64,000 bases of DNA, taken from NCBI RefSeq assembly GCF_020616155.1, contig NZ_CP085530.1, positions 2,726,501-2,790,500 of the forward strand, read 5' to 3'. This DNA is from Vogesella sp. XCS3 (GTDB lineage: Bacteria; Pseudomonadota; Gammaproteobacteria; Burkholderiales; Chromobacteriaceae). The notes under the pieces are model-generated. The model searched no databases, was not told where the DNA came from, and was given only the letters and a program-made list of their open reading frames with translations. Positions 1 to 64,000 of the stretch are shown one piece after another (position 1 is the first letter of the stretch; each line of letters starts with the position of its first letter). The position numbers and the translations under genes are program-made.

Positions 1-320
1 CAAAAGCCTGCTGGCGCAGCGCCAGCGCCTGGCTGGCAGCTACGAGGGCGGCGGCGGTTTGCTGGCGGCTGCGCAGCACAAATTGCAGCCGGTGCAATAT
101 ATCCGCCTGCAGCGCCGGCTGGCTGGCCGGTGCGCGTGCCAGCAAGGCGCGCAGCTGCTGCTCGGACTCCTCCAGCTTGCCCTGCATGGCCGGGCGGGCG
201 CTGTTTTCCAGCAGGGCCGGTCAGTCGTCCCCGCTGCTGTCAGGCATGGCAGCTACCTGGCCCAGGGCCAGGACGGGTAGCAGTAACAGCAGGGGTAAGG
301 TGACGCGGGGCTGGGTCATG
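1..320 (-). pseudogene. Broken gene for a secreted coiled-coil protein (5' part only in window)
   Basis: Reading leftward from the ATG at 320 there is a good Sec signal peptide (Leu-rich core, cleavage near GQVAA), then an in-frame TGA at 221-223. The same frame continues as plausible coding sequence (PALLENSARPAMQGKLEES) to about position 130. There the sensible reading shifts to another frame (QPALQADILHRLQFVLRS), which stays open to the window edge. A stop plus a frameshift within 320 bases indicates a decayed gene or sequence errors. The remnant is Leu/Gln/Ala-rich and probably coiled coil, as in the periplasmic N-terminus of large MscS/MscK-type channels, but this identity is a guess. 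It is divergent from the TPR gene at 443. Confidence 0.45.
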
Positions 321-442
321 GCGGGTGTCTGGGTGCAATGCGCCCATTTGACCCTGCCCCCCGCCGCGATGCAAGCGCCGGCGCAGGCGGCTGCGCACGG
401 TTGATGCTGATAGAATACGGCATTGCCCGCCGGAAACCCGCC

Positions 443-1678
443 ATGCCCAGCCCAGCCCGCCTCGTTCGCCCCGCCCTGCTCGCCGCCGCGCTGTGTGCGG
501 CCAACCTTGCTGTTGCCGCCCAGCCCGCCAGCGCACCGTTTACCCCGGCGCAGCAGCAGGCCATCCGCCAGATCAGCGCCAGTGCCGCCCAGGCGCAAGT
601 GCCGCTGGTGGCCAGTGCGGCTGCTGCCAGCGTGGCCAAAACTATCGAAGGCGAAAAGCAGGCCATCGATGTGGCCAAGGACGCGCTGGAAGTTGGCCGC
701 AAGTCGGTGGATTGGTGGCTAACGGCTCTAGGCTTGGTTATGGCTTTGGCAGGTATCGGTCTGTCCGTCTGGTTGAGCCGTAAGCATGATGAAGTAGAGG
801 TCAAACTGAAGGAGGCTGATGCTGCTAAGCAGAAAGCTGAGATTGCTTTGCGCCACGCAGAGCAGTTGATTGAAAATTTCAGCAAGCAAGCCAGTCTCAT
901 TCCGAATGCTGATGCAATCTCTGACAAGCTATCGGCCGATGTTCTTGAAAAACTCAAAATGGTAAAGCCACCACAGGTAGTCAAACTGATTGAGCAGGCA
1001 TGGGCCGCGCACCATCAAAAAAACTGGGTTATAGCTAAACCACTATGGGAGCTACTCAGCTTGATCGAGAGTCAGGATGCCAACGTCTGGTTCAACCTGG
1101 CGTATGCCGAACAGCATGCAGGTAAAGACTTCCAGCTCATTTGTGATGGATACCAGCGTTCACATCTTTTGGAGCCGTCCGCGGAAGCCAGCAACAACTG
1201 GGGCAATGCCTTGTCGGATTGGGCTAATACCCTGACGGGCGAGGCACAGCAGCAGCGTTTTGCCGAGGCCGATCAGCGCTATGCCGAGGCAAACCGCCTG
1301 AAACCGTACTTTGCTGAGGCCTACTCTAACTGGGGCAATGCCTTGTTGGATTGGGCGCTTACCTTGCAAGGTGACGAGCGGCAAACCAAGCTTGCCAGAG
1401 CTGAAGAAGTACTACTACTAGCGAAGAATAAGGGTGCGAAGAGCAGCCACTACAACCTCGCCTGCCTGCGCGCCGTACAACAGCGCCCCGACGAAGCCTG
1501 CACATTGTTGAAAGAAACGTATGCCTTGTTGGATGAAATCCGCACCGCCGGTTTGGTGCCCGACTTTGCCCACCTGAGCACCGACCCCCATCTGGAGAAT
1601 CTGCGCGGGCTGGACTGGTTCCAGGCGCTGCTGGAGCAGGTAAAGCAGCAAGAGGCGGGTAAGCAAGGTTCTACGTAA
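443..1678 (+). CDS. Membrane-anchored TPR-repeat protein
   Basis: 411 aa. The chosen ATG gives an N-terminal signal peptide (RLVRPALLAAALCAANLAVA). The upstream in-frame ATG at 338 would add a non-hydrophobic extension. Residues about 90-110 form a transmembrane helix (WWLTALGLVMALAGIGLSVW), followed by a Lys/Glu-rich coiled coil and then TPR-like repeats from about 200 to 370, including two near-identical WGNAL(S/L)DWA units. I infer an inner-membrane scaffold with a cytoplasmic TPR domain; partner unknown. Odd: the first ~270 and last ~230 bases are about 65% GC, while the middle (roughly 730-1440) falls to about 42-50% GC with unlike codon use, suggesting a recombined or acquired central segment. 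Confidence 0.75.
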   Translation: MPSPARLVRPALLAAALCAANLAVAAQPASAPFTPAQQQAIRQISASAAQAQVPLVASAAAASVAKTIEGEKQAIDVAKDALEVGRKSVDWWLTALGLVMALAGIGLSVWLSRKHDEVEVKLKEADAAKQKAEIALRHAEQLIENFSKQASLIPNADAISDKLSADVLEKLKMVKPPQVVKLIEQAWAAHHQKNWVIAKPLWELLSLIESQDANVWFNLAYAEQHAGKDFQLICDGYQRSHLLEPSAEASNNWGNALSDWANTLTGEAQQQRFAEADQRYAEANRLKPYFAEAYSNWGNALLDWALTLQGDERQTKLARAEEVLLLAKNKGAKSSHYNLACLRAVQQRPDEACTLLKETYALLDEIRTAGLVPDFAHLSTDPHLENLRGLDWFQALLEQVKQQEAGKQGST

Positions 1679-1700
1679 ACATTGGTACTGTTTTCATCGC

Positions 1701-1737
1701 AAAAAGGTTGGCCGCATCGCTGCGGCCAACCTTTTTG
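1701..1737. terminator. Bidirectional intrinsic terminator built from an inverted GGTTGGCCGCA pair
   Basis: A perfect 16-bp stem (AAAAAGGTTGGCCGCA, loop TCGC, then its complement) with A-tract and T-tract flanks lies between the convergent TPR gene and thiC. Both arms are copies of the dispersed GGTTGGCCGCA word. Confidence 0.9.
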
Positions 1738-1751
1738 TTTCACGTGAAGCA
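1736..1751. other. parS-like site 1
   Basis: TGTTTCACGTGAAGCA differs by one base from the bacterial parS consensus TGTTTCACGTGAAACA bound by ParB. It lies directly beside the terminator, between two convergent genes. Confidence 0.65.
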
Positions 1752-1759
1752 ATCGCCGT

Positions 1760-3892
<2,133 letters not shown>

Positions 3893-3899
3893 AGCGATG

Positions 3900-3928
3900 C
3901 TGTGAAGGTAAGGTAAATGTGGGATAAT
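3900..3928 (+). promoter_or_regulatory. Candidate sigma70 promoter for pcm-rhodanese
   Basis: GATAAT at 3923-3928 with CTGTGA 17 bases upstream, about 100 bases before the pcm start and divergent from the thiC leader. The -10 match is good and the -35 poor. Confidence 0.35.
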
Positions 3929-4031
3929 CGCAAGTTGCCATCTAGTGGACGATTGTGGAAGCGGGGTTGCCACAGCCCGGCTTTCAGAATCGCCCTTAGT
4001 CTATTTGTCTTGGATCCCCCGGAGTTTCCGA

Positions 4032-4691
4032 ATGAATTTCGAACAAGCCCGTTTCAACATGGTTGAGCAGCAAATCCGTCCGTGGGATGTGCTCGACACC
4101 TCCATTCTCGACCTGCTGTTTCACGTGAAGCGCGAAGACTTCGTGCCGGTAGAAAAGCGCCAGCTGGCGTTTGTGGACATGCAGCTGCCACTGGAAAACG
4201 GCACCGCCATGCTGGAGCCGAAAGTCGAAGCCCGTCTGCTGCAAGACCTGCAAGTAAAAGCCAGCGACAAGGTACTGGAAGTGGGTACCGGTAGCGGCTA
4301 CCTCACCGCCCTGCTGGCCGCTGTGAGCCAGCACGTGTACAGCGTGGACCTGGACGCCGAGCAAAGCGAACGTGCTGCGGCCAACCTGAAAACCGCCGGC
4401 ATCCGCAACGTGACCCTCAGCGTGGGTAACGGTATCGAAGGCCTGCCAGGCCAGGCCCCGTTCGACGTGATCTGCGTTGGCGGCTCCACCCCGGTAGTGC
4501 CCGAAGCGCTGAAAGCCCAGCTGGCCGTAGGTGGCCGCCTGGCCGTGATCGTGGGCGATGCCCCGGTGATGATTGCCAAGGTCATTACCCGTGTGGGCGA
4601 AAACGCCTACCAGGAAGCGGTAAGCTTCGACACCAACCTGCCGCGCCTGCAGCAGCTGGACGCCATCGAGCCGTCGCGCTTCAGCTTCTGA
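4032..4691 (+). CDS. pcm: Protein-L-isoaspartate O-methyltransferase
   Basis: 219 aa. SAM-dependent enzyme that methylates abnormal L-isoaspartyl residues to start protein repair. SAM motif I reads EVGTGSGYLTALLA at about residues 83-96, and the N-terminal block MVEQQIRPWDVLD is typical of the Neisseriales/beta-proteobacterial form. The ATG at 4032 has GGAG eleven bases upstream; the earlier in-frame start at 3945 adds atypical sequence. The stop overlaps the start of the downstream rhodanese gene by one base, so the two are translationally coupled. Codons for FHVK at 4117-4132 contain a parS-like palindrome. Confidence 0.92.
   Translation: MNFEQARFNMVEQQIRPWDVLDTSILDLLFHVKREDFVPVEKRQLAFVDMQLPLENGTAMLEPKVEARLLQDLQVKASDKVLEVGTGSGYLTALLAAVSQHVYSVDLDAEQSERAAANLKTAGIRNVTLSVGNGIEGLPGQAPFDVICVGGSTPVVPEALKAQLAVGGRLAVIVGDAPVMIAKVITRVGENAYQEAVSFDTNLPRLQQLDAIEPSRFSF
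4117..4132. other. parS-like site 2 (inside pcm)
   Basis: TGTTTCACGTGAAGCG. The 14-bp core GTTTCACGTGAAGC has one mismatch to the parS core and is identical to the core at 1737. Confidence 0.55.
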
Positions 4692-5017
4692 TGATCCGCG
4701 AAATCAACGCCGTAGAGCTGGCGGCCTGGCTGGCAGACAGCAGCCGCCCCCAGCCCTACCTGCTGGACGTGCGCGAAGACTGGGAAGTGGCGCTGTGCCG
4801 CATCCCCGGCTCGCAGCAGATCGTCATGCACCTGATTCCGTTGCGCCACAACGAGCTGCCGGACGACGCGCCCATTGTTACCATCTGCCACCACGGCGTG
4901 CGTAGCTTCCAGGTAGGCCTGTTCCTGCAGAACGCCGGTTTCGAGCAGGTGCTGAGCCTGCGCGGCGGCGTGGAAGCCTGGGCCAACGATGTGGACCCGA
5001 GCATGGCGCACTACTGA
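4691..5017 (+). CDS. Single-domain rhodanese-like sulfurtransferase
   Basis: 108 aa, one rhodanese domain. The active-site loop CHHGVRS starts with the persulfide-forming Cys66, so it should be catalytically competent, and LLDVREDWE is the usual N-terminal signature. No signal peptide, so cytoplasmic. The start overlaps the pcm stop (TGATG). A strong terminator follows, making pcm-rhodanese a two-gene unit. The physiological sulfur acceptor is unknown. Confidence 0.88.
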   Translation: MIREINAVELAAWLADSSRPQPYLLDVREDWEVALCRIPGSQQIVMHLIPLRHNELPDDAPIVTICHHGVRSFQVGLFLQNAGFEQVLSLRGGVEAWANDVDPSMAHY

Positions 5018-5037
5018 GCGCCCGTTGCTGTACCGCC

Positions 5038-5067
5038 AAGCCGCCCCTGTCGGGCGGCTTTGTTTTT
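5038..5067 (+). terminator. Intrinsic terminator after rhodanese gene
   Basis: 9-bp stem AAGCCGCCC / GGGCGGCTT with a 5-base loop and a following T-rich tract (TTTGTTTTT). It separates the pcm unit from ung. Confidence 0.9.
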
Positions 5068-5092
5068 GCCTTTTTTCTACTGGAAACTTGCC

Positions 5093-5806
5093 ATGCACTA
5101 CCTCGCCCCCGCCCTGGCCACCCTGCCCGCCGCCTGGCAAGCCGTGCTGCAGCAGCCGGCTATTGCAGCCAATTTGCAGCAAATTGAGGCCAAGCTCGCC
5201 GAACGTGCCGCTGGCGGTGCCGTCATCTACCCGCCGGCCGGGCAGATATTCCACGCGCTGCAGCACGTAGACCCGGCCGCCGTGCGCGTGGTGATCCTGG
5301 GGCAAGATCCCTACCACGGCGCCGGCGAGGCGATGGGGCTGAGCTTTTCGGTACCGGCCGGGGTGAAGATCCCGCCCAGCCTGCGCAATATGTACAAGGA
5401 GCTGGCCAGCGACCTTGGCATCGCGCCTGCCAGCCACGGCGACCTGACCCACTGGGCGCAACAGGGGGTGCTGCTGCTGAACACCTCGCTGACGGTGGAA
5501 GCCGACTGCGCCGGCAGCCACGGCAAGTTCGGCTGGCAGGCGGTGACCGACGCGCTGATCGACGCGGTGAACGCGCACAACCCCGGCTGCGTGTTTTTGC
5601 TGTGGGGTAACTGGGCGCAGGGCAAGGCCGAGCGCATCGACGCCAGCCGCCACGGCGTGTTCAAGGCCGTGCACCCGTCGCCACTGTCGGCCAGCCGCGG
5701 CTTTTTCGGCTCGCGCCCGTTCTCGCAGGCCAACGCCTGGTTACAGGCGCACGGCCGCGAGGCAATCGACTGGGCGCTACCGGCGCCGCAGGGCGGCTTG
5801 TTCTAA
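5093..5806 (+). CDS. ung: Uracil-DNA glycosylase (family 1)
   Basis: 237 aa. Removes uracil from DNA at the start of base excision repair. The water-activating motif GQDPYH (Asp at about residue 72) and the minor-groove loop HPSPLS (194-199) are both present, and the length is typical. The ATG at 5093 skips an upstream in-frame ATG at 5060 that lies in the preceding terminator's T-tract. No strong Shine-Dalgarno is visible (only GGAAAC). Monocistronic, convergent with the isochorismatase-like gene. Confidence 0.96.
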   Translation: MHYLAPALATLPAAWQAVLQQPAIAANLQQIEAKLAERAAGGAVIYPPAGQIFHALQHVDPAAVRVVILGQDPYHGAGEAMGLSFSVPAGVKIPPSLRNMYKELASDLGIAPASHGDLTHWAQQGVLLLNTSLTVEADCAGSHGKFGWQAVTDALIDAVNAHNPGCVFLLWGNWAQGKAERIDASRHGVFKAVHPSPLSASRGFFGSRPFSQANAWLQAHGREAIDWALPAPQGGLF

Positions 5807-5810
5807 CGCG

Positions 5811-6353
5811 CTAGGCCTGAAATACGATCTGGCCGCTGGGCACCACCTGCGCAAACGCCCCGTGCAGCGTGGCGTTGTGGTGGGCGATGATCTGGCTGGC
5901 GGCCAACTGTGGCGTATCCATGCAGCTATGGGCATCGGCCGCCAGTACGCATTGCAGCCCGTGTACGTTGGCCGCACGGCAGGTGGTATCCACGCAGTAC
6001 TGGGTTTTCATGCCGGCCAGTACCAGCTGGCCGATATTGCGCGCCTGCAGCCAGCTTTGCAGCCCGGTGCCGATGAAGCAGTCTGGTCGGGTCTTGTCAA
6101 AAATATAGTCATGCACCGGGTCTAGCCCCAGCTCAGGCAGCAGCTGCCACGCGGCGCTGCCTGCTGCAATCGGCGAACCGGCCGGCCCGGTGTGGCGGGC
6201 AGCCAGCACAGGCGCGCCGGCGGTGCGTGCCTGGCTTATCAGCAGCTGGATATTGGCCAGCAAGGCTTCGCGCTGCCAGGGCGCGTCGGGCGCATGGTAC
6301 AAGCCATGCTGCATATCGATGAGTAGCAGTGCGTTACGGATGGGTTGGGACAT
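5811..6353 (-). CDS. Isochorismatase-like cysteine hydrolase
   Basis: 180 aa. The cysteine hydrolase triad of the nicotinamidase/isochorismatase fold is visible as Asp13 (LLIDMQ), Lys87 (DKTRPDCF) and Cys120 (TQYCVDTTCRAA). Substrate cannot be told from sequence; relatives cleave isochorismate, nicotinamide, N-carbamoyl compounds or ureidoacrylate. It is the only gene behind an unusual threonine-rich leader ORF (6427-6510) with hairpin-forming sequence. A GGAGC ribosome site lies just before the ATG. Confidence 0.85.
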   Translation of the reverse strand: MSQPIRNALLLIDMQHGLYHAPDAPWQREALLANIQLLISQARTAGAPVLAARHTGPAGSPIAAGSAAWQLLPELGLDPVHDYIFDKTRPDCFIGTGLQSWLQARNIGQLVLAGMKTQYCVDTTCRAANVHGLQCVLAADAHSCMDTPQLAASQIIAHHNATLHGAFAQVVPSGQIVFQA

Positions 6354-6393
6354 GATGGCTCCTGACGGATAAAGCCCGCGGACAGGAGCAAGT

Positions 6394-6418
6394 CACCCCG
6401 GCCCGGATGGGCGGGGTG
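6394..6418 (-). promoter_or_regulatory. GC-rich hairpin between leader ORF and hydrolase gene
   Basis: CACCCC-GCCC arms pair around the loop ATCC, giving a 10-bp stem with one bulged base, located 8 bases after the leader-ORF stop. It lacks a U-run. A competing upstream pairing (GAGGTT in the leader codons with AACCTC right after the stop) is possible, which is the arrangement expected of a translation-controlled attenuator. Confidence 0.45.
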
Positions 6419-6426
6419 GATGAGGT

Positions 6427-6510
6427 TCAGCGCGACAGCCGCCAACCTCCCCGACCCCGCATGGCGGTCGTGGTGGTGGTTGTGGTGGTGAACAGGCGGG
6501 CTGGTTTCAT
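6427..6510 (-). CDS. Threonine-rich leader peptide (27 aa)
   Basis: A short ORF starting ATG-AAA-CCA with eight consecutive Thr codons at residues 8-15, then an Arg/Gly-rich tail with one Trp. It ends at TGA 73 bases before the hydrolase ATG. The layout (short ORF, codon run for one amino acid, then hairpins) resembles the thrL-type attenuator leader. The Thr codons are also a GGT-repeat tract on the other strand, so a fortuitous microsatellite cannot be excluded. Confidence 0.5.
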   Translation of the reverse strand: MKPARLFTTTTTTTTAMRGRGGWRLSR

Positions 6511-6516
6511 GGCTTT

Positions 6517-6545
6517 ATCGTTTCATGCCAAAGCAATAGTGTCAA
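6517..6545 (-). promoter_or_regulatory. Candidate promoter for the leader ORF
   Basis: On the minus strand a perfect TTGACA (6545-6540) is followed after 17 bases by AACGAT (6522-6517). Transcription would begin close to the leader ATG at 6510, implying a very short or absent 5' UTR. Confidence 0.45.
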
Positions 6546-6601
6546 CCGGTATGTCTACCTAGCCGCGCACCACACAGCGCGGTAGCCCTGGCGCTTTTCC
6601 T

Positions 6602-6632
6602 TTCCGTGTTTTCAGTGTGTTCCGTGGCAAAA
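6602..6632 (-). repeat. CACGGAA-type short tandem repeat
   Basis: On the minus strand CCACGGAACA, CACTGAAAA and CACGGAAAG follow one another as degenerate ~9-10 base units just downstream of speD. In one frame this reads TEHTENTER, a peptide phrase I have seen as a chance translation of an intergenic repeat in many unrelated bacteria. Confidence 0.5.
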
Positions 6633-6639
6633 ATGAGGT

Positions 6640-7005
6640 TCAGACAGGCATAGCCACAGGCAGTTGGCCACGCGCCAAGCAGCGCTGTTCGATGCGGCCA
6701 ACCTGCAGCGCCTGCTGCAGCACCGCCAGCGCGGCGGCGTGGGCGGCGCTGCCGCACAGAAACAGGTCTACCGCCGCGTAGCCGTGTTCCGGCCAGGTGT
6801 GGATGCTGATGTGCGATTCGGCCAGCAGCAGCACGCCGGTGACGCCCAGGCCGGCGCCGAAATGGTGGAAATGGCCGGCCAGTACGTGCGCCCCGGCGGC
6901 GCGGGCGGCGGCGTACAGCGCCTGCTCCACGCCGGCGGCGTCGGCGAGTAGGGAGGCCGGGCACTGGTACAGCTCGGCCAGCAGGTGTTCGCCCAGGTGG
7001 CTCAT
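6640..7005 (-). CDS. speD: S-adenosylmethionine decarboxylase proenzyme
   Basis: 121 aa, the short bacterial class 1 type. Makes decarboxylated SAM, the aminopropyl donor for spermidine synthesis. The self-processing site ESHISIHTWPEHG is present, with Ser64 as the predicted pyruvoyl precursor. Its start overlaps the stop of the Gly-rich peptide gene by four bases (ATGA). It is the last gene of a leftward unit (DUF350, SPFH, DUF4178, Gly-rich peptide, speD) divergent from an aminopropyltransferase gene, supplying the cosubstrate for that enzyme. Confidence 0.95.
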   Translation of the reverse strand: MSHLGEHLLAELYQCPASLLADAAGVEQALYAAARAAGAHVLAGHFHHFGAGLGVTGVLLLAESHISIHTWPEHGYAAVDLFLCGSAAHAAALAVLQQALQVGRIEQRCLARGQLPVAMPV

Positions 7006-7157
7006 TTGTGGCCGCCGGAAAAACCGCCGCCGCTGCCGCCGTAGTAGCCGCTGCTGCTGCGGTAGCTGCCGCCGTCGTCGCTATTGCTGGCGTAGTTGAT
7101 GGCGGTGCTCACCGCGACAATCGCCAGGCAGTACAGGATGTAAGTGAGGCGGCTCAT
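7002..7157 (-). CDS. Small membrane protein with Gly/Ser-rich tail
   Basis: 51 aa. One transmembrane helix (YILYCLAIVAVSTAINYA) followed by a Ser/Gly/Tyr-rich tail ending GGFSGGHK. Tucked between DUF4178 (1-base gap) and speD (4-base overlap), so its expression is tied to theirs. No known domain. Similar tiny Gly-rich membrane peptides occur with DUF4178/SPFH genes; function unknown. The longer in-frame start at 7196 would lie within the DUF4178 gene and is not needed. Confidence 0.75.
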   Translation of the reverse strand: MSRLTYILYCLAIVAVSTAINYASNSDDGGSYRSSSGYYGGSGGGFSGGHK

Positions 7158-7158
7158 G

Positions 7159-8625
7159 TCAGTCCCCCAGCGGTAGCCACAGGATGACGGTGGCAATGAA
7201 ACACAGGGTAAGCGCGCCGCCGCTGTCGCCGCCCAGGATCAGCGGCGCGTTCACCAGCCACAGCAGCACGCTGGCGGCCATCGCCACGGGGCGTAGCGCC
7301 GCCTTGCTGCTGGCGGCAGCTTGTGGTTTGAATGCGGTGGCCACGGGGGCGGCTTTGCCAAACCAGCGCGCCAGCTCGGCCGGGCTTACGCTGCGGCTGC
7401 TGCTCCAGGTCAGCTCCTGCGGGCTTTGTTCGCTGGCCAGCAGGGTGTTGCCGTCGCTGCTGATGTATTCGCGGATGCTGACGCGCTCGCCCACGCGGGC
7501 GCGCCACGGAAAGGCGCCCGCGGCGTAGGCAATGTGGGCGTCGTAGGCCGGGTAGCGCGCGGCAAAGCGCTGCTTGCCCCAGCTGGCTTGCTGCGCGCCG
7601 GCCTGGTCTACCCAGATGTCCATCAGCGTGCCCAGCCACCAGCCGTTACCGGTTTCGGTGAGCCAGCGCAGGCCCAGTATCGGTTCGTATAGCAGGTACT
7701 CGTTCCAGCTGCTGTTGCGGTCTTCGCTTTCCTGCCAGCCCAGCAGGCCGATGATGGTCCACACTTTGCCGTCTATGGTGGCCTGGCTGCCGTTGGCCAG
7801 CGTAAAGCGCAGCGTGCTGGTTTGCTGCGCCTTGTGCTGGCCCAGCACGGTGGCGCGTTCGCCCTGGATGTCCACTTCGCTGCCGCACGACGGGCAGTTC
7901 AGGTGGGTGGCGCTGCCGGCGCGGTAGTCCAGGCTGGCGCCGCATTGCGGACAAGCCAGCTGCTGCACGCTGCCTTTGAGCTTGCCGGTGGCAGCGCTGA
8001 TCATGCGCTCGTCGCGCAGGCGCTGCATGTTCAGCTGCTTCAGCGTCACCGCTTCGCCCAGGTACAGCTGTGGCGGGCTGCCGTCGCTGTAGTCCAGCGT
8101 GAGGAAGCGGCCACCGCAGCGGGCGTCGGCTACCGGCGCGTCGTAGCCGGGCTGCAGCTGGCGCGGCAGCTCGCCCTCGCCCGCCACGCAGCGCGCGCGG
8201 CGGATGTCGCAGAATACGAAGCTGTCTTTGCCCTGTGGCCAGAGCTGGCCGGCTTGCAGGCTGTCAAACGCGGGGGCATTGTCGCTGCGGCCTTGTGCCT
8301 GGGTCAGCACGTACTGGCCCACGCTATCGGCCAGCCAGGCGCTTTCGCCGTCGTCGAACAGGATGTGCCACTCGTTCCACACCCCGGCGTCGTACTGCAG
8401 CTGGATGCGGCCAACCACGGTGAACTGGCGGCCGCACCAGATGCCGCTGGCGGCGATTTGTAGCGGCGAGTAGTCGTCCAGCAGCGCGGCCATTTTGCCG
8501 ATGTCGCGCACGCTGTCGGCGTCGCGCAGCAGTGTGCTCTGGCAATAGCTACACACCGCCAGCACCGAGCTGGTGGCGTGAAAGCGCACGTCGGCGCCGC
8601 AGGCGGGGCAGGCGACGTGGTACAT
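7159..8625 (-). CDS. DUF4178 protein with two zinc-ribbon/DUF4178 modules and C-terminal membrane helices
   Basis: 488 aa. Two similar halves: each starts with a zinc-ribbon-like CxxC pair (CPACG...CSYC at residues 6-28; CPQCG...CPSCG at about 222-248) followed by a DUF4178 beta-rich domain. The last ~50 residues hold two hydrophobic helices, so it is probably anchored in the inner membrane with its zinc domains in the cytoplasm. DUF4178 repeatedly sits next to speD, DUF350 and SPFH genes. Biochemical role unknown; a lipid- or membrane-stress scaffold linked to polyamines is only an inference. Confidence 0.85.
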   Translation of the reverse strand: MYHVACPACGADVRFHATSSVLAVCSYCQSTLLRDADSVRDIGKMAALLDDYSPLQIAASGIWCGRQFTVVGRIQLQYDAGVWNEWHILFDDGESAWLADSVGQYVLTQAQGRSDNAPAFDSLQAGQLWPQGKDSFVFCDIRRARCVAGEGELPRQLQPGYDAPVADARCGGRFLTLDYSDGSPPQLYLGEAVTLKQLNMQRLRDERMISAATGKLKGSVQQLACPQCGASLDYRAGSATHLNCPSCGSEVDIQGERATVLGQHKAQQTSTLRFTLANGSQATIDGKVWTIIGLLGWQESEDRNSSWNEYLLYEPILGLRWLTETGNGWWLGTLMDIWVDQAGAQQASWGKQRFAARYPAYDAHIAYAAGAFPWRARVGERVSIREYISSDGNTLLASEQSPQELTWSSSRSVSPAELARWFGKAAPVATAFKPQAAASSKAALRPVAMAASVLLWLVNAPLILGGDSGGALTLCFIATVILWLPLGD

Positions 8626-8656
8626 CAGGCAGGGTTGGCCGCAGTGTGGATCATGC

Positions 8657-9682
8657 TTAGCCCACCAGCTTTTTCAGCACGTCGGCCTTGGCCGTGTCGT
8701 AGTCGGCCTGGGTGATCAGGCCGGCGTCCAGCAGCCCCTTCAGCTGCGCCAGTTTGGCCTGCGGGCTGTCGGCTGCGGGTGCTGCGGCCGGTGTCGCAGC
8801 CGGGGCGGCTGCCGGTGTAGCCAGGCTTTGCTGCAGCGCCTGGCCCATCACCTGCCCCACGCCCATGCCGGCAGACAGCGCGGCGCCCAGGCCGGCCAGG
8901 CCGCCTTCGTTCTGCGCCGCCAGCGGGATGGCTTCGGCGGCCTGGTAGCGGGTGTACTGGTTCAGGTCGCCGGCCATGCCGATGGCGATGCGCTTGTCGA
9001 TGGCTTTTTGCAGCTCTTCCGGCAGCGAGATGTTTTCTACCGCAAAGCTGTCCAGCGCCAGGCCGTAGCGGGCGAAGGCGGGGGCCAATGCCTGCTGCAG
9101 CGTGCTGGCCATCAGGCCCTGGTTGGCCGCCATGTCGAGGAAGGGCACGCCGCTGCTGCCCAGCGCGCCGGCCATGCCGGCCACCACCTGGTTACGCAGC
9201 TGCTGTTCCATGTCGTCCACGGTGTAGCGTTCGCGGGTGCCGCTGACTTCGGTGTAGAACAGCTTGGGGTCGGTAATGCGGTAGCTGTAGATGCCGAAGG
9301 CGCGCAGCCGCACCATGCCAAAATCCTGGTCGCGCAGCGTTACCGGCTGCGGCGTGCCCCATTTGCGCCCCAGCTGCAGCCGGGTGCTGAAGAACACCAG
9401 GTCGGACTTGAAAGGCGATTCGAACAGCTTGTCCCAGTTTTTCAGGTAGGTCAGCACCGGCAGCGTCTGCGTGGTGAGCTTGTGCATGCCGGGGCCGAAT
9501 ACGTCGGCGATCTTGCCTTCGTTGATGAACACCGCCATTTGCGATTCGCGCACCGTCAGGCTGGCACCGTACTGGATTTCGTTGTCCTGCATCGGGTAGC
9601 GCCAGGCCAGGACGCCGTCGCCCTCCTCCTGCCATTCCAGGATGTCGATGAACTGCTTGGAAATGAAGGAAAACAGACTCAT
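8657..9682 (-). CDS. SPFH-domain protein with C-terminal SHOCT domain (virion-core-protein-like)
   Basis: 341 aa. Residues about 30-235 form an SPFH/band-7-like domain (ITDPKLFYTEVSGTRERY; FAVENISLPEELQKAIDKR). An Ala/Pro linker and a SHOCT helix pair (AQLKGLLDAGLITQADYDTAK) at the C-terminus follow; SHOCT usually promotes oligomerisation or membrane tethering. No signal peptide or transmembrane helix. Third gene of the leftward polyamine-linked unit. Confidence 0.88.
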   Translation of the reverse strand: MSLFSFISKQFIDILEWQEEGDGVLAWRYPMQDNEIQYGASLTVRESQMAVFINEGKIADVFGPGMHKLTTQTLPVLTYLKNWDKLFESPFKSDLVFFSTRLQLGRKWGTPQPVTLRDQDFGMVRLRAFGIYSYRITDPKLFYTEVSGTRERYTVDDMEQQLRNQVVAGMAGALGSSGVPFLDMAANQGLMASTLQQALAPAFARYGLALDSFAVENISLPEELQKAIDKRIAIGMAGDLNQYTRYQAAEAIPLAAQNEGGLAGLGAALSAGMGVGQVMGQALQQSLATPAAAPAATPAAAPAADSPQAKLAQLKGLLDAGLITQADYDTAKADVLKKLVG

Positions 9683-9764
9683 GGCGAAGACTCCATCAAG
9701 GTTGGCCGCAGCCGGGTCGTAAACAATTGATCGCGCCGGCTGCCCGGCGCAGCGCGCAGCCGTT

Positions 9765-10166
9765 TCAGGACAGGCTGCCGGCGTTCAGCACGCCTGCGGC
9801 CAGCTGCACACTGCCGGCCAGCAGGCCCATGGCGGTGTTGTTGTCCAGCAGCGCCTGTTGCAGGTCGCGCACCCAGCGCGATAGCAACATGTGGACGGCG
9901 ATCTGCACCAGCAGCGCCAGTGCGCCCCACAGCAGGAATTTTTCTACCGTATTCAGGTGCCAGGCGCTGGACGCCAGTGTCAGCGAAAAGCCGATCAAGG
10001 CGCCGCCAAACGACAGTGCCGCCGCCTGGTTGTGCTGGCGGATCAGCTGCATTTCGTCCAGCGGCGTCACGCGGCAGTACAGCACGGTAAACAGCGCCAG
10101 CAGCAGCGCGCCGCTGCCCAGGTAGGACAGGTAGGCCAACAGGGCCGGCAGGAAGGCAGTCGACAT
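9765..10166 (-). CDS. DUF350 inner-membrane protein
   Basis: 133 aa, four hydrophobic helices, DUF350 family (the E. coli YjfL relative). First gene of the unit. DUF350 proteins commonly co-occur with ATP-grasp amidoligases or polyamine enzymes. The ATG at 10166 is preferred over the one at 10184, which adds six residues. It diverges from the aminopropyltransferase gene with only 55 bases between starts, so the two arms of the cluster share one control region. Confidence 0.85.
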   Translation of the reverse strand: MSTAFLPALLAYLSYLGSGALLLALFTVLYCRVTPLDEMQLIRQHNQAAALSFGGALIGFSLTLASSAWHLNTVEKFLLWGALALLVQIAVHMLLSRWVRDLQQALLDNNTAMGLLAGSVQLAAGVLNAGSLS

Positions 10167-10221
10167 ATGCAGCGTCCTTGGCAAGCTTGGGCAATAATGC
10201 TGGCCATTCTACCCACGTTTC

Positions 10222-11745
10222 ATGAAAGCCTGCATGCGCGATCGTCTGCTTATCCTGTCGGTGTTTGTGGTGGCGTCCTGCGGCCTGGCCTACGAGCTGA
10301 TCGCCGGGGCGCTGGCCAGCTACCTGCTGGGCGATTCGGTGCTGCAGTTCTCGTCCATCATCGGCTGCTACCTGTTCGCCATGGGCGTGGGCTCGCACCT
10401 GTCGCAGTACGTGAAAGACGAGCGCGTGCTGGACACCTTCATCGAGATCGAGCTGTTGGTGGCGCTGCTGGGCGGCCTGTCGGCCAGCGCGCTGTTTGCG
10501 GTGTTTGCCTGGAGCGGCGAGTCGTTCCGCCTCACGCTGTACGCGCTGGTGTTCCTCACCGGTGCCATGGTGGGCATGGAGATTCCGCTGGTGATGCGTG
10601 CGCTGAACCAGCGCCAGCAACGCTTTGCCGAGCTGGTGAGCCGCGTGCTCACCTTCGACTACCTGGGGGCGCTGGCGGTATCGCTGCTGTTCCCTATCGT
10701 GCTGGCGCCGCGCTTGGGGTTGGCGCGCTCGGCGCTGCTGTTCGGCCTCAGTAACGTGGCGGTGGCGCTGTGGACCTGCCGCGTGTTCCGCGCCGAGCTG
10801 CTGCGGCCAACCGTGCAGTACCTGCGCAGCCTGCTGGTGCTGCTGGTGCTGGGTGGCAGCTTCATCGCCGCCGACGAGCTGACGCGCTGGAACGAAAAAG
10901 CCATCTACGGCGACGACGTCATCCACGCCGAAACCACGCCCTACCAGCGCCTGGTGCTGACGCGCTGGAAAGGCGACCTGCGCCTGTACATCAACGGCAA
11001 CCTGCAGTTTTCCAGCCGCGACGAGCACCGCTACCACGAGGCGCTGGTGCACCCGGTGCTGGGCGCGCTGCCGTGGGCGCGGCAGGTGCTGATCCTGGGC
11101 GGCGGCGACGGCCTGGCCGCGCGCGAGGTGCTGAAGTACCCCCATGTGCAGCAGGTGACGCTGGTGGACCTGGACCCGGCGATGACCGGCCTGTTCAGCC
11201 GCAGCGCGCCGCTGCTGGCGCTGAACGGCGGCTCGCTGCGCAACCCGCGCTTGCGCGTGGTCAACGACGACGCCGCGCGCTGGCTGGAGCAGCACCCCGA
11301 CGTGTTCGACGCCATCATCGTCGACTTTCCCGACCCGTCCAGCTTTGCGCTGGGCAAGCTGTACTCGGTGCCGCTGTACCGGCTGCTGTCGCGCCACCTG
11401 GCCGACAACGGCCTGGCCGTGGTGCAATCCACCTCGCCCTACCACGCGCCGCGTTCGTACTGGAGCATCAACGCCACGCTGCGCGCCGCCGGGCTGGCTA
11501 CCACGCCCTACCACGCCTACGTGCCGTCGTTTGGCGAGTGGGGTTTCATCATTGCCGCCCATCGCCCCGGCTACATGCCGCCGCAGGCCTACCGCGTGCC
11601 GCTGAAATTCCTCGACCGCGAGGCCACGCGGCAGATGTTCTTCTTCCCGCCCGACATGCGGCCGTGGCGCGTCGAGCCCAACCAGCTGAACGACCAGCGC
11701 CTGGTGCATTACTTCGAGCAGGACTGGTCGCAGGTGATCCGCTGA
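10222..11745 (+). CDS. speE: Membrane-anchored polyamine aminopropyltransferase (spermidine synthase homologue)
   Basis: 507 aa, about twice the length of soluble SpeE. Residues 1-210 form several transmembrane helices. The rest is a spermidine-synthase fold with the dcSAM-binding motif GGGDG (about residue 293), the acidic VDLDP strand end, and a VDFPDP loop with the catalytic-type Asp. Predicted to move an aminopropyl group from decarboxylated SAM to a polyamine at the cytoplasmic membrane face. The stop overlaps the next start (TGATG). Confidence 0.88.
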   Translation: MKACMRDRLLILSVFVVASCGLAYELIAGALASYLLGDSVLQFSSIIGCYLFAMGVGSHLSQYVKDERVLDTFIEIELLVALLGGLSASALFAVFAWSGESFRLTLYALVFLTGAMVGMEIPLVMRALNQRQQRFAELVSRVLTFDYLGALAVSLLFPIVLAPRLGLARSALLFGLSNVAVALWTCRVFRAELLRPTVQYLRSLLVLLVLGGSFIAADELTRWNEKAIYGDDVIHAETTPYQRLVLTRWKGDLRLYINGNLQFSSRDEHRYHEALVHPVLGALPWARQVLILGGGDGLAAREVLKYPHVQQVTLVDLDPAMTGLFSRSAPLLALNGGSLRNPRLRVVNDDAARWLEQHPDVFDAIIVDFPDPSSFALGKLYSVPLYRLLSRHLADNGLAVVQSTSPYHAPRSYWSINATLRAAGLATTPYHAYVPSFGEWGFIIAAHRPGYMPPQAYRVPLKFLDREATRQMFFFPPDMRPWRVEPNQLNDQRLVHYFEQDWSQVIR

Positions 11746-13343
11746 TGCAGCGCCGCGACTTTCTGCGTACCGCCGCCGCGCTGGCCGGCTTGCCGCTGCT
11801 CACCGGCTGCCAGCAGCTGCTGGGCTGGGGCTTGCCGGTGGACGTGCTGCGCCCTGGCATGGCCACCGGCCACCGCCTGCGCGACGCCGCCACGCTGCCG
11901 CCGCCACGCAGCGAGCGGCGCGTGGACACCGTGATCGTCGGCAGCGGCGTGGCCGGCCTGTTTGCCGGCTGGCGGCTGGCGCGCGAAGGTTACCGCGACT
12001 TTGTGCTGCTGAACGGGCCGGAGCCGGACGGCAACGCCGCCGCCGGTGCCTTCGACGGCTGGCGCTACCCCACCGGCGCGCATTACCTGCCGCTGCCCTC
12101 GCCCGAGTCGGCGCACGTGCGCACGCTGCTGGCCGAGATGGGCGTGATTGAAGCCGGCAGCGACAGCCTGCGGCCAACGTTTGACGAACGCGTACTGGTG
12201 CACGCGCCGGACGAGCGGCTGTGGCGCGACGGCCAGTGGCAGGATGGCCTGCTGCCGCGCGGCCTGGGCGCCGATGACGACGCGCAGCAGCAGCGCTTTT
12301 TGCTTCACGTGAAACAATTGCAGCAACAGCACGGTGCCGATGGCCGCCGCGTGTTTACCGTGCCTACCGCGCTGGCGTCGCAAGACCCGGCCTGGCGCGC
12401 GCTGGACAGGCAAAGCTTTGCCAGCTGGCTGGCGGCGCACGGTTACACCGCGCCCGGCCTGCTGTGGTACCTGGACTACTGCTGCCGCGACGATTACGGC
12501 AGCACGCTGGCGCACACCTCGGCGTGGGCCGGCCTGCACTACTTTGCCGCCCGTGGCGGCCATGCGGCCAACGCCGAGGACGGCGCGGTGCTCACCTGGC
12601 CGGACGGGCTGAACCCGCTGCTGCGCCACATGCGCGGCCGCATCGGCCACGACAGGCAGCTGGATGGCGCCGCCTGGCGCATCCGTCAGCAGGGCAAGCA
12701 GGTGCTGGTGGATTACATCGACGCTACCGGTGCGCAGCGGCTGCTTGCACGGCGCGTCATCGTGGCCACGCCGCTGCACGTGGCCTGGCACCTGCTGCCG
12801 CAGCTGCCGGCGCTGGGCTTCCAGCACGCCCACCTGCCGCCGCGGGCGCCGTGGCTGGTGGGCAATGTGCTGCTGGAGCGCTTCCCCGCCGAGCCGGTCA
12901 GCCAGCCGCTGGCGTGGGACAACGTGGTGTACGGCAGCCGCAGCCTGGGCTACGTGGTGGCCACCCATCAGCTGATCCGCGCCGCGCTGCCGGAGCGCAC
13001 GGTGTTTACCACTTACCACGCCTTTGCCGATGCGCCGCCCGCCGCCACGCGGCCATGGTTGGCCGCCGCCAGCGCCGACGCGCTGTTTGAGCAGGCCACC
13101 GCCGACCTGTACGCCGTGTACGGGCCGCGCCTGCACCGCCATATGTTGGCCGCACGCCTCACCGTGCGCGCCCACGCCATGGCCAGCCCGCAGCCGGGCT
13201 TTCTGGCCAACCCTGGGCTGGCCGCACTGCGCGCTGCCGACGGCCCCATCCTGTTTGCCCACGCCGATTTGTCCGGCCTGTCGCTGTTTGAAGAAGCCGC
13301 CTGGTGGGGCGACGTGGCGGCGCAGCGGGTGCTGGCGGCCTGA
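11745..13343 (+). CDS. FAD/NAD(P)-binding oxidoreductase, Tat-exported putative lipoprotein
   Basis: 532 aa. The N-terminus carries a twin-arginine start (MQRRDFLRTAAALAGLPLL) running straight into a lipobox LTGC, so it is likely Tat-exported and lipid-anchored. A Rossmann motif GSGVAGLFAGWRLA at about residues 65-78 marks an amine-oxidase/NAD(P)-binding flavoprotein fold. Being one base overlapped with the aminopropyltransferase, it may oxidise a polyamine product outside the cytoplasm; this is inference. A parS-like palindrome lies within the gene at 12301. Confidence 0.8.
   Translation: MQRRDFLRTAAALAGLPLLTGCQQLLGWGLPVDVLRPGMATGHRLRDAATLPPPRSERRVDTVIVGSGVAGLFAGWRLAREGYRDFVLLNGPEPDGNAAAGAFDGWRYPTGAHYLPLPSPESAHVRTLLAEMGVIEAGSDSLRPTFDERVLVHAPDERLWRDGQWQDGLLPRGLGADDDAQQQRFLLHVKQLQQQHGADGRRVFTVPTALASQDPAWRALDRQSFASWLAAHGYTAPGLLWYLDYCCRDDYGSTLAHTSAWAGLHYFAARGGHAANAEDGAVLTWPDGLNPLLRHMRGRIGHDRQLDGAAWRIRQQGKQVLVDYIDATGAQRLLARRVIVATPLHVAWHLLPQLPALGFQHAHLPPRAPWLVGNVLLERFPAEPVSQPLAWDNVVYGSRSLGYVVATHQLIRAALPERTVFTTYHAFADAPPAATRPWLAAASADALFEQATADLYAVYGPRLHRHMLAARLTVRAHAMASPQPGFLANPGLAALRAADGPILFAHADLSGLSLFEEAAWWGDVAAQRVLAA
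12301..12316. other. parS-like site 3 (inside flavoprotein gene)
   Basis: TGCTTCACGTGAAACA: one mismatch across the full 16-base parS consensus, with the central TTCACGTGAA palindrome intact. Confidence 0.6.
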
Positions 13344-13448
13344 TGGCCGGCACCAAAGGACAGTTTGTGCCACGCCAAGGCCGCCATGGCTTTGTGATAC
13401 AGTGAAATCCCGGCTTACCCGGCCATCTTCCATGACAGAAAGGCTGCC

Positions 13449-15482
13449 ATGAGCACCAATCCGCTGCTAGCCAACTGGGATACGCCCCACCAGTTTCCCC
13501 CGTTCGACCAGATCGACGCCGCGCACTTTGTACCGGCGTTCGAGGCGCTGTTCGCCGCCCATCAGGCCGAGCTGGACACCATTGCGGCCAACCCGGCTGC
13601 CCCTGATTTTGCCAATACCGTTGCCGCACTGGCCCGGAGTGGCCTGCTGCTGGAACGCGCCAGCCTGTTGCTGGATAACCTGTCTGCCTCGGTAGGCAGC
13701 GACGCGCTGCAGGCGGTGGAGCGCGACATGGCGCCACGCCTGGCCGCCCACCACAGCAGCGTGTACCTGAACGCCGCGCTGTTTGCCCGCCTGGACGCGG
13801 TGTACCGCGAGCGCGCCGCGCTGGGGCTGGACGAAGAACAACAGCGCCTGCTGGCACGCCTGCACCGCAACTTCGTGCGTGCTGGCGCCCGGCTGGATGG
13901 CGAGGCGCGCAGCCGCTTTGCCGCCATCGTGTCGCGCCTGGCCGAGCTGCAAACCGCGTTCAGCCAGAACGTGCTGGCCGACGAGGGCGAGTACGTGCTG
14001 CCGCTGGGCGAGCAGGATATCGACGGCCTGCCCGGCTACGTGCTGGACGCCGCGCGCAACGCCGCCACCGAACGCGGGCTGGATGGCTACGCGCTGACGC
14101 TGTCGCGTTCGGCGGTCATCGGTTTTCTGACCTACTCCACCCGCCGCGACCTGCGCGAACAGCTGTGGCGCGCCTGGACCAGCCGTGGCGAAAACCCGGC
14201 GCGCGCCAACGCGCCGCTGGCGCGCGAGATTCTGGCGCTGCGTACCGAGAAAGCCGCGCTGCTGGGCTACGCCAGCTACGCCGACTACGCGCTGGAAGAC
14301 CGCATGGCCGGCAAGCCGCAGGCGGTGTACGACCTGCTGGCGCAAGTGTGGGAGCCGGCCAAGCAACGCTTTGCTGCCGAAAAAGTCATGCTGCAGCAGG
14401 AAGCAGCGCGCCAGGGCCTGCCGCAAGACATCCAGCCGTGGGATTGGTGGCTGCTGGCCGAAAAAGTACGCGTGGCACGCTACGCGCTGGACGACGCCCA
14501 GATCAAGCCCTACTTCAGCCTGCCGCGCATGCAGGCCGCCATGTTCGATGTGGCCGGCCGCCTGTTTGGCCTGCAGTTCGCCCCGCGTGACGACCTGCCG
14601 CGCTACCACCCCGACGTGCGGGTATGGGAAGTGCGCCGCGACGACACCGTGATCGGCCTGTTCATCGGTGACAACTACGCGCGCCAGGGCAAACGCGGCG
14701 GGGCGTGGATGCACTTGTTCCAGCAGCAAAGCGGCAAGGGCACAGACCGCGTGCTGCCTATCGTCATCAACAACAACAACTTTGCCAAGGCTGGCAGCGG
14801 CCCTACCCTGCTGAGCTTTGACGACGTGCGCACGCTGTTCCACGAGTTCGGCCACGCGCTGCACGGCCTGCTGTCCGACGTGCAGTACCGCCTGCTGTCC
14901 GGCCCCAATACGCCGCAGGACTACGTGGAGCTGCCGTCGCAGCTGCTGGAAAACTGGGCGCTGGTGCCGGAAGTGCTGGCCGAGCACGCGCGCCATGTGG
15001 ACAGCGGCGAGCCGATTCCGCCGGCGCTGGTGGCGGCCATCAAGGCGGCCAGCACCTTCAACCAGGGCTTCGAGACCGTGCGCTACAGCGCGTCCACGCT
15101 GATCGACCTGGCGCTGCACCAGCGCAACGACGCCGACGGCGTGGATATTCTGGCCTTTGAAGCCGCCGAGCGTACGCGCCTGGGCGTGCCGCTGGAAGCG
15201 GGCATGAACCACCGCCTGCCGCACTTTGGCCACGTGTTTTCCGACGACTACTACGCCGCCGGTTACTACGTGTACATGTGGGCCGAGGTGCTGGAGGCCG
15301 AAGCGTTTGCGGCGTTTGAAGAAGCCGGCAACCCGTTTGACGCCGCGCTGGCCGCCAAGCTGCAGCGTTACATCTACAGCGCCGGCGACGCGCGCGAGCA
15401 GCGGGCGGCGTTCCGCGCCTTCCGCGGCCATGACCCGCAGGCGGCGCCGATGCTGGAAAAACGTGGCCTGCTAGCGGTGTAA
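13449..15482 (+). CDS. dcp: Peptidyl-dipeptidase Dcp (M3 family zinc peptidase)
   Basis: 677 aa, like E. coli Dcp (about 680). Removes C-terminal dipeptides from peptides. The zinc motif HEFGH sits at residues 465-469. Conserved Dcp/M3 blocks are recognisable (YHPDVRVWEV, LSGPNTPQDYVELPSQLLENW, YYAAGYYVYMWAEVL). I favour Dcp over oligopeptidase A (PrlC) because of the overall pattern and N-terminus. No signal peptide, so cytoplasmic. It stands alone between a 105-base upstream gap and a terminator. Confidence 0.9.
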   Translation: MSTNPLLANWDTPHQFPPFDQIDAAHFVPAFEALFAAHQAELDTIAANPAAPDFANTVAALARSGLLLERASLLLDNLSASVGSDALQAVERDMAPRLAAHHSSVYLNAALFARLDAVYRERAALGLDEEQQRLLARLHRNFVRAGARLDGEARSRFAAIVSRLAELQTAFSQNVLADEGEYVLPLGEQDIDGLPGYVLDAARNAATERGLDGYALTLSRSAVIGFLTYSTRRDLREQLWRAWTSRGENPARANAPLAREILALRTEKAALLGYASYADYALEDRMAGKPQAVYDLLAQVWEPAKQRFAAEKVMLQQEAARQGLPQDIQPWDWWLLAEKVRVARYALDDAQIKPYFSLPRMQAAMFDVAGRLFGLQFAPRDDLPRYHPDVRVWEVRRDDTVIGLFIGDNYARQGKRGGAWMHLFQQQSGKGTDRVLPIVINNNNFAKAGSGPTLLSFDDVRTLFHEFGHALHGLLSDVQYRLLSGPNTPQDYVELPSQLLENWALVPEVLAEHARHVDSGEPIPPALVAAIKAASTFNQGFETVRYSASTLIDLALHQRNDADGVDILAFEAAERTRLGVPLEAGMNHRLPHFGHVFSDDYYAAGYYVYMWAEVLEAEAFAAFEEAGNPFDAALAAKLQRYIYSAGDAREQRAAFRAFRGHDPQAAPMLEKRGLLAV

Positions 15483-15505
15483 GGTTGGCCGCAGGCTAAA
15501 CGCAC

Positions 15506-15530
15506 AAGGCCGCCCCGCCGGGGCGGCCTT
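15506..15530. terminator. GC-rich hairpin between convergent dcp and response regulator
   Basis: Perfect 11-bp stem AAGGCCGCCCC / GGGGCGGCCTT with a 3-base loop. It has no long U-run on either strand but sits exactly in the convergent gap, next to a GGTTGGCCGCA copy. Confidence 0.75.
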
Positions 15531-15544
15531 GCTACGTGTGGCGG

Positions 15545-16309
15545 CTAGGCGGCGCTGATGTGCGCGTCCAGCATATAGCCTTCGCCGCGCACGGTACGGA
15601 TCAGCGCCGGGTTGCGCGGGTCGTCGCGCAGCTTGCCGCGCAGGCGCGAGATCAGGATGTCGATGCTGCGGTCGAATACGTCCACCGTGCCGCCGCGGGT
15701 CAGGTCCAGCAGCAGCTCGCGGTCCAGCACCGTGTGCGGGCGCTGTACCAGCACCGATAGCAGGCGGAATTCGGCGCTGGATAGCGGGATCACGGTTCCC
15801 TGCGGGTCGTGCAGCTGGCGCAGGGTGCTGTTGAGCAGCCAGTTGCCAAAGCGGATGCGCTGGTGGCCGCTGTCGGGCAGCGCCGGGCTGGCCTGGCTGC
15901 GGTTGCGGCGCAGTACCGAGTGCAGGCGGGCTACCAGCTCGCGGGTATCAAACGGTTTGGACAGAAAGTCGTCAGCACCGATTTCCAGGCTGATGATGCG
16001 TTCGGTCAGGTCGTTGCGCGCGCTCATCATCAGGATGGGGATATCGGACTGGCTGCGCAGCCGTTTGCACAGGCTCAGGCCGTTTTCGCCGGGCAGCATC
16101 AGGTCCAGCACGATGGCGTCAAAATGCTGGCGCGCCAGCCAGGCTTCCATTTCGCGGCCGTCTGCCGCGCCCTCGGCCAGCATGGCAAAACCGCCCAGGT
16201 ATTGGCAGACCAGCTCGCGTATTGCCTGGTCGTCGTCTACCACCAGAACGCGCAGGCTATCGCCTGAAAAAGGGCCGGGTGTCGCGGTGGCGTCTGTCGT
16301 GTGCTGCAT
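15545..16309 (-). CDS. OmpR-family response regulator (orphan)
   Basis: 254 aa. Receiver domain about residues 19-132 with acidic pair DDD at 25-27, phosphoacceptor Asp69 (IVLDLMLP) and Lys118 (SKPF). A winged-helix DNA-binding domain follows at about 155-250 (LSSAEFRLLSVL; RSIDILISRLRGKL). No histidine kinase gene lies beside it, so its partner must be elsewhere. Target genes cannot be told from the window. Confidence 0.93.
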   Translation of the reverse strand: MQHTTDATATPGPFSGDSLRVLVVDDDQAIRELVCQYLGGFAMLAEGAADGREMEAWLARQHFDAIVLDLMLPGENGLSLCKRLRSQSDIPILMMSARNDLTERIISLEIGADDFLSKPFDTRELVARLHSVLRRNRSQASPALPDSGHQRIRFGNWLLNSTLRQLHDPQGTVIPLSSAEFRLLSVLVQRPHTVLDRELLLDLTRGGTVDVFDRSIDILISRLRGKLRDDPRNPALIRTVRGEGYMLDAHISAA

Positions 16310-16550
16310 GCTGTGTCCGTGGTCATGCCTGGTTGGCCGCAGGGGCGGTGCCAGGTAGCGGCGCGGCCAGGCACGGGTGGTGCCTGGCGTGCCGTGTGTG
16401 GGTAAGGTGGCGTCTGGTACAGCTTAATGGGGCAATGCCCCGCTGATTTGTGCGCTTAGTATGGGTTTTGATACAAAGTGGCCAAACGGTGGCAATAATG
16501 GCACCCGTAGACTGCAGCAAATCACTGCTGCCGCCTTGCGGCTTGTTGCC

Positions 16551-17078
16551 ATGCCCATTCGCCCGTTTTTCCGCCTGGCGCTGTCCGGCTGCCTGGGTTT
16601 GCTGTCCGGTTGCATTACCGTACAGAACCTGCCCAGCCCGGCGCGTGACGTGTTTACCTTTTCGTTTTCTACCGCCAGCGAAATGCAGGCCATGGCCGAG
16701 AAGGCAGAGCAGAGCGCGTCACGCCGCCCTGCCCCTTTCCAGAAAATCTGTATCGAGTGGAACGAGGCGGTGACCGTACCGGACATGCTGACGGTGATCG
16801 AGGCGGCCTTGCGCCGCCGCCGCATAGAAACCCAGGTATACGCACCGGGCGCGGTGCCGGGCGGCTGCGTGACGCTGGTATACGCCGCTACCCGTGCGTG
16901 GGAACAGGATTTTTCCTACCTGAACTACGCCAGCATGGCGCTGAAACAGGGCAGCACCACGCTGGGCAAGGTGGTGTACGAGCCGCGCATGCTGGGTTTC
17001 GACCGCTGGGCCAGCACCGAGGCCAAGCTGATTTTCCTGCTGGACGAGCTGGTATCCAGCCCGCCGCGCTTGCCTTAG
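16551..17078 (+). CDS. Putative lipoprotein of unknown function
   Basis: 175 aa. Start chosen so that a lipoprotein signal peptide with lipobox LLSGC is N-terminal; an in-frame ATG at 16461 would bury it. The mature part is a small alpha/beta domain containing two Cys residues (ICIEWNE, GGCVTLVY), conceivably a disulfide. I do not recognise the family. It converges with the flgH-like gene. Confidence 0.65.
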   Translation: MPIRPFFRLALSGCLGLLSGCITVQNLPSPARDVFTFSFSTASEMQAMAEKAEQSASRRPAPFQKICIEWNEAVTVPDMLTVIEAALRRRRIETQVYAPGAVPGGCVTLVYAATRAWEQDFSYLNYASMALKQGSTTLGKVVYEPRMLGFDRWASTEAKLIFLLDELVSSPPRLP

Positions 17079-17084
17079 CGCCGC

Positions 17085-17753
17085 TTAGTAAAGCGTGACC
17101 GCCGCGCCAAACAGAAACTGCACCCAGGCCAGCACGCTGGCGTCCAGCGGCATGTTCTGGTTGATCTGGTCCAGGCGGGCGTTAATCACGTAGCGCGACG
17201 AGATGCTGTTGTTCGGCTGTAGCTGTGCGCTGTTGATGATGCCGGAAAAGCGCAGCGTGCTTTGCTTGCCGTTGAGCAGCACCACCTTGTCGCCGCCTAC
17301 TACCAGGTAGCCGTTGGGCAGAACGTCCAGCACCGATACCATCATGTTGCCGCTGATCTTGGTGCGGTTGTTCATTTTGCTGTCGTCTTTGTCGGCCAGC
17401 GAATAGCTGGAGTTGACGTCCACGTCGAAGACTTCTTTCACCAGGCCAGGCAGGGTATGCAGTGCACCCGGGCCTTTCACCGTATTGGCGCCGGTGGCTT
17501 TATCGTCCAGCGCGCGGCTGGTGCTGCTGCTCATGTCTTCTTCTATGCTCACCGTTACCGCGTCGCCTACGTGGCGGGCGATTTGTGTCTCGAAGAACAG
17601 CCTGGCGGTGGCCGGGTTGAAAATGCCGCCGTCGCCAGGTGAGGCCAGCATGGGCTTGAGCTGGGGGTAGCTGCTGGTGGGCAGCTGCACCACGGAATGG
17701 GTAGTGCAGGCGGCAAGCAGGAGCACGGGGCAGAGCAAGGCGAGGCGGCGCAT
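17085..17753 (-). CDS. flgH: FlgH-like flagellar L-ring lipoprotein (isolated copy)
   Basis: 222 aa. Lipoprotein signal peptide with lipobox LAAC and the FlgH-type core ([68 protein letters not shown]), ending WVQFLFG. FlgH forms the outer-membrane L ring of the flagellar basal body. No other flagellar gene is nearby, so this may be a second copy from a lateral system or a repurposed homologue. The ATG at 17753 is used because it places the hydrophobic signal at the N-terminus. Confidence 0.75.
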
Positions 17754-17943
17754 GGTGCGGGTCCGGTTTGTGGTGTCCGGTATCATTCAAGCAGCGCCGT
17801 GTATCGGGCGTATCCTGGCATGGTCACCATTTTGTCCCGCCCTGCAACAGGCCGTTTACAAAGCCGATACGCTGCATGCACGCCACGGCGGTGGTGGTTT
17901 GGCATACCATACCGGCTGTCATTTTGGCCTTCGGGAGCTTGTC

Positions 17944-19146
17944 ATGCGTATTGGTACCCCTCTTTCCGCGTCGGCACGACGCGTCATGCTGCTGGGCAGC
18001 GGCGAACTGGGCAAGGAAGTGGTGATCGCCCTGCAACGGTTGGGCGTGGAAACCATCGCCGTTGACCGTTACCCGGACGCGCCGGCCATGCAGGTGGCGC
18101 ACCGCAGCCACGTTATCAATATGGCCGACCCCGCCGCGCTGCGTGCGCTGGTCGAGGCCGAGCGCCCGCACCTGGTGGTGCCGGAAATCGAAGCCATCGC
18201 TACCGAAGAGCTGCTGCGCATCGAGGCAGACGGCCTGGCCGAGGTGATCCCCACCGCGCGTGCGGCCAACCTCACCATGAACCGCGAAGGCATCCGCCGC
18301 CTGGCGGCCGAGGAGCTGGGCCTGCCCACCTCGCCGTACGCCTTTGCCAGCAGCCTGGCCGAACTGCAGGCCGCCATCGACGCCGGCATCGGCTACCCCT
18401 GCCTGGTGAAGCCGGTGATGTCGTCCAGTGGCAAAGGGCAATCGCTGCTGAAAGGCCCGGCCGACGTGGCTGCGGCCTGGGATTACGCCGTCAGCGCCGG
18501 CCGTGTGGACAAGGGCCGAGTCATCGTGGAAGGCTTCATCGATTTCGAGTACGAGATCACCCTGCTGACCGTGCGCGCCAATGACGGCCACGGTGCTGTG
18601 GCCACCCACTTCTGCGCGCCGGTAGGTCATTTGCAGCAGCGCGGCGACTACGTGGAAAGCTGGCAGCCGCAGGCGATGAGCCCGCTGGCGCAGCAGCGTG
18701 CACAAGAGATGGCCGCCAAGGTCACCGCCGCGCTGGGTGGCCGTGGCCTGTTTGGCGTGGAGCTGTTTGTGCAGGGCGACACGGTGTGGTTCTCCGAAGT
18801 GAGCCCGCGCCCGCACGACACCGGGCTGGTGACGCTGGCCAGCCAGCGTTTCAGCGAGTTCGAGCTGCACGCGCGCGCCATTCTGGGCTTGCCGGTGGAC
18901 GTGAGCCTGCGCACGGCGGCAGCGTCGGCGGTGATCTATGGCCGCCTGGAAGCGGCGGGTATCGCGTTTGACGGTGTGGCCGAGGCGCTGGCGGTACCCG
19001 GCGCGGATATCCGCCTGTTCGGCAAACCGGAAAGCTTCGAGCGCCGCCGCATGGGCGTGGCGGTGGCCTACGCCGACGACGTGGACAGCGCCCGCGAGCG
19101 CGCCCGCGAGGCGGCGGGTAAAGTGGTGCCGGTGAGCGGCGACTAA
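17944..19146 (+). CDS. purT: Formate-dependent phosphoribosylglycinamide formyltransferase
   Basis: 400 aa, usual PurT length. ATP-grasp enzyme that formylates GAR using formate and ATP, the folate-independent third step of purine synthesis. Recognisable blocks: [20 protein letters not shown] at the N-terminus, [12 protein letters not shown] in the ATP-binding loop, [10 protein letters not shown] near the metal/ATP site. Monocistronic with its own terminator. Confidence 0.96.
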
Positions 19147-19185
19147 GCCTGGCGGCCAAGGTTGGCCGCAGCCGCTAGAAACGCA

Positions 19186-19220
19186 CAAGGGCAAGCCATT
19201 CGGCTTGCCCTTGTTGTTTT
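19186..19220. terminator. Intrinsic terminator between purT and the Anbu operon
   Basis: 12-bp stem CAAGGGCAAGCC / GGCTTGCCCTTG with a 4-base loop and TTGTTTT tail. It is preceded by an inverted GGCCAA/TTGGCC pair containing the dispersed motif. Confidence 0.9.
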
Positions 19221-19236
19221 GGCGTACGACGACTGC

Positions 19237-19986
19237 TCAGTCTGCGCCGTCGCCGTCCTTGAACCACAGCGCGTCCGGCAGCTGGCCGAACACCTGGCGC
19301 AGCCCCTCGCCCCAGCCCTGGCGCAGCTGCAGGAAGTAGGGGTCGTCTTCGGTCACGCGGTGGCGCGGTGCGAAATCGAAGTTGTCACGCTGCTGCCACA
19401 GCAGGTCGATGGGCAGGCCCACCGACAGGTTGGAGCGGATGGTGGAGTCGAACGAGATCAGCGTGCATTTGATGGCCTGCGCCAGCGGGGTGCGGTGGCT
19501 GATCACGCGGTCCAGAATGGGTTTGCCGTACTTGGCCTCGCCGATTTGCAGATACGGGGTATCCGGCGTGGCTTCGATGAAGTTGCCCTGCGGGTAGATC
19601 TGGAACAACCGTGGCGGCTCGCCGCGGATCTGGCCGCCCACCAGGAAGCTGCAGCTGAAATCCACGCCCTGCCCTTGCGTACTGCCGTTGCCGTCGCGGG
19701 CCAGTACTTCGCGGATGGTCTTGCCCACCAGCTCGGCGGCTTCGTACAGGCTCTTCACCGTGTGCAGGTTGGCCGCATCGTGCGCCAGCCGGCTTTTCAG
19801 CAGGCTGACCACGCTCTGCGTGGTGGCCAGGTTGCCGGCGTTCAGCAGCACGATCTGGCGCTCGCCCGGCACGGCGATGACGTTCATTTTGCGGAAAGTG
19901 GCCACGTGGTCCACCCCCGCATTGGTGCGCGAGTCCGATGCAAAGATCAGCCCCTCGTCCAGTACCATGCCTACGCAATACGTCAT
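19237..19986 (-). CDS. Proteasome-type protease Anbu (beta-proteobacterial proteasome homologue)
   Basis: 249 aa. Ntn-hydrolase fold beginning MTYCVGMVLDEGLIFASDSR; Thr2 would be the nucleophile after Met removal. LFQIYPQGNFIEATPDTPYLQIG and RVISHRTPLAQAIK are typical Anbu blocks. The family assembles into helical, lock-washer particles, and its substrates are not settled. Last gene of an operon whose members (ATP-grasp, alpha-E, transglutaminase-like) are the classic Anbu partners. The start overlaps the transglutaminase stop by four bases (ATGA). Confidence 0.93.
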   Translation of the reverse strand: MTYCVGMVLDEGLIFASDSRTNAGVDHVATFRKMNVIAVPGERQIVLLNAGNLATTQSVVSLLKSRLAHDAANLHTVKSLYEAAELVGKTIREVLARDGNGSTQGQGVDFSCSFLVGGQIRGEPPRLFQIYPQGNFIEATPDTPYLQIGEAKYGKPILDRVISHRTPLAQAIKCTLISFDSTIRSNLSVGLPIDLLWQQRDNFDFAPRHRVTEDDPYFLQLRQGWGEGLRQVFGQLPDALWFKDGDGAD

Positions 19987-20777
19987 TGCTGGTCTGCCTC
20001 CGAAACCCGTGCATGCGCCTGCAGCGCTTCGCTGCCGCCACCGCGGCGCACGCCGCGTACCGGGCTGGCGTCGCTGTAGTCCAGCCCCACGGCCAGCTTC
20101 AGGTGGTGGCGGTCGGGGCGCTTGCGGTTGCTGATGTCGAAACCCAGCCACTGTTCGCCGGCATACACTTCTGCCCAGGCGTGGCTGGCCACGTGCGTAT
20201 CGCGGTCGCTCAGCAGGTAGCCGCTGACGTAACGCGCCGGCAGGCCCAGGCTGCGGCAGGCCGCGATAAACACATGGCTGTGATCCTGACAGACGCCCGC
20301 ACCCAGCGCCAGCGCCTGCGCGGCGGTGGTGGCGGCGTGGGTGATGTCCTGGGTGTAGGGCATGGCGTCGGCAATGGCCTGCATCAGCGCGGCGAGGCCC
20401 GCTTCAGGGTTGGCCGCGATGGCGTCGGCGTGGGTGGCGGCCAGCGCCCGGATGGCGTCGTCCGGCTCGGTGAGCGTGGTTTCGCGCAGGAAGACCGGCG
20501 CCGGCAGCACTTCAGGTTGGTCCAGCCAGTCGTCGCAGGTTTCCACCACGCCGCGCGCTTTCAGGCGGATTTCGCTATGCGGGGTGTCCAGCGTCAGCAC
20601 GTGCAGGATATTGCCGTAGGCGTCGGTGCTCTCGCTGGCGGCTACCGGCAGTTCCAATTGCCAGCTCACCACGCGCTGGTGGCCGCTGCTGGCCGGGGTC
20701 AGGCGCAGGTACTGCGTGCTGTGGCTGACGGTGTCGTCGTAACGGTAGACGGTTTCGTGGTCGATGGTCAGTTGCAT
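19983..20777 (-). CDS. Transglutaminase-like cysteine protease-fold protein
   Basis: 264 aa. N-terminal bacterial transglutaminase-associated domain (MQLTIDHETVYRYDDTVSHS), then a transglutaminase core with triad Cys163 (GAGVCQDHSH), His199 (ASHAWAEVY) and Asp214 (GFDISN). Standard companion of Anbu and the circularly permuted ATP-grasp protein; it may act on an isopeptide or peptide made by that ligase (inference). Its start lies ten bases inside the end of the broken GNAT gene. Confidence 0.9.
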   Translation of the reverse strand: MQLTIDHETVYRYDDTVSHSTQYLRLTPASSGHQRVVSWQLELPVAASESTDAYGNILHVLTLDTPHSEIRLKARGVVETCDDWLDQPEVLPAPVFLRETTLTEPDDAIRALAATHADAIAANPEAGLAALMQAIADAMPYTQDITHAATTAAQALALGAGVCQDHSHVFIAACRSLGLPARYVSGYLLSDRDTHVASHAWAEVYAGEQWLGFDISNRKRPDRHHLKLAVGLDYSDASPVRGVRRGGGSEALQAHARVSEADQQ

Positions 20778-21264
20778 GATGCCTCCGCAAGGTCTCGGGT
20801 AAGGGGGAGCTGCCAGTAGGCCACGTCCAGCCAGCGGCCGAACTTGCGGCCAACCTGCTCGAACAGTGCAACCTGCTTGAAGCCCAGGGTACGGTGCAGG
20901 CCGTCGCTGGCCGGGTTGGGCTGCGCCACACCGCCAATCACGGTATGCAGGCCCAGCACGGCCAGGCGGCGGATCAGCTCGCGGTACAGCAGCTTGCCCA
21001 CGCCCTGGCCTACCGTGGCCTGGCGCATGTAGATGCTGCTTTCCACTGCGTGGCGTAGGCGTAGCCCAGCATGTCGCCGCCGGCTTCGGCCACCAGCCAC
21101 GGCAAGCCCTGGGCCTGCGTGTTGGCGATGCGTTCGGCCATTTCGCTGACGGCCACCGGTTTTTCCTCGAACGAGATGGTGGTGTACTCGATGTAGGGGT
21201 TGTAGATGGCGCAGATGGCGGCCGCATCGTCCGGTGTGGCCTCGCGGATCAGTAACTCACTCAT
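20768..21264 (-). pseudogene. GNAT N-acetyltransferase (phosphinothricin/MnaT-like), frameshifted
   Basis: The first part (MSELLIREATPDDAAAICAIYNPYIEYT to GYAYAT) is a normal N-terminus of the PAT/YncA-type acetyltransferases. The second part (HAVESSIYMRQATVGQGVGKLLYRELI to the end, including the LGFKQVALFEQVGRKFGRWLDV block) is in another frame. Compared with the family, roughly eight residues that normally join GYAYA to RHAVE are missing, so a small out-of-frame deletion near 21045-21055 is the likely lesion. Both ends still overlap their operon neighbours by 4 and 10 bases. Translation in the first frame stops at 21010. Confidence 0.8.
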
Positions 21265-22184
21265 GCTGCCTCCAGATACGCCCCGTGAATGGCGTCGCCC
21301 AGCTCGTGTATCTGGCTGAGAAACTGCGTGAGATAGGTATGCAGGCCGTCGTCCAGGATGATGTCGATCTGGCCGTAGCTCATCTCGGCGTGCAAGGTGG
21401 CGGCCAGGCGTTTGGCACGGTGGCCGGTGTCGCCCTTGATGCGCGGCAGCAGCTCGGCGATTTCATCCATGCAGGCACGCAGCGAGCGCGGCACGTCCGG
21501 GCGCAGGATCAGCAGCTCGGCCACGCGGCGCGAGCTGAGCGTGTCGCGGTACAGCTCGTGGTAGGCCTCGAAGGCGCCCAGCGAGCGCAGCAGCGCGCCC
21601 CACAGGTAGAAGTCGGCGGCACTGTCTTCGGCGGCGTGGCCCACCAGGTGCGATTTCACGTTGATCAGGCGTGCGGTGTTGTCGGCACGCTCCATGAAGG
21701 TACCCAGGCGGATGAAAGAAAAGGCGTCGTTACGCTGGATGGTGCCGTAGGTGGTGCCGCGGAACAGGTGCGAGCGTTCTTTCACCCAGTCGAAAAAGCC
21801 GGCCAGCGGGCGGCCGTCCAGCGCCATGTGGCGCGCTTCCAGCCAGCTGGCGTTGATGCTTTCCCACATCTCGCCGGTGATCTTGCCGCGTACGGCGTGG
21901 GCGTTTTCGCGGGCGTATTTCAGGCAGTTCACGATGCTGGCCGGGTTGGCCGCATCAAAGGTCATGAAGTGCATCACGTCGCCGGCGGCCAGCTGCGGGT
22001 GGCGCGCGCGGCAGGCTTCCAGCGCGCCGGTGGTGGCCAGCGCGGCGCTGATGTCGGCGCCACCACGCGATTGCGGCAGCAGCGACAGGCTGTGGGTTAC
22101 GTCCAAGAGGCGCGCCAGGTTTTCGGCGCGTTCCATATAGCGGCTCATCCAGTACAGCTGGGATGCGGTGCGCGAGAGCATCAT
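21261..22184 (-). CDS. Alpha-E domain protein (DUF403)
   Basis: 307 aa, wholly alpha-helical, beginning MMLSRTASQLYWMSRYMERAE, the signature of the alpha-E superfamily, with LGTFMERADNTARLINVK and a repeat-like C-terminus. Always found with circularly permuted ATP-grasp and transglutaminase genes; thought to be part of a peptide-forming or modifying system. Start and stop overlap the neighbours by four bases on each side, showing tight coupling. Exact function unknown. Confidence 0.9.
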   Translation of the reverse strand: MMLSRTASQLYWMSRYMERAENLARLLDVTHSLSLLPQSRGGADISAALATTGALEACRARHPQLAAGDVMHFMTFDAANPASIVNCLKYARENAHAVRGKITGEMWESINASWLEARHMALDGRPLAGFFDWVKERSHLFRGTTYGTIQRNDAFSFIRLGTFMERADNTARLINVKSHLVGHAAEDSAADFYLWGALLRSLGAFEAYHELYRDTLSSRRVAELLILRPDVPRSLRACMDEIAELLPRIKGDTGHRAKRLAATLHAEMSYGQIDIILDDGLHTYLTQFLSQIHELGDAIHGAYLEAA

Positions 22185-23614
22185 GATTGGTCCTCCAGAA
22201 TCCAGGTGTCCTTGGTGCCGCCGCCTTGCGACGAATTCACCACCAGCGAGCCTTCTTTCAGCGCCACACGGGTCAGGCCGCCGGCCACCATGCTGATGTC
22301 GCGGCCGGACAGCACAAAGGGGCGCAAGTCGATGTGGCGCGGGGCGATGCCCGATTCCACAAAGGTGGGGCAGGACGACAGGCACAGCGTGGGCTGGGCG
22401 ATGTAGTTGCCGGGGTCGGCGATGATGCGCTGGCGGAAGTCTTCGATCTCGGCCTTGCTGGCCGCCGGGCCGATCAGCATGCCGTAGCCGCCGGCGCCGT
22501 GGACTTCTTTCACCACCAGCTCGTGCAGGTTGTTCAGCACGTGGTCCAGCTCGGCCGGGCGGCGGCACATCCAGGTGGGCACGTTTTGCAGAAGCGGCTC
22601 TTCGGACAGGTAAAAGCGGATCATGTCCGGCACGTAGGGGTAGATCGATTTGTCGTCCGCCACGCCGGTGCCGATGGCGTTGGCCAGGATCACGCCGCCG
22701 GCGCGGTACACCGACAGCAGGCCGGGCACGCCCAGCATGCTGTCGCCACGGAAGGCCAGCGGGTCGAGGAAGGCGTCGTCGATGCGGCGGTAGATCACGT
22801 CCACCTGCTTGTGGCCGGCGGTGGTGCGCATGTACACCCGGTTGTGTTTCACGAACAGGTCCTGCCCTTCCACCAGCTCCACCCCCATCTGCTGCGCGAG
22901 GAAAGCGTGCTCGAAGTAGGCACTGTTGTGGTGGCCGGGGGTCAGCACCACCACGGTGGGGTTATCCACCGCGCTGGCGTGGCGCAGCGTATTGAGCAGC
23001 AGCGTGGGGTAATGCTGCACCGGGGCCACGGCGTGGCTGGCAAACAGCTCGGGGAACAGCCGCATCATCATCTTGCGGTTTTCCAGCATGTAGGACACGC
23101 CGGACGGCACGCGCAGGTTGTCTTCCAGCACGTAGAAGTTGCCGTCGCTGTGGCGGATCACGTCCACGCCGGTGATGTGCGCGTAGATGCGGTGCGGCAG
23201 GTCCAGCCCCTGCATGGCCGGCTGGTACTGGCTGTTGGAAAACACCTGCTCGGCCGGAATCAGCCCGGCTTTCACGATGTGCTGTTCGTGGTAGATGTCG
23301 TGCAGGAAAGCGTTCAGCGCGGTAACGCGCTGGCGCATGCCGGCTTCCAGTGTCTGCCAGTCGCTGGCGGGGATGATGCGCGGCACGGTATCGAACGGAA
23401 TCAGCCGCTCGGCGCCGGAATCGTCGCCGTACACGGCAAAGGTAATGCCCACGCGGTGGAACATCAGGTCGGCCTCGGCACGTTTGCGCGCCAGGGTTTC
23501 TGGCGGCTGCGAGTGCAGCCAGCGGGCAAAGTCGCGGTAGTGCGGGCGGATGCCGCCGCTGTCGAGCAGCATCTCGTCGTAGTGGCCGGACTCGGGTAGG
23601 GTCAGGGCATGCAT
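22181..23614 (-). CDS. Circularly permuted ATP-grasp protein (DUF404/DUF407 type)
   Basis: 477 aa. First gene of the Anbu operon. Recognisable family blocks are VLEDNLRVPSGVSYMLENR, KEVHGAGGYGMLIGP and LRPFVLSG. These ligase-like ATP-grasp proteins are predicted to form peptide or isopeptide bonds, though substrates are unproven. The downstream stop overlaps the alpha-E start (ATGA). The upstream 249-base gap, shared with a divergent GGDEF gene, must hold the operon promoter. Confidence 0.92.
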   Translation of the reverse strand: MHALTLPESGHYDEMLLDSGGIRPHYRDFARWLHSQPPETLARKRAEADLMFHRVGITFAVYGDDSGAERLIPFDTVPRIIPASDWQTLEAGMRQRVTALNAFLHDIYHEQHIVKAGLIPAEQVFSNSQYQPAMQGLDLPHRIYAHITGVDVIRHSDGNFYVLEDNLRVPSGVSYMLENRKMMMRLFPELFASHAVAPVQHYPTLLLNTLRHASAVDNPTVVVLTPGHHNSAYFEHAFLAQQMGVELVEGQDLFVKHNRVYMRTTAGHKQVDVIYRRIDDAFLDPLAFRGDSMLGVPGLLSVYRAGGVILANAIGTGVADDKSIYPYVPDMIRFYLSEEPLLQNVPTWMCRRPAELDHVLNNLHELVVKEVHGAGGYGMLIGPAASKAEIEDFRQRIIADPGNYIAQPTLCLSSCPTFVESGIAPRHIDLRPFVLSGRDISMVAGGLTRVALKEGSLVVNSSQGGGTKDTWILEDQS

Positions 23615-23717
23615 GGCACTCTCCAGCTATCGTGATCACGGTGTATTCAGCAAGCGCTGTGCCAGTCGGTGTGGCCTTGCCAATGGCTTGCTGGCGTGCG
23701 GTTTGCACAGTAATGAG

Positions 23718-23745
23718 GCATGCACGAAGACGGGTTGCATGCACG
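23718..23745. promoter_or_regulatory. Direct repeat GCATGCACG, 19 bases apart
   Basis: Two identical GCATGCACG words (23718-23726 and 23737-23745), starts 19 bases apart, lie in the divergent gap between the Anbu operon and a GGDEF gene. Near-two-turn spacing suits a regulator binding one DNA face, but no regulator can be named. Confidence 0.35.
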
Positions 23746-23863
23746 TGTCGTACTGGTGCGCCATGCCCCGTAATGGCTCATTTGCGCGGCAGGTAGAGTG
23801 TGGCTTGCCGCCAGCACGGTCCTGCTCGTATATTGCGGGCAACCATTTATCGAAAACGCCACC

Positions 23864-25450
23864 ATGGCCCCCACCCCCTCATCTGATGCTGTCGCCGACG
23901 ACGCGCCGGCTACCGCAGGCTTCTACCATGCGCTTTCGCCACGGGTATTACTGGCCGGCGGCGCTGCCCGTTGGCCGCTGATCCTGGGCTGGCTACTGTC
24001 GCTGGGCGCCAGCCTGTGGTTGGGGGTATTGCAGCTGTACGGTGGCTGGTACGGCTTTGAGGTGAAAGCCGGCGAGCTGACTTTCCTGCTGAGCATTTAC
24101 CCGCCGCTGACCATCAGTACGCTCTGGGTGCTGTGTTTCGGTTACGCCTGGGGGGCCTCGTTGGCTTACCTCACTACCTTCATGGTGGGCTTGCTGTCCG
24201 GCCTGAGCCTGGGCTGGGCCATGGTTTTCGGGCTGGCCAACCCGCTGGGGCTGCTGGTGATGGCGCTGGTGTACCAACAGGTACGCGTGAGCTTTCTCCC
24301 GCGCAGTGTGGCCGCCCTGATGTTTTTCGTGTCCATCAGCTTTGTTTCCGGCATTGCCAGCGCTACCGGCTCGTTTATCTGGAGCTACTACAACAAGCTG
24401 TCGGCGCTGGGAGCTTTCCAGGCGTGGCAAGGCTGGTGGGCAGGCAATTTCCTGCAGACGGTGACGACCTGTGCCCCGCTGCTCTACCTGTTTGCCCCCG
24501 CGGTATTGCGCTGGCGCGAGCGCCACTGGCCTAGCCGGATGAGCGAGGCCCGCTACCGCTGGGTATGGTTGGCCGCATTGTCGTCACTGGCCGGCGTCAT
24601 CGCCTTTTTGTGGCTGTCGTTTGTGCTGGCCGACCGCAGCGTGATGGCCATGCCCGGCGCCGCCGAGCAGCAATGGCAGCAGCGTGCCCTGCTCTACCGC
24701 GACTCGGCCCGCTCGGTGTACTGGGTCATGTCGGTGCTGCTGTTTGCCATGGTGTTTCTGGGCTACCGCTTCCTGACCCAGCGTACCCGGCAGCTGCACC
24801 AGTCTGCCGCCCGGCTGGCGCAGCAGCGCGACCTGGCCCTGCGCCGCCAGCAAGAGGCAGAAACAGCGCGCAACGCACTGCACCAGCTGAATGTGGAGCT
24901 GGCCGCCCGTATTCACGAGGTAGAAGGCTTGCAGGTACAGCTGCGCGAGCAAGCCAGCCGCGACCCGCTGACCGGCCTGCATAACCGCCGCTATCTGCAT
25001 CAGCAGCTGCCGGTATTGTTGCAGGCGGCGCAGCAACAGCAGCGCCGCCTGTGCGTGCTGTTGCTGGATCTTGACCATTTCAAGCAGGTAAACGACCGCC
25101 ACGGTCACGCGGTGGGCGACGCCGTGCTGCGCCTGTTTGCCGCCGAGCTGGCCGCCATCGTGGCGCCTGGCGACCTGCTGGTACGCTACGGCGGCGAGGA
25201 GTTCCTGCTGGTGATGCCGGCGGCGGACGAAGCCCGCGTCGCACAATTATTGCCGCAGCTGCAGGCCGCGCTGGATAGCAGCCAGCTGCGTGTCGATAGC
25301 GGCGCGCTGGTGCCGCTGGCTTTCTCGGCCGGTGTAACCTTCGGTAGCGGCCGGCAAGACAGCGAAGACGACTTGCTGCTGCAGGCGGACGCCGCGCTCT
25401 ACCAGGCCAAGGCGGCTGGGCGGCGCACCTGGCGCGTGTACCAGCCCTAG
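23864..25450 (+). CDS. Membrane diguanylate cyclase (GGDEF)
   Basis: 528 aa. Residues about 30-320 contain roughly eight hydrophobic helices of a MASE-type sensory domain, then a coiled coil (QQRDLALRRQQEAETARNALHQL broken here by its own Gln-rich run) and a GGDEF domain from about 365. The active-site motif is GGEEF (about residues 443-447), so c-di-GMP synthesis is expected. The inhibitory I-site RxxD is degenerate: APGD replaces it, so product feedback may be lost. The ATG at 23864 follows ACGCCACC with no strong Shine-Dalgarno; an earlier in-frame ATG (23798) would add 22 residues. Confidence 0.88.
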   Translation: MAPTPSSDAVADDAPATAGFYHALSPRVLLAGGAARWPLILGWLLSLGASLWLGVLQLYGGWYGFEVKAGELTFLLSIYPPLTISTLWVLCFGYAWGASLAYLTTFMVGLLSGLSLGWAMVFGLANPLGLLVMALVYQQVRVSFLPRSVAALMFFVSISFVSGIASATGSFIWSYYNKLSALGAFQAWQGWWAGNFLQTVTTCAPLLYLFAPAVLRWRERHWPSRMSEARYRWVWLAALSSLAGVIAFLWLSFVLADRSVMAMPGAAEQQWQQRALLYRDSARSVYWVMSVLLFAMVFLGYRFLTQRTRQLHQSAARLAQQRDLALRRQQEAETARNALHQLNVELAARIHEVEGLQVQLREQASRDPLTGLHNRRYLHQQLPVLLQAAQQQQRRLCVLLLDLDHFKQVNDRHGHAVGDAVLRLFAAELAAIVAPGDLLVRYGGEEFLLVMPAADEARVAQLLPQLQAALDSSQLRVDSGALVPLAFSAGVTFGSGRQDSEDDLLLQADAALYQAKAAGRRTWRVYQP

Positions 25451-25526
25451 CCTGTCGCCGCGAGCGACTACTGGCGGCCAAGCTTTGTGCAGGTGGCCAT
25501 ATCGATTCAAGCCATTTCTGTATATG

Positions 25527-25543
25527 ATTTGTATTGTACAAAT
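25527..25543. promoter_or_regulatory. Inverted repeat upstream of SDR-photolyase operon
   Basis: ATTTGTATTGTACAAAT: 7-bp arms ATTTGTA/TACAAAT around a 3-base spacer, in an AT-rich patch (25501-25550) directly before the SDR start. A TATGAT box at 25523-25528 touches it. Likely an operator at the operon promoter. Confidence 0.5.
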
Positions 25544-25559
25544 TAAACAGAGCATGGCC

Positions 25560-26306
25560 ATGCAAACCATCTGGATTACCGGCGCCAGCGGCGCCATCGG
25601 TAGCGCGCTGGCGCGGCGCTTGTCGCCCGGCCACCGCCTGGTGCTGAGTGCCCGCCGCGAAGACGGGTTGGCCGCACTGGCCGCCAGCCTGCCCGGCGAG
25701 GTACTGGTGCGCCCGCTGGATACACTGGACGCCGCCGCGGTGCGCGACACGGTGGCCGGCCTGGCCGCCGATGGTGTGGCGCTCAGCGGCCTGGCGCACT
25801 GCGTGGGCAGTACGCTGATCCGCCCGCTGCACCTCACCGCCGAAGACGACGCCTGGCAGCTGATGCAGCACAACTGGCTCAGCGCCGTGCACGTGCTCAA
25901 GGCTTTTGTGGCTGCGGCGCTCAAGCACAAGCAGCCGGCCAGCGCGGTGCTGGTGGGCTCGCTGGTGGCGCAGGCCGGCTTCCCCAATCACGAAGCCATC
26001 GCCAGCGCCAAGGCGGCGGTGGCAGCGCTGGCGCAAAGCACCGCCGCCAGCTACGCCGAGCGCGGTATTCGTGTGAACTGCGTGCACCCGGGGCTGACGG
26101 TGTCGGCACTGTCGGCGCGGCTCACCGGCACGCCGGAAGCCATCGCCCGCAACGCGCAAGCCAACCCGATGCAGCGCGTAGGCCAGGGTGACGACAGCGC
26201 CGCGCTGATCGCCTTCCTGCTGTCGCCCGAGGCCGGCTGGATTACCGGCCAGAACATCGGCGTCGATGGCGGCCACGGTGTGATTCACCCACTGCCCAAG
26301 GCATGA
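25560..26306 (+). CDS. Short-chain dehydrogenase/reductase-like protein lacking the catalytic Tyr
   Basis: 248 aa. Rossmann fold with TGASGAIG at residues 7-14 and HPGL after the core. Where classical SDRs have YxxxK the sequence reads IASAK (in NHEAIASAKAAV), so the catalytic Tyr is absent while Lys is kept. This subgroup is often encoded next to photolyases. Oxidoreductase activity is therefore doubtful; a binding or flavin-related role is possible. The start at 25560 is preferred over ATG at 25554 because CAGAG is better spaced. It overlaps the photolyase start by four bases (ATGA). Confidence 0.8.
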   Translation: MQTIWITGASGAIGSALARRLSPGHRLVLSARREDGLAALAASLPGEVLVRPLDTLDAAAVRDTVAGLAADGVALSGLAHCVGSTLIRPLHLTAEDDAWQLMQHNWLSAVHVLKAFVAAALKHKQPASAVLVGSLVAQAGFPNHEAIASAKAAVAALAQSTAASYAERGIRVNCVHPGLTVSALSARLTGTPEAIARNAQANPMQRVGQGDDSAALIAFLLSPEAGWITGQNIGVDGGHGVIHPLPKA

Positions 26307-27835
26307 GCTATAGCGTTGTCTGGTTCAAGCGCGACTTGCGCCTGGCCGACCACGCCCCGCTGTGCGCCGCCGCCGCGCGCGGCCCGCTGCTGTGCCTGTA
26401 CGTGGTGGAGCCGGGGCTGTGGCAGCAGCCGGACGCCTCGGCGCGGCAATACCATTTTCTGCGCGAAAGCCTGCACGACCTGGCGGGCCAGCTGCGCGCG
26501 CGCGGCCTGCGGCTGTACGTGGCGGTGGGCGAGATCGCCGAGGTGCTGACGCAGCTGTACGTCCAAGCGCCGTTTGACGCGCTGTTTGCCCACGAGGAAA
26601 CCGGCAACGACTGGACCTACCGCCGCGACATCGCCGTGGCGCGCTGGTGTGCGGCCAACCGCGTGCAGTGGCGCGAATGGCCGCAGTTTGGCGTGGTGCG
26701 TGGCGGCCTGAACCGCGACCATTGGCAGCCGCAGTGGGAAGCCTTGATGGCCGCCCCACTGCTGCCGGTGCCGGCGCTGCAACAGGTGGCGCTTAGCTGG
26801 CCGCCGGTGCACCTACCGGGTGCAGCGGCACTGGGTTTGGGCGACGGCGACGCGCCGGGCCGCCAGCCCAGTGGCAGAACGGCAGCGCTGGCGGTGCTGG
26901 ACGATTTCCTGCTGGATCGCGCCGCGCAGTACCGTGGCGGCATCTCGTCGCCGCTGTCGGCGCCCAGCGCCTGTTCGCGTTTGTCGCCGTATCTGGCGCT
27001 GGGGTGCATCTCGATGCGCGAGGTGGTGCAGGCCAGCCGCGCCATGCTGGCGCAGCTGCACGGCGAGGGTGCCGCCAGCCGGCGCACGGCGGGCATCCGT
27101 GCCTTCATCAGCCGCCTGTACTGGCACTGCCATTTCATCCAGAAGCTGGAAAGCGAGCCGGCACTGGAATGGCGCAACCTGCATCGCGGCTACGACGGCC
27201 TGCGCGAAAACGACTGGGACGAGGCGCGCTTTGCCGCCTGGCGCGACGGCCGCACCGGCTGGCCGCTGGTAGACGCCTGCATCGCCATGCTGCGCCACAC
27301 CGGCTGGCTGAACTTCCGCATGCGCGCCATGCTGGTGTCGGTGGCGGCTTACCCGCTGTGGCTGCACTGGCGGCCGGTGGGGCTGTGGCTGGCGCAGCAG
27401 TTTGTCGATTACGAGCCGGGCATCCACTGGAGCCAGCTGCAAATGCAGTCCGGCACCACCGGCATCAATGTGCCGCGCATCTACAACCCGCTGAAGCAGG
27501 CGCGTGAGCACGACCCGCACGGCCGCTTTGTGCGGCAGTGGCTGCCGCCGCTGCGCCGCGTACCCGACGTGTGGCTGTTCGAGCCGTGGCGCATGCCGCC
27601 CGACATCCAGGCGCGCTGCGGTGTAGAGGTTGGCCGCGACATTCCGCAGCCGTTGGTGGACGTGGAGGCTGCCACCCGCGAGGCCAAGGCGCGGCTGTTT
27701 GCGCTGCGCGGCCACCCCGAGGTACGCGCCGGCAAGGCCGCCATCGTGGCGCGGCACGGCTCGCGCAAGCGCGGCGAGACGCGTGGCAGCCGTCGCCCGC
27801 CCGCTACCCCCGGCCAACTGAGCCTGGATTGGTAA
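26303..27835 (+). CDS. Cryptochrome/photolyase family flavoprotein
   Basis: 510 aa. N-terminal photolyase alpha/beta domain (VVWFKRDLRLADHAPL) and C-terminal FAD-binding helical domain (GRTGWPLVDACIAMLRHTGW; RAMLVSVAAYPLWLHW; WSQLQMQSGTTG; RIYNPLKQA). The family repairs UV pyrimidine dimers with blue light or acts as a light sensor. The basic C-terminal tail (SRKRGETRGSRR) is unusual. Translationally coupled to the SDR gene. Which lesion it repairs cannot be told by eye. Confidence 0.88.
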   Translation: MSYSVVWFKRDLRLADHAPLCAAAARGPLLCLYVVEPGLWQQPDASARQYHFLRESLHDLAGQLRARGLRLYVAVGEIAEVLTQLYVQAPFDALFAHEETGNDWTYRRDIAVARWCAANRVQWREWPQFGVVRGGLNRDHWQPQWEALMAAPLLPVPALQQVALSWPPVHLPGAAALGLGDGDAPGRQPSGRTAALAVLDDFLLDRAAQYRGGISSPLSAPSACSRLSPYLALGCISMREVVQASRAMLAQLHGEGAASRRTAGIRAFISRLYWHCHFIQKLESEPALEWRNLHRGYDGLRENDWDEARFAAWRDGRTGWPLVDACIAMLRHTGWLNFRMRAMLVSVAAYPLWLHWRPVGLWLAQQFVDYEPGIHWSQLQMQSGTTGINVPRIYNPLKQAREHDPHGRFVRQWLPPLRRVPDVWLFEPWRMPPDIQARCGVEVGRDIPQPLVDVEAATREAKARLFALRGHPEVRAGKAAIVARHGSRKRGETRGSRRPPATPGQLSLDW

Positions 27836-27870
27836 GGTGCGCGCCGCCCCGTTGGCCGCCCGCATAAAAC

Positions 27871-27907
27871 AACACGGCCGCGCCCTGTTGCCAGGGGCGG
27901 CCGTGTT
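27871..27907. terminator. Hairpin between convergent photolyase and azoR
   Basis: Arms AACACGGCCGC and GCGGCCGTGTT pair perfectly around a partly paired GCCC/GGGG centre. AAAACAACAC on one side provides a U-run for the leftward transcript. Confidence 0.75.
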
Positions 27908-27923
27908 AGTCGGTACGGAATGC

Positions 27924-28526
27924 TTAAGCAGCGGCGATGGCGGCTTCGGCAGCGGCCAGGGCGGCTGCTTTGGCATCCGGGCCCATCGCCACGCCTTCAG
28001 CGCGCACGAAGGACACGTCGGTGATGCCCAGGAAGCCCAGCACGGTCTTCAGGTAGTCTTCCTGGAAGTCCATTTGCTGGCCTTGCTCGTTGCTGTACAC
28101 GCCGCCACGGGCCGACACCACGTACACCTTCTTGCCACCGGCCAGGCCAACCGGGCCGGTTTCGGTGTACTTGAAGGTGCGGCCGGCTACGGCCACGCGG
28201 TCGATCCACGCTTTCAGCTGCGACGGTACGCCAAAGTTGTACATCGGGGCGCCGATCACCAGCACGTCGGCGGCCAGGAATTCGGCGATCAGCGCGTCGC
28301 TGCGGGCGGCTTCGGCTTGTTGCAGCGCGCTCCAGTCGGCCTTGTCGGTAAAGGCGGCACCCAGGATTTCGCCGGACAGATGCGGAATCTCGTTGGCGGC
28401 CAGGTCGTGGTAGGTCACCTGTGCGCCGGCGTGGCGGGCGGTCAGGCTGCTAACCAGCGCCTGGGTCAGGCCGCGGGATACCGAGTTGGTGGCGAGAATG
28501 CTGGAATCGAGGTGCAGGATGTTCAT
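27924..28526 (-). CDS. azoR: FMN-dependent NADH-azoreductase
   Basis: 200 aa. Flavodoxin-like quinone/azo reductase: MNILHLDSSIL with SVSRGL (FMN phosphate site), PMYNFGVPSQLKAWIDRV and a GGVYS loop. Detoxifies quinones and azo compounds using NADH. Divergent from a LysR-type regulator, the usual arrangement for control of azoR by that regulator. Confidence 0.93.
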   Translation of the reverse strand: MNILHLDSSILATNSVSRGLTQALVSSLTARHAGAQVTYHDLAANEIPHLSGEILGAAFTDKADWSALQQAEAARSDALIAEFLAADVLVIGAPMYNFGVPSQLKAWIDRVAVAGRTFKYTETGPVGLAGGKKVYVVSARGGVYSNEQGQQMDFQEDYLKTVLGFLGITDVSFVRAEGVAMGPDAKAAALAAAEAAIAAA

Positions 28527-28647
28527 GGTGCGGCTCCGTTGGGGGTGTGTGCCGCACGCTGCGGCGATGGGTGTACTGTAAATCTGCAACCAATCTCGCA
28601 CTAGACGGCTAGAATCGGATTCATTGTTCCACTGGCGAGACAATGTG
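28527..28647. promoter_or_regulatory. azoR / LysR divergent control region
   Basis: 121 bases between divergent starts. An interrupted dyad ATTGT-N12-ACAAT (28623-28644) just before the LysR start fits the T-N11-A style of LysR boxes and is a candidate autoregulatory site. Confidence 0.4.
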
Positions 28648-29586
28648 ATGCAAGACCTCAACGATCTGCTGTTTTTTGCCAAGGTGGTCGAGCACGGCGG
28701 CTTCAATGCCGCCAGCCGCCAGCTGGGCGTGCCCAAGTCGCGGCTGTCGCGCCGCGTGGCCGAGCTGGAAGCGCGCATCGGCGTGCGCCTGCTACAGCGC
28801 ACCACGCGCCGGCTGGCGCTCACCGACGTGGGCGCGCAGTACTACCGCCACTGCCAGGCCATGCTGGCCGAGGCCGAGGCGGCCGAAGAAACCATCGCCC
28901 GCCACACCGCCGAGCCGCGTGGCCTGGTGCGCGTCAGCTGCCCGGAGCTGCTGGCCAAGACGCTGCTGGCGCCGCTGCTGCCGGCCTTCATGGCGCGCTA
29001 CCCGCAGGTGCGCATCGTGCTGGAAGTGACCGGCCGCCGCGTTGACCTGATCAACGACGGCATCGACGTGGCGCTGCGCGTACGGCAGCGGCTGGACGAC
29101 AGCGCCAGCATCGTGGCGCGGCCACTGGCGCAAAGCGAAAGCGCGCTGGTGGCCAGCCCTGCGCTGATTGCGGCCCAGGGTTGGCCGCAGCACCCTGCCG
29201 CCCTCACCGCCTGGCCGGCGCTGGTGATGAGCCGCCCCGACGGCCGTGGCGAGTGGCCGCTGCTGGACGAAGTGGGCCAGCTCACCCGGCTGGATATCGC
29301 CGAACCGCGGCTGATGACCGACGACCTGCTGGTGCTGCGCGAAGCCGCCATCGCCGGCAGCGGCCTGGCGCTGCTGCCGCTGATGGTGTGCCACGACGCG
29401 CTGGCCGATGGCCGCCTGCTGCGCGTGCTGCCCGGCTACCGCACGCCGGACGGCATTTTGCACGCCGCGTTTACCGGGCGCCGCCACCTGATACCGGCGG
29501 TGCGTTGTTTTATCGATTTTCTGGTGGAGGCGCTGCCGCCGCAGCTGGCGCGCTGCGAAGGGCACGGCCTGCCCTTGCCCGGCTGA
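28648..29586 (+). CDS. LysR-family transcriptional regulator
   Basis: 312 aa. N-terminal winged HTH (FAKVVEHGGFNAASRQLGVPKSRLSRRV, residues about 10-40) and a C-terminal periplasmic-binding-like effector domain (CPELLAKTLLAPLL; DGIDVALRV). Most like the CrgA/DsdC-type group that controls adjacent redox enzymes. Start MQDLNDLLFF is chosen over an ATG 24 bases upstream. Predicted to control azoR; effector unknown. Confidence 0.92.
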   Translation: MQDLNDLLFFAKVVEHGGFNAASRQLGVPKSRLSRRVAELEARIGVRLLQRTTRRLALTDVGAQYYRHCQAMLAEAEAAEETIARHTAEPRGLVRVSCPELLAKTLLAPLLPAFMARYPQVRIVLEVTGRRVDLINDGIDVALRVRQRLDDSASIVARPLAQSESALVASPALIAAQGWPQHPAALTAWPALVMSRPDGRGEWPLLDEVGQLTRLDIAEPRLMTDDLLVLREAAIAGSGLALLPLMVCHDALADGRLLRVLPGYRTPDGILHAAFTGRRHLIPAVRCFIDFLVEALPPQLARCEGHGLPLPG

Positions 29587-29628
29587 ACAAGCACCGCAGG
29601 CGCCGCCACCGTTGCAAGGAGAGCAAGC

Positions 29629-29778
29629 ATGAAAATGCGCAAGAAAGCCGATCTGCCCAGCAAGGTGTGCGCCGCCTGCGGCCGCCCGTTCAGCTGGCGC
29701 AAAAAATGGCAGGCGGTGTGGGACGAGGTGAAGTACTGCTCCGACCGCTGCCGCCATACGCGCAGGGGCGCAGCATGA
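29629..29778 (+). CDS. DUF2256 small zinc-finger protein
   Basis: 49 aa. Matches the DUF2256 pattern: LPSKVCAACGRPFSWRKKW followed by VKYCSDRCR, i.e. two CxxC/CxxxC-type pairs that should bind one zinc. AAGGAG lies 9 bases upstream. DUF2256 genes are commonly next to DASH cryptochromes, as here, where the stop overlaps the cryptochrome start by four bases (ATGA). Function unknown. Confidence 0.88.
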   Translation: MKMRKKADLPSKVCAACGRPFSWRKKWQAVWDEVKYCSDRCRHTRRGAA

Positions 29779-31052
29779 GCGCGGTAGCGTACTGGTTCCG
29801 CCACGACCTGCGCCTGGGCGACAACCCGGCCTTGTGCCAGGCGCTGGCGCACGCTGACACCCTGCTGCCGGTGGTGTGCCTCGACGATAGCTGGCAGCCG
29901 CACTCGCCGTGGCCGTTTGCCCGCCTGTCACCGGCGCGGCAGCGGGTGCGCGCCGACGCCATCGCCGCGCTGGACGCCGCCTTGCAAGCGCGCGGCAGCC
30001 GCCTGCTGCTGCTGCACGGCGCACCGCAGCAGGTGTTGCCGCCGCTATTGGCGCGCCATGGCGTGCAGCGCATCGTGGCCGAAGACATCGCCGCTCCCGA
30101 GGAGCAGGCGCAGGTAGCTGCCTTGCGCCTGGCCGGCTTCGCTGTAGACACCGTATGGCAGAGCACGCTGCTAGACCCGGCCAGCCTGCCGTTTGCCCCT
30201 GCCGCGCTGCCGGCCAGCTTTACCGCCTTCCGCCAGCGGGTGGAAGCCGCCGCGGTACGCCCGCCCGCGCCGTTGGCCGCACCGGCCCGGCTGCCGCCGC
30301 CCCCCGCCGGGGTGGACTGGCCGCCCTTGCCGTTGATCGACACCCAGCCCGACCCGCGCAGCAGCCTGCCGTGGCACCTGCCGGCGGCGCACGCTGGCGA
30401 GGCGGCCGGCCTCGCGCATCTGCAGCAGTACCTGGCGCGCGACCTGCCCCGCACGTACAAGGCCACCCGCAATAGTCTGATCGGGCAGGACTACTCCAGC
30501 AAGTGGTCGCTGTGGCTGGCACTGGGCAGCGTGTCGGCACGCACGCTGTACGCCGCGCTGCAGGGCTACGAGGCACAGCACGGCGCCAGCGACGGCAGCT
30601 ACTGGCTGTGGTTCGAGCTGCTGTGGCGCGATTACTTCCGCCTGCTGCACCTGCAGTACGGCGCCAGGCTGTACCGGGGCCGTGGCCTGCACGGCCAGCC
30701 GCCGGCACCGATGGCGGACGAGGCGTTTGCGCGCTGGTGCCAAGGCCGTACCGGCCACGCTTTTATCGATGCCGGCATGCGCGAGTTGGTCGCAACCGGC
30801 TATCTGTCCAACCGCCTGCGCCAGAACGTGGCCAGTTATCTGATTCACGATCTGGGCGGCGACTGGCGCGCCGGCGCGGCGTGGTTCGAAGCGCAGCTGG
30901 TGGATTACGACGTGTACAGCAACCAGGGCAACTGGCTGTACCTGGCCGGGCGCGGCACCGACCCGCGCGGCAGCCGCCGTTTCAACCCCGACAAGCAGGC
31001 CGCCGATTACGACGCCGACGGCGCCTATCGCCGGCTGTGGGGCACGCGCTAG
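29775..31052 (+). CDS. DASH-family cryptochrome/photolyase
   Basis: 425 aa. N-terminal photolyase domain (AYWFRHDLRLGDNPAL) and FAD-binding domain with DASH signatures: YKATRNSLIGQDYSSKWS, RTGHAFIDAGMREL and SNRLRQNVASYLIHDL, then NQGNWLY. DASH proteins repair CPDs mainly in single-stranded DNA and may sense blue light. Co-transcribed with DUF2256. A second photolyase-family gene lies 2 kb upstream. Confidence 0.93.
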   Translation: MSAVAYWFRHDLRLGDNPALCQALAHADTLLPVVCLDDSWQPHSPWPFARLSPARQRVRADAIAALDAALQARGSRLLLLHGAPQQVLPPLLARHGVQRIVAEDIAAPEEQAQVAALRLAGFAVDTVWQSTLLDPASLPFAPAALPASFTAFRQRVEAAAVRPPAPLAAPARLPPPPAGVDWPPLPLIDTQPDPRSSLPWHLPAAHAGEAAGLAHLQQYLARDLPRTYKATRNSLIGQDYSSKWSLWLALGSVSARTLYAALQGYEAQHGASDGSYWLWFELLWRDYFRLLHLQYGARLYRGRGLHGQPPAPMADEAFARWCQGRTGHAFIDAGMRELVATGYLSNRLRQNVASYLIHDLGGDWRAGAAWFEAQLVDYDVYSNQGNWLYLAGRGTDPRGSRRFNPDKQAADYDADGAYRRLWGTR

Positions 31053-31128
31053 GCACTGCGGCCAACCTTGGCGCTGCCAATAAAACCACAGCCCGCGAGC
31101 TGGCCGCTTGCCGTGATGGCGTTACTGA

Positions 31129-31157
31129 AAGTAATGTATCAATGTGATACGTTACTT
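31129..31157. promoter_or_regulatory. Operator-like inverted repeat before DinB-like gene
   Basis: AAGTAATGTATCA - ATG - TGATACGTTACTT: 13-base arms with one mismatch and a 3-base spacer, ending 11 bases before the start codon and touching the AAGGAG ribosome site. A bound protein would block initiation. No regulator gene is adjacent. Confidence 0.65.
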
Positions 31158-31168
31158 AAGGAGCTGTT

Positions 31169-31960
31169 ATGCACAACCGCTTTGACCAGTTTCGCCAGAC
31201 CGCGCTGGGCCGCCAGCTGGAAGCGCTGATCGACCACCCGCAGCGCTACACCGAATACGCCGCGCTGTCGCGTGCCGGCCTGCCGGCCGTTACCGCCATC
31301 GTGCACACGCTGCAGCGCTGCTTTCCCGAGCTGGACGCCGACCAGAGCGCGCGCCAGTTCTGCGGCGCCATGGTGGGCGAGGTGATGCGCCGTCACGGCC
31401 ACGCGTTGCTGCGGCCGCGCGGGCGGGTGCCGGGCGGCTACTTCAGTTACGGCGCGGTGTGGTCGCCGCTGCCGGTAGCGCGCGACTTTGCCACCCTGCT
31501 GGCCGAGCTGGCGGCGATGCCGCAGCGCGTGGCCGACAAGCTGGCAGCCATCCCGGCGGCGCGGCGCAGCGAACGCCCGGCTGGCACCGCCTTCAGCGCG
31601 CTGGAGCACGCCTGCCACCTGCGCGACCTGGACCGCGACGCCTTCCTGCCGCGCATCGAGGCCATGCTGGCCAGCCCGCTGGCCGAGCTGCACGGCGTCA
31701 ACGGTAGCGAGTGGGCGCAGCAGCGCGGCTATCAGCAGCAGGACTTTGCCGCCGCGCTGGCCGGCTTTGCTACCGCACGCGCGGCCTTGCTGGCGCGCTT
31801 GCAAAGCTGTGGCGAGGCCGAGCAGGCGCGGGTAGCGGTGTGGGAAGGCCAGCGCCGGCTGACGCTGGCCGAGCTGGTAGCCGACATGGCCGACCACGAC
31901 GCGACGCACTTGCTGGAAATCGACGAGCTGCTGCTGGCGCTGGACGGCGTGGCGGTGTGA
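31169..31960 (+). CDS. DinB-superfamily protein
   Basis: 263 aa. The second half matches the four-helix DinB/YfiT fold (ALEHACHLRDLDRDAF, ELVADMADHDATHLLEIDELL), with three spaced His that could bind a metal. The first ~110 residues form an extra domain I cannot place. DinB-like proteins are metal-dependent thiol transferases or unknown hydrolases. AAGGAG lies 7 bases before ATG, within an operator-like dyad. Confidence 0.75.
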   Translation: MHNRFDQFRQTALGRQLEALIDHPQRYTEYAALSRAGLPAVTAIVHTLQRCFPELDADQSARQFCGAMVGEVMRRHGHALLRPRGRVPGGYFSYGAVWSPLPVARDFATLLAELAAMPQRVADKLAAIPAARRSERPAGTAFSALEHACHLRDLDRDAFLPRIEAMLASPLAELHGVNGSEWAQQRGYQQQDFAAALAGFATARAALLARLQSCGEAEQARVAVWEGQRRLTLAELVADMADHDATHLLEIDELLLALDGVAV

Positions 31961-31989
31961 GGCGGTGCGGCCAGGGTTGGCCGCACGGC

Positions 31990-32631
31990 TTACGCCAGCA
32001 GCGGCAGCGCGTCAGCCAGCGTGTGCAGCGTGGCGTCGGCGGCGCAGAAGTCGTGGCCGTGGTTGAAGTCGTGGCGCAGCACCAGGCAGCGGCAGCCGGC
32101 GGCACGGGCGGCGGCCAGGCCAGCGGCGGAATCTTCCAGCACGCACACGGCGCTGGCAGGCAGCTGCAGTTTGTCCAGCGCCAGCAGGTAGGCCGCCGGG
32201 TCGGGTTTGTGACGGTCCACGTCTTCCTTGCTGATGACCAGCTCGAAGCGCTCGGCCACGCCGCAGCGCTCCAGGACGGAATCCACCATCCAGCGCGCCG
32301 CGCTGCTGACCACGGCCAGACGCACACCGGCAGCCTGTGCGGCGGCCAGCAGCGCGTCGGCGCCGGGGCTCAGGCAGGCTTCGTCGGCCAGCAGCTGCTG
32401 GTAGCGCGGGCGGAAGTGTTCGTTAAAGGTGGCCAGATCGATCTCAAGGTTGGCCAGCCGGAAAAAGTGGCTGGTGACGGTGGGCCAGTCGCCGCCCATT
32501 ACGTCGGCGTAACGGCGGTAATCGACCGGGTGGCCGAAGGCGGCGCAGGTATCGGCCAGCGCGCGGCCTTTCAGGCTTTCGCTGGCGGCCAGCGTACCGT
32601 CCAGATCAAATAGCAGGGCTTGGGTTTGCAT
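31990..32631 (-). CDS. HAD-superfamily hydrolase (phosphatase/phosphoglucomutase-like)
   Basis: 213 aa. HAD motif I DLDGT (nucleophile Asp9), motif II VVSSA, motif III Lys in DRHKPDP, motif IV LEDSAAGLAAA. The helical cap between motifs I and II puts it with beta-phosphoglucomutase-like and sugar-phosphate phosphatases (subfamily IA). Substrate unknown. Confidence 0.9.
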   Translation of the reverse strand: MQTQALLFDLDGTLAASESLKGRALADTCAAFGHPVDYRRYADVMGGDWPTVTSHFFRLANLEIDLATFNEHFRPRYQQLLADEACLSPGADALLAAAQAAGVRLAVVSSAARWMVDSVLERCGVAERFELVISKEDVDRHKPDPAAYLLALDKLQLPASAVCVLEDSAAGLAAARAAGCRCLVLRHDFNHGHDFCAADATLHTLADALPLLA

Positions 32632-32684
32632 CGAATTAATGCCATGGGAATGATGCCGGTAGTGTAACACGCCCCCGTTGTGGC

Positions 32685-33179
32685 TCAGCCCAGCGCCAGC
32701 AGCAGGTTGTGGTGGGCGCTGCCGTCCAGCTCGAATACGGTGTCGCCGACGTGTTGCAGGCCTTGTGCCTGGTAGAAGGCGATGGCGCGGGTATTGTGCT
32801 GCCACACGCTCAGCCACAGCGCGCCGGCACGGCGGTGGGCGTGTTGCAGCAGCTGGCGGCCCAGCCCCTGGCCGGCAAACAGCGGGTGAACGTACAGCGT
32901 GGCCAGCTCGCAGTTGGCCGCGTGCTGGCCGGGGCAGGCCTGGCCGTGCTGCAGTGTGGCGTAGGCCAGTAGCTGGCCGTCCCGTTCGGCCAGCCACACC
33001 TCGTATTGCGGGTTGGCCAGCAGCGCCTGTTTGGCGTGGACGGTGAAACGGCCCTGCACGTAGCCGGCCAGGCTGGCGTTGATGCCGTCGGTGCTGTAGG
33101 TATGCAGCCAGACCAGCGCGCCCAGGGCGGCAAGGTTGGCCGCATCGGCGGCGCCGGCGCGGCGCAGGGTGGCGCTCAC
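32685..33179 (-). CDS. GNAT N-acetyltransferase (GTG start)
   Basis: 164 aa. GNAT fold with acetyl-CoA loop LFAGQGLGRQLLQHA and the final strand block WQHNTRAIAFYQAQGL. The initiator is GTG, overlapping the thiE stop by four bases (GTGA), so it is the third gene of thiD-thiE-GNAT. A role linked to thiamin is not evident; it may simply be carried in the operon. Confidence 0.87.
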   Translation of the reverse strand: MSATLRRAGAADAANLAALGALVWLHTYSTDGINASLAGYVQGRFTVHAKQALLANPQYEVWLAERDGQLLAYATLQHGQACPGQHAANCELATLYVHPLFAGQGLGRQLLQHAHRRAGALWLSVWQHNTRAIAFYQAQGLQHVGDTVFELDGSAHHNLLLALG

Positions 33180-33784
33180 GCGTACAGCGCGGCCAGGGTA
33201 GCGGCGCGTTCGGCGATGCCGTCGCCGTCGAACAGGCTGCCGATCACGGCGATGGCGTCGGCACCGGCGGCTACCACCTGGGCGGCGTTGTCCGGGGTGA
33301 TGCCGCCGATGGCCACGCGCGGTACGCCCAGGCCGGCGGCGTCGGCAAACAGCGATAGCGGTGCGTGCACGGCGCCGGGCTTGGTGCCGGAGGCAAATAC
33401 CGCGCCGAAGGCCACGTAGCTGGCGCCGGCGGCTACCGCGCTGCGCGCCAGGTCCAGGCTGTTGTAGCAGCTGGCGCCGATGATGGCACCATCGCCCAGC
33501 CGCGCGCGGGCGGCGGCAATGGCGTCGTCGTCACGCCCCAGATGCACGCCGTCGGCGCGGATGGCTTCGGCCAGCGCCACGTCGTCGTTCACGATAAACA
33601 GCGCGCCACGGCTTTGCGCCAGGCTTTTCAGGATATTGGCCTGCCACAGGCGGCGCACGGCGTCGTGGCTCTTGTTGCGGTATTGCAGGATGCGCGCGCC
33701 ACCGTCGAGGGCGGCACTGACTTGCTCGATCAGCTGTTCGCTGTTGTCGGTGTCGGGGGTAATGGCGTACAGGCCGCGGATCAT
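33176..33784 (-). CDS. thiE: Thiamine-phosphate synthase
   Basis: 202 aa. Joins HMP-PP to thiazole phosphate. Recognisable ThiE blocks: LQYRNK (pyrophosphate-binding Arg/Lys), FIVNDD, GVHLGRDD, and AIGGIT near the C-terminus. Overlaps thiD and the GNAT gene by four bases on each side. Confidence 0.95.
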   Translation of the reverse strand: MIRGLYAITPDTDNSEQLIEQVSAALDGGARILQYRNKSHDAVRRLWQANILKSLAQSRGALFIVNDDVALAEAIRADGVHLGRDDDAIAAARARLGDGAIIGASCYNSLDLARSAVAAGASYVAFGAVFASGTKPGAVHAPLSLFADAAGLGVPRVAIGGITPDNAAQVVAAGADAIAVIGSLFDGDGIAERAATLAALYA

Positions 33785-34635
33785 GGCGTGTCGGTGTCCT
33801 TGTCGTCGTCTTCGCTGGCGTCGTCGTTGGCCCAGAACAGGCGGTCGGGGATGTACTGGCCCATACCGGGGCGGAAGCCGTAGCGCAGCGCCTGCCAGGT
33901 GAAATCTTGTGCTTCTTTTACTGCTTCGGGTACCGCCAGGCCGCGTGCCACCAGGCCGGCAATGGCCGAGGCCAGCGTGCAGCCGGAGCCGTGGAAGCTG
34001 CCATTGAGCCGCGGCCAGGTGTCGGCACGAATCTCGCCGGCCAGGTCGTACAGGCGGTTTTCCACGTCGCGGGTGGCTTCGTGGGTGCCGGTAATAAATA
34101 CGTAGTCGCAGCCCAGGTGGGTCAGGCGCTTGGCGCAGTCGGCCAGGCTGAGGCTTTCTTCGTCTTCGTCATCGTTGGCCGCCAGGCGGCGCGCTTCCAC
34201 GCTATTGGGTGTGAGTACGGTAACTTGCGGCAGCAGCACGTCGCGCAGCACGTGGATGAGCTCTTCGCGCGATAGCTCGTCGCCACGGCCGCTGGCCAGT
34301 ACCGGGTCGTAGATCAGCGGGATGTCGGGGTAGTCGCTGGCCAGCTCGGCAATGGCCACGGCATTGTCGATGCTGCCTATCATCCCCACCTTGAACGCGG
34401 CCACCGGCATGTCTTCCAGCACCGCGCGCGCCTGGTCCAGCACCCATTCGTCGTCGATGACCATAAAGTCCTGCACGCCGCGCGTATCCTGCACGGTAAT
34501 GGCGGTAATCACCGATAAAGGGTGGCAGCCCATGCTGGCCAGGGTAAGGATATCGGCCTGGATGCCGGCGCCACCGGTGGGGTCGGAGCCGGCCAGTGTC
34601 AGCACAATGGGGGGGAGCGGGTTGTCAGTGCTCAA
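33781..34635 (-). CDS. thiD: Hydroxymethylpyrimidine/phosphomethylpyrimidine kinase
   Basis: 284 aa. Phosphorylates HMP and HMP-P for thiamin synthesis. Ribokinase-like fold with LAGSDPTGGAGIQADI at the N-terminus and GSGCTLASAIAG at the catalytic/anion-hole site. It has an acidic C-terminal tail (DDASEDDDKDTDTP). First gene of thiD-thiE-GNAT. I see no THI element upstream, unlike thiC. Confidence 0.95.
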   Translation of the reverse strand: MSTDNPLPPIVLTLAGSDPTGGAGIQADILTLASMGCHPLSVITAITVQDTRGVQDFMVIDDEWVLDQARAVLEDMPVAAFKVGMIGSIDNAVAIAELASDYPDIPLIYDPVLASGRGDELSREELIHVLRDVLLPQVTVLTPNSVEARRLAANDDEDEESLSLADCAKRLTHLGCDYVFITGTHEATRDVENRLYDLAGEIRADTWPRLNGSFHGSGCTLASAIAGLVARGLAVPEAVKEAQDFTWQALRYGFRPGMGQYIPDRLFWANDDASEDDDKDTDTP

Positions 34636-34747
34636 GGCTTGACCTCTTTTCTCGCGGCTGGATTTACAATAGGGGCAATGCGGTGTGCCGCGCGGCGATT
34701 GTAACGCGCCCCCATGACTTCATATTACTCTTTCAAAGGCTAACGCT

Positions 34748-34912
34748 ATGCAAACCTGGATGTGTCTGATCTGCGGCTTTATCTACGACGAAGCGGCAGG
34801 CCGCCCCGAAGACGGTATCGCGCCGGGTACCAAGTGGGAAGACGTGCCCATGAACTGGACCTGCCCCGATTGTGACGCCCGCAAGGACGACTTTGAAATG
34901 ATGGCGTTCTAA
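34748..34912 (+). CDS. Rubredoxin
   Basis: 54 aa, standard length. Two iron-binding loops, CLICG at residues 6-10 and CPDCD at 39-43, hold one Fe in a 4-Cys site. Electron carrier in the cytoplasm, partner unknown. ATG preceded by AAAGG. Divergent from thiD; 29 bases before the M48 lipoprotein gene. Confidence 0.96.
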   Translation: MQTWMCLICGFIYDEAAGRPEDGIAPGTKWEDVPMNWTCPDCDARKDDFEMMAF

Positions 34913-34941
34913 GCCATCTGCAAGCAGAAAGGCAAACTACG

Positions 34942-35751
34942 ATGAACAAGCTGGCTACCCGCACCGCTACCGCCCTGCTTCTGGCCGCTGCGCTGGCAGG
35001 CTGTGTCAATACCACTTCCAGCGGCGAGGTGGGCGTCAAGCGCAAGCAGTTCGTGCTGCTGTCGTCGCAAGAGGTAGACCAGCAGTCTGCCATGGCCTAC
35101 AGCCAGGAGCTGGCCAAGGCCAAGCAGGCCGGCGCGCTGAATGCCGACCCGGCCACCACCCGCCGCGTGCGCGCCATTTCCGACCGCCTGATCCGCCAGG
35201 TAGGCGCTTTCCGCCTGGACGCCATGAAATGGCAGTGGGAAGTGAACGTGGCCAGCGTGGACGAGCTGAACGCCTACTGCATGGCCGGCGGCAAGATCAT
35301 GGTGTACACCGGCCTGATCAACAAGCTCAAAGCCACCGACGACGAGCTGGCCACGGTGATCGGCCACGAAATCGCCCACGCGCTGCGTGAGCATAGCCGC
35401 GAGGGCATGAGCGAGGAGTACGCCAAGCAGGCCGGCCTGAATATCGTGGGCCAGCTGGCCGGGCTGTCGCAGACGTCCATGCAGTTGGCCGCACTGGCCA
35501 CCGACGTGGCGCTGTCCAAGCCGCACAGCCGCGTAATGGAAACCGAAGCCGACACCATCGGCCTGGAGCTGATGGCGCGCGCGGGCTACAACCCGCAGGC
35601 CTCGGTATCGCTGTGGCAGAAGATGATGAAAGCCGGCGGCGGCAGCGGGCCGGGCTTTTTGTCTACCCACCCGTCGGGTGAGGCGCGTATTGGCGAGCTG
35701 CAACGCTTGATTCCCAAGGTGATGCCGCTGTACCAGTCGGCCAAGCGCTAA
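34942..35751 (+). CDS. M48-family metalloprotease lipoprotein (LoiP-like)
   Basis: 269 aa. Lipoprotein signal peptide with lipobox LAGC, so periplasmic-side membrane anchored. Zinc motif HEIAH at about residues 142-146 and downstream ligand in METEAD. Similar in size and layout to E. coli LoiP (YggG), which works in envelope quality control. Followed 13 bases later by the YjbR gene. Confidence 0.9.
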   Translation: MNKLATRTATALLLAAALAGCVNTTSSGEVGVKRKQFVLLSSQEVDQQSAMAYSQELAKAKQAGALNADPATTRRVRAISDRLIRQVGAFRLDAMKWQWEVNVASVDELNAYCMAGGKIMVYTGLINKLKATDDELATVIGHEIAHALREHSREGMSEEYAKQAGLNIVGQLAGLSQTSMQLAALATDVALSKPHSRVMETEADTIGLELMARAGYNPQASVSLWQKMMKAGGGSGPGFLSTHPSGEARIGELQRLIPKVMPLYQSAKR

Positions 35752-35756
35752 GGCCG

Positions 35757-35772
35757 CGTTTCACGTGAAACT
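35757..35772. other. parS-like site 4 (perfect 14-bp core)
   Basis: CGTTTCACGTGAAACT contains the full parS core GTTTCACGTGAAAC with no mismatch; only the outermost bases differ from the 16-mer. It lies between the M48 gene and YjbR and contains the YjbR start codon. Confidence 0.75.
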
Positions 35773-36115
35773 TACCCCCGCCCAGCTGGACCAACTGCAC
35801 GCTGCCGCGCTGGCGCTACCCGGCGCCGGCAGCGAGCTGCTGTGGGACGGCGTAACGGTGCTGAAGGTGGAAGGCAAGATGTTTGCCACCTTTGTGGCCG
35901 ACGCGCTGGCCTACAAGGTGGCCGATGGCGATTTTCTGGCGCTGTCCGGCCTGCCCGGCGTGCGCCCGGCCCCCTATCTGGCGCGCGCGCATTGGATCAG
36001 CATCGCCAGTACCGAGGCGCTGCCGCTGGCCGAGCTGGCGGCAGGGTTGGCCGCATCGCACCGGCTGGTGCTGAGTAAACTCCCCAAAAAAGTACGCGCC
36101 GCGTACGGACTGTGA
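35765..36115 (+). CDS. MmcQ/YjbR-family protein (GTG start inside a parS-like site)
   Basis: 116 aa. Family blocks KVEGKMFA, PAPYLARAHWI and SKLPKKVRAAYGL identify a YjbR/MmcQ (CyaY-like fold) protein, a possible DNA-binding fold of unknown role. The initiator GTG at 35765 is the middle of CACGTG in the parS-like palindrome, and no Shine-Dalgarno is obvious since GGCCGCG precedes it. Ends just before hemJ. Confidence 0.85.
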   Translation: MKLTPAQLDQLHAAALALPGAGSELLWDGVTVLKVEGKMFATFVADALAYKVADGDFLALSGLPGVRPAPYLARAHWISIASTEALPLAELAAGLAASHRLVLSKLPKKVRAAYGL

Positions 36116-36117
36116 CC

Positions 36118-36534
36118 ATGGCCTATTTGTATATCAAGGCGTTTCACCTGTTTTTTGTCATCTCGTGGTTTGCCGGCCTGTTCTACCTGCCGCGCCTGTT
36201 CGTCAACCTGGCCATGGCCACGCCCGGCGCCGAGTACGACCGCTTGCTGCTGATGTCGCACAAGCTGCTGCGTTTCATGACGCCCTTGGGCGTGCTGGCC
36301 ATGGCGCTGGGCCTGGTACTGTGGCTGGGTTACGGTGTAAGCGGCGGCTGGCTGCACGCCAAGCTCACGCTGGTAGCCGGCCTGATTGCCTACCACGGCT
36401 ACTGTTTCAAGCTGCAGCGCGATTTCGTGGCGCGGCAGAACGCGCGCAGCCACGTGTGGTTCCGCTTCTTCAACGAGCTGCCGGTGCTGGTGTTGCTGGC
36501 CGTGCTCATTCTTGTGATCGTGAAACCGTTCTGA
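36118..36534 (+). CDS. hemJ: HemJ-like membrane protein (CopD/UPF0093 family)
   Basis: 138 aa with four transmembrane helices. The conserved first helix (KAFHLFFVISWFAGLFYLPR) with its His and the SHKLLRFMTPLG block match HemJ, the protoporphyrinogen IX oxidase of most proteobacteria that lack HemG/HemY. This would serve heme synthesis together with hemL 2 kb away. The downstream lipoprotein start overlaps its stop (TGATG). Confidence 0.8.
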   Translation: MAYLYIKAFHLFFVISWFAGLFYLPRLFVNLAMATPGAEYDRLLLMSHKLLRFMTPLGVLAMALGLVLWLGYGVSGGWLHAKLTLVAGLIAYHGYCFKLQRDFVARQNARSHVWFRFFNELPVLVLLAVLILVIVKPF

Positions 36535-36944
36535 TGAAACTGCTGCTTCCCGCCCTGCTGGTGGCCTTGCTGGCCGGCTGCCAGCGCGACGACTGTACCG
36601 ACGGCGTGTTCGTGCTGTCCGGCACCGACTGGGGCGATGCCCCGGCGGCCACTACCGCCGCCCTGCCCGGCAAGCTGCTGCCCGGCCAGGTCCCCGCCGG
36701 CCTGCAGCGCGCCAGCGACGGCCACTACCCCGGCACCAAGGCCTATTGCAGCGTGCTGGCGGCGCGTAGCGACTATACCGATGCGCTCAAAGGCGGCCGT
36801 CTGCAGCCCGGCCAACCCTGGCACGTGTACCGGCTGGACGCGCGTTGGCCGCAAGACGTCTACCCCTACCGCGAGGCCGACTGGCGCCTGAAAGCCCCGG
36901 CCCGCCCCATCAAGAAAGAGGAATCCCATGGCAGTGGAAATTGA
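36534..36944 (+). CDS. Small putative lipoprotein
   Basis: 136 aa. Lipobox LLAGC at residue 16. The mature part has Cys pairs and no family I recognise. Its last 17 bases overlap the CYTH gene, and a GAGGAA ribosome site for that gene lies within its C-terminal codons. Confidence 0.7.
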   Translation: MKLLLPALLVALLAGCQRDDCTDGVFVLSGTDWGDAPAATTAALPGKLLPGQVPAGLQRASDGHYPGTKAYCSVLAARSDYTDALKGGRLQPGQPWHVYRLDARWPQDVYPYREADWRLKAPARPIKKEESHGSGN

Positions 36945-37389
36945 ACGCCGTTACCGCGTGAACGGTGAGGCCTGGCGTGGCCTGGCCGAAGGCGTGCGCT
37001 ACCGGCAGGGTTACCTGTCGGTAGAAAAAGAGCGCACCGTACGCGTGCGCGTGGTGGGCGACCAAGCCTGGCTGACGCTGAAAGGCCAGATCAGCGAGAT
37101 CAGCCGCCACGAGTTCGAATACACCATTCCGGTAGCCGAGGCGCAAACCATCATGGACGCCATGTGCCCGATGGTGGTGGACAAGCTGCGTTACCACATC
37201 GAAATGGGCGGCTTTGTGTGGGAAGTGGACGAATTCTTCGGCGAAAACGCCGGCTTGGTGCTGGCCGAGATCGAGCTGCCGTCGGAAGACACGCCGTTCG
37301 ACAAGCCGGCCTGGCTGGGCGAAGAGGTCACCTTCGATGGCCGCTTTACCAACGCCTACCTGTCGAAAACCCCGTTCAGCCGCTGGTAA
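36928..37389 (+). CDS. CYTH-domain triphosphatase
   Basis: 153 aa. Triphosphate tunnel fold: N-terminal ExExR/K motif read here as EIERRY (Arg in place of the usual Lys), RVRVVGDQAWLTLKG, and acidic C-terminal strands (WEVDEF, LAEIELPSED). Short CYTH proteins of this type hydrolyse inorganic triphosphate. Last gene of YjbR-hemJ-lipoprotein-CYTH. Confidence 0.9.
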   Translation: MAVEIERRYRVNGEAWRGLAEGVRYRQGYLSVEKERTVRVRVVGDQAWLTLKGQISEISRHEFEYTIPVAEAQTIMDAMCPMVVDKLRYHIEMGGFVWEVDEFFGENAGLVLAEIELPSEDTPFDKPAWLGEEVTFDGRFTNAYLSKTPFSRW

Positions 37390-37404
37390 GCAGCACGGCA
37401 AGTT

Positions 37405-37435
37405 GGCCGCCACCCCATGGGTTGGCGGCCTTTTT
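37405..37435 (+). terminator. Intrinsic terminator after CYTH gene
   Basis: GGCCGCCAC / GTTGGCGGCC arms (one mismatch) followed by TTTTT. The left arm contains a GTTGGCCGC copy. Confidence 0.85.
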
Positions 37436-37498
37436 CATGTAAGCCCGCCCGGGCACTATGGCATGATGCTTTTTTCATTTGGCATTACGGGGCGCACC

Positions 37499-37891
37499 AT
37501 GCCAGGTCTGTTCGCTTTGCTGTTATTACTGGCATTTGCCGCCATACCGTTGCTGATCGTGTGGCTGGTGGTACGGCTGACTGGCAGCGAGCAGGCCAAG
37601 GTGCCGGTGTCTGCAGGCAAGGCATCGCCCGATGCGTCCGAGGCTGGCGTCGTGTTTTTTGTTGCCGTGCTGGCGACGCTCATGATTGTGCCAAGCCTGA
37701 TGGCTGAGGTGGCCAGTGGCCGCATCGCCTGGACGGTACGTGCGATCGGGCGCAGTGTCGAGGTAAGCGCTGCGGACCAACCCGCGGCTTTTGCCCTTGG
37801 TGCCGCACTGCATCTGGCGATGAGCTGCGTGTGTATCGGCCTGTGCTTCAAGTTGTTCCGCGACTGGCGGCGCAAGGCCGGGCGCCGCTAG
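37499..37891 (+). CDS. Small membrane protein of unknown function
   Basis: 130 aa with three hydrophobic helices (LFALLLLLAFAAIPLLIVW; VVFFVAVLATLMIVPSL; ALHLAMSCVCIGLCF) and a basic C-terminus. No family recognised. ATG at 37463 would add twelve residues. No good ribosome site in either case. Confidence 0.55.
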   Translation: MPGLFALLLLLAFAAIPLLIVWLVVRLTGSEQAKVPVSAGKASPDASEAGVVFFVAVLATLMIVPSLMAEVASGRIAWTVRAIGRSVEVSAADQPAAFALGAALHLAMSCVCIGLCFKLFRDWRRKAGRR

Positions 37892-37947
37892 CCGCCAGGC
37901 GCCGGCTGCGCTACCTTGTCGGCCGTCCCCTTTGCCGGAGCCCTGCC

Positions 37948-38280
37948 ATGCCCTATCTCGCCACCTATTCCCCCGACGCCCCCGAGCGCGCCGCGCTGGA
38001 CGCCCTGCCCGGCCCTGTTTTGCTGGAGTTTGGCGCTGGCTGGTGCCCGCATTGCCAGGCAGCGCAGCCGGCTATCGAACAGCTGCTGCAACAGGCGCCG
38101 CAGTGGCAGCACGTAAAGATAAAAGACGGCGCCGGGCGGCGGCTGGGGCGTACTTTTCGCGTGAAGCTGTGGCCCACGCTGATCCTGCTACACGGTGGCG
38201 TGGAGCTGGGCCGTGTGGTGCGGCCAACTTCGCCTGCCGAGCTGGCGCCACTGCTGGCCTTGCTGCCTGCAGCGGTGTAG
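37948..38280 (+). CDS. Thioredoxin-family protein
   Basis: 110 aa. Thioredoxin fold with active site WCPHC (residues about 32-36) and the cis-Pro in LWPTLILL. The CPHC dipeptide is more oxidising than CGPC, typical of DsbA-like sites, yet there is no signal peptide, so it acts in the cytoplasm. Similar small proteins occur in Neisseriales; partner unknown. Confidence 0.85.
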   Translation: MPYLATYSPDAPERAALDALPGPVLLEFGAGWCPHCQAAQPAIEQLLQQAPQWQHVKIKDGAGRRLGRTFRVKLWPTLILLHGGVELGRVVRPTSPAELAPLLALLPAAV

Positions 38281-38286
38281 GCCGCC

Positions 38287-38308
38287 CGCAGCGCCGAACG
38301 CTGCGTTT
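38287..38308 (+). terminator. Weak hairpin after thioredoxin-like gene
   Basis: CGCAGCG / CGCTGCG arms with a 5-base loop and a short TTTCT tail. The remaining ~230 bases up to hemL hold nothing I can name. Confidence 0.5.
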
Positions 38309-38541
38309 CTGCCCGGTGGTGGCCTTGCGCGCCGATTTGCCGGACAATCCTGCCCTTGATGACAGACGCCCGCTGCAGGGTGCGCCGCCGCCATGGCCAA
38401 GACATGACGGTGGCTGGATACAGGTCAACGCTTGCCTGCGCAGCTTGCCGTATCCTGACCGACAGGATTTTGCCGGGTAGCGTGCGCTGCCCGATGCCCC
38501 ATTAGCCCGTGCGGCGTGTGATGCCGCCAGAAAGGAATACG

Positions 38542-39819
38542 ATGTCCCGCAATCTCGAGCTGTTTGAACGTGGCAAGCAGGTGATCCCCGGTGGCGTGAA
38601 CTCGCCGGTGCGTGCCTTTGGTCAGGTAGGCGGTACCCCGCGCTTTGTGAAGCGCGCCGAGGGTGCCTATTTCTGGGACGCCGACGACAAGCAGTACCTG
38701 GACTACGTAGGCAGCTGGGGCCCGGCCATCCTGGGCCACGCCCACCCCGAGGTGGTGAAGGCGGTACAGGATGCCGCGGTGGGCGGCCTGTCTTTCGGCG
38801 CCCCGACCGAAGGCGAGATCGAGATCGCCGAAGAAATCTGCAAGCTGCTGCCGTCGGTAGAACAGGTGCGTTTGGTGAGCTCGGGTACCGAAGCCACCAT
38901 GAGCGCCATCCGCCTGGCGCGTGGCTTTACCGGCCGTGACCTGATCGTGAAGTTCGAAGGCTGCTACCACGGCCACTCCGATAGCCTGCTGGTAAAAGCC
39001 GGCTCCGGCCTGCTGACCTTCGGCAACCCGTCGTCCGGCGGCGTGCCGGCCGACTTCACCAAGCACACGCTGGTGCTGCAGTACAACGACGTGCAGCAGC
39101 TGGCCGACACCTTCCAGGAGCTGGGCGACAAGATTGCCTGCGTGATCCTGGAGCCGATCGCCGGCAATATGAACCTGATCAAGCCGTCGGCCGAATTTGT
39201 GCAGGCGCTGCGCAGCCTCACCGAGCAACACGGCGCGGTGCTGATCTACGACGAAGTGATGACCGGCTTCCGCGTCGGCCTGCAGTGCGCGCAAGGCCTG
39301 CACGGCATTACCCCCGACCTCACCACCATGGGCAAGGTGATTGGCGGCGGCATGCCGCTGGCGGCCTTTGGCGGCCGCGCCGACATCATGGCCAAGATCG
39401 CGCCGCTGGGTAATGTGTACCAGGCCGGTACGCTTTCCGGTAACCCGCTGTCGGTGGCGGCCGGCCTGACCACGCTGCGCCTGATCCAGCAGCCGGGCTT
39501 CTACGACACCCTGGGTCGCCGTAGCGCCAGGTTGGCCGCAGGCCTGGCCGACGCCGCCCGCGCCGCAGGCGTGCCGATGACCACCGATAGCGTGGGCGGC
39601 ATGTTCGGCTTTTACTTTAGCGACCGCGTGCCCACCAGCTACGCCGAAGCCACGCAGTGCGATATCCCGCGCTTCAAGGCCTTCTTCCACGCCATGCTGG
39701 ACGAAGGCGTGTACCTGGCGCCGTCCGCATACGAAGCAGGCTTTACCTCGATTGCGCATACCGACGCGCTGATCGAAGACACCATCGCCGCCGCCGGCCG
39801 CGCCCTGGCACGCATCTGA
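38542..39819 (+). CDS. hemL: Glutamate-1-semialdehyde 2,1-aminomutase
   Basis: 425 aa, usual length. PLP enzyme making 5-aminolevulinate from glutamate-1-semialdehyde (C5 heme pathway). Blocks: [39 protein letters not shown] and the Schiff-base Lys265 in [12 protein letters not shown]. The start at 38542 has AAAGGA seven bases upstream. Monocistronic with its own terminator. Confidence 0.97.
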
Positions 39820-39839
39820 GCTGCTGGTGCAGCACCCCG

Positions 39840-39875
39840 ACACCCCGCCCTGTCTCAGCGCGGGGTGTTTGTTTT
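39840..39875 (+). terminator. Intrinsic terminator after hemL
   Basis: ACACCCCG / CGGGGTGT arms around a 13-base loop, followed by TTGTTTTGTT. Confidence 0.85.
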
Positions 39876-39987
39876 GTTGCGCTGCGCATTGGCCGTGGCG
39901 GGGTGCCCGCGCTTGCCGTAGTATTACGGGTTTGTCTAACTCGCAGGCGTGGCTGCACCTTGGCCGCCGTGCCTGTTTAATTTGAAT

Positions 39988-40062
39988 AATGGCTGATAAA
40001 ACAACGCTGCCCGGATACGGCCTTTACGGGCGGGCAGCTGCTTGTCAGCCATTGTTTATCAG
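39988..40062 (+). promoter_or_regulatory. Long two-state hairpin in the SNF2 gene leader
   Basis: GCTGCCCG (40006-40013) pairs with CGGGCAGC (40031-40038). Outside it, either AATGGCTGA (39988-39996) pairs with TCAGCCATT (40045-40053), or CTGATAAA (39993-40000) pairs with TTTATCAG (40055-40062). The outer options share bases and exclude each other. The element ends seven bases before the ATG, so it could switch access to the start codon. Confidence 0.5.
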
Positions 40063-40068
40063 GCTTAC

Positions 40069-43000
40069 ATGACCGCGCTTTCCATCGACTTTACGCTGGA
40101 CACCCTGCCCGCCCACACCATGGCCGTGCTGCACGCGCTGGCCCTGCTGCCCTCGGGTGAGTCCAAGGCCGCCCTGCTGGCGCTGCTGCAGCTGAACCTG
40201 ATCCGCGACGAACACGGCAAGGCCGTGAACGGCGACAAACTGGGTGTGATTCTGGGCGACCTGGAACACCGTGGTGCCATTGTGCGCACCGCCGGCCTGC
40301 CCTACCGCATTGCCCCGCCTGCCCGCAACGCCGTATTGCTGCAGCTGATGGGCGAACAGGGCGAGCTGTCTGCCTGGGCCGAGTTGCTGTGCGAACACCT
40401 GCCGCTGCCGCGTAACCAGTGGGACGTCCCCGGCGCCACCGCCATCCAGCTGCGCTTGTGGCTGGCCATTTTGCAGGGCAAGGCCGAGCCTACCCAGCAG
40501 TGGCTGGCGCAGTACCAGCAGCTGATGCAGGCCGGTGGCGCCACGCCGCAGCCGCCGTTCAAGCGCCTGTTCGCCAACGCCGCCGGCCGCCAGCTGTTCG
40601 ACCGCCTGGACGACGACATCCAGGTATTGCTGCTGCAAGATTACCTGCCCGATGCCAACTGGCGGCTGGACCACTTTGCCGAAGGCTACCGCTACGCGCT
40701 GTCGCGGCTGGACGATGGCTACCGCGACTGGGACGACCTCACCGCCCAGCTGTTGTTGCAAGGTATCTGGCGGGCCGATTTCGAGCTGGTGCGCCAGCCC
40801 GGTGCCGAAGGCGACGGCCTGCCGGTAGCGCGGCTGTGCTACCTGCCGGTACTGCAAGGCCGCTTTGCCGAGGCGCTGTCCATGCTGGACGACTGGCTGG
40901 CCGACATCCGCGCGCAAACCAAAAAGCGCACGGTAGACCTGCCCGCGCCGCTCAACGCCTTTTACTGCCTGGCGCTGATCGGCAGCCAGGACAAAGCCCG
41001 CCAGCCGCAGCTCAAGCAGGCCATCGCCAGCGCCATCAAGCAGCGCTACGGCCATAGCTATTATGTGTTGCAGCACTTGCTGCTGCTGCAGGAGGGAACC
41101 GCGCTATCGGCCAAGCTGCAGCTGCCGGATGCCAGCGCCCTGTCGGGCATGGATGGCCTGCTGCTGGCGCTTGCCGCGTTCTGGCTGGACGTGAACCAGG
41201 CGCGTACCCCGGCCTGGCAGGCGGCGCTGGCCAGCTTCCGCGACCAGATGTTTGAAGAAGGCTATGTCTGGGTGGCCGAAGAGCTGGCCGCCCTGCTGGA
41301 GCGCCAGTTTGCCGAACGCCGCGCCCACCCGCGCTGGCACGCCGAGCGAGGCCTGATCCCGCTGGTAGCCGCCTACCAGCGCCAGGAAGCCTGGCAACAC
41401 GCGCTCAATGCGCTGAAGCTGCTGGGTGCCGGAAAATCCCCCGAAGGCAAGGCAAACGTGGATAGCAAACAAACCCGGCTGGCGTGGCTGCTCACGCTGG
41501 CCCCGCACGGCGCCCTGCTGGAGCCGCGCGAACAGAAGCTGGGTGCCAAGAGCCAGTGGAGCAAAGGCCGTGCCGTGGCGCTGCGCCGCCTGCTGGACGA
41601 GCCGGAAAGCTTTGATTACCTGCAAGAGCAGGACCGCCAGCTGCTGCGCTACATCCGCAGCCATCACGACCAGCATCATTACTCCAGCAACAGTGCCTGG
41701 GAGCTGGACGCCGAAAAGGCGCTGCCCTTCCTGGTAGGCCACCCGGCCATGTTCTGGGGTGATGCGCCGGATGTGCACATCGACGTGGTGGCCGGCAGCG
41801 TGGCGCTGCAGCTGCAAGAGCGCGACGGGCAGATCCGCCTGCGCCTGTCGCCAGCCAAGATCACCGCCGATAGCGAAGTGGTGTGGGAAAAAGACACCCC
41901 TACCCGGCTGATGGTGTACAGCGTCAGCCGCGAGGTGCGCCAGATCGCTGCCATTCTGGGGCGCGAGCTTACCGTGCCGGTGGCGGCCAAGGCGCAGCTG
42001 GTGGAGGCCGTCACCAGCATCGCCCCGCTGGTGCCCATCCACTCCGACTTGCCCGAGTTGGCCGCCAATGTGGACGCGGTACCGGCCGATGGCACGCTGT
42101 ACGCCCACCTGCTACCGCTGGCGCAGGGCCTGCGCATGCAGCTGTTGGTACGCCCGCTGCCAGGTGGCAGCTGGAGCCGCCCGGGCCAGGGCCTGGAAAC
42201 CATCGTGGGCGAGCTGGATGGCCGCACGGTACAGACCCAGCGCCGTCTGAAAGCCGAAAAAGCGGCGCTACAAAAAGTACTGGACGCCTGCCCTGGCCTG
42301 GCTGCGGCCGAAAGCGACGGCCAGGAATGGCAGCTGCCGGACCCGCAAAGCGCGCTGCAAGTGCTGTCCGAGCTGCAAGCGCTGGACGCCAGCCTGCTGG
42401 CCTGTGTGTGGCCGGAAGGCGAACGCATGCGCATCAAGGGCCGCCGTGGCCTGCCGCAGCTGGCCATGGGCCTGAAACAGCAAGGCGACTGGTTTGTGCT
42501 GAATGGCCAGCTCAAGCTGGACGACGGCCGCGTGCTGCAACTCAAGGAGCTGCTGGCGCTGGTGCAAAACCAGCCGGGGCGCTTCCTGCAGCTGGGCGAC
42601 GAAGACTGGCTGGCGCTGACCGACGTCATGAAAAAGCGCCTGGACGAGCTGGCCCTGTTGGCCGACCACGTGGGCAAGGACGGCGTTTACCTGTCGGCCC
42701 TGAACGCCCCGCTGCTGGCCGAGCTGGCCGGCGAGGTGGGCGAATTCGACGCCGACGACGCCTGGCAGCAACAGTTGGCCGCACTGGAAAGCCTGCGTGA
42801 TTACCAGCCGCAGGTGCCGTCCACGCTGCAAGCCACGCTGCGCGACTACCAGCAGGAAGGCTACGCCTGGATGTCGCGCCTGGCGCGCTGGGGTGTGGGT
42901 GCCTGTCTGGCCGACGATATGGGCCTGGGCAAGACCGTGCAAACTCTGGCCCTGTTGCTGGAGCGCGCACCGGATGGCCCGCAGCTGGTGGTGGCACCGA

Positions 43001-44199
43001 CCTCGGTAGCGCTGAACTGGATCGCCGAAGCCGCGCGCTTTGCCCCCACGCTGAAAGTGCGCGCCTACCAGCAGCAGCGCACGCTGGTGGGGCTGGACGC
43101 CATGGATCTGGTGATCGTCAGCTACGGCCTGCTGCAGCAAGACGCCGACGCCTTTGCCACCGTGCCGTGGCAAACCGTGGTGCTGGACGAGGCGCAAGCC
43201 ATCAAGAACGCCGGCACCAAGCGCTCGCAAGCCGCCATGAACCTGCAGGCCGGCTTCCGTCTGGCTGCCAGCGGCACCCCGGTAGAAAACCACCTGGGCG
43301 AGCTGTGGAACCTGTTCCGCTTTGTGAACCCCGGCCTGCTGGGCAGCCAGGAACGCTTTGCGCAGCGCTTTGCCACCCCTATCGAGCGCGGCGACAAGAA
43401 CGCCCGCCGCGCGCTGAAGCAGCTGATCCAGCCGTTTATCCTGCGCCGTACCAAAACCCAGGTGCTGGACGAGTTGCCGCCGCGTACCGAAATCACCCGC
43501 AAGGTACCGCTGTCGGCAGACGAGCTGCACCTGTACGAAGCCATGCGCCAGCAAGCGGTAGAAAAGCTGGACGAGCTGCAGGGCGAGGACGGCAAGCAGA
43601 TGCAGGTACTGGCCGAGATCACCCGCCTGCGCCGCTTCTGTTGCCACCCCAAGCTGGCCTTGCCGGATTCCACGCTGTCCGGCAGCAAGTTGGCGGCCTT
43701 TGCCGATATCGCCGACGAGCTGCTGGAAAACGGCCACAAGGCGCTGGTGTTCAGCCAGTTCGTTGACCATCTGGCCATCGTGCGCCAGCTGCTGGACGAG
43801 CGCGGCGTGCGCTACCAGTACCTGGACGGTGCCACCCCGGCGCGCGAGCGCAAGGCACGGGTCGACGCGTTCCAGAAAGGTGACGGCGACATTTTCCTGA
43901 TCAGCCTGAAAGCCGGCGGCACCGGCCTGAACCTGACGGCGGCCGACTACGTGATCCATCTGGACCCGTGGTGGAACCCGGCAGTGGAAGACCAGGCCAG
44001 CGACCGCGCTTACCGCATGGGTCAACAGCGCCCGGTGACCATCTACCGCCTGGTGGCCGAGCACACCATCGAAGAACAGATCGTGGAGCTACACCACGCC
44101 AAACGTGACCTGGCCGACAGCCTGCTGTCCGGTGGTGACATCAGCGCCAAGCTGGACGCCGAAGCCCTGCTGGCGCTGCTGAAGGGGGACGCCGCGTAG
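40069..44199 (+). CDS. Large SNF2-family DEAD/DEAH-type ATPase
   Basis: 1376 aa. The first ~900 residues are a helical, repeat-like region with no motif I can name; the last ~470 form a complete SNF2 motor. Motor motifs: LADDMGLGKTVQ (Walker A, about 947-958), DEAQ (about 1040), SGTPVENHLGELW, LVFSQFVDHL, LISLKAGGTGLNLTAADYV and the final DRAYRMGQQRPV. Bacterial SNF2 ATPases remodel protein-DNA complexes or RNA polymerase, and some act in defence. ATG at 40069 is used; a TTG lies nine codons upstream. Monocistronic, with a strong terminator. Target unknown. Confidence 0.9.
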   Translation: MTALSIDFTLDTLPAHTMAVLHALALLPSGESKAALLALLQLNLIRDEHGKAVNGDKLGVILGDLEHRGAIVRTAGLPYRIAPPARNAVLLQLMGEQGELSAWAELLCEHLPLPRNQWDVPGATAIQLRLWLAILQGKAEPTQQWLAQYQQLMQAGGATPQPPFKRLFANAAGRQLFDRLDDDIQVLLLQDYLPDANWRLDHFAEGYRYALSRLDDGYRDWDDLTAQLLLQGIWRADFELVRQPGAEGDGLPVARLCYLPVLQGRFAEALSMLDDWLADIRAQTKKRTVDLPAPLNAFYCLALIGSQDKARQPQLKQAIASAIKQRYGHSYYVLQHLLLLQEGTALSAKLQLPDASALSGMDGLLLALAAFWLDVNQARTPAWQAALASFRDQMFEEGYVWVAEELAALLERQFAERRAHPRWHAERGLIPLVAAYQRQEAWQHALNALKLLGAGKSPEGKANVDSKQTRLAWLLTLAPHGALLEPREQKLGAKSQWSKGRAVALRRLLDEPESFDYLQEQDRQLLRYIRSHHDQHHYSSNSAWELDAEKALPFLVGHPAMFWGDAPDVHIDVVAGSVALQLQERDGQIRLRLSPAKITADSEVVWEKDTPTRLMVYSVSREVRQIAAILGRELTVPVAAKAQLVEAVTSIAPLVPIHSDLPELAANVDAVPADGTLYAHLLPLAQGLRMQLLVRPLPGGSWSRPGQGLETIVGELDGRTVQTQRRLKAEKAALQKVLDACPGLAAAESDGQEWQLPDPQSALQVLSELQALDASLLACVWPEGERMRIKGRRGLPQLAMGLKQQGDWFVLNGQLKLDDGRVLQLKELLALVQNQPGRFLQLGDEDWLALTDVMKKRLDELALLADHVGKDGVYLSALNAPLLAELAGEVGEFDADDAWQQQLAALESLRDYQPQVPSTLQATLRDYQQEGYAWMSRLARWGVGACLADDMGLGKTVQTLALLLERAPDGPQLVVAPTSVALNWIAEAARFAPTLKVRAYQQQRTLVGLDAMDLVIVSYGLLQQDADAFATVPWQTVVLDEAQAIKNAGTKRSQAAMNLQAGFRLAASGTPVENHLGELWNLFRFVNPGLLGSQERFAQRFATPIERGDKNARRALKQLIQPFILRRTKTQVLDELPPRTEITRKVPLSADELHLYEAMRQQAVEKLDELQGEDGKQMQVLAEITRLRRFCCHPKLALPDSTLSGSKLAAFADIADELLENGHKALVFSQFVDHLAIVRQLLDERGVRYQYLDGATPARERKARVDAFQKGDGDIFLISLKAGGTGLNLTAADYVIHLDPWWNPAVEDQASDRAYRMGQQRPVTIYRLVAEHTIEEQIVELHHAKRDLADSLLSGGDISAKLDAEALLALLKGDAA

Positions 44200-44230
44200 G
44201 CGCCCTATCCACACGCCGCGTTCGCAAGCC

Positions 44231-44262
44231 ATACCGCCCCACGCCGGGGCGGTATTTTTTTG
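44231..44262 (+). terminator. Intrinsic terminator after SNF2 gene
   Basis: ATACCGCCCC / GGGGCGGTAT perfect 10-bp stem, 5-base loop, then seven Ts. Confidence 0.95.
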
Positions 44263-44711
44263 TCGGCTGCTTTGGGGTATGAACATACCGGATTGTGCGT
44301 CACGAAATGGGCGGCGTGGCGCAATGGCAGGAGTGTGCGCAGGCGCATAGTGTGACGCCATGGCGCGTGCATTGTGGTGGGGATACCGCTGCCAGGCTAG
44401 GTCTGCGCGCTCGGATTGCATGTGTTTGATTGTGTGATTTAAGTGTGAATTAATACATGGGCAGTATTAATCCACTTGGTGGGTGTGTGAATTTGTATGT
44501 ATGATTGTTTTTTTGTATTAATACAGTAATCCGGCGCGAGCCAATGCCTGCTTTGTCATTGTTATATATAGATTAAAAGGGTGGCTTTCCGTCGTGACTG
44601 TATGGTTTGTTGTAAATCTAATACATACACGCATACGCCTTGTGTGTATTCGTTGTATTAATACTGCTCCGCCTGTATGATTGCTGTTTTCGCTACCTGC
44701 CGGAGCCTGCC
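44263..44711. other. AT-rich non-coding island with repeated ATTAATAC half-sites
   Basis: About 450 bases without a credible gene and much lower GC than the surroundings, especially 44410-44680. Contains two full GTATTAATAC palindromes (44515-44524 and 44655-44664), partial copies ATTAATAC (44449-44456) and AGTATTAAT (44463-44471), and several TGTATG/ATACAT words. Probably a multi-site operator region for the XRE regulator downstream, possibly of foreign origin. Confidence 0.6.
44653..44680 (+). promoter_or_regulatory. Promoter with overlapping GTATTAATAC operator, before XRE gene
   Basis: TTGTAT (44653-44658), 16-base spacer, TATGAT (44675-44680). The palindrome GTATTAATAC (44655-44664) covers the -35 box, so a repressor bound there would block transcription of the XRE gene 32 bases downstream. 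Confidence 0.55.
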
Positions 44712-45110
44712 ATGCCTGTGTTGCCTGACTTTGAAAGTGCCGAATTTGCCCCTGCGCTAAAAGCCATCCGCAAGCAGCTACAGCTGTCCCGCACCGCACT
44801 GGCCGCCCAGGTAGGCTTGTCTACTGCTGCCATCCAGCGTTACGAGGCACAGGATGGCAGCAACATCAAACCCAGCCGCGATGCTTACGAACGCCTCAGC
44901 AAAGTACTGGCTGAATTACTGCAGAACAGCAGCTCGCCCGCAGCCCCCGCGCCGCGCCCTGTGCCGCAGACTTTGCCTGCCCTTGCTGCCGCGCCAGTAC
45001 GCAGCGAGCCGGTATTGGCGCCGGGTATTCTGCTTGCCGATGCCACGCTGGAGCAGCTGATCGCACGAGCCAAGTCCATGGGCGCCAAAAAGGTCACCAT
45101 AGAGTTCTGA
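44712..45110 (+). CDS. XRE-family HTH transcriptional regulator
   Basis: 132 aa. HTH at about residues 14-60 (LKAIRKQLQLSRTALAAQVGLSTAAIQRYE), an Ala/Pro linker, and a C-terminal segment ending AKSMGAKKVTIEF. Alone in its unit and preceded by an AT-rich leader packed with palindromes, so autoregulation is likely. Targets unknown. Confidence 0.85.
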   Translation: MPVLPDFESAEFAPALKAIRKQLQLSRTALAAQVGLSTAAIQRYEAQDGSNIKPSRDAYERLSKVLAELLQNSSSPAAPAPRPVPQTLPALAAAPVRSEPVLAPGILLADATLEQLIARAKSMGAKKVTIEF

Positions 45111-45155
45111 TAAGCCGTTTGTGTGGTGTGCGCACCAGATAGCCAGCCCATATTA

Positions 45156-45168
45156 TTGCGTGACGCAA
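45156..45168. promoter_or_regulatory. Small palindrome in the gap before a TPR-GGDEF gene
   Basis: TTGCG-TGA-CGCAA, followed by other GTGACA/TGTCAC words (GTGACATTTG, TTTGTGACGG, TGTGTCACGA) within 45160-45230. Possibly a cluster of regulator sites. The rest of the 235-base gap shows nothing else. Confidence 0.3.
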
Positions 45169-45345
45169 TGTGTGACATTTGTGTGTTTTCAGTGTCTTGT
45201 ATGATTTTGTGACGGCCTGTGTCACGAAATAAATCAGCCCCGCCACCGCCTGTTTACCCTGAATGGGCACTCTCACTATGTCTGCCCGAAGCCGGAGGGT
45301 AGACTGTCGTACTTCGATAAGCCTGTCTGCACGATACCCTGCCCG

Positions 45346-46983
45346 ATGATTGACCCTTTGCTATCAACTGAAGACTTGATCCAGCGGGCTAACGCGCTGC
45401 GTCTGAACGATTTGTTGCAAGCGCAGCAATACGCCGAGCTGGCGGTAGCACGTGCCGAGGGGCAGGTGCAGCTGTTGGCGCAGGCCTTGCAGATACGTGG
45501 CCGCATTTATAGTGCGCGCGGTTTGCTGGGGCAGGCGCTGGAGGATGCGCTGGCGGCGCGCCAGCTGTTTGGCCAGCTGGGTGACCACTTCAGCGTAGCA
45601 GTACAAGATGCCCTGATTGGCAACGTCTACGTGCACGAGGGCTTGTTTACCGACGCGCTCACGCTCTACCTGCAGGCTTTGCCGCACATCGAGCAGTCAC
45701 AGTCCAGCGAGTGGTATGCCAGGTTATTGAACAACCTGGGTTACGCCTATGTGCAGATCAAGATGGCGGACAAGGCCGCGCCCTTTATCGAGCGTTGCGT
45801 GGCGCTGGCGCGGCAGAATGGCCACAACCACACGCTGGCCATGGCGCTGGACAGCCTGGCGCGGGCGTATATGCAACAGGGCAAATTTGCCGAAGCGCGT
45901 CAGCTGCTGGGCGAGGCGCTGTTCCTGTTCAGCGCCACCGATACCAAGGGCTATGAATCCCTGTGCGAGCTGTACCTGAGCTACGCCAGCAGCGAGGCAG
46001 GCCTGGGCAACCTGCCCGAGGCATTGCGGCTGCTTGACAAGGTACAGGCGCTGGCGCGCGAACACGGCCGTCTGCGCCAGGAGGCCGACGCGCTATACCG
46101 TGCCGGTGCCTTGTACCGCCAGCACGGCCGCTGCGAGGCGGCGCTGGGCAAGCTGATGCAGGCGCTGGCCTTGCTGTCGCTGCACGACATGCGCAGTGCC
46201 TTGCACGAGTGCGATTACGAAGCCGCCATGTGTTACCAGGCGCTGGGCGATTACCAGCTGGCGTTCGAGCACTTCCAGCGCTTTCATCAGGGCCGCGAGC
46301 GTGTGTTTACCCAGCAGTTCGAGGCACGCATGAAGCACGTGGAGCTGATGTTCCGCCTGCATCAGGCCGAGCGCGAACGCGAGTATTACCGTGAAACCAG
46401 CAATAACCTGGCGCGGGAGGTAGAGCGGCGTAGCGCGCGGCTGCAGGCGGCCGAGCAGCAGGCTAATACCGATATGCTCACCGGCCTGCCCAACCGCCAC
46501 CACTTCTGGCCTCGTGCCGACGCCTTGCTGGGTGTGGACGCGCGCTGGAGCAGCCTGGTGCTGGTGGATGCCGACCACTTCAAGCGGGTCAATGACACCT
46601 TTGGCCACCTGGCGGGGGATCAGGTATTGCGCGGCATCGGCGAGCTGTTGGCGGCGCTGGCGCGGCCGCAGGACCTGTACTGCCGTTTTGGCGGCGAAGA
46701 GTTTGTGCTGCTGATGCCCGATACCCGTGCGGCAGAGGCTGCATTACTGGCAGAGCAGTTGCTGCAACAGTTGGCCTCAAGCGCATTCAGCCTGCTACCC
46801 GGCCATCAGGTGACGCTGAGCGCCGGCGTGGCCGAGTTGTATGCCGATGGTAGCTCGGGTGGCAAGCAGCGTTTGCGTGCCTTGCTGGGTGCAGCCGACC
46901 AGGCACTGTACCGTGCCAAGGATGGTGGCCGCCGCCAGGTGTGCCTGGCCAGTGTGCAGGGTGCCGGCTCGGCGCAGGACTAG
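45346..46983 (+). CDS. Cytoplasmic TPR-repeat diguanylate cyclase (GGDEF)
   Basis: 545 aa, no signal peptide or transmembrane helix. Residues about 10-340 are TPR repeats (LNNLGYAYVQIKMADKAAPFIERCV, DSLARAYMQQGKFAEAR), then a coiled coil and a GGDEF domain from about 375. The catalytic motif is GGEEF, and the inhibitory I-site RPQD lies five residues before it, so synthesis with product feedback is expected. TPRs probably receive a protein or peptide signal. Same architecture as the gene at 49986. Confidence 0.92.
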   Translation: MIDPLLSTEDLIQRANALRLNDLLQAQQYAELAVARAEGQVQLLAQALQIRGRIYSARGLLGQALEDALAARQLFGQLGDHFSVAVQDALIGNVYVHEGLFTDALTLYLQALPHIEQSQSSEWYARLLNNLGYAYVQIKMADKAAPFIERCVALARQNGHNHTLAMALDSLARAYMQQGKFAEARQLLGEALFLFSATDTKGYESLCELYLSYASSEAGLGNLPEALRLLDKVQALAREHGRLRQEADALYRAGALYRQHGRCEAALGKLMQALALLSLHDMRSALHECDYEAAMCYQALGDYQLAFEHFQRFHQGRERVFTQQFEARMKHVELMFRLHQAEREREYYRETSNNLAREVERRSARLQAAEQQANTDMLTGLPNRHHFWPRADALLGVDARWSSLVLVDADHFKRVNDTFGHLAGDQVLRGIGELLAALARPQDLYCRFGGEEFVLLMPDTRAAEAALLAEQLLQQLASSAFSLLPGHQVTLSAGVAELYADGSSGGKQRLRALLGAADQALYRAKDGGRRQVCLASVQGAGSAQD

Positions 46984-47046
46984 CCCCGAGCCGGACTAGC
47001 CCTGCGCCGGTGGCGCTGCGGCAACGGGGTGGATACCGCCTGGCTG

Positions 47047-47454
47047 TCAGGCGTGCGGAAAGCCCGGGTTCCACGCCACTTCCCATAAAAAACCGTCCGG
47101 GTCGCGAAAATAGCCGCTACGCCCGCCCCAGAACACATCCTGCGCCGGTTTTACGATGCTGGCGCCGCGTGCGGCCAGGCCGGCCAGTACCTCGTCTACT
47201 TGGTGCTTTTCACGCACATTGTGCGCTAGCGTAAAGCCCGGAAACGCCGCTGGCGGGCTGTCTGCCACGGTGGCATCCTCGGCCAGCGCCGCGCGCGGGT
47301 ACAGCGATAACCAGGTTTTGCCCAGCTCGAAAAACGCCACACCGGCGCCGTCCGGCATCGGCACCTGCGGCAGCTGCAGCACGTCGCGATAAAAGGCGGT
47401 AGCGCGGGCCAGGTCGGCCACGCCCAGGGTGACAAAGCTCAGTCTTGCTTCCAT
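47047..47454 (-). CDS. VOC-superfamily (glyoxalase-like) protein
   Basis: 135 aa. Paired beta-alpha-beta-beta-beta units: LSFVTLGVADLARATAFYRD at the start and SGYFRDPDGFLWEVAWNP at the end, where Glu is a usual metal ligand. Substrate unknown. Last gene of a leftward unit with a WYL regulator, 58 bases upstream. Confidence 0.88.
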   Translation of the reverse strand: MEARLSFVTLGVADLARATAFYRDVLQLPQVPMPDGAGVAFFELGKTWLSLYPRAALAEDATVADSPPAAFPGFTLAHNVREKHQVDEVLAGLAARGASIVKPAQDVFWGGRSGYFRDPDGFLWEVAWNPGFPHA

Positions 47455-47512
47455 GAAAAGTCTCCGTTGCGCAGCGCACACCGCTTGGGCGTTCGCCGCT
47501 GCGGCTTGGCCA

Positions 47513-48235
47513 TTAGCCCGTATTGCGGCGGTGCCAGGGTTGGTGGGTTTGGCGGTACAGCCGTTCGCGCGCGCTGTCGCCGGCGTCACTTTGTTGCAGG
47601 AAGGTGTCCAGCGAGATGGTATCCGGCCAGCTTTGCGCGCTGCTTGCCAGGCTCAGGATGCGGTCGATGCGAAAGTGGCGGTAGTCGCGGCGCAGCAGGC
47701 ACCAGGCCGCCAGCGTCCAGCGGTCGCCCCAGAAGAACAGCCCCAGCGGTGCCACCTCGCGCTGCGTGGCGTTACCGGCTTCGTCGCGGTAGTGCAGCAG
47801 CAGGCAGTGCTGTTGTTCGCAGGCGGCGCGCAGCACGGGCAAGGTGTGCAGCGGGTAGTGGCCGCCGGGCGGGACAAATAGCGGTGCCGGCGTCAGGCCG
47901 GCGCTGCCCAGCACGCCGTGGATCTTGCCCACCGCGCTAGCGGCGGCGCCTGCGGTGTCACCGTCTGCCCAGCTGGCCAGCATGCGGGCACCTACTTCCA
48001 GTGCGGCCAACTCTTCGGCGCTGAAGCTCAGCGGTGGTGGCGTAAAGCCGGCCTCCAGCCAGTAGCCTTCTCCTGCCTCGCCATTCACCGGCGCACCGCT
48101 GGTAAGCAAGTCTGCCATGTCGCGATACACGGTACGCTGCGATACCTCCAGCCACTGCGCCAGCTGCGCGGCGGTAGTACGCCGCCGCCCGCGTAGCAGC
48201 AGCAGGATCTGCATCAGGCGGTCAGCCCGGCGCAT
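47513..48235 (-). CDS. YafY-type WYL-domain transcriptional regulator
   Basis: 240 aa. N-terminal winged HTH (TTAAQLAQWLEVSQRTVYRDMADL, residues about 19-45), C-terminal WYL domain (HYRDEAGNATQREVAPLGLFFW; WTLAAWCLLRRDYRHFRIDRI). WYL proteins sense nucleotides or other small ligands and usually control neighbouring genes; the operon promoter carries a perfect dyad at 49743. Overlaps the HHH gene by 14 bases. Confidence 0.9.
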   Translation of the reverse strand: MRRADRLMQILLLLRGRRRTTAAQLAQWLEVSQRTVYRDMADLLTSGAPVNGEAGEGYWLEAGFTPPPLSFSAEELAALEVGARMLASWADGDTAGAAASAVGKIHGVLGSAGLTPAPLFVPPGGHYPLHTLPVLRAACEQQHCLLLHYRDEAGNATQREVAPLGLFFWGDRWTLAAWCLLRRDYRHFRIDRILSLASSAQSWPDTISLDTFLQQSDAGDSARERLYRQTHQPWHRRNTG

Positions 48236-48464
48236 ATTGCTCTGCCAGTGTCAGTATGGCTGCGATGCTGGCGCGCGCTTGCGGGCTGTTCTGCCAGCAG
48301 CTGCTACGCAGTAGCCCGGCTATTTGTCGGCAGAGTGTTTGCGCATCGGCCCCGGCCAGCTGTGCCAGCGAGCTATAGCCCAGCTGTTCCAGCCGGCTGA
48401 TGACGGTGGGGCCGACGCCTTTGAGCGCCAGCATGGCGGCGTGTTCGTGTGCGGGAAACGGCAT
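48222..48464 (-). CDS. Small helix-hairpin-helix protein
   Basis: 80 aa. A single HhH-like motif, LKGVGPTVISRLEQLGYSSL, typical of non-specific DNA-binding or Cdd1/TfoX-C-like proteins; the rest is helical. Its last 14 bases overlap the WYL regulator start. Confidence 0.75.
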   Translation of the reverse strand: MPFPAHEHAAMLALKGVGPTVISRLEQLGYSSLAQLAGADAQTLCRQIAGLLRSSCWQNSPQARASIAAILTLAEQYAPG

Positions 48465-48473
48465 GGCGGCCTC

Positions 48474-48953
48474 TTATGTCTCTGTAGTATCCGGCAGTGT
48501 CGCGCCCATGGCCCGGGCGATCAAGGCAAAATCACTGGCGCTGATCTCCAGGTGGCCATAGCGGAAAGGGTAGCCCCAGCGTGCCGGGTTCTCTATAAAT
48601 GAAAGCTGGGGCAGCAAGGGGCGGATGGCCGCCGGCTGGCTGGGTAGCCAGAGGATGTCGCGCCGCCATGGCACAAAGCCTTCGTGCATGGCCACCTGAT
48701 ACGCGTAAGCGTCGGCCACGTAGCCCACGGCGGTGAACTGCTGGCAAGGCTCGCGGCCCTGCAGGGTCAGCACTGGCGAGTAGTACACCAGGCCGTCACC
48801 GGGCTGCATGCGCGCCAGCGGCGCTTGTTTGCCGTGGCAGAGCTGGGCAAAGCCGCCAGCAAGGCCGCGGCCAACGTGCTCTTTGCAGGCTACACCCACC
48901 CAGTAGCGCGGCGGGCGCGGGGCGATGCCGCCGAGTACGCTCTGGCGGCTCAT
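48474..48953 (-). CDS. EVE-domain (PUA-like) protein
   Basis: 159 aa. RYWVGVACKEHVGRGLAGGFAQ and PLARMQPGDGLVYYSP match the EVE/PUA-like fold that recognises modified nucleobases. Start MSRQSVLGG overlaps the DUF1801 stop by four bases (ATGA). A role in reading modified DNA or RNA is possible; not provable here. Confidence 0.8.
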   Translation of the reverse strand: MSRQSVLGGIAPRPPRYWVGVACKEHVGRGLAGGFAQLCHGKQAPLARMQPGDGLVYYSPVLTLQGREPCQQFTAVGYVADAYAYQVAMHEGFVPWRRDILWLPSQPAAIRPLLPQLSFIENPARWGYPFRYGHLEISASDFALIARAMGATLPDTTET

Positions 48954-49312
48954 GTGGCTTGCTGCTGCCACGCAGCTTGCAGGTAGGCCGCTACCTGTTT
49001 GCGGCCAACCTCTTCCACGCTGTGCAGTTTGATGTGGCGCCGCAGTTTGCCCTTGCCTTCCAGCACCCGGTGCGGGTCGGCCAGCTGCGCCCCGGCGCTG
49101 AACTCCAGCGATACGTGGGCCTGGTAGGCAAACAGCCCGCAAAACGGCGCATTATCGGCAAACAGGATGCCGCCGTATTTGACCTCTTCCTGTATGCCGG
49201 GGGCTAGCGCCAGCACGTGCTGGCGTACCGCCTGCAAGATGGCGTGTTGCAGTGGCTGCTGCTGGCTGATATCGAGTAGCCACTGTTGTGTGCGGGCAAT
49301 CGGGGGCGACAT
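48950..49312 (-). CDS. DUF1801 protein
   Basis: 120 aa. DUF1801/YdhG-like blocks: EEVKYGGILFADNAPFCGLFAYQAHVSLEF (split here by its own motif), then GKGKLRRHIKLHSVEEV near the end. Such small proteins bind an unknown ligand and often accompany VOC genes. The chosen start MSPPIARTQQW removes a long spurious extension. Confidence 0.82.
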   Translation of the reverse strand: MSPPIARTQQWLLDISQQQPLQHAILQAVRQHVLALAPGIQEEVKYGGILFADNAPFCGLFAYQAHVSLEFSAGAQLADPHRVLEGKGKLRRHIKLHSVEEVGRKQVAAYLQAAWQQQAT

Positions 49313-49334
49313 GGCTGATACCTCGCGGTTGTGC

Positions 49335-49691
49335 TCAGGGTTCGGTGTGCAAGCCGATGATATTGCCTTCGCTGTCGGCAAACAGGCCGATCTGGCCATT
49401 GCCGTCCGGCAAGGACATCTCGGGCAATAGTACCTGGCCGCCGTGTTGTGCTGCACGGCTGAGTACCGTGCTGACATTCGGGCTGCCATCCAGATAAATG
49501 CGTGTGCCCTGAGCCGCAGGCTGCAGGCGCGGGCTGGCCATGATGCAGCCACTGCTGTCGGGAAATACGGCAATGCGGTCGTCCATAAAGTGCTCCACCT
49601 TCAGTTCCACGTGGAACACCTGCTGGTAGAACGCGACGGCACGGTCAAAGTCGGTAGCGGGGATTTCAAACCAGTGAATCATGCTGCTCAT
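49335..49691 (-). CDS. VOC-superfamily protein
   Basis: 118 aa. IHWFEIPATDFDRAVAFYQQVF and IGLFADSEGNIIGLH are classic VOC halves; metal ligand positions look complete. First gene of the six-gene unit VOC, DUF1801, EVE, HHH, WYL, VOC. Upstream dyad at 49743-49770 is probably the operator. Confidence 0.88.
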   Translation of the reverse strand: MSSMIHWFEIPATDFDRAVAFYQQVFHVELKVEHFMDDRIAVFPDSSGCIMASPRLQPAAQGTRIYLDGSPNVSTVLSRAAQHGGQVLLPEMSLPDGNGQIGLFADSEGNIIGLHTEP

Positions 49692-49742
49692 GATGTTGTC
49701 TCCTGACGGGGTTAGCGGCTTGCTGCTGCCACTATGCCGTCA

Positions 49743-49770
49743 CCCTGCTGACAGCATTCTGTCAGCAGGG
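49743..49770. promoter_or_regulatory. Perfect 12-bp dyad, likely WYL regulator operator
   Basis: CCCTGCTGACAG - CATT - CTGTCAGCAGGG, fully symmetric, 52 bases upstream of the first gene of the WYL operon. It could also form a terminator-like hairpin but has no U-run and no gene ends there. Confidence 0.6.
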
Positions 49771-49985
49771 GCAGCTTGGCTGTTGTGCAGTGGCAAAACG
49801 GCAACAACGCGAGCCACCGTGCTTTGCTATTTACCGGCGTGTTTTTTGCTTTTGTACTAAAGCGCGGCGTACTGGGTATGATCACCCGCTACGCACGGGG
49901 CGCTAGCGCCTGTGAGGCGTGCCGCTGGCAGGTAGTGCAAATGGCTGAAAGGAAAACGTTTTCTGAATATGTGCGGTAACCAGAC

Positions 49986-51704
49986 ATGCTCACCGAAATG
50001 AGTAAACCGGCCCCGACGCGCCCGAATCTGGCGCTAAAACGGCGCATCGCCCTGGCTTTGCGCCGCTCCCGGCGTAGCCAGGACACGGGCCAGCACCAGC
50101 TTGGCGTGCAGGCAGCCGAGGAGGCGCTACGGCTCTGCGAGCTGCCGCAGCATCGCCCGCAGTGGCAGCAGGCCATGGCGCAGCTGGCCCTGCATCAGTT
50201 TCGCATGGGCCATTTTGCGGATGCGGTGCGTAGCGGGCTGGAAGTGGCGGCCACCCTGGATTTTGGCCCCGATGCCGCCTTGCGTGCCGAAGTCTTGTGC
50301 GTGGTGGCGATTGCCTGCAACGAAATGGGCTTGATGCAGGATGGTCTCAAATACGCACTGGAAGCCCTGGCCGCCGCCCGTAGCAGTAATGACCCGGTAC
50401 AGATCATCAACGCCTTGAACCGCGCCGGCGTGTGCACCTACGGCGCCCTGGGCGATCTGGAGCAAGGCGTGCAGCTCTTGCACCAGGCCGGCGAGCAGGC
50501 ACGCTTGGCCGGCGAGCGCGTACTGCTGTTTGCGGCCTTGAACAATATCGGCACGCTATACAGCAGCGAGGCCCGCAAGCATCTGAAGCTAGGCCGGCAG
50601 GCAGAGGCGCCCGCCCTGCTGCAGCGTGCGCTGGCGCATTACCACGACGCCTGGCAAAGCGCGGGCACCGAGGGCAACCGCCACCAGTGGGCCATGCTGC
50701 AAACCAATCTGGCCGAGGCGTATGTCGATCTGGGCGAGTTTGACCATGCACGGGCGGCGCTGGCCGAGCTGCGCCACGTGCTGGCCGGCAGCGACTTTTA
50801 CTCCTTGCAGCGTAATGCAGACCTGATAGAAGCCACGCTGCTGCAGCGTAGCGGCCTGGTAAGCGAAGCCGTGGCCGCCTTGCAGCAGATGCTGGCATTG
50901 CCGGGCCATATGATCGAATTCGAAATGCGCCACTTTGCACAGGAAGAGTTGTACCGCCTGTACAAATCCACCGGGCAGTTCGAGCTGGCCTTGGCCCAGC
51001 TGGAGGCGCTACGCCACAGCGAGCAAGAGCAAAACGAGCAGCGCAGCAGCACCCAGGGCTGGGCTATCCGCAAGGAGCTGGAAATCACCAGCGTGCAGTT
51101 GGCCGCCGAGCGCGAGCGCCTGTATGCCGAGCGCGAACGCTTGCGTGCAGCCCAGCTGGAGGCGGAAAAAGTGGTGACCGAAGCGCGCATGAGCGAGCTG
51201 GAGCAGGCGGTGCTGATCGACCCGTTGACCGGTGTGGGCAACCGCCGTTGCCTGGATCTGGAAGGCCCGGCTAGGTTGGCCGCACTGGGCCAGCAGCTGC
51301 ACGGCATGGCGGTGGTGGTGGTAGATCTGGATCATTTCAAATCCATTAACGACCGTTTTGGCCATGTGGTTGGCGACGAGGTGCTGAAAAAAGTGGCGCA
51401 GCTGATGGCGCTCAGTACCCGTGGCAGCGACCTGACCGTGCGCTTTGGCGGCGAGGAGTTTGTGCTGCTGCTGATGGAGCAGTCGCAGGACAGCGCACTG
51501 CGCTGCTGCGAGCGTTTGCGGCTCGCCATCCTGAATTACAGCTGGGCCGAGGTGCACCCGCAGCTGCAGGTCACGGCCAGCTTTGGCATGCATTGGTGCC
51601 AGTCGCCGCAGCCGTGGGAGCTCGCTTTACGCCAGGCCGACCTGGCTTTGTATCAGGCCAAGCGTCTGGGGCGTAACCGCTTGCAGTTATCCAGCCCGGG
51701 CTAG
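49986..51704 (+). CDS. Cytoplasmic TPR-repeat diguanylate cyclase (GGDEF)
   Basis: 572 aa, soluble. TPR region about residues 30-350 (AALNNIGTLYSSEARKHLKLGR; QTNLAEAYVDLGEFDHARAAL), long coiled coil of AERERLYAERERLRAAQLEA type, then GGDEF. Active site GGEEF with an intact I-site RGSD five residues earlier. Paralogue in layout of the 45346 gene. The N-terminus is Arg-rich. Ends in a strong terminator. Confidence 0.92.
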   Translation: MLTEMSKPAPTRPNLALKRRIALALRRSRRSQDTGQHQLGVQAAEEALRLCELPQHRPQWQQAMAQLALHQFRMGHFADAVRSGLEVAATLDFGPDAALRAEVLCVVAIACNEMGLMQDGLKYALEALAAARSSNDPVQIINALNRAGVCTYGALGDLEQGVQLLHQAGEQARLAGERVLLFAALNNIGTLYSSEARKHLKLGRQAEAPALLQRALAHYHDAWQSAGTEGNRHQWAMLQTNLAEAYVDLGEFDHARAALAELRHVLAGSDFYSLQRNADLIEATLLQRSGLVSEAVAALQQMLALPGHMIEFEMRHFAQEELYRLYKSTGQFELALAQLEALRHSEQEQNEQRSSTQGWAIRKELEITSVQLAAERERLYAERERLRAAQLEAEKVVTEARMSELEQAVLIDPLTGVGNRRCLDLEGPARLAALGQQLHGMAVVVVDLDHFKSINDRFGHVVGDEVLKKVAQLMALSTRGSDLTVRFGGEEFVLLLMEQSQDSALRCCERLRLAILNYSWAEVHPQLQVTASFGMHWCQSPQPWELALRQADLALYQAKRLGRNRLQLSSPG

Positions 51705-51723
51705 GTTTGCCGCGCAGTATCAG

Positions 51724-51760
51724 CAGAAAGCCGCCTGTTGAAGGCGGCTTTCTGTTTTTT
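51724..51760. terminator. Intrinsic terminator after TPR-GGDEF gene
   Basis: CAGAAAGCCGCC / GGCGGCTTTCTG, 7-base loop, TTTTTT tail; convergent with the copper-linked operon. Confidence 0.95.
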
Positions 51761-51772
51761 ACAGCGCAGACA

Positions 51773-52951
51773 TCAGGGCAGCAGGCTGAACTGATGTTGC
51801 CAGCGCAGTAACCAGCGCTCGCGCGAGCGCGGGTCGGTCTGGTCTTCTTGCCATTCCAGCGACCACTGCTGGTTTTTGGCCGCTTGCCAGCGCAGGCGCA
51901 CGCCCAGGACTTCGGGCTGATGCTGGCTGCTGGTGATGCCGGCTTCCTTGGCCAGGATGGCGGCATTGGCACCGGTGAGCGTGTGCTGCAGGCGCAGGCG
52001 TTCGTAGCGCACACTGCCATCTACACCCGCGACCAGCGGCGCGCTGGCTTCCAGTGCCAGCCAGTCGGCACGGCCATCGTAGTCTACCTTGCCGGTAGGG
52101 CTGCTCAGCTTGCCTTGTTCGCGGCGGCTGCCCGCCGCGCCACGCAGGGTGACGCCGTATAGTTGGCCGCGTGCGGCCAACTCCAGCCACTGGCCATCGC
52201 CATTCAGGCAGGCCAGCGTGGTCTGGCAACCGCTGGCACCACCGTGGCTATGGCTGTGGCCGTCGCCAGCCAGCGCATTCTGCCGGGTGACGCGCGGGGT
52301 ATCGGCCGCGGTCAGGCCTAGTTGCAGCGGGCCGATATCTTGTTCCAGCGCCAGCAGCCACAGGCCGGTTTGTGCGCCGCTACGGCGTGTACCGGGGTTG
52401 CTTTCGCCGCGCAGCGCCGACACGGTCAGGCGGCGGCCAGGCTGTTGCAGCTGCAATGCCAGGCCGCTGTCGTGCCAGTGGTCGTGGCCGCCGGTAAGCA
52501 GGGTGTCGCGCAGGCTGCTGCGCCCCCACTCGTCGGCAGCCAGGGCTTGCGCCGGGCTGAAGCGGCCTGCTTGCAGCGCAAGCGTGCCGGGGATGGCAGC
52601 CCAGCGCAGCCAGGCCTGGTCGTTGGCTAGCTGCTCGCGCTCGCGGTCGTAGCTGAGGGCCCATTGCGTCTGCAGGCCGGGTAGCCAGCGTGCTTGCCAG
52701 CCCAGGGTGCTGCGGTCGGCGTTCAGCTCGCGCAGGCTGGCCGCGGCAGGGTGGTCGATCTGCGTGAGTGCCGCCGGCGTGGTGTGGCTGCCGCGGCCCT
52801 GGCGCAGGTCCAGGTCCAGCGTGAGCTGCTGTGCCGGGGCGGCGCTGTCGGCATCGTCATCGTGCACAACGCCGTCGTGCGCCCAGCTACCGCTGCTACT
52901 GGCCAGCAGGGAAAGGATTGCTAAAGCGCGGGTTGGTAAGAAGTGTGTCAT
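51773..52951 (-). CDS. His-rich outer-membrane beta-barrel-like protein of the metallo-mystery operon
   Basis: 392 aa. Signal peptide cleaved after SWA; the mature N-terminus is His/Asp-rich (HDGVVHDDDADS). Alternating beta-strand pattern and a final aromatic-ended strand (WLLRWQHQFSLLP) suggest an outer-membrane barrel. A loop GDGHSHSHGG and the N-terminus could bind copper or another metal. Third gene of the MbnP-MbnH unit, overlapping MbnH by 56 bases. Likely a metal channel or receptor; inference from context. Confidence 0.72.
   Translation of the reverse strand: MTHFLPTRALAILSLLASSSGSWAHDGVVHDDDADSAAPAQQLTLDLDLRQGRGSHTTPAALTQIDHPAAASLRELNADRSTLGWQARWLPGLQTQWALSYDREREQLANDQAWLRWAAIPGTLALQAGRFSPAQALAADEWGRSSLRDTLLTGGHDHWHDSGLALQLQQPGRRLTVSALRGESNPGTRRSGAQTGLWLLALEQDIGPLQLGLTAADTPRVTRQNALAGDGHSHSHGGASGCQTTLACLNGDGQWLELAARGQLYGVTLRGAAGSRREQGKLSSPTGKVDYDGRADWLALEASAPLVAGVDGSVRYERLRLQHTLTGANAAILAKEAGITSSQHQPEVLGVRLRWQAAKNQQWSLEWQEDQTDPRSRERWLLRWQHQFSLLP
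52161..52182. repeat. Inverted pair of the dispersed motif inside a gene
   Basis: AGTTGGCCGC-GT-GCGGCCAACT, perfect 10-bp arms inside the outer-membrane protein gene. Shows the motif pair occurs in coding DNA and not only in terminators. Confidence 0.7.
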
Positions 52952-54065
52952 CGGTGAGGGTCTTCAAAAAGGCAATGATGTCCTGCTTGTCCTGCGCGCT
53001 CAGGTTGATGCGCGCGATCAGGTCGCTCTTGTACGGGTTCAGGCGGCCGTCACCGGCGTGCGGGCCGCTGGTGATGTTGCGCCCGCCTGCTGCGTAGAAA
53101 TCCAGTACTTCTTCCAGCGTGGCAATGCTGCCGTCGTGCATATAGGGCGCTGTGTTGGCGATGTTGCGCAGGCTGGAGGCGCGGAAGGCACCCATATCGG
53201 CCGGCAGGCTGGTGAACTCGAACAGGCCACGGTTGGGGAAGGGAAAGCCACCCTTGCCATCGATGTTGTACAGGCCGGTGTTGTGGAAGGCACGGTTGAC
53301 TTCCGGGCTACCCAGGTGATTGGTCTGGTCGTTGAAGTTGAAGCTGCCGTGGCAATGGAAACACTCGGCTTTTTCGCCCATGAAGAGCTGCATGCCGCGC
53401 AGCTCTTCGGCGCTGAGGACGGCTTTTTTCTGCTGGTAGCGGTCGTATTTGCTGTCAAAGCTCAACAGGCCACGCTGGAAGGTGGCAATGGCTTTGATGA
53501 TGTTGCCAAAGGTGATGGTATCCCCTGCACTGCCAAAGACATCGGCAAAGCGCTGGCGGTAATCGGTGTCGGCCTTAATACGCGCCAGCACGATGTCTTT
53601 ATTGCTGTCGTTGACGCCCATTTCTACCGGGTTTTCGCCGAACAGCGGCACTTCCATCTGTCGCTCCAGCGTAGTGAGCGAGGGGTTGGCCCAGGTATAG
53701 GTGCTGTGCCAGGCGCTGTTGGCCAGGTGCTGGGCATTGCGATGGGTCAGCTCGCCGGTACTGCCGGGCGATACCGCCAGGCCGTCGGTAAAAGCTTTGT
53801 TCTGGTGGTGGCAGCTGGCGCAGCTTTGCGTGCCATTGCCAGACAAGCGCTTGTCGTAGAACAGCTGGCGGCCCAGCTGGAACTTGGCTTCGCTCATCGG
53901 GTTGTCAGCCGGGACCACCGGGGTGGGCACGTCCACTGGCAGGTTCCATTGCCAGCTGCTGGTGCTGCGCGAGGTGTCGACAACGGTGGTGCCGCCGGCA
54001 CCACCGCCGCCCAGGCAGCCGGCCAGCAGCGCACTGCTGGCCAGGGTGATCAGCAGTGCTCGCAT
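52896..54065 (-). CDS. MbnH-type di-heme cytochrome c peroxidase-like protein
   Basis: 389 aa. Lipobox LAGC, then two c-type heme sites: CASCH (Cys82-His86) and CFHCH (Cys235-His239). The pattern and context match the metallo-mystery-pair di-heme family, whose member MbnH oxidises a Trp of its partner MbnP to kynurenine to make a copper site. Periplasmic, lipid-anchored. The start overlaps the MbnP stop by one base. Confidence 0.9.
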   Translation of the reverse strand: MRALLITLASSALLAGCLGGGGAGGTTVVDTSRSTSSWQWNLPVDVPTPVVPADNPMSEAKFQLGRQLFYDKRLSGNGTQSCASCHHQNKAFTDGLAVSPGSTGELTHRNAQHLANSAWHSTYTWANPSLTTLERQMEVPLFGENPVEMGVNDSNKDIVLARIKADTDYRQRFADVFGSAGDTITFGNIIKAIATFQRGLLSFDSKYDRYQQKKAVLSAEELRGMQLFMGEKAECFHCHGSFNFNDQTNHLGSPEVNRAFHNTGLYNIDGKGGFPFPNRGLFEFTSLPADMGAFRASSLRNIANTAPYMHDGSIATLEEVLDFYAAGGRNITSGPHAGDGRLNPYKSDLIARINLSAQDKQDIIAFLKTLTDDTLLTNPRFSNPFPAGQ

Positions 54066-55063
54066 TATTTGCTTTCTACACGGAAGGCCGGCACGTTGCT
54101 GCCGTCACCTTTGGCCTGGCCTGCCGGGCTGGTAGCCAGGTTCAGGTCGAGCTTGTCAAAGATAGCCGGGCATTCCGGGTCGGTGGTGCCACTCATGCAG
54201 CCGACAGCGCCGCCCGCGTCTTGCGACAGGTTACTGCCGGCCAGCAGCTGCTGGATGTCCAGCACCACTTGCTGGCTGGACGGGTTGAAGGCGGCAAACT
54301 TCACCGGCAGGCGGTTCGGGTTGCTGCAGGTCACCCCCAGGCCGGTAAGACTGTCGCCACCCGTGCAGTTGGTGGAGCCCAGGTGGATGTTAAAGGTGGT
54401 GGACGTAGACGGTGGCGTGGTGGGGCGGGCGACGCCGCCTACCGGGTTGAGCTCGACTTTCATGAACTTGCGGCCAACCTGCCAGCTCCAGGCCATGGCG
54501 GCGATATTCAGCGGGGCCGGGGCGGTGGCATACGGCAGATGGTTCATGCCCACGCTGTTGCCGCTGCTGTTGGTGGCGGTGTAAGGCACGCCTACCTGGA
54601 AGCTCAGGCCGACATAATTGCCGCTGTCTATGGTGCCTTGAATCAAACTGTTTGTGGCGGCAGTGCCCGCAGAGCAGGTGCCGCTTGCGTTTTCAAAGTC
54701 CAGCAGGGCGGTATTCAGGTATTGCCACTGGTTGTCCTGGGTCAGTTTTACCGGGACAGCATTGCCCTGGGCCGTGATCAGCTTCACGTCGTGAACGTAA
54801 AAGCGCGCGTCTTTCAGGTCGGCACTGACGGCACTGGTCCCCAGGCTGCTGACGGTGGTGCCACAGCTCACGCTGTTGCTGCCGGATTTCAACGCAAACT
54901 GGATGCTGACGGGGCTGCTGCTAGGGGTATTTGTGGCAGTGCTGGTGCTTGTCGAGCTGGTAGCGGTTGTGGCTGCCGGAGAGGCATTGCCGCCACCGCC
55001 GCCACCCAGGCAAGCGGTCAACATGAAGGGCAAGGCGGCCAAAGGCAGGAGTGCAGTGCGCAT
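54065..55063 (-). CDS. MbnP-family four-Cys copper-binding protein (metallo-mystery pair)
   Basis: 332 aa. Lipobox LTAC, a Gly/Ser/Thr-rich linker, then the family core IQFALKSGSNSVSCG, LKDARFYVHDVKLI, YVGLSFQVGVPY, NHLPYATAPAPLNIAAMAWSW and GRKFMKVEL. Four or more Cys and the conserved Trp/His region fit MbnP-like proteins whose Trp is oxidised by MbnH. First gene of the operon. Role: periplasmic copper capture, inferred from the family. Confidence 0.88.
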   Translation of the reverse strand: MRTALLPLAALPFMLTACLGGGGGGNASPAATTATSSTSTSTATNTPSSSPVSIQFALKSGSNSVSCGTTVSSLGTSAVSADLKDARFYVHDVKLITAQGNAVPVKLTQDNQWQYLNTALLDFENASGTCSAGTAATNSLIQGTIDSGNYVGLSFQVGVPYTATNSSGNSVGMNHLPYATAPAPLNIAAMAWSWQVGRKFMKVELNPVGGVARPTTPPSTSTTFNIHLGSTNCTGGDSLTGLGVTCSNPNRLPVKFAAFNPSSQQVVLDIQQLLAGSNLSQDAGGAVGCMSGTTDPECPAIFDKLDLNLATSPAGQAKGDGSNVPAFRVESK

Positions 55064-55131
55064 GGGGTGGTTCTCTCTTGTGTCGGTATTGAAACAAAAG
55101 AGAATTATCCAGATGCATGACGTGTTGATAG

Positions 55132-55169
55132 TGCGGCAAATTGTCGCATTGCTGCGGCGATTTGCCGCA
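55132..55169. promoter_or_regulatory. Inverted repeat upstream of MbnP operon
   Basis: TGCGGCAAAT (55132-55141) and its exact complement ATTTGCCGCA (55160-55169), 18 bases between, sit 69 bases upstream of the MbnP start. Possibly a regulator site or RNA hairpin near the operon promoter. Metal regulation would be expected. Confidence 0.5.
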
Positions 55170-55202
55170 AAAGCAGCCGGTATTTGACAAATATCAGGTG
55201 GA

Positions 55203-55691
55203 TTACACCCCGGTAATCCGCTTTTCCATCATCAGGTAGGGGGTGCCACCCAGACCGGACTGGGCAAAGCCTTCACCCTGATACAGGCTGCGGCCAACGT
55301 GGTTGTCGGCGCGTACTTCCAGGGTGACTTTGGCGCAGCCTCGCGCTAGCGCCGCGGCCTCTACCGCCTGCATCAGCGCCCTGCCCAGCCCCAGGCCGCG
55401 CGCCGCGGGCAGTACCGACAAGTCGTGCAGATTGCACACCGGTGCGGCGTAAAAACTGGAAAAGCCCAGCACACACAGCGCGTGGCCGACCGCTTCGCCG
55501 TCACGTTCGGCAATCAGGGCAAACAGGCCAGGGTGCTGCCCCAGCGCGGCGGGCAGGTGTTGCCGGGCGTGTTCGCTTAGCCCCTCGCCACCGCCCATGG
55601 CATCGCGGGCGTAGGCGTCGGTCAGCTGCATCAGCAGCTGGCAATCGGCGGGGTCGGCCAGGTTGGCCGCACGGATAGCCAGGGTGCTCAT
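55203..55691 (-). CDS. GNAT N-acetyltransferase
   Basis: 162 aa. GNAT fold with acetyl-CoA loop ARGLGLGRALMQAVEAAA, LHDLSVLP strand and C-terminal SLYQGEGFAQSGL. Similar to small GNATs with unknown substrates. The start overlaps the lptM stop by four bases (ATGA). Confidence 0.88.
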   Translation of the reverse strand: MSTLAIRAANLADPADCQLLMQLTDAYARDAMGGGEGLSEHARQHLPAALGQHPGLFALIAERDGEAVGHALCVLGFSSFYAAPVCNLHDLSVLPAARGLGLGRALMQAVEAAALARGCAKVTLEVRADNHVGRSLYQGEGFAQSGLGGTPYLMMEKRITGV

Positions 55692-55804
55692 TGGGCGCTG
55701 CTGGCGGCAGGCGCGGTGGTATTTTTGGGCAGATACAGCGGGCCTTTGTAGCCGCAGGCTGTCACGGACAGGGATAGCAGGGCAAAGAGGAGTGCGGTAC
55801 GCAT
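55688..55804 (-). CDS. lptM: LPS translocon maturation lipoprotein LptM (YifL-like)
   Basis: 38 aa. Short lipoprotein: hydrophobic leader, lipobox VTAC, then the family signature GYKGPLYLP. LptM assists oxidation and assembly of the LptDE machine in the outer membrane. It lies divergent from cyaY, its usual neighbour in proteobacteria. Confidence 0.9.
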   Translation of the reverse strand: MRTALLFALLSLSVTACGYKGPLYLPKNTTAPAASSAQ

Positions 55805-55903
55805 ACGGAATCCGGGTGCTATGGCAAAATGGCAGTCTATCAGGCCGCTGCCGTACTGCCCATGCAGTGCTGCCTGCGGCCAACCTTGAGACAGGATGAC
55901 ACC

Positions 55904-56224
55904 ATGACCGAAAGTGATTTTCTGGGCCTGACCGATGGCCTTTTCCGCCGCATTGAAGACGCGCTGGAAGACGCCGGGCTGGATACCGACTGCCTGATCA
56001 ACGGCAATGTAATGGAAATCGAGTTTGAGGACGGCGCCAAGATCGTGGTGAACCGCCACGTACCGAACCGTGAAATGTGGATTGCTGCCAAAAGTGGCGG
56101 CTTCCACTTTGCCCTGCGTGAAGACGGCCAGTGGCTGGCCGCGCGCGATGGCGCCGAGTTTGGCGCCACGTTGTCGCAAGTCGTGAGCGCGGCCAGCGGC
56201 GAAGCCTTCCGCTTTGTCGTATAA
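55904..56224 (+). CDS. cyaY: Iron donor protein CyaY (bacterial frataxin)
   Basis: 106 aa. Acidic first helix (DGLFRRIEDALEDAGLDTD) that binds iron, then a beta-sheet with NRHVPNREMWIAAKSGGFHF. Modulates Fe-S cluster assembly. The start at 55904 gives the typical length. Followed directly by yqaA with no gap. Confidence 0.95.
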   Translation: MTESDFLGLTDGLFRRIEDALEDAGLDTDCLINGNVMEIEFEDGAKIVVNRHVPNREMWIAAKSGGFHFALREDGQWLAARDGAEFGATLSQVVSAASGEAFRFVV

Positions 56225-56632
56225 ATGACTGAGCTGGCCCTGCTGGCGGGCCTGGCCGCGTCGGCCTTTCTGTCGGCTACGGTCTTGCCGGGTAATTCCG
56301 AGCTGGCCTTGTCTGCCCTGCTCTACCAGCAACCGTCGCTACTGTGGCCTGCTGTGCTGGTCGCCAGCGTGGCCAATACGGCAGGCAGTGCCACCAGCCT
56401 GTGGCTGGGGCGGCGCGCACCGGCCAAGGCCTTGCCGGCGCGCACGGCCGGCTGGTTTGCCCGCTTTGGCCCCGCTACCTTGTTGTTAAGCTGGGTACCG
56501 TTGCTGGGCGATGCCTTGCCGCTGGCTGCCGGCTGGCTGCGGCTGCCGTGGTGGCCTTGCCTGCTATGGTTGGCCGCAGGCAAAACGCTGCGTTATCTGC
56601 TGCTGGTGTGGGGGCTGCAGTGGTGGCGCTAA
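56225..56632 (+). CDS. YqaA/DedA-family membrane protein
   Basis: 135 aa, four to five helices. SATVLPGNSELALSALLY, ASVANTAGSATSLWLGRR and SWVPLLGDALPLAAGWLR are DedA/SNARE-associated (YqaA) signatures. Membrane lipid or antibiotic-resistance related transporters, function not settled. The ATG immediately follows the cyaY stop. Confidence 0.88.
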   Translation: MTELALLAGLAASAFLSATVLPGNSELALSALLYQQPSLLWPAVLVASVANTAGSATSLWLGRRAPAKALPARTAGWFARFGPATLLLSWVPLLGDALPLAAGWLRLPWWPCLLWLAAGKTLRYLLLVWGLQWWR

Positions 56633-56845
56633 GCGCTACTGGACGGCATGGCGTACGCCGCCAGCCGCCGTGTACGGAAATCCGGACGCCCGCCGCGGCT
56701 GCGACACCGATACAATAGCGTTTTGCTGGCCTGCCCTACCGTGCCGATTACCTGGCGGGTAGTGTGCGGGGCAACACCGATTTTGCAAGCTGCCACACCC
56801 TGGCCGGTGCGGGCGGCTTTCGTTTTTTGAAGAACTGAGCGTGCC
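56633..56845 (+). promoter_or_regulatory. Gap before rsmA
   Basis: 213 bases. I see GC-rich inverted words around 56670-56700 and a TTTTTTG run at 56822-56828 after GGGCGGCTTTCG. No confident promoter or small gene. Confidence 0.2.
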
Positions 56846-57625
56846 ATGAGCAAACATATTCCGCGCAAGCGTTTCGGGCAGAACTTTCTGCAGGATCAGC
56901 GCGTCATCGAAGACATCGTCAATGCCGTTGGCGCCCAGCGCAGTGATGTGGTGGTGGAGATCGGCCCCGGCCTGGGTGCGCTGACACGCCCGCTGTTACA
57001 GCGTCTAGACCACCTGCATGTGGTGGAGATCGACCGCGACATCATCAGCCGCCTGCGTGGCGAGATCTCGCCCAAGCGCTTGACCATCCACGAAGGCGAC
57101 GCGCTGGCGTTTGATTTTGGCAGTGTGTGCGAGGGCCAGTTCAAGCTGGTAGGCAACCTGCCGTACAACATTTCCACCCCGCTGCTGTTCCATCTGGCTT
57201 GCTATGGCAACCGTGTGATCGACATGCACTTCATGCTGCAAAAAGAAGTGATCGACCGCATGGTGGCCGAGCCGTCCACCCCGGATTACGGCCGTTTGAC
57301 GGTCATGTTGCAGTACCGTTTTGATATGGAACAGATCTTGCTGGTACCACCGGGTGCGTTCTACCCGCCACCGAAAGTAGACTCGGCGGTAGTACGTATG
57401 ATTCCGGATGCGGGCCGTTGTGGCATAGCCGATAACGAAACCCTGCTGGAAGAGTTGGTGGCCCAGGCGTTTGCCCAGCGTCGCAAGACACTGCGCAATA
57501 ACCTGAAAGGCCTGGTGAGCGACGAGGAGCTGGCGTCGGTAGGCATCGATGCTGGCTGGCGCGCCGAGAATGTCAGCGTGGCACAGTATGTGTCGCTGGC
57601 CAACCTGGTAGCCCGTCGCGGCTAA
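56846..57625 (+). CDS. rsmA: 16S rRNA (adenine1518-N6/adenine1519-N6)-dimethyltransferase
   Basis: 259 aa. KsgA/RsmA: dimethylates two adjacent adenines at the 3' end of 16S rRNA. Motifs: [22 protein letters not shown] (SAM), NLPYNIS (catalytic NLPY), and [13 protein letters not shown] near the end. Usual length and start. Confidence 0.97.
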
Positions 57626-57750
57626 GCCGTGTTGCAGTGCGCCTTGTGCGCGCCGCCCGGCATGGACACAATCCGGAACATACCGGCCTGGCACAAGACT
57701 GCGACACGCAGCGGCCGGGCCAACGCCAACTGGTGGAAAAGAGAGAAACC

Positions 57751-58485
57751 ATGATTCGTTTCAGTAATGTACACAAGTGGTTCAAAGACCTGCACGTGCT
57801 CAATGGCGTCAATCTGCAGGTGCAGCAAGGTGAAGTCGTGGTGGTGTGCGGGCCGTCCGGCTCGGGCAAGTCCACGCTGATTCGTACCGTGAACCAGCTG
57901 GAAAGCATTAACGAAGGGGAAATCTGGGTAGACGGCAAAAACGTGGCCGACCCCAAGACCGACCTGAATGCCCTGCGCGCCGAAGTCGGCTTTGTGTTTC
58001 AGCATTTCAATCTCTACCCCCACCTGTCGGTACTGGACAACATCACGCTGTCGCCTATGAAGGTAAAGGGCATGGACCGTGCGGCCGCCGACAAGCTGGC
58101 CGTCACGCTGCTGGAGCGTGTTGGCCTGGCGCACAAGAAAGACGCCTTCCCTGCCATGCTGTCCGGTGGCCAGCAACAGCGTGTGGCCATTGCCCGCGGC
58201 CTGGCCATGGAACCGCGCGTGATGCTGTTTGACGAACCTACCTCGGCACTGGACCCGGAAATGATCGGCGAAGTGCTGAAGGTGATGAAGGATTTGGCCG
58301 AGTCCGGCATGACCATGATGGTGGTCACCCACGAGATGGGCTTTGCCCGCGAAGTGGCCGACCGCGTGGTCTTTGTCGATCACGGCCAGATAATCGAAGA
58401 AGCGCACCCCGAGCACTTCTTTACCAACCCTCAGCACGATCGCGCCAAGCAGTTCCTGCGCCAGCTGCTGACACCGATGAACTGA
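57751..58485 (+). CDS. Amino-acid ABC transporter ATP-binding protein (first of two in this locus)
   Basis: 244 aa. Walker [10 protein letters not shown] (about 34-42), Q-loop FQHF, signature LSGGQQQRV, Walker [15 protein letters not shown]-loop THEMGFA. Polar amino-acid (GlnQ/GltL) subfamily. ATG has GAGAGAAACC just before it. First gene of the glutamate/aspartate transport locus; a second, distinct ATPase gene ends it. Confidence 0.93.
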
Positions 58486-58557
58486 ATCGCAGTAAGCCGC
58501 ACCGGTGTCGGCGCGGCCTGAATAAAAGCAACATCACTTGAGAAAATGGAGAAACAT

Positions 58558-59454
58558 ATGCGTTTTACTACCCGTCTGCTGACCACTGCCGTCATCGCTT
58601 CCGCTGTTGCCGCCCCGGCCATGGCCGAAGGCACACTGGACAAGATCAAGGAATCCGGCGTGATCGTGCTGGGCCACCGCGATGCATCCATCCCGTTCAG
58701 CTACCTGGCTGACGGCCCGAACCCTATCGGCTACTCGCACGACCTGCAGCTGAAAGTGGTAGAAGCCGTGAAAAAACAGCTGAAGCTGCCGAACCTGCAA
58801 GTGAAGTACAACCTGGTAACGTCGCAGACCCGTATCCCGCTGGTACAGAACGGTACCGTGGATCTGGAATGTGGTTCCACCACCAACAACCTGGAGCGTC
58901 AGAAACAGGTGGCTTTCTCGGTAGGTATCTTTGAAATCGGTACCCGCCTGATGACTGCCAAGACCTCCGGCGTGAAAGACTTCCCGGACCTGAAAGGCAA
59001 GAACGTGGTGACCACCGCCGGTACCACTTCCGAGCGCCTGCTCAAAGCCATGAACGCCGAGAAGCAGATGGGCATGAACATCATTTCCGCCAAAGACCAC
59101 GGCGAATCGTTCCTGATGCTGGAATCCGGCCGTGCCATCGCTTTCATGATGGATGACGCCCTGCTGTACGGCGAAATGGCCAAGGCCAAGAACCCGGCCA
59201 ACTGGGTAGTTACCGGCAAGCCGCAGTCCTTCGAGATCTACGGTTGCATGCTGCGCAAAGACGACCCGGCCTTCAAGAAAGTGGTAGACGACGCCATCAA
59301 GGCCACCTTCAAGTCCGGCGAAGTGAACAAGATCTACAGCAAGTGGTTCATGAGCCCGGTACCGCCAAAAGGCCTGAACCTGAACTTCCCGATGTCCGAC
59401 GAGTTCAAGGAACTGGTTGCCAAGCCGACCGACAAGTCCGCCGAGCAAATGTAA
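58558..59454 (+). CDS. gltI: Glutamate/aspartate-type periplasmic binding protein
   Basis: 298 aa. Signal peptide cleaved at AMAEG. GHRDASIPFSY, NGTVDLECGSTTNN and GRAIAFMMDD are typical of GltI/PEB1-like glutamate/aspartate binding proteins. GGAGA lies 7 bases before ATG. A terminator separates it from the permease genes. Confidence 0.93.
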   Translation: MRFTTRLLTTAVIASAVAAPAMAEGTLDKIKESGVIVLGHRDASIPFSYLADGPNPIGYSHDLQLKVVEAVKKQLKLPNLQVKYNLVTSQTRIPLVQNGTVDLECGSTTNNLERQKQVAFSVGIFEIGTRLMTAKTSGVKDFPDLKGKNVVTTAGTTSERLLKAMNAEKQMGMNIISAKDHGESFLMLESGRAIAFMMDDALLYGEMAKAKNPANWVVTGKPQSFEIYGCMLRKDDPAFKKVVDDAIKATFKSGEVNKIYSKWFMSPVPPKGLNLNFPMSDEFKELVAKPTDKSAEQM

Positions 59455-59535
59455 TACCTGCATGAACGCCCAAGCGGGTTTGTTCGGGTTGCGGCCAACG
59501 TAACCGGGCCGGGGGCTTGCCCCCACCCGCTTGCG

Positions 59536-59564
59536 AAGGGGCGCGGCTTGCGCCCCTTTTTCTT
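59536..59564 (+). terminator. Intrinsic terminator between gltI and gltJ
   Basis: AAGGGGCGC / GCGCCCCTT, 5-base loop, then TTTTCTTT. A second GC hairpin (GGGGGC/GCCCCC) lies just upstream. It probably lets more binding-protein than permease message accumulate. Confidence 0.85.
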
Positions 59565-59575
59565 TGGAGAAGTGT

Positions 59576-60319
59576 ATGAATTACAACTGGGACTGGAACG
59601 TCTTTTTCAAGTCCACCGGTATCGGCAGCGAGATCTATCTGGACTGGTTCGTGTCCGGCCTGGGCTGGACCATTGCCGTGGCGCTGGTAGCCTGGATCGT
59701 GGCGCTGATCATCGGTAGCGTGCTGGGCGTGATGCGCACCCTGCCGAACAAGCTGTTGTCCGGCGTGGCCACGGCCTACGTGGAGCTGTTCCGTAACGTG
59801 CCGCTGCTGGTACAGCTGTTTATCTGGTATTTCATGGTGCCCGACTACCTGCCCGAATCGACCCAGGTATGGTTCAAGCAGGAGCTGAACCCGGCCACCT
59901 CCGCCTATATCTCGGTGGTGGTGTGTCTGGCGCTGTTTACCGCCGCCCGCGTGTGCGAGCAGGTGCGTACCGGTATCCAGGCCTTGCCCAAGGGCCAGAG
60001 CGCTGCCGCACTGGCGGTGGGTTTCACCTTGCCGCAAATGTACCGCCATGTGCTGCTGCCACAGGCTTTCCGCATCATCATCCCGCCACTCACCAGCGAA
60101 TTTTTGAACATCTTCAAAAACTCCTCGGTGGCGTCGCTGATCGGCCTGATGGAGCTGCTGGCGCAAACCAAGCAGACCGCCGAATTTACCGCCAATATGT
60201 TTGAAGCCTTTACCCTGGCCACCCTGATCTACTTCGTGCTGAACATGAGCCTGATGACGTTCATGAGCTGGGTAGAGAAGAAAGTGCGTATTCCCGGCAT
60301 GATGGGAGGAGCGAAATAA
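59576..60319 (+). CDS. gltJ: Glutamate/aspartate ABC transporter permease GltJ
   Basis: 247 aa. Five helices, N-terminal WDWNVFFKS, permease EAA loop (AALAVGFTLPQMYRHVLLPQAFR). GGAGAAGTGT before ATG. Overlaps gltK by one base. Confidence 0.93.
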   Translation: MNYNWDWNVFFKSTGIGSEIYLDWFVSGLGWTIAVALVAWIVALIIGSVLGVMRTLPNKLLSGVATAYVELFRNVPLLVQLFIWYFMVPDYLPESTQVWFKQELNPATSAYISVVVCLALFTAARVCEQVRTGIQALPKGQSAAALAVGFTLPQMYRHVLLPQAFRIIIPPLTSEFLNIFKNSSVASLIGLMELLAQTKQTAEFTANMFEAFTLATLIYFVLNMSLMTFMSWVEKKVRIPGMMGGAK

Positions 60320-60984
60320 TGGATTTCAGCCAGATTATTCCTTCGATGCCGGGCCTGGTGGACGGCATGCTGATGACGCTGAAGCTGCTGGCCCTGTCGG
60401 TAGTGGGCGGCGTGGCACTGGGTACGGTACTGGCGCTGCTGCGCCTGTCCAGCAACCCGCTGCTGTCCGGCTTTGCCAAAGCCTACGTGAACTATTTCCG
60501 TTCCATTCCGCTGCTGCTGGTGATCACCTGGTTCTACCTGGCGGTACCGATGCTGCTGAACTGGATTACCGGTACCTTCGTATCGGTGGGCGCTTTCACG
60601 TCTTGCCTGGTGGCCTTCATGATGTTCGAAGCGGCCTACTACTGCGAAATCGTGCGCGCCGGTATCCAGTCCATTTCCAAGGGCCAGGAAAACGCCGCCT
60701 ACGCGCTGGGTATGAGCTACGGCCAGGCCATGCGCCTGATCATCCTGCCGCAGGCCTTCCGCAAGATGATGCCGCTGCTGCTGCAGCAGTCCATCATCCT
60801 GTTCCAGGATACCTCGCTGGTGTACGCCGTGGGTCTGATGGACTTCCTGAACGCTGCCCGCTCCAAGGGCGATATCGTTGGTTTGCCGCATGAGTTCCTG
60901 ATTTTTGCCGGTGCGGTGTACTTTGTGATCAGTTTCGGCGCGTCCCTGTCGGTGAAGCGCCTGCAAAAGAGGTTTGCGGTATGA
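60319..60984 (+). CDS. gltK: Glutamate/aspartate ABC transporter permease GltK
   Basis: 221 aa. Helices as in GltK; EAA loop NAAYALGMSYGQAMRLIILPQAFR; VGLMDFLNAARSKGD. Pairs with GltJ to form the channel. Overlaps gltL by four bases (ATGA). Confidence 0.93.
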   Translation: MDFSQIIPSMPGLVDGMLMTLKLLALSVVGGVALGTVLALLRLSSNPLLSGFAKAYVNYFRSIPLLLVITWFYLAVPMLLNWITGTFVSVGAFTSCLVAFMMFEAAYYCEIVRAGIQSISKGQENAAYALGMSYGQAMRLIILPQAFRKMMPLLLQQSIILFQDTSLVYAVGLMDFLNAARSKGDIVGLPHEFLIFAGAVYFVISFGASLSVKRLQKRFAV

Positions 60985-61721
60985 GCATGATTTCCATCAA
61001 GAACGTCAGCAAATGGTACGGTGACTTCCAGGTGCTCACCGATTGCACCACCGACGTGAAAAAAGGCGAAGTGGTCGTGGTGTGCGGCCCGTCCGGCTCC
61101 GGCAAATCCACGCTGATCAAAACCGTTAACGCGCTGGAACCGTTCCAGAAGGGCGAGATCATTGTGGACGGCACCTCGGTTGGCGACGCCAAAACCGACC
61201 TGCCCAAACTGCGCAGCCGCGTGGGCATGGTGTTCCAGCATTTCGAGCTGTTCCCGCACCTGTCCATTACCGAAAACCTCACCATCGCGCAGGAGCGCGT
61301 GCTGGGCCGCAGCAAAGACGAAGCCATGCAAAAAGGCCTGCACTATCTGGACCGCGTCGGCCTGAAAGCGCACGCGCACAAGTTCCCCGGCCAGCTGTCC
61401 GGCGGCCAGCAGCAGCGTGTGGCCATCGCCCGCGCACTGGCGATGGACCCGATCGCCATGCTGTTCGATGAGCCAACCTCCGCGCTGGACCCGGAAATGG
61501 TGAACGAAGTACTGGACGTGATGGTAGAGCTGGCGCAGGAAGGCATGACCATGATGTGTGTAACGCACGAAATGGGCTTTGCGCGCAAAGTGGCCAACCG
61601 CGTGATCTTCATGGATCGTGGCAGCATCGTGGAAGACTGCGCCAAGGAAGAGTTCTTCGGCAATATCGAAGCCCGTTCCGAGCGCGCCCGCCAGTTCCTG
61701 TCCAAGATTCTGCAGCACTAA
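60981..61721 (+). CDS. gltL: Glutamate/aspartate ABC transporter ATP-binding protein GltL
   Basis: 246 aa. Walker [11 protein letters not shown]-loop [36 protein letters not shown]. Closely similar to the ATPase gene at 57751 but clearly distinct. Translationally coupled to gltK, so this one is the cognate energiser; the other may serve a second transporter or substitute. Confidence 0.94.
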   Translation: MSMISIKNVSKWYGDFQVLTDCTTDVKKGEVVVVCGPSGSGKSTLIKTVNALEPFQKGEIIVDGTSVGDAKTDLPKLRSRVGMVFQHFELFPHLSITENLTIAQERVLGRSKDEAMQKGLHYLDRVGLKAHAHKFPGQLSGGQQQRVAIARALAMDPIAMLFDEPTSALDPEMVNEVLDVMVELAQEGMTMMCVTHEMGFARKVANRVIFMDRGSIVEDCAKEEFFGNIEARSERARQFLSKILQH

Positions 61722-61753
61722 GCAGCGAAGCTTGGCCGCCAGCGTGCGGCCAA

Positions 61754-61769
61754 CGTTTCACATGAAACG
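61754..61769. other. parS-like site 5
   Basis: CGTTTCACATGAAACG: one mismatch in the 14-bp parS core (centre CATG, not CGTG), outermost bases also differ. Located between gltL and its terminator, directly after an inverted TTGGCCGC/GCGGCCAA pair (61732-61753). Confidence 0.5.
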
Positions 61770-61790
61770 CTGCCCGCTGTCAGCCAACCC

Positions 61791-61819
61791 AGCCCCCCGC
61801 TTTGCGAGGGGCTTTTTTT
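61791..61819 (+). terminator. Intrinsic terminator after gltL
   Basis: AGCCCC..CGC / GCG..GGGGCT stem with one mismatch, followed by seven Ts. Confidence 0.9.
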
Positions 61820-61996
61820 ATAGAATCTTTGAAGCAAGCCGCGGTGCTTCCCCCGCGGCGTTCCGCCCCCAGGGGGCTCTGGTGCGCCCCACCGGGCAAT
61901 GATGCTGTGATTTTCAAACGGCAAACGCAGTGTTTTTCTATTGAATGCCACAAGAGAGATAAAGCGGTAAAACGATATCGCGAGGGAGTACGATAA

Positions 61997-63280
61997 ATGT
62001 GCTACCGGATGGTTTTGTTCGGTCTGGGCTTGGGCTACCATCGACCCGTTATTACCAGAATGCCTGCCATGTATTCCACGATCTATCTTGGCCGCCAGCC
62101 TATTGTCGATGCCCAGCAAAAGCGTGTGGCCTATGAACTGCTGTTTCGCTCGGGCCCGGAAAACCGTGCCCTGTTCCAGGACGATGTCAACGCCACCGCA
62201 TCGGTGATTCGCCACGCCTTTATCGACCTGGGCTTGTCGCGGGTGCTGGAAGGCTGCCCGGGGTTCGTGAATGTCAGCGAGAAGCTCTTGTTCAGCCCGG
62301 TGCTGGACTTATTGCCACCGGACACCATCATTCTGGAGATCCTGGAAAGCGTGGAACTGACGCAGTCGGTATACGAGCGCTGCCTCCAGCTGAAAGCGCG
62401 GGGCTACCAGTTGGCGCTGGATGATGTGTGCGATATCACGCCGGCGATGCAGAAACTATTGCCGCTGGTGGATTACCTGAAATTCGACCTGCAGCAAGTG
62501 CCACTTTCGGCTTTGCCCGCACTACTACAGAAGCTGCAGGGCTTTCGCGGCCAACTGCTGGCCGAAAAAGTGGATACCTTCGAACAATACGAAGCGTGCA
62601 AGCAGCTGGGTATCCGGCTGTTCCAGGGCTATTTCTTTGCCCGTCCTACCGTGATGAGCCATAACCGCGCGCACCCGCATCGAGCGCTGCTGCTGCGCCT
62701 TTTGGGCCTGGTGATGAAAGACGCCGATGTCGCCGAGCTGGAAAGCGTGTTCAAGGCGGCACCGGACATGGTGGTGGGCTTGCTGAAGCTGGTGAACGCT
62801 GCCGAGTCCTACCGCCAGCCGGTGGGTTCGATACGCGAGGCCATCATTACCCTGGGCTCGTCCAAGCTCAAGCGCTGGGCGCTGATCATCCTGTTTGCCG
62901 CCGACTGCCGCCCATCGCAGGGCCCCAGCCCGCTACTGGAAATGGCGGTAGTGCGCGGGCGCATGATGGAGTTGCTGGCGGACGATGCCGGCATCGACCC
63001 GGACGAGGCGTTCATGACGGGTGTGCTGTCGTTGGCAGATACCTTGCTGGCCACGCCGATGGCGGACCTGGTGAGCGGTCTGGCATTGAGCCAGGACGTT
63101 CAGCAGGCGCTACTGGCGCGAAGCGGGCCCTTGGGCCAGCTGCTGGCACTGGTGGCGCTAGGCGAGTGTCAGGAGCAAGCCTCGCCCCTGCCGGATATGG
63201 ATGCCGAACGTTTCAATGCCTTGCAGCTGTCTGCGCTGGCCTGGGTACGCGAAACCTGGCGTGACGATTTTCTTGGCTGA
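61997..63280 (+). CDS. Degenerate EAL - HDOD signalling protein
   Basis: 427 aa. An EAL-like domain (YLGRQPIVDAQQKRVAYELLFRSG; LAEKVDTFEQYEACKQLG; LFQGYFFARP) followed by HDOD (about residues 225-400). The first catalytic Glu reads YELLFR and the usual DDFG acidic pair reads LDDVCD, so c-di-GMP phosphodiesterase activity is doubtful; a c-di-GMP-binding role is more likely. GAGGGAG is well spaced before the ATG at 61997; shorter starts at 62060 or 62069 are possible. Confidence 0.85.
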   Translation: MCYRMVLFGLGLGYHRPVITRMPAMYSTIYLGRQPIVDAQQKRVAYELLFRSGPENRALFQDDVNATASVIRHAFIDLGLSRVLEGCPGFVNVSEKLLFSPVLDLLPPDTIILEILESVELTQSVYERCLQLKARGYQLALDDVCDITPAMQKLLPLVDYLKFDLQQVPLSALPALLQKLQGFRGQLLAEKVDTFEQYEACKQLGIRLFQGYFFARPTVMSHNRAHPHRALLLRLLGLVMKDADVAELESVFKAAPDMVVGLLKLVNAAESYRQPVGSIREAIITLGSSKLKRWALIILFAADCRPSQGPSPLLEMAVVRGRMMELLADDAGIDPDEAFMTGVLSLADTLLATPMADLVSGLALSQDVQQALLARSGPLGQLLALVALGECQEQASPLPDMDAERFNALQLSALAWVRETWRDDFLG

Positions 63281-63307
63281 AGGTTGGCCGCAGGTGGTGA
63301 TAAACAG

Positions 63308-63332
63308 AAAAGCCGGCGCTTGCCGGCTTTTT
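63308..63332. terminator. Terminator between the EAL-HDOD gene and pilU
   Basis: AAAAGCCGGC / GCCGGCTTTTT, 4-base loop, next to GGTTGGCCGCA; serves both convergent genes. Confidence 0.92.
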
Positions 63333-63348
63333 GCATGGGTATCGCGCC

Positions 63349-64000
63349 TTACACGATGTCCAGATGGTCCAGCCCGTCCAGCGGGTTGTGCTGCTTGGCT
63401 TTTTCGCTGTACAGCTTGATCTGCAGGCGCAGGTCGTTGATGGAGTCGGCGTTGCGCAGCGCGTCTTCGTAGCTCACCAGGCCGGCTTCGAACAGCTGGA
63501 ATAGCGCCTGGTCGAATGTCTGCATACCAGACTCCTTCGAGCGGCCCATGACTTCCTTGATGCCGCTGATTTCGCCTTTGAAGATCATGTCGGAGATCAG
63601 CGGGCTGTTCAGCAGGATTTCGATGGCAGCCGTGCGGCCCTTGCTGCCTTTGAGCGGAACCAGGCGCTGCGAGATGATGGCGCGCATGTTCAGCGACAAG
63701 TCCATCAGCACTTGCTGGTGACGCTCTTCCGGGAAGAAGTTCAGGATGCGGTCCAGCGCCTGGTTGGCGTTGTTGGCGTGTAGCGTGGCCAGGCACAGGT
63801 GGCCGGTTTCGGCAAACTGCAGGCCGTACATCATGGATTCGCGGTCGCGGATTTCGCCCATCAGGATCACGTCCGGCGCCTGGCGCAGCGTGTTTTTCAG
63901 CGCTATTTCCCAGCTTTCGGTATCCACGCCGATCTCGCGCTGCGTAATGATGCTCTTCTTGTGGTTGTGGACGTACTCGATCGGGTCTTCGATGGTGATG
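63349..64000 (-). CDS. pilU: Type IV pilus retraction ATPase PilU (3' part)
   Basis: C-terminal 217 codons; the 5' part lies beyond the right edge. PilT/PilU blocks: ITIEDPIEYVHNH, RQAPDVILMGEIRDRESM (Walker B), HLCLATLHANNANQALDRI (His box), NMRAIISQRLVPLKG. The end DGLDHLDIV and absence of a PilT-type tail favour PilU over PilT. Powers or assists pilus retraction; relevant to twitching and DNA uptake. Confidence 0.9.
   Translation of the reverse strand, partial: ITIEDPIEYVHNHKKSIITQREIGVDTESWEIALKNTLRQAPDVILMGEIRDRESMMYGLQFAETGHLCLATLHANNANQALDRILNFFPEERHQQVLMDLSLNMRAIISQRLVPLKGSKGRTAAIEILLNSPLISDMIFKGEISGIKEVMGRSKESGMQTFDQALFQLFEAGLVSYEDALRNADSINDLRLQIKLYSEKAKQHNPLDGLDHLDIV

Follow-up and report, generated by a model that had tools for sequence, protein, structure and literature searches.

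The window analysed here, 64,000 nucleotides of the Vogesella sp. XCS3 genome, carries one short word over and over on both strands, and the question that it raises is what this word is for. The first-pass annotation had counted about 55-57 copies by eye and had proposed an uptake-like or an architectural sequence. The abundance was confirmed but the exact count is higher: the 9-mer core GTTGGCCGC occurs 64 times (39 on the plus and 25 on the minus strand), compared with a mean of 2.45 and a maximum of 8 in 100 dinucleotide shuffles. About half of the copies had been said to extend further, and 34 of the 64 are indeed the full 11-mer GGTTGGCCGCA, for which 0.22 copies are expected. The features of the window are the following.

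497..63291, both strands: whole set of the 9-mer core, 64 copies, 34 of them the full 11-mer
496..506, minus: full 11-mer
1699..1738: exact inverted pair, arms 1706-1716 (plus) and 1721-1731 (minus), flanked by A and T runs; terminator-type hairpin
3728..3738, plus: full 11-mer
4376..4386, minus: full 11-mer
6693..6703, minus: full 11-mer
8406..8416, minus: full 11-mer
8633..8643, plus: full 11-mer
9700..9710, plus: full 11-mer
10802..10812, minus: full 11-mer
13583..13593, minus: full 11-mer
15483..15493, plus: full 11-mer adjoining the stop of the M3 peptidase ORF 13449-15482
16331..16341, plus: full 11-mer
18261..18271, minus: full 11-mer
19152..19170: word 19160-19170 (plus) with an imperfect inverted partner immediately before it, 19152-19159
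19767..19777, plus: full 11-mer
20845..20855, minus: full 11-mer
21944..21954, plus: full 11-mer
24567..24577, plus: full 11-mer
25666..25676, plus: full 11-mer
26650..26660, minus: full 11-mer
29179..29189, plus: full 11-mer
31057..31067, minus: full 11-mer shortly past a photolyase-type ORF
31975..31985, plus: full 11-mer
33134..33144, plus: full 11-mer
36045..36055, plus: full 11-mer
39530..39540, plus: full 11-mer within the hemL-type ORF (9-mer from 39531)
49000..49010, minus: full 11-mer
51274..51284, plus: full 11-mer
52162..52181: exact inverted pair of GTTGGCCGC, gap 2, arms starting at 52162 and 52173, inside ORF 51773-52951 (minus)
54469..54479, minus: full 11-mer
55661..55671, plus: full 11-mer
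55875..55885, minus: full 11-mer
56568..56578, plus: full 11-mer
61731..61754: word 61746-61754 (minus) with imperfect partner CTTGGCCGC, 61731-61739
63282..63292, plus: full 11-mer adjoining the stop of the EAL/HDOD ORF 61997-63280
63352..63999, minus: T2SSE-family ATPase gene fragment (PF00437, 98 bits), cut by the window end

Copies had been reported inside thiD, hemL and SNF2 and just after stops at 15482 and 63281, and these were all found again, in the thiD-type (34174), hemL-type (39531) and SNF2 (42057, 42774) ORFs and at 15483 and 63282. Four inverted pairs had also been claimed; those at 1706-1731 and 52162/52173 are exact, but those at 19152-19170 and 61731-61754, which sit shortly past ORF ends at 19146 and 61721, combine one exact arm with one imperfect arm. 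Folded as RNA, the hairpin at 1699-1738 reaches -31.5 kcal/mol (z -8.33). The pilus ATPase gene that had been noted corresponds to the T2SSE-family fragment, whose predicted product could be a pilus or a secretion ATPase; it is taken here as genomic context only.

The genome as a whole (3.89 Mb) holds 1,301 copies of the 11-mer, 664 on the plus and 637 on the minus strand, far over expectation, given that the reversed 11-mer used as control has 1 and 0. For GTTGGCCGCA the counts are 1,173 and 1,106, against 8 and 3 for its control. The 11-mer is present at 1,141-1,510 copies in all 13 Vogesella genomes (controls 0-4) and at 1-22 copies in the remaining 48 genomes of the family. A check in related genera had been suggested, and it revealed a sister word, GTTGGCCGAA or GTTGGCCGAG, in 10 of these 48 at 238-2,223 copies. 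The dialects are GTTGGCCGCA in Vogesella, GTTGGCCGAA in most word-bearing genera and GTTGGCCGAG in one genus; together they form a Chromobacteriaceae family AGGTTGGCCG(A/C)A, found in at least seven groups, of which one is Vogesella, five are further genera and one is represented by the g2 genome G022. No outstanding word was found in samples of Aquitalea (G014, 160 kb), g3 (G029, 160 kb), g8 (G051, 80 kb) and g4 (G042, 40 kb). In g8, GTTGGCCGAR is slightly raised, with 154 copies in G052 and 130 in G055.

The word is scarce in phage and foreign DNA, as in genomes with the DNA uptake sequence (DUS) of Neisseriaceae. A prophage stretch in sampled locus L107 has one copy in its tail-sheath gene and then runs for 14.7 kb without any, and the second contig, C2, has 4 copies in 60 kb compared with 422 in a 464 kb sample of the genome (which includes 3,500 masked N inside L113), depleted stretches that have a lower G+C, so that chance counts drop from composition alone. 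L103 is another word-poor stretch.

The architecture of the word was examined from its mismatches. There are 115 perfect 12-mers, and copies with one mismatch number 11 at positions 3-11 combined, 22 at position 12 and 129 at positions 1-2. This strict core with loose bases at -2/-1 matches the layout of DUS, a 10-mer preceded by two looser bases. Neighbouring copies no more than 100 bp apart are inverted in 38 cases and direct in 3 (p 1e-8), while close pairs as such are not enriched (41 within 100 bp versus 39.8 expected), and the bias is therefore one of orientation only. Inverted pairs were also found in sister genera (7 in g5, 1 in g6 and 1 in g9), and the sampled DNA of g7, g10 and G022 has none within 60 bp. 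According to the available portions of Frye 2013 (PMC3630211), inverted DUS pairs occur in every DUS genome.

Several general explanations of such a word were weighed against its placement. A bias of codons, codon pairs or composition might be suspected from the fact that three reading frames hold 255 of 284 coding copies, but 295 coding copies were seen when 37.8 are expected from synonymous shuffling and 24.9 from a codon-pair chain, and the low counts in the other 48 family genomes speak against such a bias too. There are also 124 intergenic copies where 2.2 are expected, a class that includes some coding copies because our own gene-calling script covered 79.5% or 82.8% of the sample in two runs and so missed genes. 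The first-pass annotation had named, as one refutation, an enrichment due to codon-pair bias alone and lacking an intergenic excess; the intergenic excess refutes codon and composition bias, and we give this explanation practically no credence. If the word were merely part of terminators, or of a repeat that is REP/BIME-like or transposable, this would agree with the 30 inverted pairs that the 464 kb sample contains at gaps of at most 40 bp. However, sequence conservation around the word ends at about 14 bp, about two thirds of copies lie inside genes and the majority are single; the flat flanks refute a dispersed repeat, and the whole reading is extremely improbable. Another alternative, a signal for chromosome architecture or for recombination (KOPS, Chi, a MatS-like or nucleoid-protein site), agrees with a word that is dispersed, genus-specific and scarce on the second contig. 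Since equal strand counts genome-wide cannot alone exclude a polar signal, a skew test was run, and the G-rich strand held 217 of 393 copies (55%, p 0.04), a weak orientation bias. A polar signal of the KOPS or Chi type is expected to be far more one-sided than this and was rejected. There is no macrodomain pattern either, as 18 of 20 sampled stretches carry 16-25 copies of the 9-mer, and neither inverted pairs at terminators nor sister words in ComP-bearing genera would be expected of such a signal. The architectural option of the first reading thus finds little support, and we consider it very unlikely.

The word had been said to match no known DUS dialect. This is true letter for letter, yet the family-wide form AGGTTGGCCGAA is identical to simDUS and mucDUS, in register, at 9 of 12 positions and the Vogesella word at 8 of 12. 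Positions +6 to +8 read C-C-G instead of CTG, which places the word outside the CTG-core DUS set; the A at +10 is kept in Vogesella and is G in g5. In the portions of PMC3630211 and PMC12061091 available to us, all eight described dialects keep the A at +10 and the CTG core, which is described as essential. The word shares with Neisseriaceae DUS its length of 12 bp, the strict 10-bp core with two looser bases before it, a copy number of about a thousand to several thousand per genome, terminator-like inverted pairs, scarcity in mobile DNA, lineage-specific dialects and a ComP-type pilin gene. It differs in the CCG, in an identity of at most 9/12 and in its host family. At +9, Vogesella (GCA) has C where its sister genera (GAA) have A, and king3DUS of Kingella departs from its own sister dialect by this A-to-C change too (PMC3630211, available portions), although king3DUS is identical to the Vogesella word at only 7 of 12 positions and the remaining core is different. 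Frye 2013 (PMC3630211), as far as its text was available, reports no DUS in five genomes of the Chromobacteriaceae group and a BLAST search of C. violaceum that gave no ComP. Vogesella and Chromobacter do not appear in the available portions of PMC12061091, PMC7371117 and PMC12616744, nor Chromobacter in those of PMC3868556.

ComP is the DUS receptor of Neisseriaceae (PMC3630211, available portions). Sequence evidence places a ComP-type minor pilin gene in all 23 word-bearing genomes. The best solved-structure matches of the Vogesella candidate (gene at C1:3106142-3106558) are the ComP entries 2NBA (9.3e-8), 2M3K and 5HZ7, and it exceeds the Pfam ComP_DUS cut-off; a relative in g10 matches 2M3K at 1.8e-13. 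In a scan of 10 of 17 pilins, two others of this genome also exceed the cut-off, one of them (in L100, 81 bits) by a wider margin, so that the ComP candidate is the presumed reader of the word. L100 has a PilE-type gene at 12200-12631. Of the 38 family genomes that are poor in the word, 29 have ComP-like genes too, and the gene by itself is therefore no predictor of the word. The two disulfides of Neisseria ComP are crucial for binding according to the available portions of PMC12061091, whereas the ten aligned Chromobacteriaceae sequences have one invariant cysteine pair common to all and not two. The ComP of G224 also has two cysteines, and the G224 sample shows DUS words. A loss of lysine in the ComP of word-poor genera was considered as a pattern and dropped, as it fails for the word-bearing G022. 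ComEC was matched in 59 of 61 family genomes, the other two being word-bearing Vogesella drafts, G009 (98% complete) and G010 (88%).

These results suggest that AGGTTGGCCGCA is very probably the DUS of the genus Vogesella, presumably read by ComP and belonging to a Chromobacteriaceae dialect family whose kinship with the DUS of Neisseriaceae is probable. The uptake reading offered by the first-pass annotation is supported by the counts, the codon tests, the intergenic excess, the weakness of the strand bias, the sister words and the ComP-type gene. Perhaps, instead, an uptake sequence arose convergently in Chromobacteriaceae, read by ComP or another pilin (e.g. FimT/GspH-like) and sharing no descent with the Neisseriaceae DUS. 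The best dialect match of 9/12 has a chance of 0.003 in fixed register and of 0.014 with both strands and shifts, the CTG core is broken, and the samples of Aquitalea, g3, g4 and g8 gave no outstanding word. The Vogesella comP is also paired with a GspH-like pilin gene at 13 of 13 loci, while at 17 comP loci of other genera (about 3.4 kb each) none is among the best two neighbours listed. On the other hand, ComP proteins of Neisseriaceae type and of Chromobacteriaceae fall into one clade (support 96/87), and parallels with DUS are seen in the layout, in A/G at -2/-1 and in the switch at +9. Convergence is a real possibility, and we regard it as rather doubtful. That the ComP/DUS system predates the split of the two families, persists in at least seven groups as the CTG-less family and was lost in other Aquitalea-group genomes and some other genera is an account that we tentatively favour.

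If the word is a ComP-read DUS, a ComP-type minor pilin on a type IV pilus would bind double-stranded DNA bearing it, and own-kind DNA would be imported preferentially. The word would then build up in the genome because uptake and recombination would favour copies created by mutation over their loss, and it would settle at tolerated places, namely intergenic DNA, inverted pairs doubling as terminators and codon frames with harmless residues. The USS of Pasteurellaceae is likewise a dispersed, self-specific uptake word, with an unrelated sequence and a different predicted receptor. The analysis points to a DUS-type word in Chromobacteriaceae, a sister family where DUS was reported absent. If this is true, neisserial self-DNA recognition would have originated earlier than the point published in 2013, and the CTG core would not be universal among DUS. 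The several dialects with their ComP proteins would form a word/receptor series for studying how pilins read sequence and how dialects switch, and Vogesella would be a system outside Neisseria for testing self-DNA recognition.

The sites of the word were also compared between genomes. A site-by-site dialect switch was sought in the hemL region and none was seen: few sites align across genera, and those that do align in the remaining word-bearing genera do not coincide with the Vogesella places. Between species the conservation of word sites is mixed. Five more distant species have 1-3 of 6-8 sites identical (about 1.7 expected) and G012 has 8 of 15 (7.3 expected), while G002, G008 and G010 have 13 of 15, 13 of 14 and 14 of 14, versus 9.9, 8.8 and 7.5 expected.

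The dispersed word described in the first-pass annotation was indeed over-represented: the window has 64 copies of the 9-mer GTTGGCCGC, where 2.45 are expected, and 34 of the 11-mer GGTTGGCCGCA, where 0.22 are expected, and genome-wide (two contigs totalling 3.89 Mb) the 11-mer was counted 664 + 637 times and its reversed control 1 + 0 times, that is 1,301 versus 1. The word is real and far above chance. The positions originally assigned to it were also confirmed, with one qualification: of the four inverted pairs proposed, two have one imperfect arm. The related form GTTGGCCGCA is present 2,279 times in the genome.

Placement was analyzed in a 464-kb sample consisting of the window and 20 stretches of 20 kb (3,500 masked N), in which the 9-mer occurs 422 times (225 forward, 197 reverse) and the 11-mer 180 times. 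The motif derived from this sample was cAAgGTTGGCCGCA, with flat flanks. AGGTTGGCCGCA has 115 perfect copies, and its one-mismatch copies number 65 at position 1, 64 at position 2, 22 at position 12 and 11 at positions 3-11 combined. Coding regions contain 295 copies, versus 37.8 expected from a synonymous shuffle and 24.9 from a codon-pair chain, and intergenic regions 124 versus 2.2. Neighbouring copies within 100 bp of each other were not in excess (41 versus 39.8 expected), and 38 of these 41 pairs have the inverted and 3 the direct orientation (p 1e-8). Runs of A and T flank many of the close inverted pairs; the hairpin at window 1699-1738 is an example. There is also a weak bias towards the G-rich strand, defined from whether local GC skew is positive or negative (217/393 copies, p 0.04).

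Vogesella is a genus of the Chromobacteriaceae, Neisseriales. The HemL encoded in the window shares 100% identity with Vogesella aquatica HemL, and since the aligned hemL-region DNA of the V. aquatica genome (G002) is 93.5% identical to the window, the host is probably a Vogesella species distinct from V. aquatica. The 11-mer is found 1,141-1,510 times per genome in 13/13 Vogesella and 1-22 times in the 48 other family genomes (nine genera); among 120 genomes of the order, the Vogesella 10-mer was abundant solely in both Vogesella, the runner-up count being 52. A related over-represented word was found in six of the ten non-Vogesella family genomes sampled (40 kb each, nine genera).

Sister words in 40-kb samples of other Chromobacteriaceae (g, genus; G022 is labelled g2), with whole-genome counts of GTTGGCCGAR
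g5: GGTTGGCCGAGC; 2,017 and 1,668
g6: GTTGGCCGAA; 744 and 2,223
g7: GTTGGCCGAA; 1,258
g9: GTTGGCCGAA; 1,872
g10: GTTGGCCGAA; 1,152, 238 and 942
G022: GTTGGCCGAAG and a second word, GTTTGCCGAAG; 1,386

GTTGGCCGAR counts in the remaining 38 non-Vogesella family genomes were 26-93, save G052 (154) and G055 (130). Larger samples of g3, g8 and Aquitalea (a genome with 89% identity to A. magnusonii) yielded no such over-represented word. The g5 sample has 7 inverted and 0 direct pairs and those of g6 and g9 have one inverted pair apiece, while the g7, g10 and G022 samples have no pairs. Among 399 genomes of the order only G022 and G050 were rich in GTTGGCCGAA, the rest having at most 47. In G022, GTTTGCCGAAG is over-represented alongside GTTGGCCGAAG (stretches L166, L167 and L211), a situation like that of S. 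muelleri, for which two DUS dialects have been reported (PMC3630211).

AGGTTGGCCGAA is identical to simDUS and mucDUS at 9/12 positions in register, and the Vogesella word at 8/12; the chance that a random 12-mer from the host genome attains 9 matches to any one of eight dialects is 0.0034 with the register fixed and 0.014 when both strands and shifts are allowed. Shared with DUS are C at +6, G at +8 and, except in g5, A at +10, whereas the DUS core CTG is CCG in the Chromobacteriaceae words. The A-to-C change at +9 in the Vogesella word is also that of king3DUS (PMC3630211). Frye et al. 2013 (PMC3630211) saw no obvious DUS in five genomes from Laribacter, Lutiella, Pseudogulbenkiania and Chromobacterium, did not find ComP by BLAST in C. 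violaceum, and put the origin of DUS after the split from those genera; a 2025 paper (PMC12061091) still sets the number of dialects at eight, each having a CTG core. We argue from our data that a DUS-type system would be older than placed in 2013, or would have arisen twice, with losses.

The type IV pilin N-terminus gave 17 matches in the genome, 15 above the cut-off. The product of C1:3106142-3106558 (138 aa) has ComP entries as its top solved-structure matches (2NBA 9.3e-8, 2M3K 1.7e-6, 5HZ7 7.6e-6) and exceeds the Pfam ComP_DUS cut-off, in a scan covering 10/17 pilins. Two other pilins also exceed it, one with a higher score, but their top PDB matches are not ComP. We infer that the 138-aa pilin would be the one reading the word. 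A GspH/FimT-like pilin gene (L116:9603-10142) directly precedes this comP-type gene; such a neighbour is present at 13/13 Vogesella loci and at none among the neighbours listed for 17 loci of other genera, and its product is a possible co-receptor. A second minor-pilin cluster (L113:8388-10384) has four small pilin-like genes, one passing ComP_DUS with 38.9 bits.

ComP-type homologues were found in 52/61 family genomes, including 23/23 word-bearing and 29/38 others; the nine lacking a match (G023, G027, G028, G035, G042-G045, G054) are all word-poor. ComEC was matched in 59/61, the exceptions being the Vogesella drafts G009 and G010. A ComP profile search of 399 order genomes scored the family at 133-189 bits, some of its rows being themselves in the profile, 11 genomes of family f44 at 101-130 and the others at 106 or less, so that the scores overlap at the lower end. 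Because DUS words are present in three of the four f44 genomes sampled, we infer that f44 would be the Neisseriaceae; the fourth, G147 (16.5% G+C in the sample), has none in 40 kb. GTTGGCCGAA is slightly above its reversed control in several f44 genomes, among them G344 (47 versus 16) and G372 (33 versus 11). In a ComP tree of 57 rows, with one sequence per genome for 35/52 family genomes, the 11 f44 and 35 Chromobacteriaceae sequences form one clade (96/87) separate from other pilins; several rows have long branches, and a warning from the tool states that some joins may be false.

The sampled stretch with the fewest copies, L107, contains a tailed-phage prophage (L107:2-15547), Mu-like in our reading, with tail sheath, head, portal, terminase, spanin and amidase genes; 22 genes were called and 10/10 proteins submitted matched PHROGs phage families. 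The word appears there once, in the tail-sheath gene, followed by 14.7 kb without any. Contig C2 (164.5 kb, low GC) has four 9-mers and no 11-mer in 60 kb, and part of it is similar to plasmid dnaB genes; the plasmid collection searched includes two 2.17-Mb Neisseria gonorrhoeae records, presumably misfiled. A second word-poor stretch, L103, has 7 copies in 20 kb, 54.8% G+C and few genes called.

The window also carries six palindromes resembling the parS consensus TGTTTCACGTGAAACA, with 1-3 mismatches (0.11 expected):
1736-1751, parS-like palindrome
4117-4132, parS-like palindrome
12301-12316, parS-like palindrome
35757-35772, parS-like palindrome
49603-49618, parS-like palindrome
61754-61769, parS-like palindrome
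GC skew changes sign nearby, between C1:2.51 and 2.65 Mb, and the window region may therefore be on the origin side.
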